The notes below the pieces were generated by a model. The model searched no databases. It was given only the letters and a program-made list of their open reading frames with translations, and was not told where the DNA came from. The position numbers and the translations under genes are program-made. Positions 1 through 64,000 of a DNA stretch of 64,000 nucleotides are shown in pieces; position 1 is the first letter of the stretch; each line of letters opens with the position of its first letter. The stretch lies in assembly GCA_963281255.1 (NCBI GenBank), contig OY725502.1:682001-746000 (forward strand), in the 5' to 3' direction. The DNA comes from Aphrocallistes beatrix (taxonomy: Eukaryota; Porifera; Hexactinellida; Sceptrulophora; Aphrocallistidae).

Positions 1-62
1 GTATAATAAATTTTATACCTAATCAAGCTTGGGAAAGAACTTAAAAGCCACCCTGTAAATCT

Positions 63-225
63 TCAATGGTATAGTTTAAATATGTAACATTCATTGTCCT
101 TATCTTGAACTATCGAGCAAATGATAGTGCATTAAAATATGTATGCTTATAGTAATAAGTTCATATATAACTGATTAGTTGTTAAATTGGATCTTGAATT
201 ACATTATTTTCATCTATACTCTGCA
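63..225 (+). promoter_or_regulatory. Duplicated 5' flank of Frizzled-like genes 1 and 2
   Basis: The roughly 160 bp before the start codon at 226 are nearly identical to 3797-3949, before the start codon of the second receptor gene. The shared block includes the stretch around ATTCATCGTCC/ATTCATTGTCC and ends just before the start codon. It probably contains promoter and 5' UTR. No TATA box or initiator is assigned with confidence. The matching 5' flanks show that the whole gene was duplicated with its upstream region. Confidence 0.5.
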
Positions 226-1776
226 ATGGAAAATGAATCAACTACCACCAGTGCAATGGAATTATTTGAAAGTAAACAAGAGAAAAAAGTGAATAAACAG
301 ACGACTATTCATCCAGTTGTTAAAAGGAAGAAGTTAAGGTTAGGAGGTAAGAAAGTTTGTGTTGGTTTGAGTATCATTAGTATCATATTCATATGGATAG
401 TCTTACTTATTCCAATCACTGTGATCACCATACATTTTGCAGACAATAATCAAAGTGATTTTTTGACTGTGACTAACACTATATTCAATCTCCTCCCTCC
501 CATTAATGTCACTTCCAACTACTCTAACTTTACAATAGAGCGTGTAGAGTGTGTGGATAACTTTGTTTATGAACCTAGAGACGAGATCTGTTATCCGGAA
601 TGTAATTGGAATCCTTCAAGAGATGATAGCGTGAGAATTGTCCATTTGATTTTGAAAATTTTGAGCGTTTTCAGTATTGTGCTGTGTACAGCTACACTGA
701 TAGCCTGGTTACTGTTAAGCTGCATTGATTGGAAGAAATTTCGATTCCATTACGATTTCCAACTTTCTCGTACTTCTCTGTTCATGGTAGTGATGAGCAG
801 TTTGTTCATCGTAGCCCTCACCGCGTCTATTGACCTAATGCCTCGAGAGTTCTTTTTCTGTCAATTCACTGAAAATGGACAATCCTACTCACTTCCTCAC
901 TTGTTCTACTCAATCAGTAACATTTCTTACAACAAAATAGTTTTAAATGTGATTGGTGCGCTCTACCATTATCTATTCCTAGTAACTATATTTTGGGTTA
1001 TATTGTCACTAATCAACGTCAATATCATTCTATTCTTTCCTTTTTGGAGAGGAAGTTTCAAGAAAAAACTTTCAATTTTCTTGATCCAGTGCTTTGTTTG
1101 TTTTGGGATCAATTTAATCCCTGTGGTTATTCTGATTGCAGTGAATCCACAGTTACCTTACGTAGCTTCCTCTTTAATACTTTTTTTCAGTACTCTGAAT
1201 ATTTGGGCGTATTTATTCCTCATCAATATGCCACTTTTCCTAGCACCTGGAATGTTGATTTCATTGGCTATGGTGAGTGTCACGAAATTACGGATAACAT
1301 CTCTAGAATCCCAAAAGCAGACAGGCCACAAGATTAAACTGACAGGTCTCGAGAAGAGATTGATTGTATATGCCATTGTTTTAATGACTTTATTGATTTT
1401 TCAAGCAATTAATACTATTTTCTTGACCTTCCTTACTCCTGAATACTTCCAGTTTGTAACCAAGTTCATCCTCTGCATGACTGTCAACAGTCCCATACTG
1501 ACTCTGCCTTCTAACTTCACTGGCAGCAATGCTACCTTGAATGACACAGTACCTGTGTACAGAGAGAACCCTTATGGAGATGTGGATGCTTGTAGGATGT
1601 TGGAGTCAGAAGCTAGCTTACTTCTTCCTAAATTCAATTTCATTTTTTATGTTTTATTATCTCGCTTAATTTGGTTGCCTATTTTTTTTGTTCTCGTTCC
1701 ACAAATTACCTTGAGGCAGTTGAAAACGTGGTTCAAAAGTGTAAAGGATTCTATTCTCAAAATGCACGTTCCATAA
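226..1776 (+). CDS. Frizzled-like multi-pass membrane receptor, copy 1
   Basis: Intronless ORF of 516 residues from the ATG at 226; upstream in-frame codons lack an ATG. A basic N-terminus (VKRKKLRLGGKK) precedes a hydrophobic signal-anchor (about 44-69). Next come an extracellular segment with N-glycosylation sites and cysteines 109, 122 and 126, then seven hydrophobic helices near 138-167, 183-204, 237-270, 281-306, 325-352, 378-402 and 470-491. The FRFHYDF segment after the first helix, FWVILSL in the third, and the loop ending in LEKRLIVY before the sixth resemble the class F (Frizzled) seven-helix core. There is no Frizzled cysteine-rich domain, and the C-terminal KTxxxW motif is not intact. 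The family call is by resemblance of motifs; a lineage-specific receptor family is the alternative. Ligand and signalling are unknown. Confidence 0.6.
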   Translation: MENESTTTSAMELFESKQEKKVNKQTTIHPVVKRKKLRLGGKKVCVGLSIISIIFIWIVLLIPITVITIHFADNNQSDFLTVTNTIFNLLPPINVTSNYSNFTIERVECVDNFVYEPRDEICYPECNWNPSRDDSVRIVHLILKILSVFSIVLCTATLIAWLLLSCIDWKKFRFHYDFQLSRTSLFMVVMSSLFIVALTASIDLMPREFFFCQFTENGQSYSLPHLFYSISNISYNKIVLNVIGALYHYLFLVTIFWVILSLINVNIILFFPFWRGSFKKKLSIFLIQCFVCFGINLIPVVILIAVNPQLPYVASSLILFFSTLNIWAYLFLINMPLFLAPGMLISLAMVSVTKLRITSLESQKQTGHKIKLTGLEKRLIVYAIVLMTLLIFQAINTIFLTFLTPEYFQFVTKFILCMTVNSPILTLPSNFTGSNATLNDTVPVYRENPYGDVDACRMLESEASLLLPKFNFIFYVLLSRLIWLPIFFVLVPQITLRQLKTWFKSVKDSILKMHVP

Positions 1777-1940
1777 CAATGTATAGTTCTTTATTCCGTG
1801 TTTATTTTTTGTGTTTATTTGTCTGTATATACTCATTAAAGATTTAAAATAGTTTGATTTCGTTTAATAATGTCTATTTTGCCTGTATATATAATCTTGT
1901 TGGATATTCTAGTTAAAGGTTTGTTTTTTCTCTTTAGTTC

Positions 1941-2006
1941 AGTTCCTATTATAGGAGATATCTGAACGGTGAATAATCCGTTCAGATATCTCCTATAATA
2001 GGAACT
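1941..2006. repeat. Perfect 27-bp inverted repeat with 12-nt loop
   Basis: Arms at 1941-1967 and 1980-2006 are exact reverse complements around a 12-nt loop. The left arm plus loop recurs as a single arm, with one base changed, in every 713-bp unit downstream (for example near 5665), so here a half-site was copied in inverted orientation. It lies between copy 1 and the next broken copy. Confidence 0.8.
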
Positions 2007-2149
2007 AATAATACGTCCGTTTGCTCTTTCCTAGGAAATATAATGGGCTTAAAATTGCATCAAATCTGGCCATATTCTTCATGTAGTAAATATTTGCACC
2101 TAGATGCAACTTTTGGTTTCACTTCTTTAGCTTTAAAGTTTTTGCCTTA

Positions 2150-2546
2150 ATGTTTTTTCAAGGAATTAATCTCATTTTCTTGAGCTTAGTTTCACTCGAA
2201 TACTTTGAGGTTGTAACCAAGTTCATCCTCTGCATAACTGTCAACAGTCCCATACTGACTCTGCCTTCTAACTTCACTGGCAGCAATGCTACCTTGAATG
2301 ACACAGTACCTGTGTACAGAGAGAACCCTTATGGACAGTTTGGACGCCTGTAAAATGTTTGAATCAGAAGCCGATAGACTGTTCCCTCAATTTACCCTCA
2401 TACTTGTTAATGTGTTATTTCGCTTGATTTGGGTACCTGTGTTTTTCGTGTTTATCCTTCATGTCACGCCGAAACTCCTGAAGAAATGGTATACATGTTT
2501 GAAAGAGAAGTACTCTTCTCGAATTACATTCATTTTCTCCCCTTAA
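2150..2546 (+). pseudogene. Truncated, frameshifted Frizzled-like receptor fragment
   Basis: Only the region from the sixth helix to the C-terminus is present. The frame opening at 2150 (MFFQGINLIF) carries the conserved third extracellular loop. A one-nucleotide excess near 2338, just after the codons for ENPYG, ends it at 2353. The C-terminal part continues in another frame to 2546 with the last helix and a VTPKLLKKW tail. The C-terminal part differs from copies 1 and 2, so the locus is a chimera of a conserved loop and a divergent tail. Confidence 0.7.
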
Positions 2547-2741
2547 CACAATTTCCAGTTAATGCTTTATGGCTCTTACATAACAATTAGTTTGGTTTCC
2601 TTTTGTTGAATGCAGGAAATATTTGCATGTAAATATGATATGTGTATTATTGTTGTTATTATTACTAATTGTTGTCTTGGTATATTTGAATTCAATAATT
2701 GCTTGAAACTTTAAATACTTTTTTATAGTAAATTAATTTAG

Positions 2742-3000
2742 TACAAGCACGCTTCGTTTGCTTGCACTGCGTGGCTGGCGGAAACTTTGTGTCGCCGGAG
2801 GCGCCCTTAGGGCGCCTGGGCCCGCATTGACTAATCATAGAGATTTCGAGATGTAGAAAACATCTCGAAATACGATTGCCTTGCTGTAATAATCGATATC
2901 ACTCGAAAAATCACACAATAGGTCAATATTTCAATTTTTGATGCGTAATGATGACGTCATAGCAGAATGGTGAGTCATCATTTTTTATATATATTAATTA
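2742..3000. repeat. Dispersed GC-rich repeat, copy 1
   Basis: A GC-rich island (CGCTTCG, GGCTGGCGGA, TTTGTGT, GCCGGAGGCGCC) in an AT-rich setting, followed by an AT-rich tail containing ATCGATATCACTCGAAAAATC. The same head and tail occur at 40837-41035, the head alone at 38648-38745, and a decayed version near 30648-30760. No coding capacity or clear terminal repeats are seen, so its class is unknown. Confidence 0.65.
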
Positions 3001-3216
3001 ATCTATACATTCTATTAAAATTTCAGCCTTCTATCACCTAAAATTGAGTTATAGCCGAAAAACTGAAATTTCTAATTATAAACAGGTGACAATGACGTCA
3101 TAATTCCATGATGAGTCGACATTTTCGTCTGAGGTTATAACTTAGTGGGACCATAGACTCCCACATGCCAAAAATGCTTTCTGTGTCTTGCAGTTTGTTC
3201 AATCAATACGTTACAT

Positions 3217-3650
3217 ATACGTTACCTGTATCTACGTTACCTGTATCTAACGGCCACCCAAGGGACTGGACAAAATTGGCCGTTATACACATGTGATCAT
3301 TATATACAGGTGATTGTCTTAGTCCCCAAAAGGTATCAATGTAGTGCAATAAATATCCATTACTTGATGTAATTACATGAATCTTGTTTATCGTTCGTAA
3401 CAGATACTGTAATAAACACATAAAAAGGTGAAAAAGATAATGGCCGTTATAGACAGGTGATGGCTGACACAGTTTTAGGGTCAGTAAGGGACAACAAACG
3501 GGTGGCCGCTGGCCGCGTTGAGCAGGTGACCGCTATACACAGGTTCAATATTATGGAATTTCGGACGGGACTGTTCATTGGTGACCGTTATAGACAGGTG
3601 ACCATTATATAGAGTGGCCGTTATAGCAGATTCAACTGTATATATAAATA
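3217..3650. repeat. Element built of repeated GGTGACCGTTATAGACAG-type motifs
   Basis: About 430 bp in which short motifs such as GGCCGTTATA, CAGGTGACC and TTATATACAGGTG recur in direct and inverted order. The composition resembles the subterminal repeats of pogo/Tigger-like non-autonomous elements, and the 17390-17491 element shares the GGTGACCGT motif. Exact ends were not resolved. The rest of 2547-3796 shows no gene. Confidence 0.5.
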
Positions 3651-3796
3651 TATACACATTAATCGAGTTTTAATAGTAAGGATTGTTATTCTGGTAACAA
3701 ATCATGAAAAGCGTTTTGTCTCTTGTCTCTTTTTCTATTGTGTAACTATGCACTCCTTTTCCTATGGCTGTCATCCCCTGGCCTATTTTAATCTCC

Positions 3797-3949
3797 AATG
3801 GTATAGTTTAAATATAGAACATTCATCGTCCTTATCTTGAACTATCGAGCAGATGATAGTGTGTTAAAATATGTATGCTTATAGTAATAAGTTCATATAT
3901 AACTGATTAGTTGTTAAATTGGATCTTAAATTGCATTATATGCTCTGCA
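3797..3949 (+). promoter_or_regulatory. Duplicated 5' flank of Frizzled-like gene 2
   Basis: Near-identical partner of 63-225, ending directly at the start codon at 3950. It probably holds promoter and 5' UTR. The in-frame codons just upstream of the ATG differ from those of copy 1 and contain no ATG, which supports 3950 as the start. Confidence 0.5.
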
Positions 3950-5503
3950 ATGGAAAATGAATCAACTACCACCAGTGCAATGGAATTGGTTGACTGTAAA
4001 CAAGACAAAAAAGTGAATAAACAGACGACTATTCATCCAGTTGTTAAAGGGAAGAAGTTAAGGTTAGGAGGTAAGAAAGTTTGTGTTGGTTTGAGTATCA
4101 TTAGTATCATATTCATATGGATAGTCTTACTTATTCCAAGCACTGTGATCTCCATACTGGTTGCAACAGACAATAATCAAAGTGATTTTTTGGCTGTGAA
4201 TAACACTATACCCAATCTCCTCCCTCCCATTAATGTCACTTCCAACTACTCTAACTTTACAATAGAGCGTGTAGAGTGTGTGGATAACTTTGTTTATGTG
4301 CCTGGAGATGAAATGTGTTATCCGGAATGTGATTGGAATCCTTCGAGAGATGATAGCGTGAGAATTGTGCATTTGATTTTGAAAATTTTGAGCGTTTTCA
4401 GTATTGTGCTGTGTACAGCTACACTGATAGCCTGGTTGCTGTTAAGCTGCATTGATTGGAAGAAATTTCGATTCCATTACGATTTCCAACTTCCTCGTAC
4501 TTCTCTGTTCATGGTAGTGATGAGCAGTTTGTTCCTCGTAGTCCTCAACGCGTCTATTGACCTAATGCCTCGAGAGTTCTTTTTCTGTCAATTCACTGAA
4601 AATGGACAATCCTACTCACTTCCTCACTTGATCTACTCCATCAGTAACATTTCTTACAACAAAATAGTTTTGAATGTGATTGGTGCGCTCTACCATTATC
4701 TATTCCTAGTAACTATATTTTGGGTTATATTGTCACTAATTAACGTCATTATCATTCTTTTCTTTCCTTTTTGGAGAGGAAGTTTCAAGAAAAAACTTTT
4801 AATTTTCTTGATCCAGTGCTTTGTTTGTTTTGGAATCAATTTGATCCCTGTGGTTATTCTGATTGTTGTGAATCCACAGTTGCCTTACGTAGCTTCCTCT
4901 TTTATACTTTTTTTTACGACTCTCAATATTTGGGCGTATATATTCCTCATCAATATGCCACTTTTCTTAGCACCTGGAATGTTGATTTCATTGACTATAG
5001 TGATTATCGCGAAATTACGGATAACATCTATAGAATCCCAAAAAAGGACAGGCCACAAGATTAAACTGACAGATCTCGAGAAGAGATTGATTGTATATAC
5101 CATTGTTTTAATGACTTTACTGCTTTTTCAAGCAATTAATACTATTTTCTTGACCTTCCTTACTCCTGAATACTTCCAGTTTGTAACCAAGTTCATCCTC
5201 TGCATGACTGTCAACAGTCCCATACTGACTCTGCCTTCTAACTTCACTGGCAGCAATGCTACCTTGAATGACACAGTACCTGTGTACAGAGAGAACCCTT
5301 ATGGAGATGTGGATGCTTGTAGGATGCTGGAGTCAGAAGCTAGCGTACTTCTTCCTAAATTCAGTTTCATTCTATATGTTTTATTATCTCGCTTAATTTG
5401 GTTGCCTATTTTTTTTGTTCTCGTTCCACAAATTACTTTGAGGCAATTGAAAACGTGGTACAAAAGTGTAAAGGATTCTATTCTCAAAATGCACGTTCCA
5501 TAA
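3950..5503 (+). CDS. Frizzled-like multi-pass membrane receptor, copy 2
   Basis: Intronless ORF of 517 residues, a close paralogue of the gene at 226 with the same layout: basic N-terminus, signal-anchor helix, glycosylated cysteine-containing ectodomain, seven helices and a short tail ending KMHVP. Differences from copy 1 are mostly in the N-terminal tail (ELVDCKQDKK) and just after the first hydrophobic segment (ILVATDNN). Its 3' third and 3' UTR form the head of the 713-bp tandem array that follows. The function is inferred only from the Frizzled-like core. Confidence 0.6.
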   Translation: MENESTTTSAMELVDCKQDKKVNKQTTIHPVVKGKKLRLGGKKVCVGLSIISIIFIWIVLLIPSTVISILVATDNNQSDFLAVNNTIPNLLPPINVTSNYSNFTIERVECVDNFVYVPGDEMCYPECDWNPSRDDSVRIVHLILKILSVFSIVLCTATLIAWLLLSCIDWKKFRFHYDFQLPRTSLFMVVMSSLFLVVLNASIDLMPREFFFCQFTENGQSYSLPHLIYSISNISYNKIVLNVIGALYHYLFLVTIFWVILSLINVIIILFFPFWRGSFKKKLLIFLIQCFVCFGINLIPVVILIVVNPQLPYVASSFILFFTTLNIWAYIFLINMPLFLAPGMLISLTIVIIAKLRITSIESQKRTGHKIKLTDLEKRLIVYTIVLMTLLLFQAINTIFLTFLTPEYFQFVTKFILCMTVNSPILTLPSNFTGSNATLNDTVPVYRENPYGDVDACRMLESEASVLLPKFSFILYVLLSRLIWLPIFFVLVPQITLRQLKTWYKSVKDSILKMHVP

Positions 5504-5832
5504 CAATGTATAGTTCTTTATTCCGTGTTTATTTTTTGTGTTTATTTGTCTGTATACACTCGTTAAAGATTTAAAATAGGTTAATTTCTTTTAAATATGT
5601 CTATTTTGCTTGTATATATAATCCTGTTGGATATTCTAGTTAAAAGTTTGTTTTTGCTATTTAGTTCAGTTCCTATTATAGGAGATCTCTGAACGGTGAA
5701 TAATCCAGTATGTACCTAGGAAATATAATAGGCTTAAAATTGCAAAAAATCTGACCATATTCTTCATGTGGTAAATATTTGCACCTAGATGCAACTTTTG
5801 GTTTCACTTCTTTAACCAAAGTTGTTGCCTTA

Positions 5833-6216
5833 ATGTTTTTTCAAGGAATTAATCTCATTTTCTTGAGCTTAGTTTCACTCGAATACTTCCAGTCTGTAAC
5901 CAAGTTCATCCTCTGCATAACTGTCAACAGTCCCATACTGACTCTGCCTTCTAACTTCACTGGCAGCAATGCTACCTTGAATGACACAGTACCTGTGTAC
6001 AGAGAGAACCCTTATGGAGATGTGGATGCTTGTAGAATGTTAGAGTCAGAAGCTAGCTTACTTCTTCCTAAATTCAGTTTCATTCTATATGTTTTATTAT
6101 CTCGCTTAATTTGGTTGCCTATTTTTTTTGTTCTCGTTCCACAAATTACTTTGAGGCAATTGAAAACGTGGTACAAAAGTGTAAAGGATTCTATTCTCAA
6201 AATGCACGTTCCATAA
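5833..6216 (+). pseudogene. Receptor C-terminal cassette, unit 1
   Basis: Open frame of 127 codons from the ATG at 5833 (MFFQGINLIF) to the same stop as copy 2 (KMHVP). It covers the sixth helix, third extracellular loop, last helix and tail. It lacks the N-terminus and first five helices, so it cannot be a full receptor. The frame is uninterrupted, as expected of a very young duplicate or a maintained cassette. Confidence 0.7.
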
Positions 6217-6545
6217 CAATGTATAGTTCTTTATTCCGTGTTTATTTTTTGTGTTTATTTGTCTGTATACACTCGTTAAAGATTTAAAATAGGTTAATTT
6301 CTTTTAAATATGTCTATTTTGCTTGTATATATAATCCTGTTGGATATTCTAGTTAAAAGTTTGTTTTTGCTATTTAGTTCAGTTCCTATTATAGGAGATC
6401 TCTGAACGGTGAATAATCCAGTATGTACCTAGGAAATATAATAGGCTTAAAATTGCAAAAAATCTGACCATATTCTTCATGTGGTAAATATTTGCACCTA
6501 GATGCAACTTTTGGTTTCACTTCTTTAACCAAAGTTGTTGCCTTA

Positions 6546-6929
6546 ATGTTTTTTCAAGGAATTAATCTCATTTTCTTGAGCTTAGTTTCACTCGAATACT
6601 TCCAGTCTGTAACCAAGTTCATCCTCTGCATAACTGTCAACAGTCCCATACTGACTCTGCCTTCTAACTTCACTGGCAGCAATGCTACCTTGAATGACAC
6701 AGTACCTGTGTACAGAGAGAACCCTTATGGAGATGTGGATGCTTGTAGAATGTTAGAGTCAGAAGCTAGCTTACTTCTTCCTAAATTCAGTTTCATTCTA
6801 TATGTTTTATTATCTCGCTTAATTTGGTTGCCTATTTTTTTTGTTCTCGTTCCACAAATTACTTTGAGGCAATTGAAAACGTGGTACAAAAGTGTAAAGG
6901 ATTCTATTCTCAAAATGCACGTTCCATAA
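6546..6929 (+). pseudogene. Receptor C-terminal cassette, unit 2
   Basis: Same 127-codon open frame as the unit at 5833, with identical predicted peptide. It is separated from its neighbours by the same 3' UTR and spacer. Confidence 0.7.
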
Positions 6930-7258
6930 CAATGTATAGTTCTTTATTCCGTGTTTATTTTTTGTGTTTATTTGTCTGTATACACTCGTTAAAGATTTAA
7001 AATAGGTTAATTTCTTTTAAATATGTCTATTTTGCTTGTATATATAATCCTGTTGGATATTCTAGTTAAAAGTTTGTTTTTGCTATTTAGTTCAGTTCCT
7101 ATTATAGGAGATCTCTGAACGGTGAATAATCCAGTATGTACCTAGGAAATATAATAGGCTTAAAATTGCAAAAAATCTGACCATATTCTTCATGTGGTAA
7201 ATATTTGCACCTAGATGCAACTTTTGGTTTCACTTCTTTAACCAAAGTTGTTGCCTTA

Positions 7259-7642
7259 ATGTTTTTTCAAGGAATTAATCTCATTTTCTTGAGCTTAGTT
7301 TCACTCGAATACTTCCAGTCTGTAACCAAGTTCATCCTCTGCATAACTGTCAACAGTCCCATACTGACTCTGCCTTCTAACTTCACTGGCAGCAATGCTA
7401 CCTTGAATGACACAGTACCTGTGTACAGAGAGAACCCTTATGGAGATGTGGATGCTTGTAGAATGTTAGAGTCAGAAGCTAGCTTACTTCTTCCTAAATT
7501 CAGTTTCATTCTATATGTTTTATTATCTCGCTTAATTTGGTTGCCTATTTTTTTTGTTCTCGTTCCACAAATTACTTTGAGGCAATTGAAAACGTGGTAC
7601 AAAAGTGTAAAGGATTCTATTCTCAAAATGCACGTTCCATAA
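7259..7642 (+). pseudogene. Receptor C-terminal cassette, unit 3
   Basis: Same 127-codon open frame as units 1 and 2, with identical predicted peptide. Confidence 0.7.
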
Positions 7643-7971
7643 CAATGTATAGTTCTTTATTCCGTGTTTATTTTTTGTGTTTATTTGTCTGTATACACTC
7701 GTTAAAGATTTAAAATAGGTTAATTTCTTTTAAATATGTCTATTTTGCTTGTATATATAATCCTGTTGGATATTCTAGTTAAAAGTTTGTTTTTGCTATT
7801 TAGTTCAGTTCCTATTATAGGAGATCTCTGAACGGTGAATAATCCAGTATGTACCTAGGAAATATAATAGGCTTAAAATTGCAAAAAATCTGACCATATT
7901 CTTCATGTGGTAAATATTTGCACCTAGATGCAACTTTTGGTTTCACTTCTTTAACCAAAGTTGTTGCCTTA

Positions 7972-8355
7972 ATGTTTTTTCAAGGAATTAATCTCATTTT
8001 CTTGAGCTTAGTTTCACTCGAATACTTCCAGTCTATAACCAAGTTCATCCTCTGCATGACTGTCAACAGTCCCATACTGACTCTGCCTTCTAACTTCACT
8101 GGCAGCAATGCTACCTTGAATGACACAGTACCTGTGTACAGAGAGAACCCTTATGGAGATGTGGATGCTTGTAGGATGTTGGAGTCAGAAGCTAGCGTAC
8201 TTCTTCCTAACTTCAATTTCATTTTTTATGCTTTATTATCTCGCTTAATTTGGTTGCCTATTTTTTTTGTTCTCGTTCCACTAATTACTTTGAGGCAGTT
8301 GAAAACGTGGTACAAAAGTGTAAAGGATTCTATTCTCAAAATGCACGTTCCATAA
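7972..8355 (+). pseudogene. Receptor C-terminal cassette, unit 4 (divergent)
   Basis: Same 127-codon layout with several substitutions, such as FQSITKF in place of FQSVTKF, LLPNFNFIFYALL, and VPLITLRQ. It carries ATGACT where units 1-3 read ATAACT, matching the full-length genes here. It is followed by a partial fifth unit start (about 8500-8690) that decays. Confidence 0.7.
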
Positions 8356-9766
8356 CAATGTATAGTCCTTTATTCCGTGTTTATTTGTCTGTATATTCTC
8401 GTTATTGATTTAAAATGGTTTGATTTCGTTTAATAATGTCTATTTTGCTTGTATATATCATCTTGTTGGATATTCTAGTTAAAAGTTTGCTTTCCTTTTT
8501 AGTCCAGTTCCTATTATAGGAGATCTCTGAACGGTGAATAATCTCATATGTACATCCGTTTGCTCTTTCCTAGGAAATATAATGGGCTTAATTGGATCGA
8601 ATCTGACCATGTTCCTTATATGGTAGAGATTTGCGTCTAGATGCAACTTTTGTAAAGGTTTACTTCTTTAACCAAAGTTGCTGAATTGTCTTAGTCAATC
8701 GAAGTCCACGGACACAATATTACAGCTGCCTTTGATATTTTTGATCGATTAGGATTAAGCCTGTTGTGTGGTTTTTGAGATCCTAGTATTAACTAACCAT
8801 GGATTATTAATACCGTGGTATTTTGAGATGATGGAGCGTCATTTGTTAGAATTTTGAAGTTGTCATTTGTTGGAATTATCTCAACTGTCACTTGTTAAAA
8901 TCGGTAAACGGAATTTTCGTCGACGGATGTCTCATCGCTGATATTTTAGAATGAAATTACAAACTGTTGAGAAACATGCAGTTGTTCGAAAGCTGAATAC
9001 AATTGATAGGAGAGTGAGGCATTTTGGAGAGTATTTTGTATAAAAGCAAAGAGAAAGTGGGCATTTTGAGTTTGAAATAATATCAAATTGCAGGGTGTTT
9101 TTTTATTCCGTGAGGGGTTGGGTGATTGTCATTTATTTTCCGTCGACAAAAATTCCAGGATTCGTTAGAATCGTTTTCTCGACTACTGTCACTTGTTAGA
9201 ATCGTTTTGCACTATCAGTCTGTCGGTCGATATTGATTTTATTTGATTGATTTTCCTAATAGTCCACTTTAAATTGATGCGTCTCTAATTGTCCATATAG
9301 GAACCTTATAAAAACGCTTCAATGTAAAAAAACGAAACTTATATTCCCAATAACTCAATTCTAGAAATTTAAGGGATTAAACATAGCTCAAACATTCGAG
9401 ACTCATCAATTAGACTGGTAAGATGCAGAATCTAATATTTCCATATTTTCACTAAATTATAGATACACTACCTTATTTTGGTAAAGATCAACTTGATGAT
9501 TATATCTCTCACTTGAACTCTAATTCACATTTTTGTCTAGTAGTCATATAATGAACTATAACTTTCAGTGCATTATTGATACTGTACTGTGCTGATCAAT
9601 TAGTTTAATGTAGACGTGTATAATAAATTATTAATAAAGATTAGTGCGCGAAATCTGATTTGCGTACGACAATTTAAAATATGCTTTACTTTCCTAATAA
9701 ATATAAATGAACAAATGAATTGTTAAAATAAGAACTGACTAATTTTTTAAATATTTGCAGTAAAGA
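8356..9766. other. Intergenic spacer with decayed array remnant
   Basis: No gene is seen. The first 330 bp are a decayed continuation of the array unit. About 8840-9210 contains degenerate reiterations of TGTCACTTGTTAGAAT-like words and GTCGACAAAAATTCC. A possible 3' splice site (ATATTTGCAG) sits directly before the start codon at 9767, so the next gene may have a 5' UTR intron. Confidence 0.5.
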
Positions 9767-11317
9767 ATGAACAAATTTACCACTAGTGAAATGAACTTGC
9801 TCGATAGTAAACATGAGAAAGAAGTTGAAAAACATGTAACTGCTCATCCAGTTGTTAAAAGGAAGAAGCTAAGGTTAGGAGGTAAGAAAGTTTGTGTTGG
9901 TTTGAGTATCATTAGTATCATATTCATATGGATAGTCTTACTTACTCCAATCACTGTGATCTCCATAAACATTAAAGACAATAATCATAGTGCTTTTACA
10001 ACTGTGAATAACACTATATTCAATCTCCTCCCTCCCATTAATGTCACTTCCAACTACTCTAACTTTACAATAGAGCGTGTAGAGTGTGTGGATAACTTTG
10101 TTTATGTGCCTGGAGATGAAATGTGTTATCCGGAATGTGATTGGAATCCTTCAAGAGATGATAGCGTGAAAATTGTCCATTTGATTTTGAAAATTTTGAG
10201 TGTTTTGAGTATTGTGCTGTGTACAACTACACTGATAGCCTGGTTACTGTTAAGCTGTATTGATTGGAAGAAATTTCGATTCCATTACGATTTCCAACTT
10301 TCTCGTACTTCTCTGTTCATGGTAGTGATGAGCAGTTTGTTCCTCATAGTCCTCAACGCGTCTATTGACCTAATGCCTCTAGAGTTCTTTTTCTGTCAAT
10401 CCACTGAAAATGGACAATCCTACTCACTTCCTCACTTGTTCTACACAATCAGTAACATTTCTTACAACAAAATAGTTTTGAATATGATTGGTGCGCTCGA
10501 ACATTATCTATTCCTAGTGACTATATGTTGGGTTATATTGTCACTAATTAACGTCATTATCATTCTTTTCTTTCCTTTTTGGAGAGGAAGTTTCAGGAAA
10601 AAACTTTTAATTTTCTTGATTCAATGCCTAGTTTGTTTTGGAATCAATTTGATCCCTGTGGTTATTCTGATTGCAGTGAATCCACAGTTGCCTTACGTAG
10701 CTTCATCTTTAATACTTTCTTTCAGTACTCTGAATATTTGGGCGTATTTATTCCTCATCAATATGCCACTTTTCCTAGCACCTGGAATGTTGATTTCATT
10801 GACTATAGTGATTGTCACGAAATTACGGATAACATCTATAGAATCTCAAAAGCAGACAGGCCACAATATTAAACTGACAGATCTCGAGAAGAAATTGATT
10901 GTATATGCCATTGTTTTAATGACTTTACTGCTTTTTCAAGCAATTAATACTATTTTCTTGACCTTCCTTACTCCTGAATACTTCGTATTTGTAACCAAGT
11001 TCATCCTCTGCATGACTGTCAACAGTCCCATACTGACTCTACCTTCTAACTTCACTGGCAACAATGCTACCTTGAATGACACAGTACCTGTGTACAGAGA
11101 GAATCCTTATGGAGATGTGAATGCTTGTAGGATGTTTAAGTCAGAAGCGAGCATTCTCCTTCCTAAATACAACTTTATTATTTATGTTTTATTATCTCGT
11201 TTGATCTGGTTACCTATCTTTTTCGTTCTCATTCCACATATCACACCAAAATTGTTGAAGAAATTATTTACAAATGTGAAAGACAGATATTCTTTCAAAA
11301 CTATAAGAACTGTTTGA
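9767..11317 (+). CDS. Frizzled-like multi-pass membrane receptor, copy 3
   Basis: Intronless ORF of 516 residues. The N-terminal tail (MNKFTTSEMNLLDSKHEK) and the C-terminal tail (ITPKLLKKLFTNVKDR) differ from copies 1 and 2. The signal-anchor, cysteine-containing ectodomain and seven-helix core are shared. Its last 60 residues and 3' UTR, including a TTTG microsatellite, are nearly identical to the inverted gene at 12598-14151, so the two form a tail-to-tail inverted pair. The Frizzled-like assignment rests on the same motifs as copy 1. Confidence 0.6.
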   Translation: MNKFTTSEMNLLDSKHEKEVEKHVTAHPVVKRKKLRLGGKKVCVGLSIISIIFIWIVLLTPITVISINIKDNNHSAFTTVNNTIFNLLPPINVTSNYSNFTIERVECVDNFVYVPGDEMCYPECDWNPSRDDSVKIVHLILKILSVLSIVLCTTTLIAWLLLSCIDWKKFRFHYDFQLSRTSLFMVVMSSLFLIVLNASIDLMPLEFFFCQSTENGQSYSLPHLFYTISNISYNKIVLNMIGALEHYLFLVTICWVILSLINVIIILFFPFWRGSFRKKLLIFLIQCLVCFGINLIPVVILIAVNPQLPYVASSLILSFSTLNIWAYLFLINMPLFLAPGMLISLTIVIVTKLRITSIESQKQTGHNIKLTDLEKKLIVYAIVLMTLLLFQAINTIFLTFLTPEYFVFVTKFILCMTVNSPILTLPSNFTGNNATLNDTVPVYRENPYGDVNACRMFKSEASILLPKYNFIIYVLLSRLIWLPIFFVLIPHITPKLLKKLFTNVKDRYSFKTIRTV

Positions 11318-11366
11318 GCATACTATATCAGCATTATCTATATAATTTAAACTCAATTGTTGAATT

Positions 11367-11401
11367 TTTGTTTATTTGTTTGTTTGTTTGTTTGTTTGTT
11401 G
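11367..11401 (+). repeat. TTTG microsatellite
   Basis: Run of TTTG/GTTT units in the 3' flank of the receptor gene ending at 11317. A longer inverted counterpart (CAAA units, 12478-12559) sits in the matching 3' flank of the minus-strand gene. Confidence 0.9.
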
Positions 11402-11666
11402 ATTTATAATGGGATAACGCATGAAGAAATCTTTAAGCATATGTATTACGTACCTTTGTAATAACTATATTGTGCTTGTAATATTGTAAAATGTTTCTAG
11501 TCACCACTGATTTTGTTTTGAAAATATTTTTGTATTGAATTATAAGATTGTTGTTGTTTTTCAAACATCCTAGATTGATAGAATCTAGAATCTAGATGCT
11601 AAACGAAGATCTAATCGGAATCTTGAATACTACAATAATTATTTGTTTATTTATATAATCAAATCT

Positions 11667-12226
11667 TTTGTTTATGTGCCAGGAGATGAGATGTATTATC
11701 TGGAATGTGATTGGAATCCTTCAGGAGATGACAGTGTCAGAATTGTTCGATTGATTTTGAGTATTTTGAGTGTTTCAGTATTGTGCTGTGTACAGCTGCA
11801 CTGATAGCCTAGTTACTGTTAAGCTGCGCTGATTGGAAGAAATTTCGATTCCATTACGATTTCCAACTTCCTCGTACTTCTCTGTTCATGGTAGTGATGA
11901 GCAGTTTGTTCCTCGTAGTTATCAACGCTTCTATTGATCTCACGTCTCGAGATTTCTTTTTCTGTCAATTCACTGAAGAAGTGCAATCCTAAATACTTCA
12001 TCATATGCTCTTTACTATCAGCAATGTTCCTTATTTCCGACTAGCTTCCCACTTAATTGGTTCACTGAACTATTACCTATTTTTTGTAACTATATCTTGG
12101 ATTATATTTTCATTAATAAACATTCTTGTCATCGTTTTCTTTCCTCAATTGAGAGAAAGTTTTAGAAAGAGAATGTTCGTTTTCTTTTCTCAATGTCTAG
12201 TTTCTTTGGATTCACTTTAATCCTTG
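11667..12226 (+). pseudogene. Broken Frizzled-like receptor copy
   Basis: Homology begins at the ectodomain (FVYVPGDE-like codons) and runs to about the fourth helix. It carries a one-base loss in the run before the first helix, an in-frame TAG where the others encode AWLLL, and a stop after the VQS codons near 11990. The longest surviving frame is 12005-12220. It lies between the two arms of the inverted gene pair. Confidence 0.8.
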
Positions 12227-12477
12227 CTCACATTGGCACCTCCCAGTTCCTCAATCAAATTGCACAAACAAGCAAAAAACCCCTTGAGTTTTAATATAAA
12301 AATATAAATAGGTAACACATGTGCTTAAAGATTTCCTCCTGAGTCAACCCACTATAAATCAACCAATCCTAACTGGGCTCCCGGATGAAGATCTCTGATT
12401 AACTTAACATTTAAACAAAATTTCCCTCTACGCATGAGTCTTATTGAAATTATGATTAATGAAAAGGACATCTGGAC

Positions 12478-12559
12478 AAACAAACAACAAGCAAGCAAAC
12501 AAACAAACAAACAAACAAACAAACAAACAAACAAACAAACAAACAAACAAACAAACAAA
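12478..12559. repeat. CAAA microsatellite
   Basis: About 80 bp of CAAA units, the 3' flank of the minus-strand receptor gene. It is longer than the TTTG tract at the other arm (11367-11401), showing that the two arms have diverged in repeat length. Confidence 0.9.
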
Positions 12560-12597
12560 AATTGAGTTTAAATCATATAGATAATGCTGAGATATGC

Positions 12598-14151
12598 TCA
12601 AACAGTTCTTTTAGTTTTGGAAGAATATCTGTCTTTCACATTTGTAAATAATTTCTTTAACAATTTTGGTGTGATATGTGGAATGAGAACGAAAAAGATA
12701 GGCAACCAGATCAAGCGAGATAATAAAACATAAATAATAAAGTTGTATTTAGGAAGGAGAATGCTCGCTTCTGACTTAAACATCCTACAAGCATCTACAT
12801 CTCCATAAGGATTCTCTCTGTACACAGGTACTGTGTCATTCAAGGTAGCATTGCTGCCAGTGAAGTTAGAAGGTAGAGTCAGTATGGGACTGTTGACAGT
12901 CATGCAGAGAATGAACTTGGTTACAGACTCGACGTACCCAGGAGAAAGGAAGGTCAAGAAAATAGTATTAATTCCTTGAAAAAGCAATAAAGTCATCAAA
13001 ACAATGGCATATACAATCAATCTCTTCTCGAGATCTGTCAGTTTAATCTTGTGACCTGTCTGCTTTTGGGATTCTATAGATGTTATCCGTAATTTCGTGA
13101 CAATCACTATAGTCAATGAAATCAACATTCCTGGTGCTAGGATAAGTAGCATATTGATGAGGAATATATACGCCCAAATATTCAGAGTACTGAAAAAATT
13201 TAGCAAAGAAACAGCTACGTAAGGTAATTGTGGGTTCACTGCAATCAGAATAACCACAGGGATTAAATTGATTCCAAAACATATTAGGCATTGAATCAAG
13301 AAAATTAAAAGTCTTCTCCTGAAACTTGCTCCCCAAAAAGGAAAGAAAAGAATGATGATGATGTTAATTAGTGAGAATGTCATCCAAGTTACAGTTATTA
13401 AAAATAAATAATGACTGAGCGCACCAATCACGAATGTAACAAATTTGTTATAAGAAATGTTACTGATTGAATAGAACAAGTGTGGAAGTAAGTAGGATTG
13501 TCCATTCTCAGTGGATTGACAGAAAAAGAAATCTCGAGGCAATAGGTCAATAGACGCATTAATTATTATAGAAAACAAGCAAGTCAGCACTACCATGAAC
13601 AGAGAAGTACGAGGAAGTTGGAAATCGTAATGGAATCGGAATTTCTTCCAATCAATGCAGCTTAACAGTAACCAGGCTATCAGTATAGCTGTACACAGCA
13701 CAACACTGAAAACGCCCAAAATACCCAATAACAATCGAACAATTTTGATGCTATTATTGCCTGAGGGATTCCAATCACATTCCGGATAGCATATTTCATC
13801 TCCAGGCACATAAACAAAGTTATCCACACACTCTACACGCTCTATTGTAAAGTTAGAGTAGTTGGAAGTGACATTAATGGGAGGGAGGAGATTGGATATA
13901 GTGTTATTCACAGTTGTGAAAGCACTTTGATTATTGTCTACAACGTGTATGGTGATCACAGTGATTGGAATAAGTAAGACTATCCATATGAATATGATAC
14001 TAATGATACTCAAACCAGCACAAACTTTCTTACCTCCTAACCTTAACTTCTTCCTTTTAACAACTGGATGAATAGCCGTCTGTTTAGTCTTTCTTTTCTC
14101 TTGTTTACTTTCAAGTAAGTCCGTTGTACTGGTGGTACGTATCTGATCCAT
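12598..14151 (-). CDS. Frizzled-like multi-pass membrane receptor, copy 4
   Basis: Intronless ORF of 517 residues, start codon at 14151-14149 (MDQIRTTSTTDLLES). It has the same architecture as the other copies, with more substitutions in the helical core (for example VVLTCLFSIIINASIDLLPRD) and identical or near-identical extracellular segments. The last 60 residues are nearly the same as copy 3. The basic N-terminal stretch followed by a hydrophobic segment predicts an N-in signal-anchor and eight membrane passes. The core resembles class F receptors; no cysteine-rich domain is present. Confidence 0.6.
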   Translation of the reverse strand: MDQIRTTSTTDLLESKQEKRKTKQTAIHPVVKRKKLRLGGKKVCAGLSIISIIFIWIVLLIPITVITIHVVDNNQSAFTTVNNTISNLLPPINVTSNYSNFTIERVECVDNFVYVPGDEICYPECDWNPSGNNSIKIVRLLLGILGVFSVVLCTAILIAWLLLSCIDWKKFRFHYDFQLPRTSLFMVVLTCLFSIIINASIDLLPRDFFFCQSTENGQSYLLPHLFYSISNISYNKFVTFVIGALSHYLFLITVTWMTFSLINIIIILFFPFWGASFRRRLLIFLIQCLICFGINLIPVVILIAVNPQLPYVAVSLLNFFSTLNIWAYIFLINMLLILAPGMLISLTIVIVTKLRITSIESQKQTGHKIKLTDLEKRLIVYAIVLMTLLLFQGINTIFLTFLSPGYVESVTKFILCMTVNSPILTLPSNFTGSNATLNDTVPVYRENPYGDVDACRMFKSEASILLPKYNFIIYVLLSRLIWLPIFFVLIPHITPKLLKKLFTNVKDRYSSKTKRTV

Positions 14152-15336
14152 TTTTCATTGAAGAGTATAGATGAAAAGATTGTAATTCAATTCCAAATTA
14201 TAAACTCAATAGTTGTCTGTTGACTTTATAGGTAACCGTTCGTTTGATCTGGTTACCTAAATTACTATAATTGTATATACATGTGTATATTTTTAAAATG
14301 CTATCATATGCAGTTTTGGATAAGAAACTTCTATAATTTGCAGTTTCCCAGTTTCTTCCAATGAGACCTTGGCCTGTAGCCTATATTATATTCTAAAAGT
14401 AATATCATGTCTGTGAGTATCATCGATTCAAGGGAGAAAAGTTCAGTTTCCTCGAAGTCTACCGGAATATTTTAATTAAGATAGATTCTATATACGTGTA
14501 AATTGCAAAATATAATGGATCATAAACACATATAGACATTTTAGTGATCAATACAAATAATGATTATCGTCAGCTGTGGAGAGTGGACACCATTTATGCA
14601 CATAATGTTGTACCCACTCTTTAAAGTTATTTTATGATCAATGTGATTGTTATACTAGTGCATAACCTCGATTGTTGTTAACCTTATTCGACTGAAATTG
14701 TTTGAGTCGTTCAAATATAATAATATTTAGAATGTGAACTAGCGAAGCGCGCTTGTCATATTTAATGCTCAATTAGCAAGTAATACACCAATTAACCATG
14801 TAAGTAACCATGTAAGTAACCATGTAAGTAACCATCTGAATGTAAGAATCGTTTCTCATTAGTGGATTACATCATATCCACTCAATGCTATTTCTTGTTA
14901 CTTATAACTTTTCTAAAGTAGTATTTGAGATCACATCATATCCATAAAGTGTGTGGGATACATTTCGTTGACACTGACGCAAGATACCAAGTATTGGATT
15001 ACCTCATAATTAAGCAGTAGAACAGTATAAGATTTCTAATTAATTATTAATTCTCAATCTTGGCTATGCCCTAGATTGAAAGAGAACCGTTTCGCTGCTT
15101 AATAATTGTCTGCTACCATTCTACATTACTCTCTAACTATTGATACATTGTCTTAGTCAAATTCGTAGCCCATTTTCTCATCCTGCATTTTCTATAATTA
15201 ATACTAGCGAGCAATTCTGAATGTTAATTTGGAGCTACAATATGAATATGCTCATTCTTGATCACACTAATTTAAGAAGAAATGCCTTCTTTTATAATTG
15301 AATTGCCATTGTATTTATGTTCTAACGAATTTTGAA
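14152..15336. other. Intergenic spacer with 12-bp microsatellite
   Basis: No gene is seen. A short tandem repeat of CATGTAAGTAAC lies at 14797-14834 (three units). A small GC-rich word (GCGAAGCGCGCTT) near 14744 recalls the dispersed GC-rich repeat in reverse. The region separates the minus-strand copy from the frameshifted copy. Confidence 0.5.
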
Positions 15337-16850
15337 ATGGAAGAAGACGAAATTAACCATAGTCAAATGGACTTGCTTGGCAATAAATATGAAAAAGAAA
15401 TTCACACCTTTCACCCAGTAACTCCAGGAGTCAAGAACAGCAATTTCAACTTTGCTGGTAAGAAGGTTTGTCTTGGTTTGAGTATTATTACTATCACCAT
15501 AGTATGGCTAATCATGCTTATTCCCTTTTTTATTTTTGGTGTAAGAATCAAGACTACAAATCGTACGACAGTCTCCTCCCTCCCATTAATGTCACTTCAA
15601 ACTACTCTAACTTTACAATAGAGCGTGTAGAGTGTGTGGATAACTTTGTTTATGTGCCTGGAGATGAAATGTGCTATCCGGAATGTGATTGGAATCCTTC
15701 AGGAGATGACAGTGCCAGAATTGTCCGATTGATTCTGAATATTTTGAGCGTTTTCAGTATTGTGCTGTGCACAGCTACACTGATAGCCTGGTTACTGTTA
15801 AGCTGCATTGATTGGAAGAAATTTCGATTCCATTACGATTTCCAACTTCCTCGTACTTCTCTGTTCATGGTAGTGATGAGCAGTTTGTTCCTCGTAGTTA
15901 TCAACGCTTCTATTGATCTCACGTCTCGAGATTTCTTCTACTGCCAATCCACAATGGAAGGACAGTCCTATTTACTCGCCCACATGATATATTCTGTGAG
16001 TAATGTTCCTTATGTCCAATTAACTACACACATAGTTGGCTCTCTTTACTATTACTTATTTCTAATTACTGTGTCTTGGATCATATTCTCAATGATAAAC
16101 ATCATTTTCATTGTCTTTGTCCCTCAATACTCAAAAAGTTACAGAAGAAGAATTTTAGTTTTCTCAATTCAGTGTCTGATCTGTTTCGGGTTTAATTTAA
16201 TCCCAGTGGCTATAGTCATCGCTCTCAATCCAGATTCTCCATACGTAATTGTTGATCTAACATCATTTTTCACAACGTTAAACATGTGGGGGTTTTTGAG
16301 CCTTTTCATCTTGCCTTACTTTCTAGTTCCTGCATTGGTAATTACATTGGTCATAGTCGTAGTTACTAAATTGCGTTTTACTTCCCTAACATCCAAGAAA
16401 ATTACTGGACAGACAATCAAATTGACAGATCTTGAAAAGAGACTAATTATTTATGGAATTGTCCTAACCACTCTAATACTTTTTCAAGGAATTGATTTTA
16501 TTCTCTTATTATTTCTTACTCCTGGGTACTTCCAGTCTATAACCAAGTTCATTCTCTGCATGACTGTCAACAGTCCCATACTGACTCTACCTTCTAACTT
16601 CACTGGCAGCAATGCTACCTTGAATGACACAGTACCTGTGTACAGAGAGAACCCTTATGGAGATGTGAATGCTTGTAGAATGTTGGAGTCAGAAGCTAAC
16701 AACCGTTTTCCCAATTACATTCCACTATCATTTACTGTGCTTTATCACTTGACCTGGTTCCCAATATTTTTCGTTCTCACTCCACATATCACACCCAAAT
16801 TATTAACAAAATGGTGCACCAGATTGCATGATAGATATACTAGTTCTTGA
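15337..16850 (+). pseudogene. Frizzled-like receptor copy 5 with one frameshift
   Basis: Most divergent paralogue. The N-terminal frame starts at the ATG at 15337 (MEEDEINHSQMDLLGNK), runs through the signal-anchor and stops at 15621. The rest, from LLPPINVT onwards, is open in a different frame to 16850. The break is a one-base loss (or two-base gain) near 15570-15580, exactly where the highly conserved ectodomain segment begins. The helical core is divergent (IFIVFVPQYSKSYRRR), yet both extracellular segments match the other copies. A short intron removing the frameshift is not apparent. It could be a recent pseudogene, an allele, or an assembly error. Confidence 0.7.
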
Positions 16851-17067
16851 ATTACGTAAATATGCATTCATCTATGCTTGGATGTTAGTGTCTTCAAACT
16901 CGCAACACGATTCTGTCTCATTATAAACCTTAGCTGGCCTTCTATTTGTTGATTATTTATTTTATCCAAAAAAAGTTATTTATGATTACGTATATAATTT
17001 ATATTTGGTGGAAGCAATGCTGCATCGATGGTTCGTTTGGTTCTTCCGTACCCTCTTGCACATGCAG

Positions 17068-17220
17068 AGGGGTAGCCAGGGTGCGGCACATGGGGCCTAG
17101 GCCACAACCTCAAAGACTGTGCTCACTAAAATTTCACGAATTAGCATTGGGTGCCGCAACCCTCTCACAGAGTAGACTGGAATTGCCAAACCCTAAAATT
17201 GTGCTGGCCAAGCTCTACTG
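17068..17220. mobile_element. hAT-like MITE (AGAGGCGTAGCCAG family), copy 1
   Basis: Starts CAGAGGGGTAGCCAGGGTGC and matches, in reverse orientation and along its length, the element at 50633-50778, which has a perfect 8-bp target duplication. It is non-coding. Confidence 0.65.
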
Positions 17221-17389
17221 TATTCAGCATGCTACTTCTAGTTCTTTATTTATCCAATTACTGCATAATTCTCCTTAAAATCTTAAGAAAAGTAACGCAT
17301 AAATTAGTAATTGCATACGAATACTTTGTTTCAATGATGTCGATTTTTAAAATACGTTGTGTGGCGAAGTTAGGACGCAGTTGGGTATA

Positions 17390-17491
17390 CAGTGGAGCCC
17401 CGCATAACGGTCACCTCAGAATAGCGGCCACCCCGAAATTAAGGTCACTTTTCCCGGTCCCAAGGGTGACCGTAATTCCGGGGTTCCACTG
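17390..17491. mobile_element. pogo/Tigger-like MITE with TA duplication
   Basis: Terminal inverted repeats CAGTGGAGCCCCG and CGGGGTTCCACTG flank 102 bp that also carries internal inverted GGTGACC/GGTCACC words. TA dinucleotides flank both ends. This matches the TIR style of pogo/Tigger elements (established family feature). No transposase is present. Confidence 0.8.
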
Positions 17492-17731
17492 TATGTGTAG
17501 AGGCGTAGCGAAGGTGCGGAACAAGCGGCAAGGCCTCAAACTAATAATTTTGTTCCCTGCCGCACCCTAAAATTCTGTTGACTAAGCTTCTGTGGAAAAA
17601 CATACAGTTTGATAACATCTGCAACTCGACCTGAGCAGACACGCAAGTACTTACAAAATCCTGCCTGGATTCTTAAGGTTGATTGTCTGATACCTTTTCT
17701 AGCTGTTATATAATTCTACATAGTAATCTTG

Positions 17732-19255
17732 ATGTTTCTCCTAAACAAGTTTCTAGGTCGTAATAAGAAGATGGCAGAGGACACTCCACCTCGTGAAGAG
17801 AACACTAACTATGACGGGTTTGACAAATGGGTACAAGATCCGTATGAACCAGACGGAGTAGACCTCCCTCCTACACCTAGCAACCTCTTCAGGCCCGGAA
17901 TGGCGATAGAATTGAACGAATCGAATTACCCGAGCATGTGGTGTGTGGGCAGTATCAAGCGAGTGAGCGGGGAATTTGTTTTGGCGCACTTTGACGGGTG
18001 GGGTGATGCGTGGGATGTGTGGTATAGATGGGACGCATCGGAAATGCGCCCAGTGGGTACTTGTGCCGCCTTACGTCATCAGCTGGACCCTCCATTCCAG
18101 GGCCCTGATGCGGACATCTGGAGTCAGACTGGGGACTGGGACTCTTATCTCGCCCATAAAAATAACCTTCCAGCTCCGATTGAAGCGTTTTCCCCACTCT
18201 TTGTCTCCGATTCCGATGATGGCTCAATCATCCAGTCCTTGCAGGCACTTGCTGCTAACAAGGTCGCATCTATAAAGCACTGCTTTGTCTACCTTGACTG
18301 CAAAATTGGACATAACTTATTCTCAAAGCTACAGAATGCGAAGCTGTGCTGTATTTGCCAAGAGAGTTACCTGATCGGATTTAGATGCGTCAAGGCTTTT
18401 ACACTGCAAAAATATTTGAAGTGTGATGAGCACCGACCTCTTCACACTGGAACAGTTTGTTCTTCATCCTGTCTTTTCCGCTTCAATAAAGATTATATTG
18501 GTTACCTGCAAAAAGAGAAAATTCAATTTACTGCAACCAAAAATGACATCGATCTCTATTTTGGCTATTTACTAGCCATTGAGTCTTCTAGAAATCCAAA
18601 AGATACCGAACCAAGTCCTGAGGACCACCCGTCCCCTAGCAACCTCTTCCGTGTCGGAATGAAGATAGAATCGGTAGATTCCAATTACCCAGATTGGTAC
18701 TGTGCTTGCACTGTGCTCCGTTCGTGTGGAGACGAGGTGCTGGTTAACTTTGATGGCTGGGGACCTCACTGGGATATGTGGTGTGATTGGCGCTCACCTA
18801 AGCTTCGGCCTATCGGAACGAGCAAGCGTTTAGGCGCCAATCTTAGTATTGGCTTCCCAGCTCGTGAAGTCGCCTGGAGTGAGTACGCAGAGGAGATTGC
18901 CGACATCGCAGCTCCTGTCCGAGCCTTTTCCAAGCTTTATGTGTGCGAATTCGGTGACCATCATGGCGGCATCGCACCATTGTCTATCCTCGCGATTAAC
19001 ACACTGCTCCAATGTACTAACTTGAATTGTCACATCCCGAATCAGTGCGCTCAGATATTCCCTTTCACTGTAAACGGAAGTCCTTTTCGTATTAGAACAT
19101 GTTCTATTTGCTCGAAATCTTACTTTCAAGGTTGGATGGCTGTTAAGCCATTCACTCTCCCAACAAACTTCAGAATCGGATCTACTATATTATTACTCTG
19201 TTCCCGAAACTGTTTACGCCAGTTCCATTTGGAGAACATTGGAGATTTGGTCTGA
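17732..19255 (+). CDS. Double MBT / zinc-finger protein
   Basis: Single-exon ORF of 507 residues from the ATG at 17732; a second ATG at 17771 could be the start. Two MBT repeats are clear: about 52-150 (LFRPGMAIEL, HFDGWGDAWDVWYRW, RPVG) and about 302-400 (LFRVGMKIES, NFDGWGPHWDMWCDW, RPIG). Each ends in the WxxY...AAPxxAF-type segment. Each is followed by a cysteine module with a CxxC near 205 and 456 and a CSxxC near 244 and 490, similar to FCS-type zinc fingers. The protein is thus two copies of one MBT-plus-finger unit. MBT repeats bind mono- and dimethyl-lysine, so a chromatin role is likely. Known SFMBT/L3MBTL proteins order their fingers differently, so no orthologue is named. Confidence 0.85.
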   Translation: MFLLNKFLGRNKKMAEDTPPREENTNYDGFDKWVQDPYEPDGVDLPPTPSNLFRPGMAIELNESNYPSMWCVGSIKRVSGEFVLAHFDGWGDAWDVWYRWDASEMRPVGTCAALRHQLDPPFQGPDADIWSQTGDWDSYLAHKNNLPAPIEAFSPLFVSDSDDGSIIQSLQALAANKVASIKHCFVYLDCKIGHNLFSKLQNAKLCCICQESYLIGFRCVKAFTLQKYLKCDEHRPLHTGTVCSSSCLFRFNKDYIGYLQKEKIQFTATKNDIDLYFGYLLAIESSRNPKDTEPSPEDHPSPSNLFRVGMKIESVDSNYPDWYCACTVLRSCGDEVLVNFDGWGPHWDMWCDWRSPKLRPIGTSKRLGANLSIGFPAREVAWSEYAEEIADIAAPVRAFSKLYVCEFGDHHGGIAPLSILAINTLLQCTNLNCHIPNQCAQIFPFTVNGSPFRIRTCSICSKSYFQGWMAVKPFTLPTNFRIGSTILLLCSRNCLRQFHLENIGDLV

Positions 19256-19636
19256 TATGATTCGTTTAGACATTCGCTTACGCAAGTAAGTATGCGTTTT
19301 TGGAATTGAATTATTTATTTTTCTATTCGTATCATAAATTTTTATTTTATTTTATATTATTATTACTCACAAGTACGAACATATATTAAGAGTGTTTATT
19401 ATAGTGTGCATAGGAATTATTGTATCCTTTCAGTCCAGCATTCCAACCTGCGAATGCGAGTCTAGTTCTTCCATATTTGTATGGAAGATCCCTGGCTTCA
19501 TGGTTTAGAATCTTTAGATCTTCATCAATAGATTTTCGAAAAATTTCATTATAATTTACATATCAGTAAAATTTAGTTTCGGTCTCCTCTATCGTGTTGA
19601 TGAAGGGTTGACATTGTCTCATTTCCTTTCATTAGA
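19256..19636. other. AT-rich spacer
   Basis: No gene, repeat or MITE is recognised between the MBT gene and the stathmin-like gene. It probably holds the 3' end of the first and the promoter of the second. Confidence 0.4.
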
Positions 19637-22505
19637 ATGGGGTGTAGCAACTCGAAAGGATTAGAATCAGGTACAGTCACGAAGACTATTCTGATAATCC
19701 CTCGAGATAGCACTCCAAACGGAGACGAGTTATTTACTAAAACAGCTGATCTTCCGTATTACTCTCGCTCCGTATCAGATCCTCGTACTGCCACAAATAC
19801 TCCTGATCTCTCTACTAAGCATTCCAAAGCACCACTCCGGTCTCCTGGAACGGCAACTCTGAATATGAGGAAGAAAGGACTGAGTGCCGAGAGGAATAAG
19901 TCCAGTTATTCCAGCGTGATCAGTGTAGAACCCCTGAGAACTCCTCTCAGTAGCGACGCTCGTAGGATTCCTCAGAGACAGGTAGGCTTATCTCTCTTTA
20001 TTTTTGTTAGTACTCCTTCTGTAGCTGTCACGGATTCTGTTTCAATCTTTCCTCCTTCAGAATCGTTTTAAAATCCATAATTCATCTTTAGTACTGAACT
20101 GTTTTGATAGAAAATACAATTATGTTTTGAAACAAATTTATTTTTTGATAATATTGCGATATTTTTGTAGTAGTTCCCTTCTTTCCTCTGTTTTATCAGA
20201 CACTCGACTCTATAGCTATCAGCAGGTAGCCACGCGACAACAGACAGTGGTTACGGAGAGGATAACAGGACAGGTGTCAGTGCCGAGTCCGCTCGTACGG
20301 GTACAGGGGGAGTGGAGAGTAGAGCAGGGTTCACTACAGACCACTCTCTCTCCAGCGCTGTAGACATGCCACTCGACTCAGAGAGACCTGCTACTCTTGG
20401 TGCTTATAGATTGTTACATTTCAGTACTTGTGTATGGGCGCTTACTAATAAGATGAATTGTGAAGTTTGGAGAGAGAGGGTCAGTCCCAATTCCGATATA
20501 TCGACGCTTATTTTCAGAATTTTGTTTCGATTGCTGGATTTTGAAATTACCCGAAATTTTAAATTGGATTTGTTCTAAAGATAAAGGGAATTGGAAGTAC
20601 AGTAGAACTCGAATAAGACGTGCCCCTCCGGGAAGCGGAAAAAAGTACGTACTAGCCGAGTTGATATTACATAGGAATCTATATATTAAATGAATTCTGG
20701 TTCAGAGAAATCAGTACGTACTAAGCCGAAGTACGTCTTATCCCGAGTACGTACTAACCGAGTTCTACTGTATCTATACTATAATTATAGTAAAGAAATT
20801 AAATTGTGGAATTGTTGAAAACACTATTCCCCCCTTTTCAAATCCTGGATCCTGCTTCCTATGGTTTTAACATGATTACATGGCATTGCACTGCAGACTG
20901 TGAACCACTGTGTTCTCTCTCATGCACACTAATCTGATCTGAAACTCCGTAAAACTACGCTACTTCACAATTGAGCTAGTTAACCAATCAATTTCCACTT
21001 TCTGCGTACTGAAATAGGACGAGACTCTCCAACTATAAAACGTTGGGAAGAGTGGATTTTGCATTATTAATTACGCTTCAATTTCTAGATTTGTTGATAG
21101 AAGGAATTTCCTGTCTTCCTCCTCTCAAGAGAACAACTACATTTTCAAAACTTACGAATCTCCCCGGCGCATTAGACAAAGTTCATCCCTTGTCTACAGA
21201 AAATATTCTAGAGAAAGCTCCCTTACCTCCCATCCACTCACAAACTAAACGGCCGAGAGTAAACTTGTTGAGAGAAGAGCCACATTCGCCTACGATGGAA
21301 TTAGAACAGGATTTGGATATCGTGTCACGTCCTAGCTCAAGAGGAGGCAAGTCTCCAAATAGAATTATACTTGCATAAATATTATAGTTTGTTTGACTTG
21401 AACATTGTAGGATTAGCGTTCGATATTATATTGGGTCTCCCTACATCGAAGAGGCAAGCTCTCACACCGATCGAGTTTAATTCTGAGAAGCTTCCCGCTA
21501 AGAGGGAAGCAAGGAAGAGGCACTCAACAGACAAACTGACTAAAGAGAGCATTGCTGCTAAGCTGGAAGCTGCGGATAAGAAGAAAAAGGTGAGTGCTTA
21601 GAATGACTGAAATTATGCATTAAAAAATTAATTAAATCTGAAATATTGATTTGTTTCATTTTAAAATATTTCAACAATATTTTCTTCAACGATTCATCCA
21701 TGTCATGGACGCAGGGTTGCATCTTTCCACCCCCTGAAAATATTTTGGACCTCCTTAGCCCCCCTCTGAGATCCCAGACTCCATCCAACCCTGCAGTAGC
21801 CACCACATCAGGGGAGGCTAGCACCCCCCCTGAAATTTTTTTTAGATCCCTTAACCCCTCCTGAAATCCAGGCCTGGATCCAACCCTGCATGGATGTACA
21901 TTTTTATGAGCTTCCGACGGCAGGGGCGGTCACAGGAATTTTCCAAACCGGCCGAGGCGGGGCCAAAGAAAAAAAAATCCGGGGCCTTCCTATGATTTTG
22001 GCTTAGGTGGTCGAATGAAATCCGGGGCTACAGAATCAAACTAGAGGCAAATTCCCCGGATGCCCCCCCCCTGGGACCGCCCCTGTCCGACGGCCATGCA
22101 TGTAGTACACTCCATAGTTCGTCTGGATTAGTCTAATATAAAATGTTATTGTTTCTTAGCAAAGAGAAGAAGAGATTGTTAAGAACTTGATTGAGAAGAG
22201 AGAGGTTGGAGAGAGAAAGATGAAAGAGCTAAATGAGCGAAACAAGGAAGAAATTCTAAATAAAGAGGCCAACCTAGATGAAAGGTAGAGCCGTTTTATA
22301 TAAAGTCATTACATATCATTGAAAGTGGAAGTAATATTTGATAATCTACTCTCGTGTGTGTAGAATGCGTACAACTTCAGTGAATAGAGACGTCCAAATA
22401 TCCGCTAAAGTCAGCAATGCCCAGAGAGTGAAAGAGAAAGTAGAAAATGCTCGACACGCTAGGAAACAAATTCCTCTAAAGCCAGAAGACAGGACTGCAA
22501 ATTAA
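19637..22505 (+). CDS. Stathmin-family microtubule regulator (multi-exon)
   Basis: Exon 1 is 19637-19981, starting MGCSNSK, a likely N-myristoylation/acylation site. A further exon ends at 21346 with a GC-AG type donor (5' edge about 21090, uncertain). Then 21411-21589 encodes LAFDIILGLPTSKR and the start of the helix (SIAAKLEAADKKKK); 22160-22284 encodes a charged helix (EKREVGERKMKELNERN); and 22364-22505 ends ARKQIPLKPEDRTAN. Phases match across the last four exons. The FDIILG segment followed by a long charged helix is the stathmin-like domain, which binds tubulin dimers. The lipidated N-terminus recalls membrane-bound stathmins such as SCG10, but with a different sequence. A possible extra exon near 20230-20280 could not be proven. 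The stop is 183 bp from the convergent syntaxin stop. Confidence 0.75.
20600..20770. mobile_element. pogo/Tc1-like MITE in stathmin intron
   Basis: Terminal inverted repeats CAGTAGAACTCG and CGAGTTCTACTG with TA on both sides. Internal TACGTACTARCCGAG-type words are repeated in both orientations. 171 bp, non-coding. Confidence 0.8.
21711..21889. mobile_element. MITE-like element with GCAGGGTTG ends
   Basis: Begins GCAGGGTTGC and ends GCAACCCTGC-type (CAACCCTGC), with two internal copies of a CCCTGAAAT...TTAGxCC segment. Flanks are only roughly similar (CATGGAC/ATGGATG), so a target duplication is not certain. Inside an intron of the stathmin-like gene. Confidence 0.55.
21921..22085. mobile_element. 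hAT-like MITE with 8-bp target duplication
   Basis: Terminal inverted repeats CAGGGGCGGTC and GACCGCCCCTG flank a 165-bp non-coding element. The 8 bp on each side (TCCGACGG, 21913-21920 and 22086-22093) are identical, the hallmark of hAT insertion. A related element lies at 31731-31877. Confidence 0.9.
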
Positions 22506-22688
22506 AATGAATTTAGAGCAACCAGACCACTTGAATGTATATATACAGTACATATCAGAGTATTCAGCTCATACATGTAATGACTGTCTAATATTATCAG
22601 AACCATGAGCTCTGTACATACTGGATATCATACACATATCGACATATCACTATAGCACATACATATAACTTTTACTAAAGGAAGGGAA

Positions 22689-24461
22689 TTATTTTTTGGA
22701 TAGTACAACTACTATTATTACTATAATGAGGATAATGGTGAGTAGAATGCAGCCTGTGATTGAAGAGATAATGCAGACTATCCAGCACATTTTCTTTCTC
22801 GCCGCACTCTAAGAATTCATAATATAATTACCTCAGTTAATACCCTACAAGTGCCATTTGAAATTAAGCAGTGACTCTACTCAAATCTTATTTTCAGACT
22901 CTCATTAACAGTGAATTCACGTGATGGCTTATCACAGTGAAATCATACTTGTTAAGTTTTAAATGTATAAAATCCTATTTTTAGTGCAGCCTCAAATTTT
23001 AAAAGGTTTCTCTTTAAACAGCAAGAATTGCCGTATACACTTTACCTGATATACTTTTGCCCTGCCTAGCTGTTGTCCCGCTATTCGAGTGTTCTCAGTC
23101 GCTCTTGAAACTCTGTCTTCCAGGACATCTAGAATTGGACAGTACATACTACATAGTATTCAGAATGTTACTGTATATTCTGGTGCCACTATAGTTTACC
23201 TACGACTTCTCCTTGATCTGCTATCAGATTGGCGATATCTGTCATTATGGTCCGCAAATCCTGTATATCTCTCTACACAGTATCAATATGATGTAATTTA
23301 TATTAATTTGTCATTACAACGAGTAGCAAGACTCACCTCTAGAGATTGAATAGCCTCGTGTCTCTCCTGCACCGCCTGAGCATCGTACTTCATCCTCCTA
23401 GGAACATAAACTCAAATCAAGCAATAGTTAATTGAACCTAGATTATCCGAAAATGCCAGGATTAATTAATCCTGGATCGACTTTGTTTTTCCAATTGAAA
23501 ATACCTCAATTCTCTTACTCTTACATTTGTTGGTGTACGTCTTGTCCGTCCCCATCAAAGGGATTGTGTCCCCCCGCGTTATTATCTTGTTCTTGTTGTA
23601 CCATTATTGACCTCTCCAATTTCCTTTTTACATCCTGTAAGGACAGCAACCACATAAAATACCACAACGCTATTACACTCATTCGTTCGATTGTGCCACT
23701 CACTTCCGCTGTATTCTCGAATTGTCCCAGAACAGCGTTGAACTCGTTCTTGAGTTGTAAAACTGTTCCACGCTCCCACTTCTAGAAATTAATAAAACGC
23801 GAGGTGTGAAAGGTTTGTCTTCTTTCGTTTGTTTCATAAGATACACTGCTACACCTCTTAACCGTGCAATTCTTATATCGTACTGGCCTACCTTTCTGTC
23901 CCCTGTCCCTCTGGTCATGCTTGTCATCGTAGTGAGGTGCGTTAGGATAATCTTCAAATTCTCTTTGATCTTCTTCTCCCGATCCTGTCTATACAGTTCA
24001 CAATTACATCACATAACTGATTTAACTTCTCAATCCGTCTGAAACTCCGACAAATGTTGATTTCATTTATTTTGTACGTATATCACTATTCTCAATAAAT
24101 TTGTGACACCTATACTCTCTCGGCTGAATACTTACATTGATTCTATGAGCTGGGCATTATCTTTCCTGGTCGCGAGATTCTTGGCTAACTTCCGCAGTAT
24201 CTGACCTATTCACTCAGGAACAATAACAGTCCTGAAGCAAATCTCAAATTGATGTTCTTACTCACAATCTATTTTGACCGCCGCAATGCTGTTTCTCGTT
24301 ATCTCTTCCAGATGTTGAAAATTCAGAGAATCTTCTACAAAATGCGTTTATTAAAATCGTACTGACATTGGACAACTATTCACTCCTGATTATTTACCTC
24401 CTGAATTAAGGAATCCCCCCTGATCATCGAGGGCCCCATACTTATACCTCTGAGCTGACAT
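22689..24461 (-). CDS. Syntaxin (Qa-SNARE, endosomal type)
   Basis: Ten exons on the minus strand join in phase into 274 codons: 24461-24398, 24334-24266, 24205-24136, 23988-23892, 23781-23704, 23634-23525, 23397-23337, 23272-23200, 23128-23046, 22808-22689. The protein has an N-terminal three-helix (Habc-like) region, a linker with NPFDG typical of the syntaxin 7/12 group, and a SNARE helix (ERHEAIQSLE ... IADQGEVVD). The zero-layer glutamine is about Q203. An RKK motif precedes a C-terminal membrane anchor (about 242-272). The length equals that of family members. It would drive membrane fusion on endosomes; the subgroup is inferred. Its start is head-to-head with PUS10, 542 bp apart. Confidence 0.88.
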
Positions 24462-25003
24462 CCCTGTTCGCAATGCACAAATATAACATTCTAGTTTGTA
24501 TGATTGAAAAGTCCGTTATAAGCATACGAGCTTTGTTGTTGAAAGCTGATCAGTCACTAAAATTATCCAAACTGATCATCTGGCTTTATCTAATGCACTC
24601 GTGAAGATTTTATTCGTATTGTCTGGTATCACGTTACTTTCCAGTAATATTTTAGTCAAGTAGAAAATCATGCTGTTATTATGGATGGGCATAAGTTTGT
24701 CTCATTCTTCAAAAAGAATTTCGAATTGTTATTCCCTGGTTGTGTTAACTTCAGCTGAACACAAGCAATACTGTCAGATGCTTCAATGTTTACTGAGAAT
24801 AATTTGTTCACATTCCGCAGACTGTATAGGTATCCCGGGCCGTGAGAATATAATTGATCCTATTTTCATGTGTTTAGATTTCGCTGAACTACGTAGTTCA
24901 TAACTTTCTCATTTCTAAATACATACTCTACGTTTCTGCTAGTAGTTAACAGACAAACGTTCAATCCCTCAGTCTTCCAAGGTATCAGTTTGAGTTTTGA
25001 TCA
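24462..25003. promoter_or_regulatory. Shared divergent promoter region, syntaxin / PUS10
   Basis: The 542 bp between two divergent start codons contain no other gene and must hold both 5' ends. No specific motif is assigned. Confidence 0.45.
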
Positions 25004-26413
25004 ATGGCGGAAAAAATTGACACTATATTCAACTCAATCTGTGTTCACTGCAAAACTCGGCTTAACATCGTTAGCTCTCCTCCTGATTTGGTAGATAATG
25101 AAATTGTGTCGTCTCAAATTAAGCGACAGAAATTAGAGATCGAAGAAGAACCAGATTCTCAGATATGCACAATCTGTCTCGACATTTTAAATCCTAAATT
25201 CGTGCAGAGCATCGCCACTTCTATCATAGAAACCTTCTCAAAGGAAAACTACGACACGACTAGCTTCTGCATATCCACCATAATCCCGTTTTCAATCTGG
25301 ATCCGAGAGTATCTGACTAGTTTATTCACTGGCAATACCTTCTTGTTCGAAGATAGAAAAACTGCGTTGAAACGACAGCTCAAGAAGACGTACGCCCGTG
25401 CGATTCTAGAATGTTCCAATCTCAGATACGACGTGAACAGCAGTCTCGAGATCATAGTTGAGATCACCCATGCTGAAGCCGATAAGCAAGTTTCTTACTT
25501 AGCAAGTTTGCTGTTCCCTCTGGACGAGCAGAGGAGGAGAAAGAGATGTCGGTCTTCTGGGGTAACATTCGCGACTGTTGAACGCATCCTTTCGTACAAT
25601 GAGCTTTCTAAATTCCGCGAGTTAAATGCATTTCCATTAACCCAAGTGGATACATACTGCGAATTGAATAAGGTGAGCTTCGAAAACGCACCTCTTTATG
25701 TCGCAGGTCGATATAACAAGTATTCGCGGATTGTGTCCCAAACACCCTGGTCCCTGGATGGAGAGAAGGTTAAGTTTGATTCGGTTGAAAAAATAATCTC
25801 TCTCCCAGTAATGCGAATGTTCTCACCTTCTGTGGTGAAATTCACAGCCGCGGGCAGAGAAGACATCGACGTGAAGATGTTAGGGACGGGACGCCCCTTC
25901 TTACTGGAGCTCGGAAACCCCAGGAAGAGCTCCAACATAATGGACAAATGCAGACAGATAGAAAGTGAGCTGAAGACGAATGAGCGTGTGAATGTGTCCT
26001 TAATGACCGCAGCTGCCAAGAGCCATACAGCTCTAATCAAGCAGGGAGAAGCCAGGAACAAAACCTACAGAGCTCTGCTGTTCTCCAAGATAGAATTCAC
26101 ACAGGAACATGTGCAGATTCTAGTTAACACCAAAGACCTGAAACTTGAACAGAAAACCCCGATCCGAGTGCTACACAGGCGAGCTCCCGCTACTCGAGAC
26201 AAAGCGGTGTACTCCATGACTGTGGAGCGAAGAGACGCCTGGCACCTAGATCTTTACCTCACAACTCAGTCCGGCACTTACATCAAGGAGTTCGTACACG
26301 GAGACCTGGGCAGGACGCAGCCTAGCCTCAGAACAATCCTCGCACTGCCTGACTTGGACATCGTGGAGTTAGACGTACTGAATGTTGCTCTAGACTGGCC
26401 TGTCAATGTATGA
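25004..26413 (+). CDS. PUS10: tRNA pseudouridine synthase PUS10
   Basis: Intronless ORF of 469 residues. Two N-terminal CxxC pairs (C13/C16 and C55/C58) form the zinc module of PUS10. The central part fits its THUMP-like accessory domain. The catalytic region has GREDIDVKMLGTGRPF, with D287 in the R-x-D position used by pseudouridine synthases. The C-terminus holds GTYIKEFVHGDLGRTQPSL, diagnostic for PUS10. The enzyme makes pseudouridine 54/55 in the tRNA TPsiC arm; in animals it also has a reported role in microRNA processing (family knowledge). Length is a little below the usual 500-530 residues. Convergent with the MGAT5-like gene, 279 bp apart. Confidence 0.95.
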   Translation: MAEKIDTIFNSICVHCKTRLNIVSSPPDLVDNEIVSSQIKRQKLEIEEEPDSQICTICLDILNPKFVQSIATSIIETFSKENYDTTSFCISTIIPFSIWIREYLTSLFTGNTFLFEDRKTALKRQLKKTYARAILECSNLRYDVNSSLEIIVEITHAEADKQVSYLASLLFPLDEQRRRKRCRSSGVTFATVERILSYNELSKFRELNAFPLTQVDTYCELNKVSFENAPLYVAGRYNKYSRIVSQTPWSLDGEKVKFDSVEKIISLPVMRMFSPSVVKFTAAGREDIDVKMLGTGRPFLLELGNPRKSSNIMDKCRQIESELKTNERVNVSLMTAAAKSHTALIKQGEARNKTYRALLFSKIEFTQEHVQILVNTKDLKLEQKTPIRVLHRRAPATRDKAVYSMTVERRDAWHLDLYLTTQSGTYIKEFVHGDLGRTQPSLRTILALPDLDIVELDVLNVALDWPVNV

Positions 26414-26692
26414 TGCTCCCACTGCAAATCTCTATTTATTTTATAACCAAGTTTGTTTAGGAAAATATAATTAAATTGACAATGCAAATTCGTTGCCTAG
26501 GAATTTTACTGCGTCATTTCCGGTTTAAGCTATTTTCAGAGGGAAGCCATACAAGTTTGGGGTAGTAACTATACGTGGAAAAATCCCAGATGCAAATTAG
26601 GGTTTTAATTAATTGATCTGTGCATAATATCTTGATTGTGCATAACAGCTGAATTTGCAAGACTAAAATGATGAACTTTATCTTCTAATAGT

Positions 26693-28906
26693 TTAATGAG
26701 TTGCGAGTTTGCTGAGTCCATTCTGTCCTTTCATGTTGTCAGCGCAAGGACATATCCTGGTGGTAGATGGGTGATTCCCCGCGCATGAGAATAGCATCGG
26801 CTCTGGGTTTGTAACACACATTCCTGGTTTGTTTTCTGTTGTCATGTACTGTGCTGGTGCGTAGTCTATGAAATCTGGAGCGTGGGAGGCTGGTCCCATT
26901 GTGAAGGAACAGTTCAAGTGCTCTTCTATGCGCTCCAAACTGTTGACGAGAGGAAATAAGTTTCTCTCACACATCTCTTCGTATCTCCAACATGTCTCTT
27001 TACAAGACTCTCCTAGGAACGATACCCTACTGCGCAGGAGTTGGCGTGATGGCTGGTTTTTCACTTCTCCATCTTCATACACCTCCACTCCACAGAGGAT
27101 GAAGTGGTCCGATCTTTGCTCGATCGGTTCTATCTGAACATACCTCGCAGGCAGGCTGATCTGGTCCCAGACATAGGACAACCTCCCGTCCGTGAACTTC
27201 TTGCTAGCGTACAGTCTGCGTGTGAAGTCAAGCAGAGACACTTTAAAGGGATTAAACACCTCCCATGCGATGGCAGTCTTCCAGTCGGCACAGAGCGTAA
27301 CGCGAATCTTTTTAATCCACACCTCTGTATCCAAGTCCACCTCGATCCAAGGTCTGGTGCCTGGTTGGCTCTTAAAGCAGTAAGCGTTCTCCTTCACTCC
27401 GTTCGTTATATACCCAGCGTTGAAGCCCTTGTAGTGAGGAGACGAATTGACTTGTTTCCCTCTAGCAGTGTCCCTCCCGTCACAAGGGTCTAGTCTCGAC
27501 ACGAGGATAGCTAGTCGCTCTAGGAACCCGATGGACGTGAACTCGTACGGGATGAACGGAGGCAGAGGCTTGGATTTGAGTATTTTGATCAGGGTACTGC
27601 GGAACAGGTCTGAATCTGTTGTGTCGATGGTGTAGACGTAAGGTTCTCCGACGTAGCGTTCTAGATAGGTATGCTGCGAGCTGATTGAGCGACTCGTTGG
27701 CTTGCCAGAGAAGAACTTATCGTTTTCTCGATTTTTAGGAATTTCAAATTTGTGTTGAAGAAAAACCGTACCTTCAGCCAAAGCTTCGAAAGGCGCTGGG
27801 CCATCATACGGATAGCCGAGTCCTATAAACACCTTTGATTTTCTAAGTAATGCTGTGAGTTCGCTCGATTTGAGGAATCCATGATTGATGATGTTATCTG
27901 GTAGGTGGGGATGAGCATCTCGAAATGTGGAGTGCACTTCGAAGAATTCAGAAGCCATCTGTAAGAGAGGTATGTTGTGCTTCTGACTGTAGAGCGACTG
28001 AGCAAGCTTCCCATACACTAGTGCCATGTTTTTTCCAGTTACTGGCGGAGTGTCTTCCGTGTTGGTTTGCGGTATGATGAATCCTAGGAAACTGTTATCC
28101 GGTGTGTCCGGATAGAAAGTCCAAAACTGTTTTGTATCCTCCAAATTCCACTTAGCGTACTTCTCCATAATGTTGAAGTCTGCGGTACGGAAGTTGAACC
28201 GAGGCTCCGTCCCGTATACATCCAACACTCTCAAGTTGCATTTGTATCTCAATAACATCTCTTCGCTGTCTAGTGCATTCAGTCCGATGTAATCTGTGTA
28301 TACCAGATCGAATGGATTCGTTGTATTTCTGAGTTTAGACAGGTCAGCCCGCTGCGTCACAATTTTAACTCGATGGCCGAGAATGTAGAGGCCTGCTATC
28401 AAATCGCTCCACTGAATCAACTCGCCTAGGTAGCCTCCTCGAAATGCGTTCTCTGCGAAATCGTACGCACTGAATTCACTGAGTAGTCCTGGAAAGACGA
28501 GAATACTCTTGCGGTTATTCCTATCGAAGTAGGGAGTGTTCTTAATCATGCTGAAGGCCCTATCCCACTCTTCTGTTAGTCTCGATATCCTCTGTCTGAT
28601 CCACAGCAGCCTCCTACCCTGAGAGAGGAACATGTCTGAGTTCAGGAATATCCCTAGGTCTGGCATTTTGGTTGCCTTGAAAAATCTGTTCGGGACGTTC
28701 AACCAACTCAACTCCTGCTCCTTTGATTCCGACCAATCCGTATCTCGGACATCTCGTCTGTAGCCTATGCACGTCCCGATGAATAAGTGACAACAAACGA
28801 GTGACCATATGCATATACAGCTGATGAGTAACGTTTTAGATGAAATGAGTTTGTGTCTGTAGCAAATGGAATGGTAAGCACGATGAACGAACCTCCTAGA
28901 ACACAT
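26693..28906 (-). CDS. MGAT5: MGAT5-like GlcNAc transferase with inserted F5/8C-like domain
   Basis: Intronless ORF of 737 residues from the ATG at 28906; upstream in-frame codons reach only a TTG. It is a type II Golgi-type protein with a membrane anchor near 25-48. The catalytic part matches beta-1,6-N-acetylglucosaminyltransferase V (GT18), including GLGYPYDGPAPFEALAEG, then HKFEIPKN, GKPTSR and SSQHTYLERYVGEPYVYTID. Between this and the usual cysteine-rich C-terminus (SCKETCWRYEEMC...) lies about 125 residues (487-613) with GYITNG, WIEVDLDTEVWIKKIRV and RYVQIEP, resembling a discoidin (F5/8 type C) fold. The enzyme would branch N-glycans. The extra domain may bind glycans or the acceptor; this is inference. 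Confidence 0.85.
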   Translation of the reverse strand: MCSRRFVHRAYHSICYRHKLISSKTLLISCICIWSLVCCHLFIGTCIGYRRDVRDTDWSESKEQELSWLNVPNRFFKATKMPDLGIFLNSDMFLSQGRRLLWIRQRISRLTEEWDRAFSMIKNTPYFDRNNRKSILVFPGLLSEFSAYDFAENAFRGGYLGELIQWSDLIAGLYILGHRVKIVTQRADLSKLRNTTNPFDLVYTDYIGLNALDSEEMLLRYKCNLRVLDVYGTEPRFNFRTADFNIMEKYAKWNLEDTKQFWTFYPDTPDNSFLGFIIPQTNTEDTPPVTGKNMALVYGKLAQSLYSQKHNIPLLQMASEFFEVHSTFRDAHPHLPDNIINHGFLKSSELTALLRKSKVFIGLGYPYDGPAPFEALAEGTVFLQHKFEIPKNRENDKFFSGKPTSRSISSQHTYLERYVGEPYVYTIDTTDSDLFRSTLIKILKSKPLPPFIPYEFTSIGFLERLAILVSRLDPCDGRDTARGKQVNSSPHYKGFNAGYITNGVKENAYCFKSQPGTRPWIEVDLDTEVWIKKIRVTLCADWKTAIAWEVFNPFKVSLLDFTRRLYASKKFTDGRLSYVWDQISLPARYVQIEPIEQRSDHFILCGVEVYEDGEVKNQPSRQLLRSRVSFLGESCKETCWRYEEMCERNLFPLVNSLERIEEHLNCSFTMGPASHAPDFIDYAPAQYMTTENKPGMCVTNPEPMLFSCAGNHPSTTRICPCADNMKGQNGLSKLATH

Positions 28907-29983
28907 TCTAATACCATTGAGTTTATGAATTAGTTCGAAAGTCTTGTCACTTATACTAATTAACAAGTATTGAAAGCCTTACAATGATAAATCATCTCTT
29001 CATCTTATTTCCTTTCTTTTTCATTGAAACAAGGAACAATACCGAGTTCGACCGCAATTACAATTACAACACAAAGCACAGCAACGAACTTTCGGAATGT
29101 GAATACTGATAGTCCATAAGCATCTCACACAACATTCATGTCAACTGTCCATTTTAAAATAATTTGTTGTAATGATCAGAATGCATACTTGCCAACTGTC
29201 CCGTTTTTGGCTGGACGTCCCGATTTTTTCACTCTTCTATCGAGCTAATTTTCTCGAGTGTCCCGCTTTTACATGAAATTTCCCTATTATGTCCCGCTTT
29301 TTTTGAATATATGTATAATACTTTTATATTGCGTCCCGCCATGTCCCGCGAATTTCAACGCTGCGTCCCGCTTTTATCATGGCACAGGTTGGCATGTATG
29401 AGAATGTCAGATCTGCCTAGTCGGAAAATATCGAAGTCAGCCATTTAATCATTTTGTCCCGATTAAGCAGATTATCCTATTAATCAAAATATTTGAAATT
29501 AGCTTTTTGGTGATATACCAATTGAACAGAGCTAACTGTAGGAGTTAGCTGAGGTGTACGAGACTTGCTAACAATATGGCATCAGCTGTAAATTTCCCAA
29601 TATTTTGCAAAAAAAAATGTGTCAACAAACCAATGTGTCAACAAACCAATAGCGGAGTAAACAAATAATAAATAAAAGGGCTGGTAAAAAGTTGGAGCAA
29701 AGATCAGAAAAAGCTCAAATTTTTTGTTACTTAAACGAAGACAGTTCATACTTGATTCTACTGCTCAGAGCTTGGAAGATAGCATTTATGTTTCCTCTTT
29801 TACACTCTACTGCAATTAGTTAATTCTACAGTCATTGTCTCACGAAGTGTAGATTCATAACAACTGAATAGTCCTCACTAACTTCCATCATTACTTTGTA
29901 ATGCTACTTGAATGGAACGAATTGAATAAAAGAAGCGAATGGGAACAATTTTAATTCTACTAAATTATTGAAATCAACAATCA
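28907..29983. other. Divergent spacer, MGAT5-like / dynein roadblock
   Basis: No gene is seen. It holds the 217-bp MITE at 29184-29400 and the promoters of the two divergent genes. A short direct repeat (TGTGTCAACAAACCAAT) occurs twice near 29619-29650. Confidence 0.5.
29184..29400. mobile_element. TGTCCCG-family MITE, copy 1
   Basis: Ends CATACTTGCCAACTG and GGTTGGCATGTATG are inverted repeats. The interior carries many TGTCCCGC words. The 6 bp AGAATG are directly repeated on both sides (29178-29183, 29401-29406). Sister copies are at 39983-40197 and, partial and inverted, near 46336-46480. Confidence 0.8.
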
Positions 29984-30349
29984 ATGGCGAGTCCTGGCAC
30001 TGCTCAGACGGCTCAAGCTAGTGGGAACACCCGTGCAAGTGAGATTTGGGATCGAATCCAGGCCATTCCTGGCGTTATTGGCCTTTTCCTAGTAGACCAG
30101 GAGAATATCTTGATAAAGTCGACCCTGGACAACTCGACAACAGCTCAGTACTCCACTCCTTTGAAGCCCCTCGTAGACCTCGCCATTAGGACGGTGAGGG
30201 ACTTGAATCCATTAGACAGGATGCAGACACTCCGGATTGCGACGCTCAACTACGAGATCATGATATTCCCTGAGAAAGTGTACTTCATTATTGCGATCCA
30301 ACAGAACAAGAATGCAAAGTATATCAAACCTCCTGAAGAGTTATTATAG
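29984..30349 (+). CDS. DYNLRB: Dynein light chain roadblock
   Basis: Intronless ORF of 121 residues. From about residue 19 it matches the roadblock/LC7 fold in full: the helix with IQAIPGVIGLFLVD, the strand around IKSTLDN, the helix DLAIRTVRDLNPLD, and LRIATLNYEIMIFPEKVYFIIAIQ. It is about 25 residues longer than the usual 96 because of a Ser/Thr/Ala-rich N-terminal extension. It is a light chain of the cytoplasmic dynein motor (and possibly of ciliary dyneins), linking cargo to the intermediate chains. Confidence 0.93.
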   Translation: MASPGTAQTAQASGNTRASEIWDRIQAIPGVIGLFLVDQENILIKSTLDNSTTAQYSTPLKPLVDLAIRTVRDLNPLDRMQTLRIATLNYEIMIFPEKVYFIIAIQQNKNAKYIKPPEELL

Positions 30350-31261
30350 AGTTTCTTCATAATTATCTAATCATTGATTAATTCAGCACTTGGAGATTTT
30401 GTGATTCATTTCGTTTGTCTGGTTATATTCTATTTATTTGCAACTGATTGAAGATTCTACAATCAAATCCGTGCCTTGTTATATTCTATAAATATCCATA
30501 GCATTCCGTTATAGTGATTTTAACTTGGGAAAAGGAATATTTCACAATTATTTTTAAATTGTAAATTATTTTTCAATATTAATTATAAGATAACTGTAAA
30601 ATTGTTGTAAATTATTTTAAAATAATTGCAAAAGTACTTTAAAATAAGCTCGCTTCGCGCACTTACGTGCCGCGGCTAGCAAACATTTCGCGAGCACAGA
30701 GTCGCCCTACGAACACGCGCTGGTGATATATGACTAATAATTCAGACGCTCCATACGGGCGGCAAATATTGATTATTTTCACTAATCCATCTAGAAAGTT
30801 AAATTTATGTATCTATTGTGAAAAAAATAAATTATCAACCACATAGTTTCGGAAATATGTAATTCAAAATTCACACTACTAAGAACCAAAAGTCAACAGC
30901 TGAAAGCTAGCCTCTAGCATAATTTTGAGATTTGTTTATATTGTATAGCTATATTATAGGAAAAAAATATTTAAAAGATTTTTGACACCTTTTGTGAAAG
31001 AAGACGTGAACATGTTGCAGAATCTGTACTCTTGTTCAAATCTCTACCAAACATATAAGGAATATATTATCCAAATTTGCTGTCATTTAGTCCAATCGAA
31101 TTTCCTTGAGTGAGCAGACAGATGGGCGCACGAATGTTACTCACCGATCATGACATATTTTGAAATAATTGCAAAATAATTTGAAATTATTTTACAGTTA
31201 TTTGACTATTAACAATGGGTTACAGTGGATTTATAGTAAAAGCATTTGGTGTTGAACAAGC
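30350..31261. other. AT-rich spacer with decayed GC-rich repeat
   Basis: No gene is seen. About 30648-30760 is a decayed copy of the dispersed GC-rich repeat (GCTCGCTTCGCGC, GCCGCGGCTAGC). AAAATAATT-like words recur around 30550-30640 and 31160-31200. The MCM7 promoter must lie here. Confidence 0.5.
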
Positions 31262-34200
31262 ATGCCGGTGCCTGACTATGCAGAGGAGAAGAAGAAGATT
31301 CAGCGGTTCGTCAGAGAGTTCTACCTCAGTACGTCGGGGCATCAAGGGCCGGGGAAGCTGTTCAAGTACCTGGACCGTATCACTCAGCTCTCGCACAGAG
31401 AGGAAGTGGAGCTGGTGATAGATCTCGATGACGTCAGTGAGTTCGACGTGGAGCTAGCAGACGCTGTGAGGCAGAACGCTCGGAGATACCAAATGCTGTT
31501 CTCTGAGGTTGTGTTTGAAATGCTCCCTGAAGTGAGAACCAAGTTAGTTCACATTCATGCCTGAACGTGTATCATAAGGGAGACGGAAGCAGTTGTATAG
31601 TCATAGCCATAGGCGTAACTCCAGGGGTGGCAGGGGTAGCGTGCCACCCCAAATATATGTTTACAAATCTCACCACCCCAGCTAACCATGAAAAAATCAA
31701 AATAGTTACGCCTATGGTCATAGCCACACCCAGGGCAGTCACAGGAATTTTCCAAACTGGGACGAGGCGGGGCTAAAGAAAAAAATCCGGGGGCCTGATT
31801 TTAGCTTAGGTGGCCGAATGAAATCTAGAATCAAACTCGGGCAAATGCCCCCCTGGGACCCCCCCTGACCGCCCCTGCATTACATGTCTGGTATTCTTAG
31901 AGAAGTGGCGCCGAGGGACGCGCTGGACGTGTTCGTGGAGCACCGTCTGCTCCTGAGACAGCGAGCGCAGCAGTCCACACAGGAGAGCATCCGCGACGTG
32001 AGGCGCAGCTACCCCCCGGACCTGCTGAGGCGCTACGAGGTCTACTTCAAGGCCACTTCTCAGCAGCCAGTGCTGTCCGTGCGAGAGCTCAGGGCTCATC
32101 ACATCGGGAAGCTAGTCTCCCTCAGGGGGATCGTCACGCGGGCTACCGAGGTAGGCTAGCCTAACTTGAACGATTCTCCTCATAGATTGTTACTTGTTAT
32201 CCAACCACTTATCAGGTGAAGCCGTCAGTGCAGGTGGCTACGTACACTTGTGACCAGTGCGGAGCGGAGACCTACCAGCCGGTGGGCGGGCCCAGCTTCA
32301 TGCCTCTGACCATGTGTCCGAGTGCTGAGTGCCAGCACAACAAGTCCGGAGGGAGATTGTTCATGCAGACACGAGGCTCCAAATTCGTCAAATTCCAGGT
32401 CTGACAGCAATCTCCTATCTTTATGCAATCTCAGCTGCTATTCAAATACTACAGCCTTTGTACTTGATTTGATTGATTCGTTTTAACGAATTCTATTTGA
32501 CATCTCATAAGCTAGGATTTTGTTTGTTTGTCCGAATTGATTAGAGAGCTGGCAAGTTCTAGGAATATTATATTATCTTCAGCTCGTGTTGTAGGAGCTA
32601 CGAGTGCAGGAGCAGAGTGACCAGGTGCCCATAGGTAATGTTCCTCGCTCTGTGACGGTGCAAGCGTGCGGGGAAGTGACGAGACAAGCAGCACCAGGCG
32701 ACCACGTGGCCATGACTGGGATATTCCTCCCCGTCATGAAGACGGGCTTCAAGCAGACTTCTCAGGGAATACTCACTGAGACACATCTGGATGCTCACCG
32801 TATTATCAAGCTCAAGAAAACCGAGTCGGTCAGTTATTATATTGGCCATTCTTTATACAGAATATGATTGAAACTCTATAGTAGCTGAACAATGATCTTA
32901 TCGTTCGATACGAGCTAGACTCGCCCATTAACCAAGGAATAAGTTAGTACACATAGCGTGTGTAGGATCAAGAGAAAGAAGATGGAGAACTGACTGAGGA
33001 GGATCTAGAAGAATTGTCCACCAGACAGGACTTCTACGAGACACTATCCGCCTCTCTGGCTCCAGAGATATACGGACACGAAGACGTGAAGAAAGCACTG
33101 CTCCTCCTCCTCGTAGGGGGAGTCGAAAGATGCACGCGAGGCGTCAAGATCCGCGGGAGTATCAATATCTGTCTGATGGGGGACCCCGGGGTAGCGAAGA
33201 GCCAGCTCCTCTCTTATATAGACAAGCTCGCCCCGCGGAGCCAGTACACCACGGGGAGGGGCAGCTCCGGAGTGGGACTGACAGCTGCCGTCATGAAGGA
33301 CCCGGTGACGGGGGAGTTCGTCCTGGAGGGAGGAGCTCTGGTGCTGGCGGACCAGGGGATCTGCTGCATCGACGAGTTCGATAAGATGATGGACTCCGAC
33401 AGGTGGGATTGGAATGCAAACATTGCCGGGTTTAACCAAAACATCAAAATACGAGACTGTGTATTTTGATCAGAAATGTGCAATTTCAATACTAATTAAC
33501 ACAAATTCCAAATTTCTGATCAAAATATAGTCTAAAAAATCCCAGTAAAAATTGCCAACATTTTTATAGTTTAATTATTCATACCTTGATACAAACTTGC
33601 ACAAGAGTGTCACGCGTTCCAATTCCGCAGAACTGCTATCCACGAAGTGATGGAGCAGCAGACGATATCCATCGCGAAGGCTGGAATAATGACAACACTG
33701 AACGCGCGGGCCTCCATCCTAGCAGCGGCCAATCCTGCCTACGGGCGCTACAACATCAAGAAGTCCGCAGAGGCGAACATTCAGCTGCCGGCCGCCCTGC
33801 TCTCCCGGTTCGACCTCCTGTGGCTGATCCGTGACAAGTGCGACGCTGAGAATGACCTGAGACTCGCCCAGCACATCACGTACGTGCACCAGAACCTGAC
33901 GCAGCCAGAGGGGAATGTGACGCCTATTAATGTGGACCTGATGTCCAGATACCTCAACAACTGTAGGAAGCACGTCCCCATCGTAAGTTACGTCTGATAA
34001 CCGGAGAATTGTACTCATTTTGTGGTTTACTTAGAACTGCCAAGCTTTGTAACTGAAAAAAATTATTAATAATCGATTATTAATAAATTATTAATAATCG
34101 AACAAACAACTTTTCCGATTTAGTCGAGTGAGCATAATATCTCAATGTTAGTTCATTTTTATCACATGAGGTTCATGGTAAGCTCCTTAGGCCGTATTGT

Positions 34201-34781
34201 ACTAGCAATTATGAGTAATGTGTTACGTTCTGATCCCATACAAGGTTCCGACCGGTCTGAACGAGTACATCACGAGTGCCTACGTGGAGCTACGCAAGGA
34301 GGCTCGCTCTCAGCATTCCAGACACACACAGACGTTTGTGAGTGCGCGAACCCTCCTCGCCATTCTCAGACTCTCCACCGCCCTGGCCAAGCTGCGGCTG
34401 GCAGACAGTGTGGAGAAGGACGACATCAAGGAAGCCATCCGTCTGATCGAGATGTCCAAGTCCTCTCTCTACGACGAAGCGGAGAAGCACTCAGGGGTGA
34501 ATCCTGTGGATGCGGTGTTTGGGATTATCCGGGACGCGTCTCTCGGAGCCAAAAACAACACCCTAGCTTTCGAGGAGGCCAGACAGAGGTGTCTGGCTAA
34601 AGGGTTAGTACAGATAATCCAGTGTCTCCCATCTTACAGTGTTGAATTGAACTGTATCGGTTTATTCTGATTTATTCTGTGTAGATATACTCCAGACCAG
34701 TTCGAAGCTTGTCTAGAGGAGTACGAGACGCTGAATATCCTGCAAGTGAACCCCTCCCGCACCTCGATCACTTTTGTCTGA
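31262..34781 (+). CDS. MCM7: MCM7 replicative helicase subunit
   Basis: Exons: 31262-31531, 31901-32150, 32216-32398, 32595-32828, 32966-33402, 33631-33982, 34245-34603, 34685-34781. Features in order: the N-terminal MCM domain ([10 protein letters not shown]), the zinc finger [11 protein letters not shown]...C...C, the Walker A site [20 protein letters not shown], the Walker B site CCIDEFDK, the arginine finger [10 protein letters not shown], and a C-terminal winged helix ending SRTSITFV. All joins from exon 2 on are in phase. Exon 1 ends in phase 0 but exon 2 needs a preceding phase 2, so a micro-exon or an altered splice site is missing there; two MITEs sit in that intron. MCM7 is a subunit of the MCM2-7 ring that unwinds DNA at replication forks. 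Confidence 0.95.
31608..31716. mobile_element. hAT-like MITE in MCM7 intron 1, perfect 8-bp TSD
   Basis: Perfect 13-bp terminal inverted repeats CATAGGCGTAACT/AGTTACGCCTATG bound 109 bp. The flanking 8 bp GTCATAGC (31600-31607 and 31717-31724) are identical. Non-coding. Confidence 0.92.
31731..31877. mobile_element. hAT-like MITE, relative of 21921-22085
   Basis: Shares TCACAGGAATTTTCCAAAC and the GACCGCCCCTG end with the 21921 element. The left end is changed (CAGGGCAGTC) and no target duplication is seen, so it is an older copy. It ends only 23 bp before MCM7 exon 2. Confidence 0.8.
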
Positions 34782-35176
34782 CATTGCATCACTACATTTC
34801 ACACATCAGTGTTCTAGTTCTCTACATTCTGTGTACTAATGTGATTCTATGCACGTTTATCAGACTAGACGCAATTCATGATAACTTATCTAGATTCTCA
34901 CTTATTAACACTTCAATTTTATTTGCTTCTAATATTAGAATCTAAAATCACGATTAATTTATTTATTATGATTTCATATGAAGAAATGCCGCGAATCTCT
35001 CCCACACTTTTCTCTGATCACTTTTGTCTGACATTGCATTCACTACATTTCACACATCAGTTAAGGATAACAAAAATTTGGAGAATTAAACGTTCCGCGT
35101 TTAAGTTTTGCTAACTAACCTTTGACTTTATTTGTGTATTTGTACTATTCCTTAGCTATTTATAGCTGACGTTGTA
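34782..35176. other. Spacer with duplicated MCM7 3' end
   Basis: About 45 bp at 35015-35062 repeat the MCM7 terminal codons and following 3' flank (34767-34811; GATCACTTTTGTCTGACATT in both), with a one-base difference. It was probably a small local duplication. No other gene is seen before the elongase start. Confidence 0.6.
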
Positions 35177-35899
35177 ATGGGCTACACTATTCCAGGCGTT
35201 CTACTCACCTTCGTTGGCCTCCCTTCTTTCCCGATCTTCGTCGGATACCTCTGTATCCTTCCCTTGTCACTGGTTTGGGTGAGATGTGTACCCAAACTCA
35301 ATCTGAAATGGACCTTAGTATGCTACAACCTGTTCTGCGTTGTAATCAGCGCTATCTGCACTGTGGTCGGGTTTAAAGAGTACTTGAGCTACGCTACCTT
35401 GTACGAACTAGTGGAGGTTAGCGGGCTTTTGAAGCAGATATTCTTCCTCTACTGGATGAGCAAACTGCTCGAGTTGCTCGACACTGTGTTCATGCTACTG
35501 AAGCACAGTCTGAAGCAGATGTCATTTCTGCACATATTCCACCACTCCACGATGGTTCTACTAGCAGATTATGGTTACAATATAAGTCCTTGGCGGCCAA
35601 TGAGCGTGCTTATATTTTTAAACTCCTTTGTACACGTGTGGATGTACTTGTACTATGCAATCTCTGTTGTCAAGAAGGTAGACACGTTTTGGAAGAGAAT
35701 GATCACTCACATACAGTTCATTCAGTTCTTCATTATGTTGATATTCGCCTTTCCTGGCTATTACGTGTACGGGTTCTGTGTCTACAGCGTTCTGTATCCC
35801 GCTTTAATGGTGGTACTCTTCAGCAATTTCTACTACAATGCTTTTATCAAGAAAAATAAGGGACATCAAAGAGTAGAAATGGAGAAGAAAGTCACATAG
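35177..35899 (+). CDS. ELO-family very-long-chain fatty acid elongase
   Basis: Intronless ORF of 240 residues. All family motifs are present: KxxExxDT (K96, E99, D102, T103), the histidine box HIFHH (H119-H123), HVWMYLYY (153-160) and TxxQxxQ (T177, Q180, Q183). Multiple hydrophobic helices place it in the ER membrane, where it would condense malonyl-CoA with long acyl-CoA. It is 30-60 residues shorter than vertebrate ELOVLs, missing part of the N-terminus, and its basic C-terminus (KKNKGHQ...EKKVT) lacks a perfect KKxx signal. Substrate class (saturated or polyunsaturated) cannot be fixed from sequence by eye. Confidence 0.93.
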   Translation: MGYTIPGVLLTFVGLPSFPIFVGYLCILPLSLVWVRCVPKLNLKWTLVCYNLFCVVISAICTVVGFKEYLSYATLYELVEVSGLLKQIFFLYWMSKLLELLDTVFMLLKHSLKQMSFLHIFHHSTMVLLADYGYNISPWRPMSVLIFLNSFVHVWMYLYYAISVVKKVDTFWKRMITHIQFIQFFIMLIFAFPGYYVYGFCVYSVLYPALMVVLFSNFYYNAFIKKNKGHQRVEMEKKVT

Positions 35900-36333
35900 G
35901 TATGCCCTGTGGAATTATATATCGAATTTATTCGTTTTCGTGAATATATTGATTTATCTAGTACATTAACTAAATAAGTTTTGCAACTAGAGTATTCTAT
36001 CTTATTTTATTTATTTTATGATCAATTATTTGTTGTTTTAATTTCATAGGTGCTAGCTACTTACTATTTAAACTTGATTCTGGCATTCGTGGAATATTAT
36101 ATACTATTTCATTTGAAGGCTTAAGAGTTATATTATAAAAATTATTGTAACTTTTGTACTTTCTGAACATCAGTTTATATACTACGTAGTTCATGTGTTT
36201 TCTGGTTGCTTCACTAACCTTATAAACGCAAATTTTCATTGCAACCTGTCCACCCTATAAGACAGTATAGAGCGCTAAAGAGAGGTTGAATAGATGTTGA
36301 CACTAACTGTACTGCTAATGCAATAGAGTGCCT
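35900..36333. other. AT-rich spacer before the giant Tudor gene
   Basis: No gene or repeat is recognised. An acceptor-like CTAATGCAATAG lies 8-20 bp before the ATG at 36334, so the first listed Tudor exon could be internal, with a 5' exon in this stretch. Confidence 0.4.
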
Positions 36334-39300
36334 ATGTCCAGAAGCACGCGTAATTTCCTAGACAGGTGTAGGGTCGTGCTGAGCAAGAGCCAGCAAGTGA
36401 GCGTGAAGGAGGTTCACAGCAGCGGTTGCTTCTACATCCAACTCCTCGAGACAGATGACGCGTACAAGCTGGATGAGATGTACGAGAGGCTAGAGAGACA
36501 GATGGCCACCCCTCCCTGGCCCAGATACTCACCGAAACTGGGAGAGATTGTCCTATCCTACTCCAAGTTCGTAATAAGTTTGTTATAGTCAGAGGTAGTT
36601 TTATAAGCTCACAGGCAGTGTTTCCCTCAGAATTATTGTAAAGCGTTTTAATTTTTATATTTATGTGGTTATTCCATTAAATCCATTAGTTAACAGCAAA
36701 AGCACGTTTTTTGACAAACTAATGCGTTACATTACGCGCTTAACGCCTCGGGGAAACACCGCTCACAGGATCCACACATGCATTCATAATAGCCTGCAAT
36801 TATGTTGAATTATAGAATATTAGATTTTTCATCATTGTACATGTGTGAACCTGACTGCATTAAATTAATCCACTAAATACACTGAAGCCGGCATGGCATC
36901 AACCCTGTAACCTGAAGTCCGTATTGTTAGAGCACGGAGCTGTGTGAGCAGATCCGAGGTTGTGAGTCTGTTCGGAGCTCAGGAACAGGTACGCGTGTTC
37001 CACGTGGACTACGGCAGCTACGAGAGTGTCCCCCTATCCCGCCTCGCCCCGCTCCCCAGCCATGCCATCCAGCCCACGCGGCAGGCAGTCAAGTGCTGTC
37101 TCTCCGACGCCACCTGTCTCACACCTGATGGCGTGGACACTCTGTCTGCCCTCACGCTGGAGAAGGAGCTGGGCGCGGTGCTGGAGTGGAGCTACGACCT
37201 GGTGCTGTACTACGTCACGCTGTCACAGCAGAACGGGAAGGGCAGCGTGGGGGAGCTGCTCGTGTCTCAGGGCATGGCCACTCCTCTCGTTAGGAGCTCG
37301 ATGCTGGAGGTCGGACTGGAGGTGAGTATCACATTTGTTCTTAACATAGATCCGTACAGTTTATAGTTTGTTTGTGTCTCAGGTTTCATGCCACTTGTCA
37401 GCTGTGATATCTCCTTCTGAGCTCTACTTCCACTTCTCCTCCGATCTGAAGAACCTGAGAGAGCTAGAGACCCTGATTAACTCGTCTCGCCTCTCCCCCT
37501 TCCGATCCATGGCTCCGCTCCCCGACTCCTTGGCGCGGGAGGGTGCCTACTGCCTGGTGCAGAACCCTGTCGACATGATGAAGTACAGAGCCAGAGTCTC
37601 CTACGTCAGACCTACTGACAGGACCGCGCAAGTCAACCTTGTGGATTTCGGAGATACGATCAATGTGAGTCGCATTGCAAAACTTGTATTGTTATGAATC
37701 TTATGATGTTGTAGTACTGAAACAGACACGTCCATACGTACAACTATGTACTTGCATTATACAATGCACCTCACTCCATTCACCCCAACACTTGCATACT
37801 TGTATCTAACACAGATCATGAGACTTTCAGTATATGAACATTGTATTCAGATAACTGAACCAATGAACTCTTTCTGTTTTGTTACAATTCTCCGATTGCT
37901 CCGGACACAGGTAGCGTACGACCACCTGTTCATCATGACGCCTGACACAGCCCAGCAACCCGCACTCTGCTTCGCGAGCTGTCTCAGCATGAGACCCACC
38001 AACTCCCCTAGCTGGCGCCCGGAGGCCAGGGAGGCGCTGCTGTCTCTGGGACAGAAACACCGGATGAACTTCGAAGTGGTGGTTAACAACCGCATCGGGA
38101 CTGTGCACTGGTTGAAGGTGTTCTCCTCAGACACGAGACGCCCGATGGAGGAGTCTCTCCTGCATCTGGGCTCGAAGGAGAGCAACTACTACCTCAACCT
38201 GTACCGCACCCCTCACGGGCTGGGACTGGAGGAAGGGCAGAATGAGGCGGCATGTGTTACTCACGTGCTGGACTGGAATACGTTCTATGTTCAGCTGACC
38301 AAGCATTCGGGAGAACTGGACTGGCTCACTGAGAGGTAAGAGTACCTTGATGCTCAAACTATGCTCATATTATGCTCAAAATATGCTAAAATTATGCTCA
38401 AAATATGCTAAAATTATGCTCAAAATATGCTAAAATTATGCTCAAAATATGCTCAAAATATGCCCAAAATATGCTAAAATTATACCCAAAATATGCTCAA
38501 AATTTGCTCAAATTATGCTCAAATTATGCTCAAAATATGCTCAAATTATGCTCAAAATATTTATGACGGGAAATTAACATTATGCTCGAATTATTTTTGA
38601 CGGGAAATTAACATTATGCTCAAATTATTTATGACAGGAAATTAACATTACAAGCGCGCTTCGCTTGCTTGCGCTCCGCGGCTGGCGGACACTTTGTGTC
38701 CGCCAGAGGCGCCCTTTGGACGCCTGTGGTCACCATTGATTAATTATATTGGTGATAACATCTCTAAATACCTAAAATTAGTAAGGGAGCGCCGCTTCCC
38801 CTGCACTACACCCCCGATTCCGCCGTATTATGATCTCACTGCATGGCTTAGGTTGGCGGAATCCTTCTCAGACACAGAGCTAGACGAGCAGTCTCTCCGC
38901 AGTCCCACTGAAGGAGTCCTGTGCGCGGCTCCCTACTACGAGGCTAACACCTGGGCGAGAGCTGTGGTGACTAGTGTGCCACATTGCACCGGAGACAAAG
39001 TGCAGCTCTTCTACATAGACTACGGGAATAAGGACGATGTGAGCAATGCAGTACTGTTATAGTAAACTATCCAAGTCTCATGTCCGCCAAATTGTTTATT
39101 TTAATCAGAGTACAATGGCTTAAAGTTGTTACCTTTCTACTACGTACTTTGGTACAACATTGTACACTAAGGTTTAGTAGTACTTCCAGTTTGAGGTTTG
39201 TGACAGTGGAAACCTTTAATTCCTGAGGTTGCCAGCAATCACTTGGCTACGCATAGCTATGATCGTACAGAGAATATTCCCTAACTTCCATCATATTTCA

Positions 39301-42300
39301 TTGGTTAAACATTGCAGTTACAGTAACTTTCCCGCAGCATTGCATTGCATTATTATTAATTAAGAAATGAATTCCTGCGTTCACACAGGTGCTGCCCTAC
39401 GACCTGAAGATAATCCCGACCTTCGCAATGCACCACCCAGCCATGGCTATAGAGTGCGGTCTGAATGCGACGAGACAGAGGGCTACCTACAACCTGGAGG
39501 AGTTCAAAGATCTCGTCACACAGAAAGCTCTCTCCCTCACAGTCATCAAGAAGTCTGGAGGTATGACAAATCGGTTCACGAATGGGAACTGAATTCTGAT
39601 GTATTGTGTGTATAATGCTATTATACCTATTCAATGTGTAGATAAGTATTCAGTCACACTCGTGGATAAAATGACGGGAGGTGGAACAGACATTTTGGAT
39701 TCTTTAGAAATATCTTTCAACACCTCGCCGGTCTCTTCTGCTAGTTTTGATTCGCTTCCCACTTCTCCTCTGAGTCCTGTTGCTATCCCGATGCGCTCCC
39801 TACCTCTCAACAAGAAGATCAGACTCATGTGTACAGATGCGGACTCTCCCAACCATTTTAGATGTCAGGTAAGATACGCACAATCCAGTGACATAATACG
39901 TTTAGTCCAAATGTTAACAAAAATATAATTAAGTAATACGGAAATATGCCCAAAATATGCTCAAAATATGCTCAAAATATGCCATACTTGCCAACTGTCC
40001 CGTTTTTGGCGGGACGTCCCGCTTTTTTCACTCTTCTATTGAGCTATTTTTACGAGTGTCCCGCTTTTACTTGAAATTTCCCCATTATGTCCCGCTTTTT
40101 TAATTCTATGTATAGTACATTTCTATTGCGTCCCGCCATGTCCCGCCAAATTCAACGCTGAGTCCCGCTTTTATCATGGCTCAGGTTGGCATGTATAATA
40201 TGCTCAAAATAAATGTATGTCCGATTGTAATTCCATTCCTACTTTTGTATTAATTTGTAAATCGCTACAAGACCAATATATTGCAGGGTTGATCTGGGGA
40301 GGGATGACTGCTATTTCCTTTGAGATTGAGGCGGTAGTGCAATTCAATTTGGGAACCATCACCAGTTTTGACTACAAGAAGACAAATGATTATCTTGCAG
40401 GATAATATCTTCCAGTCACAAGAACTTACTTGTTAGAATTATATTTGATAGTTCCAATTAATTAAGCAATTGTGCAACCGAGGGAACATCTCAACAGGAT
40501 GACCTCACTGAGACATAAGGACATTTTAATTGTCTTTGTTTAAGTAAATTTATATACTATAACAATTATCCACGCTTGCTGATAGTAATACATTCGTAGT
40601 AATAAATTCTATCAGAAATTAAACAAATACAGTAAAAAGTTTATTTTCAAAAACAGATTCCTTGTGTGCGTCTGTAAATTTTTAGTACAAAAATCAGGTC
40701 CGCTCCGGAAGAACCTCATAAATCTAAACTGTATTCTTATTAGATAGATTTATCTTAAGTTGAACCACAAGGCAAACAAAATCTCAGAATGCTACGATAT
40801 CTCAAGATATTACGATCTCTAGATAGATAGATATATACAAGCGCGCTTCGCTTGCTTGCGCTGCGCGGCTGGCGGACACTTTGTGTCCGCCGGAGGCTCC
40901 CTTCGGTCGCCTGGGGTCACATTGGTTAATTATAAGGGATAATGCGTCTCTAAATATGTCTGTCCTACTGTGATAATCGATATCACTCGAAAAATCACCA
41001 AATTTGTAAATTTTAAAATTTTTGATGTGTGATGATGTATACTATGGGCTAACCCAGATTATATCCCCAACCCTAATAGGGGACCAGTCAACTCGTACCA
41101 ACTACCAACTCGTCCAAAAGCACTTGATCAACTCGTACCAATTACTGTGAAATACAGTTGTAACAACATAGAAAACCTGGAACCAGTCAACTCGTCTCAA
41201 AATTCACTTATAGTATTAGGATTATTATCGTCTTTGTAGTGTGATATACGTAGTATAATATATATTAAAATATCCTGAGTTCATTTTTGTTTCAACATAG
41301 TACAGTAAGCCTTCGATTAGCCGAACAATTTCACTTCTCCAAATAGAAATCTTTAGCATGGGCAGAATATACCCGGTATATTCTGTCCTAGCCTAGATTA
41401 TGCCCCCTTAGGGGTATAATCTGGGCTAGGGGGCTATATTCTGGGCTAACCCACTTCATACCCTGGGGTATAATCTAGGCTGTTACACCGGATTACACTC
41501 CACAAAGCGACTCAGCCGAAGGCTTGCAAACATAGAATATGGGAGTTTTTATGCACATTACATACTAAAAGCAAAGTAATAGAAAATGCTAAAAAGAAGG
41601 ATATAATAGAATGAAAAAAGTAAACAGGTATATAATGACATACAGGAATGAAAACAAGAATAATTACTCAAAGGAAATTCAACATTCCAGTGAGCTATTG
41701 CCCAAATCTAGATTAGGGATTATTACCCGTAACGACATGACTAAGTCCTGTAGCCAAACTTTGGTTCAATGCAGCAATGACCTCGTTTACAGCTTCTTCT
41801 TGACTTCCAATGTTTTCAGATGCAATTGTGTCCGCTACATTTACATGTGCTACAGTACTTTTTCCCTGTTTACCATTCACCTGCACTTGAATATTATGAT
41901 ATGTTACACCGTCGTTTACAAAAGTCCCTCGCGTAGCCACGCGCATGACATCGTTTGTGTGTAACGTTCCCGCGCCTCTCCATAAATCCAAATATACAAG
42001 CTTCGCGATTACATCATTGGATTTATTTCTCTGATTCTGATTGGGTGGATAATAATTTGCAATTGGTCCTTCTTCGTTTATCTCCATAGGAATGACTGGA
42101 AGTTGATAGGTAGGTGCGTGGATATTCTAATCTAGGCTAGCTGGTATCTCCGTATTTATATGTGAGACTTGTTTACGCTACAGTAAAACTGACATGAGAA
42201 TAAGTGCAAAGTACAAAGCAGAATTGTTAACACTCAGTCGTATGAAGATATATTATTCGTAACTTTTGTATCACAAACTTTCCCAAATCATCATCTAAAT

Positions 42301-45300
42301 TTAGAATTTAGAAATACTATTACAGTCAGGGTTGCTTATTACACTTAATTAGTTGACTTCATACCATTGATGGCAACAGATGACTTGAGTTTTTTGGAAG
42401 TGGTATAACTCCTCACTTGAGTGGTGATTGTTCTGTTCGAGATTTGCCCATTGTTTGTCCACTTAAGTTCCAAAATCCAAGATTACTTGTGTGGTTGCAT
42501 TTATACGTAGATGAAAATTTAATTTGTTTTGCTGAAAAATTTCGAGATGTCACTCATTGCAGCTAACTTGAGCAAATTTTGATTCAATATACAACCACTT
42601 TATGTTGCGCAAAATCTTTCAAATCAATCGAAGAAAATCAATGACTTCATAATATTTTAAAATGTCAGTCGATGGTAAGCTGCAGGAGAACATCAAAACG
42701 AGGTGTGAAAACTTCACTTCCATTGCGGAAACTTTAGATGCATTTATAAAATTCAGAATGTAGAGATTGTTAGTCATAGTCATTTACATAGTTCTACACA
42801 CCTGTGCTCTATATGTATACAATTTACAGTTACTCTCACGGACGGAGCCAAGTCTGCGAGATCTCACGGAGCAGATACAGGTGTATGCTGGCGAGACTGC
42901 AACCAGACTCAACACCAGGGACATCAGACAAGGTTTGTGTTATAGTTAAATGTGTGTAATGTTATGTGGATATTACATAGACAATATACATTCAATACAC
43001 GCATTTTTCTTTCAGGTATGCCTGTAATAGCTTGCAATCCGGAAAATAAGTTCTGGTACAGAGCTGTCATACTGGAGAGGGAGCACCGGGGGTTTGTTGT
43101 AGATCTAGTGGACTTTGGTAAAAAGATCAAGATTCAGGCACACGATATGATTCCACTTCCTGTGCAATTCTTTCCAATCCCAGCTTTCAGTATCACTTGT
43201 AGAATCAATCAAGTCAAACAGCACAGCTGTTCCCAAGAGGAGAACAAATTATTTAAGGAAGTGAGTTCTTGTGTAGGATTGTTAACTCAAATTGTACTCA
43301 TTTGTGGCTTACAATTCATGCTTTGGTAGATTGGTTATATTTCTATTCTGTAACATCATTTTAGATCATTGTAGGTCCTACTTTCAGAGCGGTTCTCAAA
43401 TCAGTGCAGAAGAAGATACACGGCATTGAAATCATTGAACCAGACTTGCTCACAGAACTAGATGCATTCCAAGGTATGAGCCATGTTGCTAAGTATTTAA
43501 ATGCCATGGGGTCGATTCTATTTATAGAATTGAAGGAACGTGCTAATTCTGTTGATTGGGGATAATACGTCGCTCTATTAAGTGCGCTCTGCACATTTAT
43601 TCGAATACAGGTAGAGAGGTTAAGAAAGTCAAATTTGCAACCGCTCCGAAGCACTCCCTCGATACAATCAAGCTGGACGCTGGAACAGAGCACCGACTCA
43701 TAGTCTCCTACTTCTATACTCCTGGGCGATTCTTCTGCCAGGTGCATTATCCCGTTGTATATAAATATATGTTGCTATACTTAACTGTATAATTTAATAT
43801 CAGAATGAGAGATATCGTTGGATCAGTCGAGGGTATCGATTGAGTAGATCCATTCTACACAAATTGATGTCAAACTAAATTCTGATTTCTAGTACAGTGT
43901 TGTTATCAGAGTGCTTATTACATTCTATGTTATAGTTGGAAGAAAACTCTTCTTTCTTTGAGGATTTCCAGCATCGCCTCACTAAGGCTGTCACAAGCCT
44001 CCCATCTAAACAGACGGAGTTCGAAGAAGGAGACTACTGCACCGCATTCTACCACACGGATATGAACTTCCACCGAGCTAAAGTGGGCTTTCTCGTCTTG
44101 TAATGTAATAACTCATGATTGAATGCCGATGTTATTGTGCTAACTTCCCAGATAGTCTCAATTGATCCAATCCATGGTACGGCTAAGATATTCTACGTGG
44201 ACTACGGGGACACGGAGGTGGCTGACCTGCAGGGTCTCAAGTGCATTCCTGATGAGTTCGCCCAACTCCCAACGCAGAGCCTCTGTTGCTCTCTGTGGGG
44301 GCTGTGTGCCACTGAGGCAATAGAGGATGGTGGGTGGCACTCTGACACCAAAACCCTGATGGAAGATTTTATCGGTTAGTCTAGTTCAGTGATTTTGCAT
44401 TCCCAAGGAACGACAGGTTTGACTTGAGATCCCAGCATGATGAATTTCAAGCATGCTTTTTCGTGCTTTTTTCATGCTTTTAAAAAAAATTAATTAAGGC
44501 GGATGGAATGCCATCTTTGTTATTAGTTCCTAGCTGAGTGCTCCAATTAAAAAGATTCGAAAACTTCTTAAATTGAAAAGGGTCTAGAAATTACGACAGT
44601 TTGCCTCCCTTTTTAGCTACCATGCCATCCAAAATATTCCACAAACGCGAAATACCAAGTGAGTATAGTCTGGTACAGTTATTGTTGAACTGTGCCAGAC
44701 TATACTTAGATTCGCGGCGCATTTGTGAGATTTCTGGATGGTAACTTGGAAAAGCGGAGGAAAACTGCTGTAATTTCTACGTAAATCATTTTTCTATACA
44801 TACCTAATCATTTATTAATTGTTCACTTTTTGTATCACACACATACATAAATATTTCTATACGAAAATTGATTCCACATCCTGGTATGCACAGTTTTTCT
44901 GATCATTTACAATGAGATTCTCCTTTTGCACATACTCTCCAATTCCATTTTTCTTTGCAGCTTCAAGCATTGCGTTCTGCGTCTCATTCGTCGCGAATCG
45001 ATCTCTGGTGTAGAAATTTATCCCGATGAACAGGACTTTGTCGAAATGTTCGACGCACTGAAATTCAATGATCCAATCATACTCGCCTGTCGTTCTGTTG
45101 ACTCCCACATCTACCACTGTGTCTTCGATTGGGATTCTTTTCAGCACTGAGTCATTAACCCACGCTCGGAAAACACCCTTTTCATCAGTCAAGTTGAACA
45201 TTAATGGATTCGAATACTCTTTTCCGACGCAAACAATTGTGAAGTTATCATAGATCATGTTGAGTTTTGGGATCAACTCTTTGTTGGAGCGCTGGCATTT

Positions 45301-48300
45301 ACAAAATTTCGGCTGGGTATAGTCATGATACAGCGTCTCGTAGTAAAGGCCTAGAAACTTGGTGACATTGAAAGATTGCTTAACGAAGTCGGACCGAATG
45401 TCTTCCTGCTTGAGACAGTGTTCTGTACTGGCTAGCTGGATCCAAAGCAGAGTTGCCAGCAACACGCTTATCATCTAATTTACTTAAGCTTGAAATTTAG
45501 TTCACTACGTATTTTAATAGTACTTTACAGGGTTGCCGTGGGAATGGGAATCTGTGGCAATTCCCATGAAAACCCCACAGATTCCCATGAGAAAACCCAC
45601 AGATTCCCTTATGGGATGGGAATGGGAATGACTTTAAGGCAATGGAAATTCCCACATGTGGGAATTTGTGGGATTATGTGAGCAACACTACCTTACATGC
45701 AAATCCTGGATTAAAGCTGACCCTTTTTTATAGATTCGAAAGTGATCTCGGTTCATATTCACGAGGTTGACAGCAACAATTATTATGTTCCCAAGGTCGT
45801 ATTGGAGGTTCTACAACCAACAGGTCTGGATGATTTGTTAGTAAATGGAGGCTATGCTGTATTTAGCTCAGAAAAGACTAATATTCCAAGCTACTCGGTT
45901 CCAGTCGGAACAATTCTACAGGTTTGTATTGTATTAGGTATATTGATAATCCAGAAAATGATTATTTATATTAACAGAAAGTCTATTATTTACGATTCTA
46001 ACTTACATTGTCCCATACCAATACCTATGTTCTACATTCCTACGTTAATCCTGTATTTCTCTCCAATAGATTGTAGTGAGTCACATCACCAAGGAGCAAC
46101 AGGTGTATTGTATACCATGTGAGCACGGAACTGAGATTGACCAGCTCGTGTCTAGTCTTGAGTCGTGCCAACAGCACTCTGCCCTCTTGTCTCCCAAGGC
46201 GGGACAGTTCGTAATCGCGAGGAGCCCTTCCAGTGGATTGTGGAATCGAGCCAGGATCCTAGACAAAGTTGAGAAGAAGCTGTTTCAAGTTATCTACATT
46301 GATATTGGTATTTCTATTTGCGTATTTATTACATAAGCCATGATAAAAACGGGACGCAGCGTTGAATTTCGCGGGACATGGCGGGACGCAATAGAAAAGT
46401 ATTATGCATATAATTTAAAAATCCGGGACAAAATGGGGAAATTTAATGTAAAAGCGGGACAGTTAGCAAGTTTGTTATTATAATTACTGGATTTCTACTG
46501 ATGATTCTAACTGATTTTATTCTTCATTCGTTTGTTGTGCCAGGTAAGACAGAGAGAGTCGACAGCTCAAATTTCCGCCACATGCCTTCGTCCGCGGCTG
46601 ACGTACCCTGTCAGACGTTCCCCTGCCTCCTGTCAAACCTGGACAGCTACACCTCCGCCCAGAACTTCGTCCAGAGGTTCAGGGGTTTGGTGGGGGCTGG
46701 CACGCTGACGTGTGAAGTGCTCAGAGTGGATGGAGACGGCATGCACCATGTTACCCTAAGACTCCCAGGCGGACAGAATCTAATCAACGAGTTGTTCAAA
46801 CAAGGAGCAATTTCTGAGAAAGCCTCAAGTGAATCAAATTGTAAGTTTATATTGAGTGTTGATGCCTATTTTAGATATCTCTTGACAATACACGATGTAT
46901 TTTCATGTAACAATACTGTCTCTTATACGAACTTGATACTCATTGTGAAAGGCCTGCATTATACCATAGACTCATGAGCTGTTGTGTCGTCATTCTGCAT
47001 AGAGAGTTATTACTTATTGATCATCCATAAGGGCTTTCCAGTAAAGATTCTGATATATAAGCTCTACAAGAAATGTATTATTAGCACTGTGTGATCGGCA
47101 GGGAAATTACGGTATATTTCTCTCTACCACATAATTCCAGAATGATCTTATATAATCAAAATTCCTTGCAATTTCTTTATTTGCAACAAGTTATTATAAA
47201 ACTGGTTTATTTTAATTAGAAATGTTCTTCATTATAGACTAGCATAGCTGACATTGATCTTTCAGCTCTCTTGCATTTTATCGAATTCCATTTTGCCTTC
47301 AATGAGCTTCGGACAGTTTCCTTCAGGTAAAGGAAGAACGAGTTTTTATAAAACCAACTTTAGAAATATTCAATTTATTCCTACCACATTTCATTGTGAT
47401 TCAACAACAGTACTTTATGGTTGCTCTGCTCAATCCTTTATTGCAATTCCTACCTCGATGGTTTCTCGACATATTATCTATATCTGACTATATACGCTAC
47501 TCTATTCCTATTCTACAACCATCCTCTAGCTATTTACACATCAGTACCCTCACAACTCGGAGAACACTATCCGGTTTCGATTCAAAACACACTCCCAGCG
47601 GAACCCGAGATGGCCATCACTCCCCACACGACAAGCGAAGTTTTGGTCTCGCACCTAGACAACCCTGGTAACTTCTATGTCCAGTTCGCCAACTCTCACG
47701 CTCAGCTACAGATTATAAGCGAACAGATCAACCAGCACTACTCCAGTCTCAGCGAGATGGAGCTCAATAAGATCACACCCACAAGCATAGTCATAGGTGA
47801 GTACCATTACCAACAGGGCTTGCATTCTGTGCTTCGAACACAGAACAGAACGCTCTGTCATGATTCGTGAGTTAAATTCAGAATCTTAGTATCATGTCCT
47901 GAATGCCAGTCAACTCATGCCAACTCGTACCACATGTTCCTATGTTTGAACAAAGAGTTTATTTACTTTAGTCTCACAGCCTGTTATGTGATTTTATTCC
48001 CTTACTGTCCGTGTTAACGAGGGTGGGTCACAAGGATTATCTAGGAGCGCGAGACGCTCCTTTAGGCGTATGCTTTTAATCCCGAAGTGTTTAGGAGCGT
48101 GAAAATTTCGAATATCACTCAATTTGCCCTATATCATAATGTTAATTATCGAAATTTTATTGGTTAGAGATTAGGAGCATATCTCTGGAAAGCTTGATAA
48201 TACCGTGAAGGGTCAGCAACTAGTTTGTCAAAAGCAGTAGGTATTCAAACTCAGATGAATGGAATGCTAACAATGTGATTCTTTTTCTCTGTAGGTGCTG

Positions 48301-51300
48301 TGTGCTGCACTCGATTCTCTCACGACAGCATGTGGTACCGAGGCAAGGTGGTGGACGTGTCACAGAATGAAGTGGTAGTCCAGTACGTAGACTTCGGGAA
48401 CAGTGAAACGAAAACGGTGAATGACATCAAGTTGATGCACCCTAGCTTCTACACTCTGCCAGGGCAGGCTATCAAGTGCTGCCTGGTGGAGGTTGCCTCT
48501 CAGGTGAGGAACTCGGGGGTGGGGGGTAGGAGGATCGATCGGGGGCATATTTCTGCCGGTCTGGAGCATCCCTAAACTCTAGTCGATCCATTAGCTAACT
48601 TCTGCTTCCATTACTGATAGGAGGACTTATTCGTGCTTGGTAATCGGAAATGTTAATTTAGCTACGATTTGGTAAAGGGTACTCGTCACTTGAGTGAGGT
48701 TTAGCTATAGCGGATGACAGCGATCTGAACCTTTTTATTCCAATCAGGAGGACTGGCCAATGGAAGCCTGCCAGCTATTCCAAACACTGACTTTCAACAA
48801 AATGCTCCACTGTACCTTCCTAAACAAGTCAGAAGATGCGAGTTTCTACGTTTCTCTGTCTGACCCTCAGACCAGACTCAACATCGCTCACGTTCTCATC
48901 ACGTCCGGCTACACCAAGCCAGCCGCGAAGAAGAGCATCCAGGACCTAGACATAAAGAGCGACGCTCAAGAAAGCGTGTACATCAGCGATGTTAAGAATC
49001 CAGGTACGAATTTAGGACCAAAATGATACTTGTAACCAATGAGTTAGTCTTTCCCACTACGGACTTCTACTATTACAGTTACAAACAAGTCATAGTATCA
49101 CTCAATACAATAAAACAAATGCTCTAGCATACCAATGCAATGCAGTTTAGTATATTTGTAAGCGGCCATTCACATTGTTACATACACACACTAATCCCTC
49201 TCCATTCCCAGTCATGCAGACCCCATAGCAGTCCTCCGCCCACCCCCTACCCATCGTGTTTTGGAATCGGCCATCAGGTGAGTAGACCTTAAGACAGGCG
49301 TCCAGTCGAGAACTGATGATGAAGCATCCCCTATTATCAATCGTGAAGAAGTATTTCTCCCTGACAATGTGCTGGTCATCTAACTTGGTTACTCTTTGCA
49401 ATCCTCCTCCCACCTTGAAAACGTATACCGTGTTATCATTCAGTGGCAAGACGGTTAAATCGTCGTATTTCACGTGGATATCTACAGGGCTCTTTAGAGC
49501 TGGGTGGCTGATAGCAGTGATGTAATCGAGATCAGGTGTCAACACCTGTACCCGGTTGTTACCCTGATCACACACGTACACTGCCTCCTGAGTAGCGCAT
49601 AAGCCCCGGGGGTTCGCGAACTCTCCTTCTCGTTGTCCCTTCCCTCCACTTTTCTTCAGCAGCTCTCCGCTCAGTCGGAATTTGGTGATCTGTTTCGGTC
49701 CTACGTCTGTGACGTAGAGTGCATCATCGCAGACAGCTACACTCCATGGACTGTTCAAGTCCCCGATTTCGTGCAGAAACGCTCCTTCCATTGAGAAGGA
49801 CTTGACGCAGTTGTTGTACCTATCTGTTATAAATATGGTGTTTGTGGTAGGGCAAACTGATATCCCCCTAGGCCGCTTCAAGTTCCCACGATCCCCCTGC
49901 TTCACAGCTAGCAACTTCGGCTCATCTTGCGTCAGCACCCTCTCGTATTTCACCTCTATGCTCTTCATCGCTTCATTGAACTTCCATCTATTGTGTAGAA
50001 CAGTGCCAGTTGCAATGTTGGGGACCACTCGTATCTTGTCCCTGTACTCAGCGATATCTCTTGTCAGACTCTCTGAGTAATGGTCCTTCTTTTCCCTCAG
50101 TAGGTTGCTAGAGATCGTTGACACCAACCCTTCCATTGCGCTCTCGAGCTGATGGATCGCGCATTCTGCCTCTTTGTTATTCTCCTGAATCGTGTTGATC
50201 TGCATCAGCTCCGTCAGCAGTGCGTCCTTCCTCTCGTCCAGGAGTTCATGGAGTTTGTTGAAGAGATTTTGGATTTCTCTTTTTATTATGTTTAATTCTG
50301 CCTCGAACTTCTGTGCTACATCTCTTCCCTCCTGGGCAGCGTTTCTCTCCGCCATAGCAATGTTACTGATCTGATGCTGCTAATAGGCTAGCTGTGAGTT
50401 AGAAGTATCCATATTTATAACTTTCTCAGGAATATGATATCATATTAGCTAGCAGTTCATCTAATTTTTGAATTGTTCATGAATGCACTTGATGTGACAA
50501 TAAAACAGACGTAAAGAATGTTATTAACCCTCACAGGACATGGAATGTTGAAATGAAAGTGGAAGTTAATTGAAAATGAACTGAAAGTGAAAGTGAAAGT
50601 GGGGTCATTTCTATTTATACCTTTGACCCCAAGCAGAGGCGTAGCCAGCCCAATTTTTAGGGTGCGGCAATTCCGTGAGAGAGGGTTGCGGCACCCAATG
50701 CTAATTTGTGAAATTTTAGTGGGCACAGCCTTTGAGGTTGCGGCCTAGGCCCCATGTGCCGCACCCTGGCTAGCCTCTGACCCCAAGTATATCTAAGGGA
50801 TATTATTAATCAAAATGATTCCACTATTCGAAGTTTGCGGATGAAATCATATGTTAACTTCTATTTTTAGAGCACTTCCACCTCCACCTCAGCTCGTATG
50901 AAAGCAACCTAAATCAGTTCATGGACCAGATAACTAGCTTCTACTCCAGACCACAGGTCACCCAAATACTGAAGAACCCTGCCCCTGGAGATATCTGCTG
51001 CGTCAAATACTTGGATTCGAACTGGTATCGTGCTATTATCAGAGAGGTACATATTTATATGGACATAGTTAATTTGTAAAGTTGGGACGAATTACGTATT
51101 TCGTACAAGTTTTTACTATACGTATGGTTGATCAGAAATGTGAAATAGATTCAAGGTTAATTGAGCACAAATAAAGTAGACGATTATTTTCTTTCAATTA
51201 TAAGGATGAATCGAACTCTAGTTTTGAGGTGTTACTACTACATTCCAATCTACCGTGTTAGTTACTATGTATGTTTTATCACGACTGTCTGTCCCAGGTC

Positions 51301-54300
51301 AAAAGCACCATTGCGACAGTCTACATGGTAGACTACGGAAACATATTCGAGTCTTCGATCAAAGATTGTAGAGAGCTCCACGACTCATTCTACAAATTCC
51401 CCAAACACTCGATTGAGTGCTGTCTGCACGATGTGACGCTAGGAGCCACGTACACGGACTGGCTGCCTAACGCCATCAACTTCTTCAAGCATCAGACCGG
51501 TAAGTGGACTATGGATATTCTACTACAGTTCTATCAGCGTAATTATTCGTTTCATGCCTGCACTTAAAGTTGGCGATTTAGGTATTAAGAGTTACAGTGA
51601 ATCCACTGAACCAGGATTTATTCATCGGCTGGAAATATTTATTTGTATTAGATGTCTATAAATTTGCATATTTCAAGATTATAAAATATTCTTGAGACTA
51701 ACTTTCAACGGATAATATACGTATTTTTTTGAAATGTAGATTCAATACGATATTTCGTCTCAAAATTAAGTGTTAGAAGAGGTACGCTCAATGGCTGACT
51801 TTGACGGAAACAGTGTCCGTAAGCAGACAGCACAAACAGACGAATTGCACGTTTGACACAAATAACGACTTATCCATCTGTGTGACCTACGTGTACTAAT
51901 TACATAACTTTGTTGCCAATCGCATTTAGTGTAGCTAGATAGTATTTCAATTTCATATCGCCTTGTTTAGAGAAGCAACAGCTACTCGCGAAGTTCATTC
52001 AGAAGACTTCAGAGGATCGCTGGGAAGTCATTCTGTTGAACGGCAACAGAGACATCGGGAAACTCATCTGCGAGTCGGGCATGGCTATCAGCAAATCGTT
52101 CGCAGCTCGCTACGCACAGCAAGTACCAGCGGAGGTGCTACAACAATCTGCTAGCACGGATAGACGCAAAATGTCTGACGACAGTCCGTTAAGTCAGATC
52201 CCTCCTCCTCAGGTTATTTACTATGATTCTATACCTTATAAAACCTACCGATGTAATATACGACAGTTGTTCAAAGCCGTTTAATTCGACCCATTATCGC
52301 AAACTGTTGTTTATCAGTTTGCAGCCAACGGGTCACACAGCCTGAGATCTTAACAGCCACGTCTTCCCATGTGATTGTGGTTTTCCTATCTCGTATATCT
52401 AATTATGTATAGTTATCAGGAATGGCGGAACTTTCGTCCCTGGAATTTTCGTCCCCTGAAATGCCCCTTTCGCACCTCCCGATTTCTCAATCAAAATGCC
52501 TCATTTTCACCATTTTTTTCAAACATACTCCACTCCAAAAGCCTCACTTTCCATTTCTTACATGTTAGTGCCCGTTTATTTTAGTCTCTAATGAGACAAA
52601 AATTCCGGAGACAAAAATTCCAGGGACGAAAGTTCCGCTTACCAGTTATCACCAGTACACGTATTAAGTGGCAAATGGAAATACTCTCGAATGTTTCATC
52701 TAATAACTCTATCACAGAGCACGAGTAATTACAACAGCAGATCTCCCAAGAAATTGAAGGAGATAATCCTCCCTCGAGGCCACGTGTGTGAGGCCTACCT
52801 CCCCTACGCCGTTAGTCCGACTGAGTTCAGCGTACAGCTGACGAGTTACTCCGGGCAGCTGGACTCCATGATGGAAGAGCTCACCCGCCACTGCGAAATG
52901 TCGCAAAATGTACAAATTCCGCGCGCTCAACCTCAGATGATGGTAGCAGCCAAGTGAGTATTAACTCTCTACTCAATCCCATTCCATTATCACATTTAAG
53001 TTGCTAGGTTACACATAATGCCCCTAGATTATCGCTGCCGTAACAATTTAGGTTTACAGAGGATGATAAGTGGTACCGTGCGGTTATCATCGACACGGAT
53101 CCGCCTAGCATTGTGAAGGTCCAGTACATTGACTACGGGAATAAGGAGATGCTGGATATAGGACGCTTAAAGCCTCTCCCCTCACACCTCGCCACCTTGC
53201 AAGCGCAAGCCATCAGATGTGCCCTCAGAGGGTTCAGTAAGGACACAAAGTTCGCACCTGATCTAATGGGCGAATTCAAACACGCTGTGACGGATAGGTT
53301 TGTTTATCATTTGCTCTGAATCCATGGTTTCAGTCCATATCACTAGCAATATACGTAGGTCGTATTGATTTAGTCATACCGTTGTCATTGTGAATCCTTT
53401 TCCCCCAAACCATTACCCATAATATTATAATGTCGGACGGGGCAATTATTAAGGTGGATGTCGCGGTTTTTAGGTGAGGAAATAGAGCCTAAAACGGATC
53501 TCAAGAATTTGTAAGTTAACCCCATCGTTGCTAGAGTAACTCAGCGATATTATCGCTAGAATCAGTGGCATTGTCGCTCAGCGCCATATAAGTATTCTGT
53601 TATAATTATTGCTAGAATTTAATAAAGAGATATTAAATGAATCTGACAAGAATCCCTTGGGACTTATTTTATAGGCAGTGCTGATCGATCAATGCTAGTA
53701 GAGATATAACTTATAAATGTAAACTCCATAATTGGCGCCCAAATATTTTTAATTTACTAAAGTATGCATATGTGAATGAAAAGTTATATTTACTTCTCAC
53801 TCATAGGTACTTCACCCTACAAGTTCTCAATTTCCACATGTCGTACTACGAGGTCGATCTGGTGGATAACACGACCTCCCAGAGCATGGCGGCGCTATTC
53901 CTAGCTAAGACGAAGAATCCCGGGTCCTCTCAGTTGTTCCTCGGCGATCTGAAGCCGCTCATACTTTCCAATGGAACAGAACTTATCGCTCAACTCTGCG
54001 TAATGAACTCTCCCAACGACTTCTACATGCAGATAGCAGAGACGAGTGAAGCACTCAACAGTATGGAATTCCAATTAAACAAGTCTATCAGCGTTACAGT
54101 GCCACCAAAGACTTTTGACTTAAAAGTAAGTCATACTATGTAACGTTCACTCGGTCATAGCACACTCGAGATTCCTCGCGATGACTAATAGAGCTCAATT
54201 ATTCTGTTATGTTTCATACATTCTCCTAAGTACACAGGCTTATACATTGTATTACTCTGATGAACTTTCATAGGTCGGCGTCCCCTGTGCTGCCTGTTTC

Positions 54301-57300
54301 TCTTCGACAGGGACTTGGTACCGAGCCAAAGTCCTGGCCGTATCCTCCCCCAAGATCCACGTCCTCTACGTGGACTACGGAAATGACGAGTGGCTGCTGA
54401 ACGAGAAGATCCAACCTCTTCCTCAAAAGTTTCTCTCACTCCCATGCCAAGCATTCCGCTGTGCTCTCCGTCCTCAGCAGAACAGGTACACGGATGAGGA
54501 TGTCGATAAATTCAAGAGTAAGCTCACAGATGTTCATGAAATACGCGTGAAGATTGTGGGACAGAATGATCAAAGTAAGTCCTCACTCAGAACTTATGTT
54601 TTGTGTATTTCTGATTCGTGTGTTCGGATTAGACAGGGTAGGACTCAACACAATAATTGTGTGCCACACCCTAAAATTCAGTGACTCACCTCTGGTTCTA
54701 TACACCGCAACACTTCAACTTATTTACGAGCGTTGTTTGATAGACCAGATTCTTTCCATTGAAAAAGAAGTGGTTTGGGTAGATTTCAAAAATTGACCTT
54801 TCTAAAAGGTGTATAATTAAGCTTACACTTACTAAACCCAATCAAAATTACATATGGGATGGATGTTGGTAACTAATAGCTAGATAGAATGTGCACTTCT
54901 TAATACAAATATGATATATTGCAGTCTGACTCCCACGGAATTTAAAACAAAATGTTCGAGACTACTGTACTCATAGTGTTTGTCCTATTTATTTAAATGC
55001 CCGAGCTGAAGGAAACATTTGTGAGTCTTGAGTAACCCTTTTTATTGAGATAGGCAATGTTAGACCTTGGATCAAAAATCTATAAATATCTGTAAGATAT
55101 AAACGATTTTACAGCAATCGGACTGTTAGGTTTCGCAGAAACGCACATAGAACGCTGTCCATGCCATAAGGGCATCCCTCATTGGAAATGCACTAAAAAT
55201 TGTGGGATAAACTTGTATGGATCTTGTCTGCATTAATCGGCTAGTCTTTTGTGTGCCCGGCCGGTTTCACTGTCGATACGACTAGGTTGTTAATTGATGA
55301 ATAATGCTCGAAGACATGAATAAATACCAGCAATCATTAAATGTTGATATCGTGACTGCAATGAGAAATTTGATTTTCTGCAATTCATTCAACAAACCTA
55401 ACAACTGTCAGGTTGATTTTGCAATGTATCTATGCGCCGTAGTTTAATCACATATAACAGCTCCGAATCCTAAGATAATGAGTTGACAGCTGCCGAAAAT
55501 GGAGTTGTGTTTGTATCACAAACGACAAAAAGTCTAACATCATGATAATCTGAGCTACCCAATAGCCTTTGTATAGCGATTGAAGTGATAGGAAATAGTT
55601 GCGTGAGGATTCGTCCAATAGATATACAGCGTAGATTGGCGAGGAGCCAGTAGGCCTCTTGAATATGAACTTATGCAAAATGCTACTGAGAATTGAAATC
55701 TTATACTACCAGCATTACTCCAAATAATCTGGACCTGCAATAAGTAGAAAATGATACCAATTGAATGTCTCTATGATCGCAACTACCTCTCATGATTAGT
55801 CTTGATTTGTAAACTGGGATTCTGGATATTCCAAATAATACAATTCCCGCTAATTCGAACTCGAACCTCAGTCCTACATTGTTCTCCCTATTAGCGATCT
55901 TTATGACTCGATGCTATTACATTTGCTTCCTTTCTGATGAATAACTACTATCTCTTCTATAAAGTGAAGGCCATTTCTATGCGAGTTCGCAATGAGGCAA
56001 CAGAATTGTTCTTTCCATATACGATGACATAACATATACGATACTTTGAATCACAATAATCATTACTGGAGAAACTCCCGATACAGCTGTAATGCTGACT
56101 TTTTCTAATCCTCGATTTAATTAATGTAGCAGCATATTCATCAACATGAGGCCAGAAAACATGTGTTTACTATGTATTGCAAACTTTCCTGTTCAAATTT
56201 AGTAAACATTCGGCCTGATGAAGTCCCCGTAACCGTAAGCAAGTAGCACATAAGTTTGAATATCAGACCGATTCTGTATATCTCCACTCATTTCTTCCAA
56301 AGGATTATTTGACAATCTGACTGTACACCAGAAAATTAAAATAAATAAATTGAGATTAATTATTTTTAAGTAAATTGACGCTCAATAATATGAGGGAATA
56401 CCGTATATACTCGAATAATCGCCCCCCAAAGAGGACGATGATTGTTTTTGTTACCTCTTTGAATAAAGTTTTACAGCAAATTATTCCCTCTTACCATCCA
56501 TTTATCCAATCACTCGCATGGTTATATTCATTGAAAAGTTTATCATCTCTGAAATATTGATTTTCGATCAGGTGGTGGCAAAAATTAATAGTCACTCCGG
56601 CTGTAAAATCGCGTTTATGATGAAGTACATAGTCTAATTCCTAAATTGTTGTTTGACCCCCGTAAAAACAAAATCATTCGAGCTGCAGTTTATTACTTGA
56701 GGAATCAGTCCATCCGTTCAGTTCAACTCTGTTTTGTTTCGTATTAATTGTGTCAGTAAAATGCAGGGTCAGCCACACTAACTGATAAATACATAGAAAT
56801 TTGGTGATATGCATCATATTCATTTTCAGGTAATAAAATTATAGATGAGTTGGAGCAGATGCCTTACACGATTATCTCTAATGAGTGGATTTTTGAGAAT
56901 TCTTTGATCAAAACAGTTCCCTAATCGATCGAAAGTAGTAAACAAAATATTTCATGATGGAAACTCCTTCACAAATCAAACAGCTACTGCTTGCACTTCT
57001 CACATTATAAAGTTTGCTCCACTGGTAGCATTGTTCAATTAAACTAAAGAAAATATTTTTTTAATAGTTAAACAAAATATATAATTAAATCTGGCTGTCC
57101 TGCATTCAACACAGCGCACGGGAGATTAAGGACAATTCTCACGAGTTTCTATTCTTTCAAATAAATCCTTTTTAATTACAGAAATTCCTTTTGCTCTCAT
57201 GGTAGTCTAGATATGGTCGATGGTAGCATTGTTCAGATCAGACGTTAATTTATGTGCATATTTGCGATAAAGAGGTACTAGAAATTATCATTACCATTAA

Positions 57301-60300
57301 TCGGGTTAAGAAATGAATTCGCAACCTTTGTCTAAACTGTCGGAACGGAAGATATTCCGGTCTTTGTTTGAAATGTGATTTGCATCTCCGCCACGTTACA
57401 ACTACAAGTCCAGCAGACTAACATAGTAGAAGTACTGACATCTTCCTTTCAATGTCATGCCAGTCCATTTATAGACTTAGGATTGGTTAGATTAGTTTGA
57501 GTTTGTTAACATGTCCTAGTTGTTCAGCTGGCCATATGGCTATTGTGCTGTAAAACAAGAATTCTTTCTTTAGTATTTGATGTAATAAATAATTTAACAA
57601 TAATTAACTACATTTAATAGTTAATTGGAGAATATCAAGGCATGTGTTTAACAATGCTTCTAGTTAACTTCCATTTTCACTGTTAATTAGCATTAACTTA
57701 CTCCTGTGCTCTCTAGTCCCATATTGCATAATATCGACTATTGATTTTCAAATTGAGAAAATCATTCGTTCTAGGATTCTTCAGTTATTAATTAATAATC
57801 ATGCCGTGATGTTGCATTTAACGAACAAGCGAAAGCTCTTCGAGGTTCGAGCCTTCTAGAATTTGTTTAGTGAATCTAGTTAGTCCAATATATTCGCTTG
57901 GTATATTTTCATAATTTGGCAGACATGAGAGGATGCATAGAATAATTTAGGGGCGAATACATTCAGGCTTTCCCTAAACCAAATTAAGATTCAAATTGCC
58001 CGTATAGGTATCTACGTGGTAGAACTGTATTCACATCAGACCAAAGATGCGCTCAAGTTCACTAGCTCCCAGCCGTCCGCCTACCCTGTCATCACACTCC
58101 CGTCCGGGACAATCGACCGTTTCAAAGTCTGCCACATCCTACCGAGCGGCGTCTTCTTTATACAACGAGTGAACGCCGCATCCCTGCTCGACTCCATCTC
58201 CACAGAACTGGCCTCCTACGTTGGTCAGATGCAGACAGGGATGCGACCCGAAGAGTTGCAGCCCGGCACGCCTTGTGGTATAAAGTTCTACCAAGACAGC
58301 CAATGGTACCGGGGGAAAGTGATCCGCATAGTGCAGAAGCAGGTGGAGGTACAATTCGTCGATTATGGAAACGATGATCTAGTCTCGATGCAGTCAGTCA
58401 TAGCTCTTCCTGACGTGCACCTGAACCACCCAATGCAAGCCCTGCCGGCGATACTGCAGTCAAGACGGGAGCAAGGGGCTAAGCCTTCTATCAGAGAGTT
58501 GGAAGACTTCCAATCAAAGACGCATGAGCAAACGATAAAGATTAAGATCATCACGAAGGATAATGAGACGCACGTTGTGAGGCTTTTCTTCCTCAACGAC
58601 GAGGAGATTTTCATTGGTCCGCCTGGGCTGAAACCGCCGGGGTATAGGAAAAATCGGCCAGGAGAGGAAGCTCTTGAAAGCCCCACTGAATCGGGTCCTT
58701 TCAGTGCGAGAGACAGGATAGGTAGCAAGCAGGACACGGGATCCAGATTCGGTAGTGCTCCCCCTAGCCGTGATGAGTGGAGGAAGGATAGGGAAGATGG
58801 CGGTAGCGGGTTCAGACCGAGAGGTGAGGGAGGATATAGCAGAGAGAGGCGTGAAGGAGGATACAATAGAGAAAGAGGAGAAGGAGGATATAGTAGGGAT
58901 AGGAAAGAGGGAGGTTTCAATAGAGAAAGAGGTGAGGGAGGTTTCAATAAGGAAAGGAGTGAGGGAGGTTTTAATAGAGAAAGAAGTGAAGGAGGTTTCA
59001 ATAGAGATAGAAGTGAAGGAGGTTTCAATAGAGATAGAAGTGAGGGAGGTTTCAATAGGGAAAGAGGTGAGGGAGGTTTTAATAGAGAAAGAAGTGAAGG
59101 AGGTTTCAATAGAGATAGAAGTGAAGGAGGTTTCAATAGAGATAGAAGTGAGGGAGGTTTCAATAGGGAAAGAGGTGAGGGAGGTTTCAATAAGGAAAGA
59201 AGTGAGGGAGGTTTCAATAAGGAAAGAAGTGAGGGAGGTTTCAATAGAGAAAGAAGTGAGGGAGGTTTCAATAGAGATAGAAGTGAGGGAGGTTTCAATA
59301 GGGATAGAAGTGAGGGAGGTTTCAGTAGAGAAAGAAGTGAGGGAGGTTTCAATAGAGATAGAAGTGAGGGAGGGCGAAGTGAAGGAGGCTTTAGCAGAGA
59401 GAGACGAGAAGGAGGGTTTAATAGGGAGAGGCGTGAAGGTGGATTCAATAGGGACAGAGGGGAGGGCAATTTTGGATCTGAAAGGAGAGAAGGGGGGTTC
59501 AAAAACAGAGATGGCGAGGGTAAGCAGAGGTTCGATAGGGGAGAAGGTGGATTTCGGGGTGAGAGGAGTGAGACAGGGTTCAAGGACAACTATGGTGATC
59601 GCAATCAACGGAGTTTCCAGCAGCGTGGAGAGAGGAATTTCGGGGATGGAGAGAGGAGAGAGCGCGGATTTGGAAGTGGAGATAGTGAGCGTAATTTCGG
59701 CGGTCGAGATCGTAAGGGATTTGATTCAAGAGAGAAAACGGAAAGTTGGAATGGATCTGAAGACATCAGAGGAAAGTCGGATGTCCTGGGTACTGGGGGA
59801 TGGGCTAAAAACGCCGAATCCAATCAAGAATCTGTCCATTGGGACACTAAACCTGAAGTCAAATCGACTGACTCCTTTACTGAAGAGAGGTTGGTGATCA
59901 ATCAGGCTTATGAAGTCTACCTTCCCTTTATCGTTTCTTCCAAAGAATTCTACTGCTCGCTCACTCACAAGGGAGAGAGTCTCGAAGCGGTCATGAAGAA
60001 GTTAGCCGACCTAGGCAGCACCGACGCTCTGACCGCTGTAGCCGCGGATTCAGTCACGCCTGGCAAGGCCGTTGTCGCTGTCTATTCGGCTGACAGCTGT
60101 TTCTACAGAGCTAAAGTGATGTCTCCCCCTCACTCCGGAATGGTGGAGGTGCAGTATGTAGATTATGGTAATAGCGAAAAAGTTTCAGCCGAAAATTTGA
60201 AAGCCATTCCCATTGACCTTCTGGAGCTTCCAACCCAAGCTATTCCCTGTATGCTACCACAGGAAGATGAGAAGTTCAAAGAGACGTTGGAAGTACATGA

Positions 60301-63300
60301 GTGCGTTAAAATAAAAGTTAGTAATGTTGATGGGGAGAAGACAACAGTTGACATATTCACTACAGACGGTAGAATAATCTACAAAATGAAACCCTCTCCA
60401 GTGGGCAAAAAGTTGGAGGTTTATTTCTCACACGTGCCATCACCATACGAGTTTTATTGTCAGAGCACAAACACAACAACATTGGACAATCTTATGCTTA
60501 TGCTGTCCGAGTTAACCAACTTGACACCCCTGCCAATGCAGCAGATCAAACCAGGAGAAGTTTGCGTGGCTGTCTTCTCCGAAGATGGATCTCTCTACCG
60601 AGGCATCATCATGGAGGTCAGAAGCGAGGCACAGGTTTTGGTACAATTCATGGATTACGGGAATTCCGAAGTATTACAACCTTCTAAAATCAGTCAGATG
60701 CCTTCTAATATCTCTTCATTTCCCAGTCAGGCTTACAGATGTGCTGTGTTACACCCAACCTTCAAGTTAACTCCAGATATAGTGAATGAATTCGTTGAGA
60801 AAATGAACGCGCAAGAGAAGGTTACGATCGATATAAAGGAAGCTCACGCGAACCAATATCTACTAGTAGAGATCCTAGACTCTTCTGGTAAACCGATTCC
60901 ACTTCCTTTCACCGTCCCAACTTCCTCATCAATCGCCCAAGCGCCCTTGTATGCGATTGGAGCGGGGATAAAATGTGGAATTTCGCACATTGTCAGTCCA
61001 TCTGAGTTCTACTGTCAGAGTCTATCCATCGCAGAGCCTCTAGAGACCATGATGAACAATATAGACAATGACGTCACGAACAACCTGCTCTCTAAAGTCA
61101 AGTCATTGGATGCAGGGCTACAATGCGTGGCCCAATTTTCAGAAGATAACGGATGGTATCGAGGAGTTATCACTCAGCGTGTGGACGCACACAACTTCCA
61201 AGTGGAATATCTCGATTACGGCAACAGCGAGTCAGTGAATTATAAGAATATATACGGTTCTAAGCCGGAGTATCTCGCCACTCCTCCCTACGCCTTCCTG
61301 TGTGGCGTTGCCACGGAGGAGCCAGCAGGGGGGTGGAGTCAAGAACTGATAGCAGGATTCAGCTCTCGTGTTAAAGATGCTAATGTTATTGTCCAAATAT
61401 GTGAAGTAACTTCTGAGAGGAAATACAAAGTTAAACTGCTGGACGAGTTTGGAATTGAGGAAATAGCTTTGCCTGAAGTCAAGCAGTCTCCTCCTCCAAA
61501 AGAAGAGAAAGAGAAAGTTTTGAAATATCAAGAAATTCCAATGCCACAAGAACCTATCAACGTATTTATCTCTTCCATCAACTCAGTTCACTTGTTTTAC
61601 GTACAACAGTCCGGATCCGAGACAGAACTGGAGCAGTTAATGCAGAGGGTAGAACAGCTGTGCACGAGTGGAGGCCTCACTGCTCCAGACAAATGGTACC
61701 CGGACATGATCTGTTTAGCTAAGTTCTCGGACGGCGTTTGGTACCGCTCACAGGTGGACCAGGTAACAGAGGACCAGGTCCTGGTCACCTACGTCGACTA
61801 CGGAAACTCTGAAATGGTCTCAAAGACAGATGTCCTGAGTATAAACTCTGATCTTCTACGGATGCCGTTCGCTCGGCCGTGCAGATTTGCTGCTCGATAC
61901 GGTATCAAGGGTACCGCCGAAATTGAAACAAAGTTTGCTGAGTTTGAAAGTGAGGCATTAGTCCTAACTGTAGTGCAGAAGAGTTTGAATGGGGTGTTTG
62001 AGTGCGAAGTGAAGACACTGGTTGACACGACTGACGATCCTATTGACGTTGGAAACGAGCTGTGTGAGTTTCTCCCAGAAGAAGTGAGGTGCAGGGAGAT
62101 GGTCCGCTACTGTGAAACCACAACTGAAGAGCTCACTGCTTCCATCCTCGAAAAGACTCTTGCCTACCTCAGCAGTCCTACCAAACACTTTCATAGAAAT
62201 TGCCTAGCACTGGGTTCCAGACATACCGTGTATCTGGCACACACAGATAGTGAGCGCGGCCTGCTCTACGTTCAACTTGCAGCTGATGCCACTGCCATAC
62301 AGGAGCTCATGGATTCCATAGCGTTGTACTGTGCCGACCAAACTAACCTCAGGAAACCGGATGGTCTGGAGTTAGGGAGTTTGTGTCTCGCTAAATTCTC
62401 TGAAGACGAAATGTGGTACAGGAGTGAAGTGCTGGAGAAGTACTTAGAGTTCGATCACATTAAAGTCCAATTCGTAGACTATGGAAACGCTCAAGTCACA
62501 CACGTAGATTCTATCGTGGCTATTTCGCCTGAGATCTCCAAGCTCCCAGTCTACAGATACGTCTGCAGGATAGACACCTGCTACCTTATTCCTGAAGGGT
62601 TCGATCTCTCCTCAACACTCTCCAGTTACGAGATTGAGAGCTTGTTTGAAATCGAAGTGAGTAGAGTTGAATCAGAAATACATTTTGTAAAGCTGAAGGA
62701 CGATTCCAATAAGCAAGATATCGGTGAGTTGATTAGCAGTAAAGTCCCAGTAGAAATGCGGCAACAGATTTTATGCAAATACGAATCAGCATTCGTACAC
62801 GATCTAGTGAATGGCTTGGTTGACAAAGCAGCCAAGGGCTTAGAGAATGGGATTAAACAGAATGAAACGAGTGAATGCCTTGAGAACTTTGTGAATGGTT
62901 ACGTCAATGGAATCATAGACATCTCTCGGGCTAAACTGGAGCACGATCAAGAGCTGGCAGTAGAGGAGTTTATAAGCAATGTTCTAAGCATGTCTACCAA
63001 TCACGTCGCTCGCATACAGCAAGGCTACAAGACCTTGCCTCTTCCACGTGACTCGACATTTAGCGTAAATGTGTCCCACATCGTATCGACCCAGTGCTTC
63101 CACATACAAGTCCTCTCCCAGGCGGTTGACCTGTTCCAAGCGACTGAAGAGATTGAGGCATACTGCGCCCAGCCTGCTAACACCCTCCCGCTAGACCATG
63201 TGGACACCCACATGCCCGTGCTGGCCGTCTTCTCACAGGACAGCACTTGGTACCGCGGACTGATAATGGAGGGCGAGGAAACAGGAAACAAGCGAAGGGT

Positions 63301-64000
63301 GAAGTTTGTTGATTTCGGGAACTCTGATGAAATATCTGTACAGAGGATCTGTCACCTGCCAGACCACCTCCTCGCCAAGCAATCTTTCAGCTACCAATGC
63401 CGCCTTTCCAGCGAGTACGAGCTGAGCGATGACGAGAAAACCACTGCTGTGTTCAGTGAGCTGACCGAGCTGAAGACGGACCTAATGCTGGAGGTGATCG
63501 GATTCTCGGAGGGCGTTTATGAAGTTCGTCTTTTCGAGGCTAATGGAAAGGAGATAGGTGTCACAGTCAACACCCTCCCATTCTTCTCTCCTGACCCCAA
63601 CGATCCGCCCTCTCCAGTCACCCTGACCTGTTTCAATATGCACGAATCATTCTACCTCCAAACGCTAGCTAACCAATCTTCCCTGTCCGACCTGCAAACT
63701 CAAATGGTTGAGTTTTGCAACAAAGAGTCTGTGCTGAACGCAACAGTTCCAATAGAACAGCTTGTGCCTGGTAGTCTAGTACTGATCTATCTCGGTGAAA
63801 GTTGGAACCGTGCGTCCGTCATAACTACCTCCCAGTTCAGTGGAGAGGTACAAGTGCAGCTCTTCGACTATGGTCACACGCAGACAGTGCCTGTCACGCA
63901 GGCAAGGCTCCTCCCTCCCAACTCTCCTATCGCAGGTCTGCCTGCTCTCGCATTCCATTGCACCCTGCCAGCTCACTACTGTCTCATTTCCTGCCCCCCT
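36334..64000 (+). CDS. Giant multi-Tudor-domain protein (3' end outside window)
   Basis: 27 exons join in phase to about 4,010 residues, still open at the edge: 36334-36566, 36931-37321, 37383-37664, 37911-38335, 38852-39038, 39389-39560, 39642-39868, 42830-42932, 43016-43260, 43365-43473, 43611-43741, 43936-44082, 44152-44374, 45734-45921, 46070-46307, 46544-46840, 47545-47796, 48295-48503, 48748-49003, 50871-51046, 51298-51499, 51971-52212, 52718-52953, 53052-53297, 53807-54125, 54274-54574, 58008-64000. At least 18 Tudor domains are visible by WYRA/G...V.YVDYGN-type cores, for example in exons 5, 9, 13, 18, 21, 24 and 26, and eight in the last exon. Spacing and flanking strands suggest extended (eTudor) units that read symmetric dimethyl-arginine, as in Drosophila Tudor and vertebrate TDRD proteins of germ granules and the Piwi pathway. 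A GGFNRERSE-type repeat follows the eleventh domain. Orthology to a specific TDRD is not claimed. Confidence 0.9.
38349..38645. repeat. TGCTCAAAATA minisatellite in Tudor intron 4
   Basis: About 300 bp of imperfect 11-12 bp units (ATGCTCAAAAT, ATGCTAAAATT). Near the end are three longer copies of a unit containing GACGGGAAATTAACATT. The same short unit recurs at about 39944-39982 and 40195-40215 around the MITE at 39983. Confidence 0.9.
38648..38745. repeat. Dispersed GC-rich repeat, copy 2
   Basis: Head portion of the repeat described at 2742 (ACAAGCGCGCTTCGCTTGC, GGCTGGCGGACACTTTGTGT). It ends about 105 bp before Tudor exon 5. Confidence 0.75.
39983..40197. mobile_element. TGTCCCG-family MITE, copy 2
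   Basis: Near-identical to 29184-29400, with ends CATACTTGCCAACTG and TTGGCATGTAT. It is inserted inside a TGCTCAAAATA minisatellite; AATATGC is directly repeated on both sides. Confidence 0.85.
40837..41035. repeat. Dispersed GC-rich repeat, copy 3 (with tail)
   Basis: Carries the GC-rich head and the AT-rich tail with ATCGATATCACTCGAAAAATC-like sequence, parallel to 2742-3000. This shows that head and tail move as one unit of about 200-260 bp. Confidence 0.75.
41306..41529. mobile_element. MITE-like element with AAGCCTTCG ends
   Basis: AAGCCTTCGATTAGCCGAA on the left is mirrored by AGCCGAAGGCTT on the right. The interior has repeated TATAATCTGGGCTA words in both orientations. No clear target duplication was found. 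Confidence 0.5.
41713..42087 (-). CDS. Hypothetical small ORF nested in Tudor intron 7
   Basis: Open frame of 124 codons on the minus strand from the ATG at 42087. The frame also continues about 15 codons upstream without an ATG to a TAG, where an acceptor-like CTAG precedes. The protein is hydrophilic (NYYPPNQNQRNKS, VATRGTFVNDGVTYHN) with no membrane segment or signal peptide, and I do not recognise a family. Coding-like composition and the length in AT-rich sequence are the only support. It may be a small gene, part of a spliced gene, or a fossil of a mobile element. Confidence 0.35.
   Translation of the reverse strand: MEINEEGPIANYYPPNQNQRNKSNDVIAKLVYLDLWRGAGTLHTNDVMRVATRGTFVNDGVTYHNIQVQVNGKQGKSTVAHVNVADTIASENIGSQEEAVNEVIAALNQSLATGLSHVVTGNNP
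44584..44783. mobile_element. 200-bp imperfect palindrome in Tudor intron 13
   Basis: The outer arms (TAGAAATTAC-type at 44584 and GTAATTTCTA at the other end) and successive inner segments (GCCATCC/GGATGG, ACAAACGC/GCATTTGT) are inverted. The centre is an 18-bp stem (GTATAGTCTGGTACAGTT) with one mismatch around a 7-nt loop, near 44665-44707. A foldback MITE is the simplest reading; a structured RNA is possible. Confidence 0.65.
44857..45474 (-). CDS. Lipocalin-like secreted protein, nested in Tudor intron
   Basis: Intronless ORF of 205 residues, start at 45474. A signal peptide (MISVLLATLLWIQLAST) precedes a mature part. The motif FNVTKFLGLYYETLYHD resembles the first conserved region of lipocalins (G-x-W/Y-Y-E), as in apolipoprotein D. 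Later strands (FTIVCVGKEYSNP, FRAWVNDSVL, YDWIIEFQ, KVLFIGINFYTRDR) and spaced cysteines fit an eight-stranded barrel. Several N-glycosylation sites are present. Lipocalins carry small hydrophobic ligands outside the cell. The gene lies entirely within the intron between Tudor exons 13 and 14, on the opposite strand. Family assignment is moderate because the motif is imperfect. Confidence 0.65.
   Translation of the reverse strand: MISVLLATLLWIQLASTEHCLKQEDIRSDFVKQSFNVTKFLGLYYETLYHDYTQPKFCKCQRSNKELIPKLNMIYDNFTIVCVGKEYSNPLMFNLTDEKGVFRAWVNDSVLKRIPIEDTVVDVGVNRTTGEYDWIIEFQCVEHFDKVLFIGINFYTRDRFATNETQNAMLEAAKKNGIGEYVQKENLIVNDQKNCAYQDVESIFV
45529..45690. mobile_element. MITE-like repeat of GGGAATTTGTGGG words
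   Basis: Many direct and inverted copies of ATTCCCAC/GTGGGAAT. The ends AGGGTTGCCGTGGG and TGAGCAACACTA are roughly inverted. Flanks TACTTTAC and TACCTTAC match at 7 of 8 bases, suggesting an old hAT-type insertion just before Tudor exon 14. Confidence 0.55.
46336..46480. mobile_element. TGTCCCG-family MITE, partial inverted copy 3
   Basis: Reverse-oriented relative of 29184-29400 (GCGTTGAATTTCGCGGGACA), with one end missing and the other decayed (GGGACAGTTAGCAAG). In the Tudor intron after exon 15. Confidence 0.75.
46841..47544. other. Tudor intron 16
   Basis: No repeat is recognised. A short in-phase-in, out-of-phase-out candidate exon near 47266-47325 was seen and not used. The acceptor of exon 17 could be at 47530 instead of 47545; both keep the frame. 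Confidence 0.4.
49147..50355 (-). CDS. Coiled-coil / NHL-repeat protein, nested in Tudor intron
   Basis: Intronless ORF of 402 residues, start at 50355. Residues 1-145 are charged and helical (heptad-like, KFEAELNIIKREIQNL...). Residues about 150-402 form NHL-type beta-propeller blades: RPRGISVCPTTNTIFITDR, SPWSVAVCDDALYVTD, NPRGLCATQEAVYVCDQGNNRVQV, and a final CYGVCMTGNGEGLVCVC. This is the C-terminal half of TRIM-NHL proteins without RING or B-box, so ubiquitin ligase activity is not expected. NHL propellers bind protein or RNA. The gene occupies most of the intron between Tudor exons 19 and 20, on the opposite strand. It could be a retrocopy, since it lacks introns. Confidence 0.85.
   Translation of the reverse strand: MAERNAAQEGRDVAQKFEAELNIIKREIQNLFNKLHELLDERKDALLTELMQINTIQENNKEAECAIHQLESAMEGLVSTISSNLLREKKDHYSESLTRDIAEYRDKIRVVPNIATGTVLHNRWKFNEAMKSIEVKYERVLTQDEPKLLAVKQGDRGNLKRPRGISVCPTTNTIFITDRYNNCVKSFSMEGAFLHEIGDLNSPWSVAVCDDALYVTDVGPKQITKFRLSGELLKKSGGKGQREGEFANPRGLCATQEAVYVCDQGNNRVQVLTPDLDYITAISHPALKSPVDIHVKYDDLTVLPLNDNTVYVFKVGGGLQRVTKLDDQHIVREKYFFTIDNRGCFIISSRLDACLKVYSPDGRFQNTMGRGWAEDCYGVCMTGNGEGLVCVCNNVNGRLQIY
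50633..50778. mobile_element. hAT-like MITE (AGAGGCGTAGCCAG family), copy 2
   Basis: Ends AGAGGCGTAGCCAG and TGGCTAGCCTCT are inverted. GACCCCAA (50625-50632 and 50779-50786) is a perfect 8-bp direct repeat. It is the reverse orientation of the copy at 17068-17220. In the Tudor intron, 3 bp to about 90 bp beyond the nested NHL gene's 5' flank. Confidence 0.88.
52419..52643. mobile_element. hAT-like MITE in Tudor intron 22
   Basis: Long inverted ends (GCGGAACTTTCGTCCCTGG and CCAGGGACGAAAGTTCCGC) enclose 225 bp. AGTTATCA at 52411-52418 and 52644-52651 is a perfect 8-bp target duplication. Non-coding. Confidence 0.92.
54575..58007. other. 3.4-kb Tudor intron 26
   Basis: The largest intron seen. 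No conserved exon or nested gene is recognised. About 54640-54680 carries GTGCCACACCCTAAAATTC, a fragment of the AGAGGCGTAGCCAG family. At 56401-56428 CCGTATATACTCGAATAATC resembles the end of a DNA transposon. Elsewhere nothing is recognised. Confidence 0.5.
58820..59490 (+). repeat. In-frame 27-bp repeat coding GGFNRERSE
   Basis: About two dozen units of a nine-residue motif, GG(F/Y)(N/S)(R/K)(E/D)R(S/G/R)E, run through the giant Tudor exon. The DNA unit is 27 bp and highly regular, with one shortened unit near 59370. Because 27 is a multiple of three and stop codons are absent, other frames on both strands are also open and give misleading ORFs. Confidence 0.93.

Follow-up and report, generated by a model that had tools for sequence, protein, structure and literature searches.

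How many Tudor domains can a single protein carry? According to a passage of PMC12261137 (2025), no known protein has more than the 11 domains of Drosophila Tudor. Exact-phrase searches of open-licence PMC text turned up no Tudor domain count above 11, and the passages of PMC12147562 consulted here, in which Tudor genes were surveyed in 111 holozoan species with sponges among the clades, state no maximum. In a window of 64 kb from the genome of an early-branching animal, probably a sponge (bases 682001-746000 of contig C16, in an assembly of 100.5 Mb and 28 contigs), a first-pass annotation had described a multi-Tudor scaffold starting at 36334, with 18 Tudor cores before the window end and over 4,000 residues. 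The adjoining 19 kb were added to the present analysis, and positions are window coordinates unless a contig or locus is named.

Results

Array size and domain identity

The long open frame at the 3' end (57941 to the stop codon at 66031), which holds 11 Tudor units, served to build a Tudor profile that was run on six-frame translations of 30000-83000. The plus-strand matches form a series from 36385 to 65983, with only two others on that strand (3.7 and 3.0 bits), and the ten units upstream of the open frame (T1-T10) are interrupted by introns. The window itself contains 17 complete units plus one more core, that of T18 (DYGH at ~63866), which agrees with the 18 cores reported earlier. Three further units, T19-T21, lie 3' of the window end and are followed by the stop codon (C16:748031, or L009:3031); past it, up to coordinate 83000, the best Tudor match reaches just 3.3 bits. 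Extending the locus, as the first-pass annotation had advised, thus brings the gene model to a total of 21 extended Tudor (eTud) domains, 4,686 residues and 525.6 kDa. By arithmetic from that model, the spliced coding sequence amounts to ~4,010 residues as far as base 64000, so that the predicted length of over 4,000 residues is already reached inside the window.

In the proposed PF00567 scan, each of the 21 units, taken alone, passed the TUDOR cut-off of 23 bits (44.7-101.3 bits for T1-T10, 59.7-94.9 for T11-T20 and 81.3 for T21). A chance origin of the matches is excluded: no unit scores below 44.7 bits (the highest reaching 101.3), whereas on the minus strand of 30000-83000 there are just three profile matches, all at or below 4.0 bits. 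Several PF00567 Tudor domains are thus carried by one protein, eleven of them in one exon. When the profile of T11-T21 was compared with solved structures, maternal protein Tudor of Drosophila ranked first (4q5y, E 1.6e-44), followed by TDRD1, with alignments over positions 11-168 and 3-167 of 168, respectively. Judging from these alignments, the units would each have a Tudor core within an SN-like fold, that is, the eTud domain described in passages of PMC9002060. The identity of the gene as a multi-Tudor scaffold is upheld.

Gene structure

The gene was modelled with a purpose-written, splice-aware finder combining codon log-odds with generic splice-site weights. Training of the codon table used exon 27 together with four other Tudor loci, and the non-coding background included introns 7 and 26, so that the model is no independent result for these stretches. 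At default costs the finder returned one gene from the ATG at 36334, the start codon annotated before, to the stop at 66031, whether Tudor information was supplied or not, and with the same exons (26 of the 27, the other being the corrected one). The best model is a single plus-strand gene of 27 exons with one open frame, in which the only stop is the terminal one (Table 1). It was obtained with three minus-strand ORFs masked, which removed the predicted exons 49220-49277 and 49777-50030, antisense to a nested NHL gene. Exon 5 taken as 38786-39038 made a poor joint in T3 (two fragments, 3.1 and 57.4 bits), and with the acceptor at 38852 T3 became a single 79.9-bit unit. One copy of a near-identical dispersed repeat, noticed by eye, lies directly upstream of the false acceptor. 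For the minus-strand ORF at 44857-45474, a lipocalin identity was considered and dropped, as it had neither Pfam nor PDB support.

Table 1. Features of the locus in window coordinates (window end at 64000).
Feature	Position	Strand	Remarks
Exon 1	36334..36566	+	Start codon, first half of T1; weak donor GTTCGT (score -0.9)
Exon 2	36931..37321	+	Second half of T1, cage lost
Exon 3	37383..37664	+	T2, first part
Exon 4	37911..38335	+	T2 end and T3 start within one exon
Dispersed repeat	38650-38730, 40840-40915		Near-identical copies in introns 4 and 7
Exon 5	38852..39038	+	T3 core; acceptor hand-moved from 38786
Exons 6-7	39389-39560, 39642-39868	+	T3 end, T4 start
137-aa ORF	41713-42126	-	In intron 7; no Pfam match
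Exons 8-10	42830-42932, 43016-43260, 43365-43473	+	T4
Exons 11-13	43611-43741, 43936-44082, 44152-44374	+	T5
205-aa ORF	44857-45474	-	Secreted-looking; nested in intron 13; no Pfam match, one PDB match (E 0.36)
Exons 14-16	45734-45921, 46070-46307, 46544-46840	+	T5 end and T6
Intron 16	46841..47544	+	704 bp, T6/T7 junction; long enough to conceal a gene boundary
Exons 17-18	47545-47796, 48295-48503	+	T7, first complete-cage domain
Exon 19	48748..49003	+	T7 end and T8 start
NHL-repeat protein	49147-50379	-	Resembles Thin and TRIM71, best E 7.9e-25; nested in intron 19, inside T8
Exons 20-22	50871-51046, 51298-51499, 51971-52212	+	T8
Intron 22	52213..52717	+	505 bp, T8/T9 junction; long enough to conceal a gene boundary
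Exons 23-24	52718-52953, 53052-53297	+	T9
Exons 25-26	53807-54125, 54274-54574	+	T9 end and T10
Exon 27	58008..66031 (58008..64000 in window)	+	Last T10 residues, T11-T21, stop codon
T11	58082..58588	+	Profile match, PF00567
Minisatellite	58851..59373	+	27 bp, in frame; 19.4 copies, ~174 residues of the T11-T12 linker
T12-T17	59879-60358, 60377-60874, 60938-61438, 61526-62014, 62189-62698, 63026-63535	+	Profile, PF00567
T18	63587..64096	+	Cage lost; crosses window end
T19, T20, T21	64151-64654, 64817-65296, 65492-65983	+	Past window end, in L009

One gene or several

That all 21 domains belong to one protein is a property of the gene model, for which the anatomy of exons and domains is a stronger argument than the gene finder. 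By the profile bounds, 23 of the 26 introns lie inside a Tudor unit; the others are introns 10 (137 bp), 16 and 22, while two more, intron 2 (61 bp) and intron 14 (148 bp), are close to a unit edge. Since the introns cut inside Tudor units, neighbouring domains are tied together, and in exons 4, 7, 14, 19, 25 and 27 the end of a unit is followed by the start, or the whole, of the next. Exon 27 needs an upstream exon, because the first Met of its frame is residue 97, ~50 residues into T11, and because it starts with profile positions 162-168, read as the last residues of T10.

Over 18 parameter settings the finder reported one gene in 11 (with 33 exons in two of these) and two or three genes in the other 7. 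The latter parses arise when gene boundaries are made cheap, and they split the region at introns 6, 7 and 18; as these lie within Tudor units, such splits would cut T4 or strip T3 or T7 of the last part. A single forced split costs at least 8.4 nats, this minimum being at intron 18, followed by 9.7 at intron 6 and 9.9 at intron 7, and as 8 nats are the preset cost of a start and a stop relative to an intron, the finder alone says little at these positions. Nor is it specific by itself, since the reverse strand also yields a long model (41 exons and 2,548 residues, without Tudor matches; score 422 versus 1,301 forward).

The evidence is softer than elsewhere at introns 16 and 22, which fall between domains. 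We regard it as unlikely that the region comprises two or three adjacent genes on the same strand, for example cage-less T1-T6 followed by T7-T21 (fifteen domains), or a boundary at intron 22 that leaves T9-T21 (thirteen). In favour of a boundary, genes are closely packed here, with the upstream ELO gene ending 434 bp 5' of exon 1, the cages of T1-T6 are broken whereas T7 has the first intact one, and seven parameter settings split the region. An in-frame ATG is present at 47610 in exon 17, but a coding signal extends 21 codons (+6.8) 5' of the first ATG in that exon and reaches its acceptor; another ATG lies nine codons upstream of exon 23, where the frame scores neutral (-0.4 over 41 codons). 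Read-through beyond the donors of exons 16 and 22, however, appears non-coding (-9.2 and -4.4), and forced splits at the two introns cost 12.9 and 14.4 nats, 8 of these preset. Both introns are also free of AATAAA/ATTAAA, a weak point against a boundary, as the 3' side of the ELO gene is likewise without them and as many as 7 of the 26 introns do contain such hexamers, intron 26 alone having eleven. A protein from this locus accordingly has at least 11 domains (one exon). Were a gene to end in intron 22, the number would be 13, and 15 for intron 16; the best model, a single gene, is predicted to encode a 21-Tudor protein.

Methyl-arginine cages

The cage was scored over five columns, four aromatic and one Asn, whose roles we take to be those in the SND1 and Tudor structures. 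In the printed alignments of T19, the cage columns fall on F/Y/F/F/N in Drosophila Tudor and on F/Y/F/Y/N in TDRD1. A complete cage was found in 12 of the 21 domains (T7, T9-T17, T19 and T20), none of them before T7. The remaining nine are incomplete to different degrees: T3 and T8 keep four of the five residues, T5 and T21 three, T2 and T4 two, and T1, T6 and T18 one. Twelve domains thus have the aromatic cage and the Asn predicted to accept dimethyl-arginine, and the domain-by-domain check that the first-pass annotation had recommended favours its suggestion that the protein could bind many methyl-arginine ligands. Twelve is not a strict limit, and an incomplete cage is no proof of lost binding, because in Drosophila Tudor, as stated in a passage of PMC12261137, an altered pocket does not keep some of the domains from binding Aubergine.

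History of the array

The 21 units are, to judge by their sequences, old. Mean pairwise identity is 24% within T11-T21 and 21% within T1-T10, and these means, with a best pair (T15/T19) of 37%, led us to reject the idea that the array arose by recent tandem duplication. In the within-genome domain tree, in which 28 of 36 inner branches are unresolved and the bootstrap had not settled, T7 and T8 are sisters (97/93), T10 pairs with T11 across the big intron that they flank (86/92), T2 pairs with one unit of a paralogue on contig C6 (97/94), and the last-exon label needs four changes, a number as low as this in 1 of 500 shuffles, which indicates clustering. Among T1-T10, five pairs of intron positions are identical in column and phase versus 0.51 expected (P 0.0002, 5,000 draws; P 0.02 when a shift by one column is allowed), a hint that an intron-bearing unit was duplicated. 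The gene is intron-free for more than 8 kb at 58008-66031, as opposed to 26 introns in its 5' half, and such a pattern is expected from cDNA-mediated intron loss.

The intron-free half following an intron-rich one, together with the broken cages, could also be taken for a decaying or mis-assembled array rather than a working gene. This is highly improbable, as exon 27 runs for 8,024 bp without an internal stop, the units are merely 13-37% identical to each other and hence are not assembly duplicates, and all of them passed PF00567.

Linker between T11 and T12

In the 430-residue linker that separates T11 from T12, Gly (21%), Arg (18%), Glu (15%) and Phe (8%) are abundant; it has 11 RG, 2 GR and no RGG motifs. 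In 17 aligned units of the minisatellite inside this linker, the variability by codon position is 0.020/0.026/0.131. The repeat looks translated, with its protein sequence kept, because third codon positions vary the most.

PIWI and PRMT5 genes

The genome contains 24 PIWI-domain matches. Eight of the loci were read by eye; two have PIWI-clade-like ends in single frames of 883 and 989 aa, and the other six are Argonaute-like. Both PIWI proteins have N-termini with arginine-glycine (GRG or ARG) motifs, and PRMT5 matches are present on contig C9. The genome therefore likely encodes both candidate ligands (PIWI) and the putative methyl-arginine writer enzyme (PRMT5). It also gave two zf-C4 nuclear receptor matches and neither Cys-loop nor ionotropic glutamate receptor matches, the two zeros being zero in the control genomes as well; by the marker sets expected of sponges, this may fit a sponge.

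Discussion

Vertebrate TDRD1, TDRD6 and TDRD15 are multi-eTud scaffolds of the piRNA pathway and have far fewer Tudor domains than 21; among structural relatives of the last-exon profile, TDRD1 units come second. Within the genome, the C6 paralogue (L011:534-7253) resembles the gene in that a single open frame of 2,240 aa has eight Tudor matches (one of just 6.9 bits), but that frame holds under half as many domains. In 14 of the genome's Tudor loci other than the present one, the largest counts within a single unspliced open frame were eight and three. Drosophila Tudor, the best structural relative of the last-exon profile, appears similar in its long eTud array and varied binding pockets, whereas it has 11 domains and 2,515 aa (passages of PMC12261137) versus 21 and 4,686 here, and the Arg/Phe-rich stretch between T11 and T12 belongs to the present gene. 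On the one-gene model, 21 domains appears to be about twice the reported maximum. The gene is an extreme variant of an already known kind of multi-Tudor scaffold.

We consider it likely that the locus is one host gene for a 4,686-residue Tudor/TDRD scaffold with 21 eTud domains, in which the 12 caged domains bind symmetric dimethyl-arginine (sDMA) of PIWI proteins and a nuage-type granule is nucleated. The observations behind this explanation are the number of domains, the cage residues, the open frame and the presence of PIWI and PRMT5 genes; from them we infer one transcript, ligand binding and granule building. PRMT5 would methylate the N-termini of PIWI proteins, and the 12 intact cages of T7-T20 would probably bind the resulting sDMA; binding of Tudor to sDMA of Aubergine is described in a passage of PMC6915754. 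With many partners on a single molecule, the protein could seed a nuage-type granule in which piRNA work takes place, in germ or pluripotent cells. As for the nine broken-cage domains (T1-T6, T8, T18 and T21), their role is probably to stabilise the array, to bind with lower strength or to take unmethylated partners, the last of which the authors of PMC12261137, in the passages at hand, suggest for some Drosophila Tudor domains. The Arg/Phe-rich stretch probably adds weak self-association. The building of germ granules in particular is suggested by homology.

Cage-bearing Tudors can also bind methyl-arginine proteins other than PIWI, and to our knowledge sponges have no germ line that is set aside early. 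A single chain that serves as a scaffold of RNA granules independently of PIWI and the germ line would suit both points, yet we find it quite unlikely, considering that the closest solved relatives, Drosophila Tudor and TDRD1, are germ-line proteins and that the genome encodes PIWI proteins with GRG N-termini. A rather doubtful proposal is that the molecule is itself a granule core: the built-in Arg-rich repeat, methylated by a PRMT, would be bound in cis or trans by the protein's own Tudors, making it self-condensing with PIWI as a client. In sponges, genes for the kind of PIWI-binding scaffold that we favour are expected both in germ cells and in pluripotent ones.

How many partners can be held by a granule scaffold depends on its count of reader domains. 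If the 21-domain protein is real, very high Tudor valency occurs in what is probably a sponge and is not an insect peculiarity, and the mostly caged T7-T20 next to the broken-cage T1-T6 on the same chain would provide a natural system for testing how valency affects the formation of condensates.

Argonaute-like matches are many in this genome, and four are clustered on contig C13 (C13:444877-459986). Eleven of the 24 PIWI-domain matches, both PIWI genes included, lie in open frames of 477-1016 aa. With the long frame of the C6 Tudor gene, small-RNA pathway genes look intron-poor here, perhaps as a result of retroposition.
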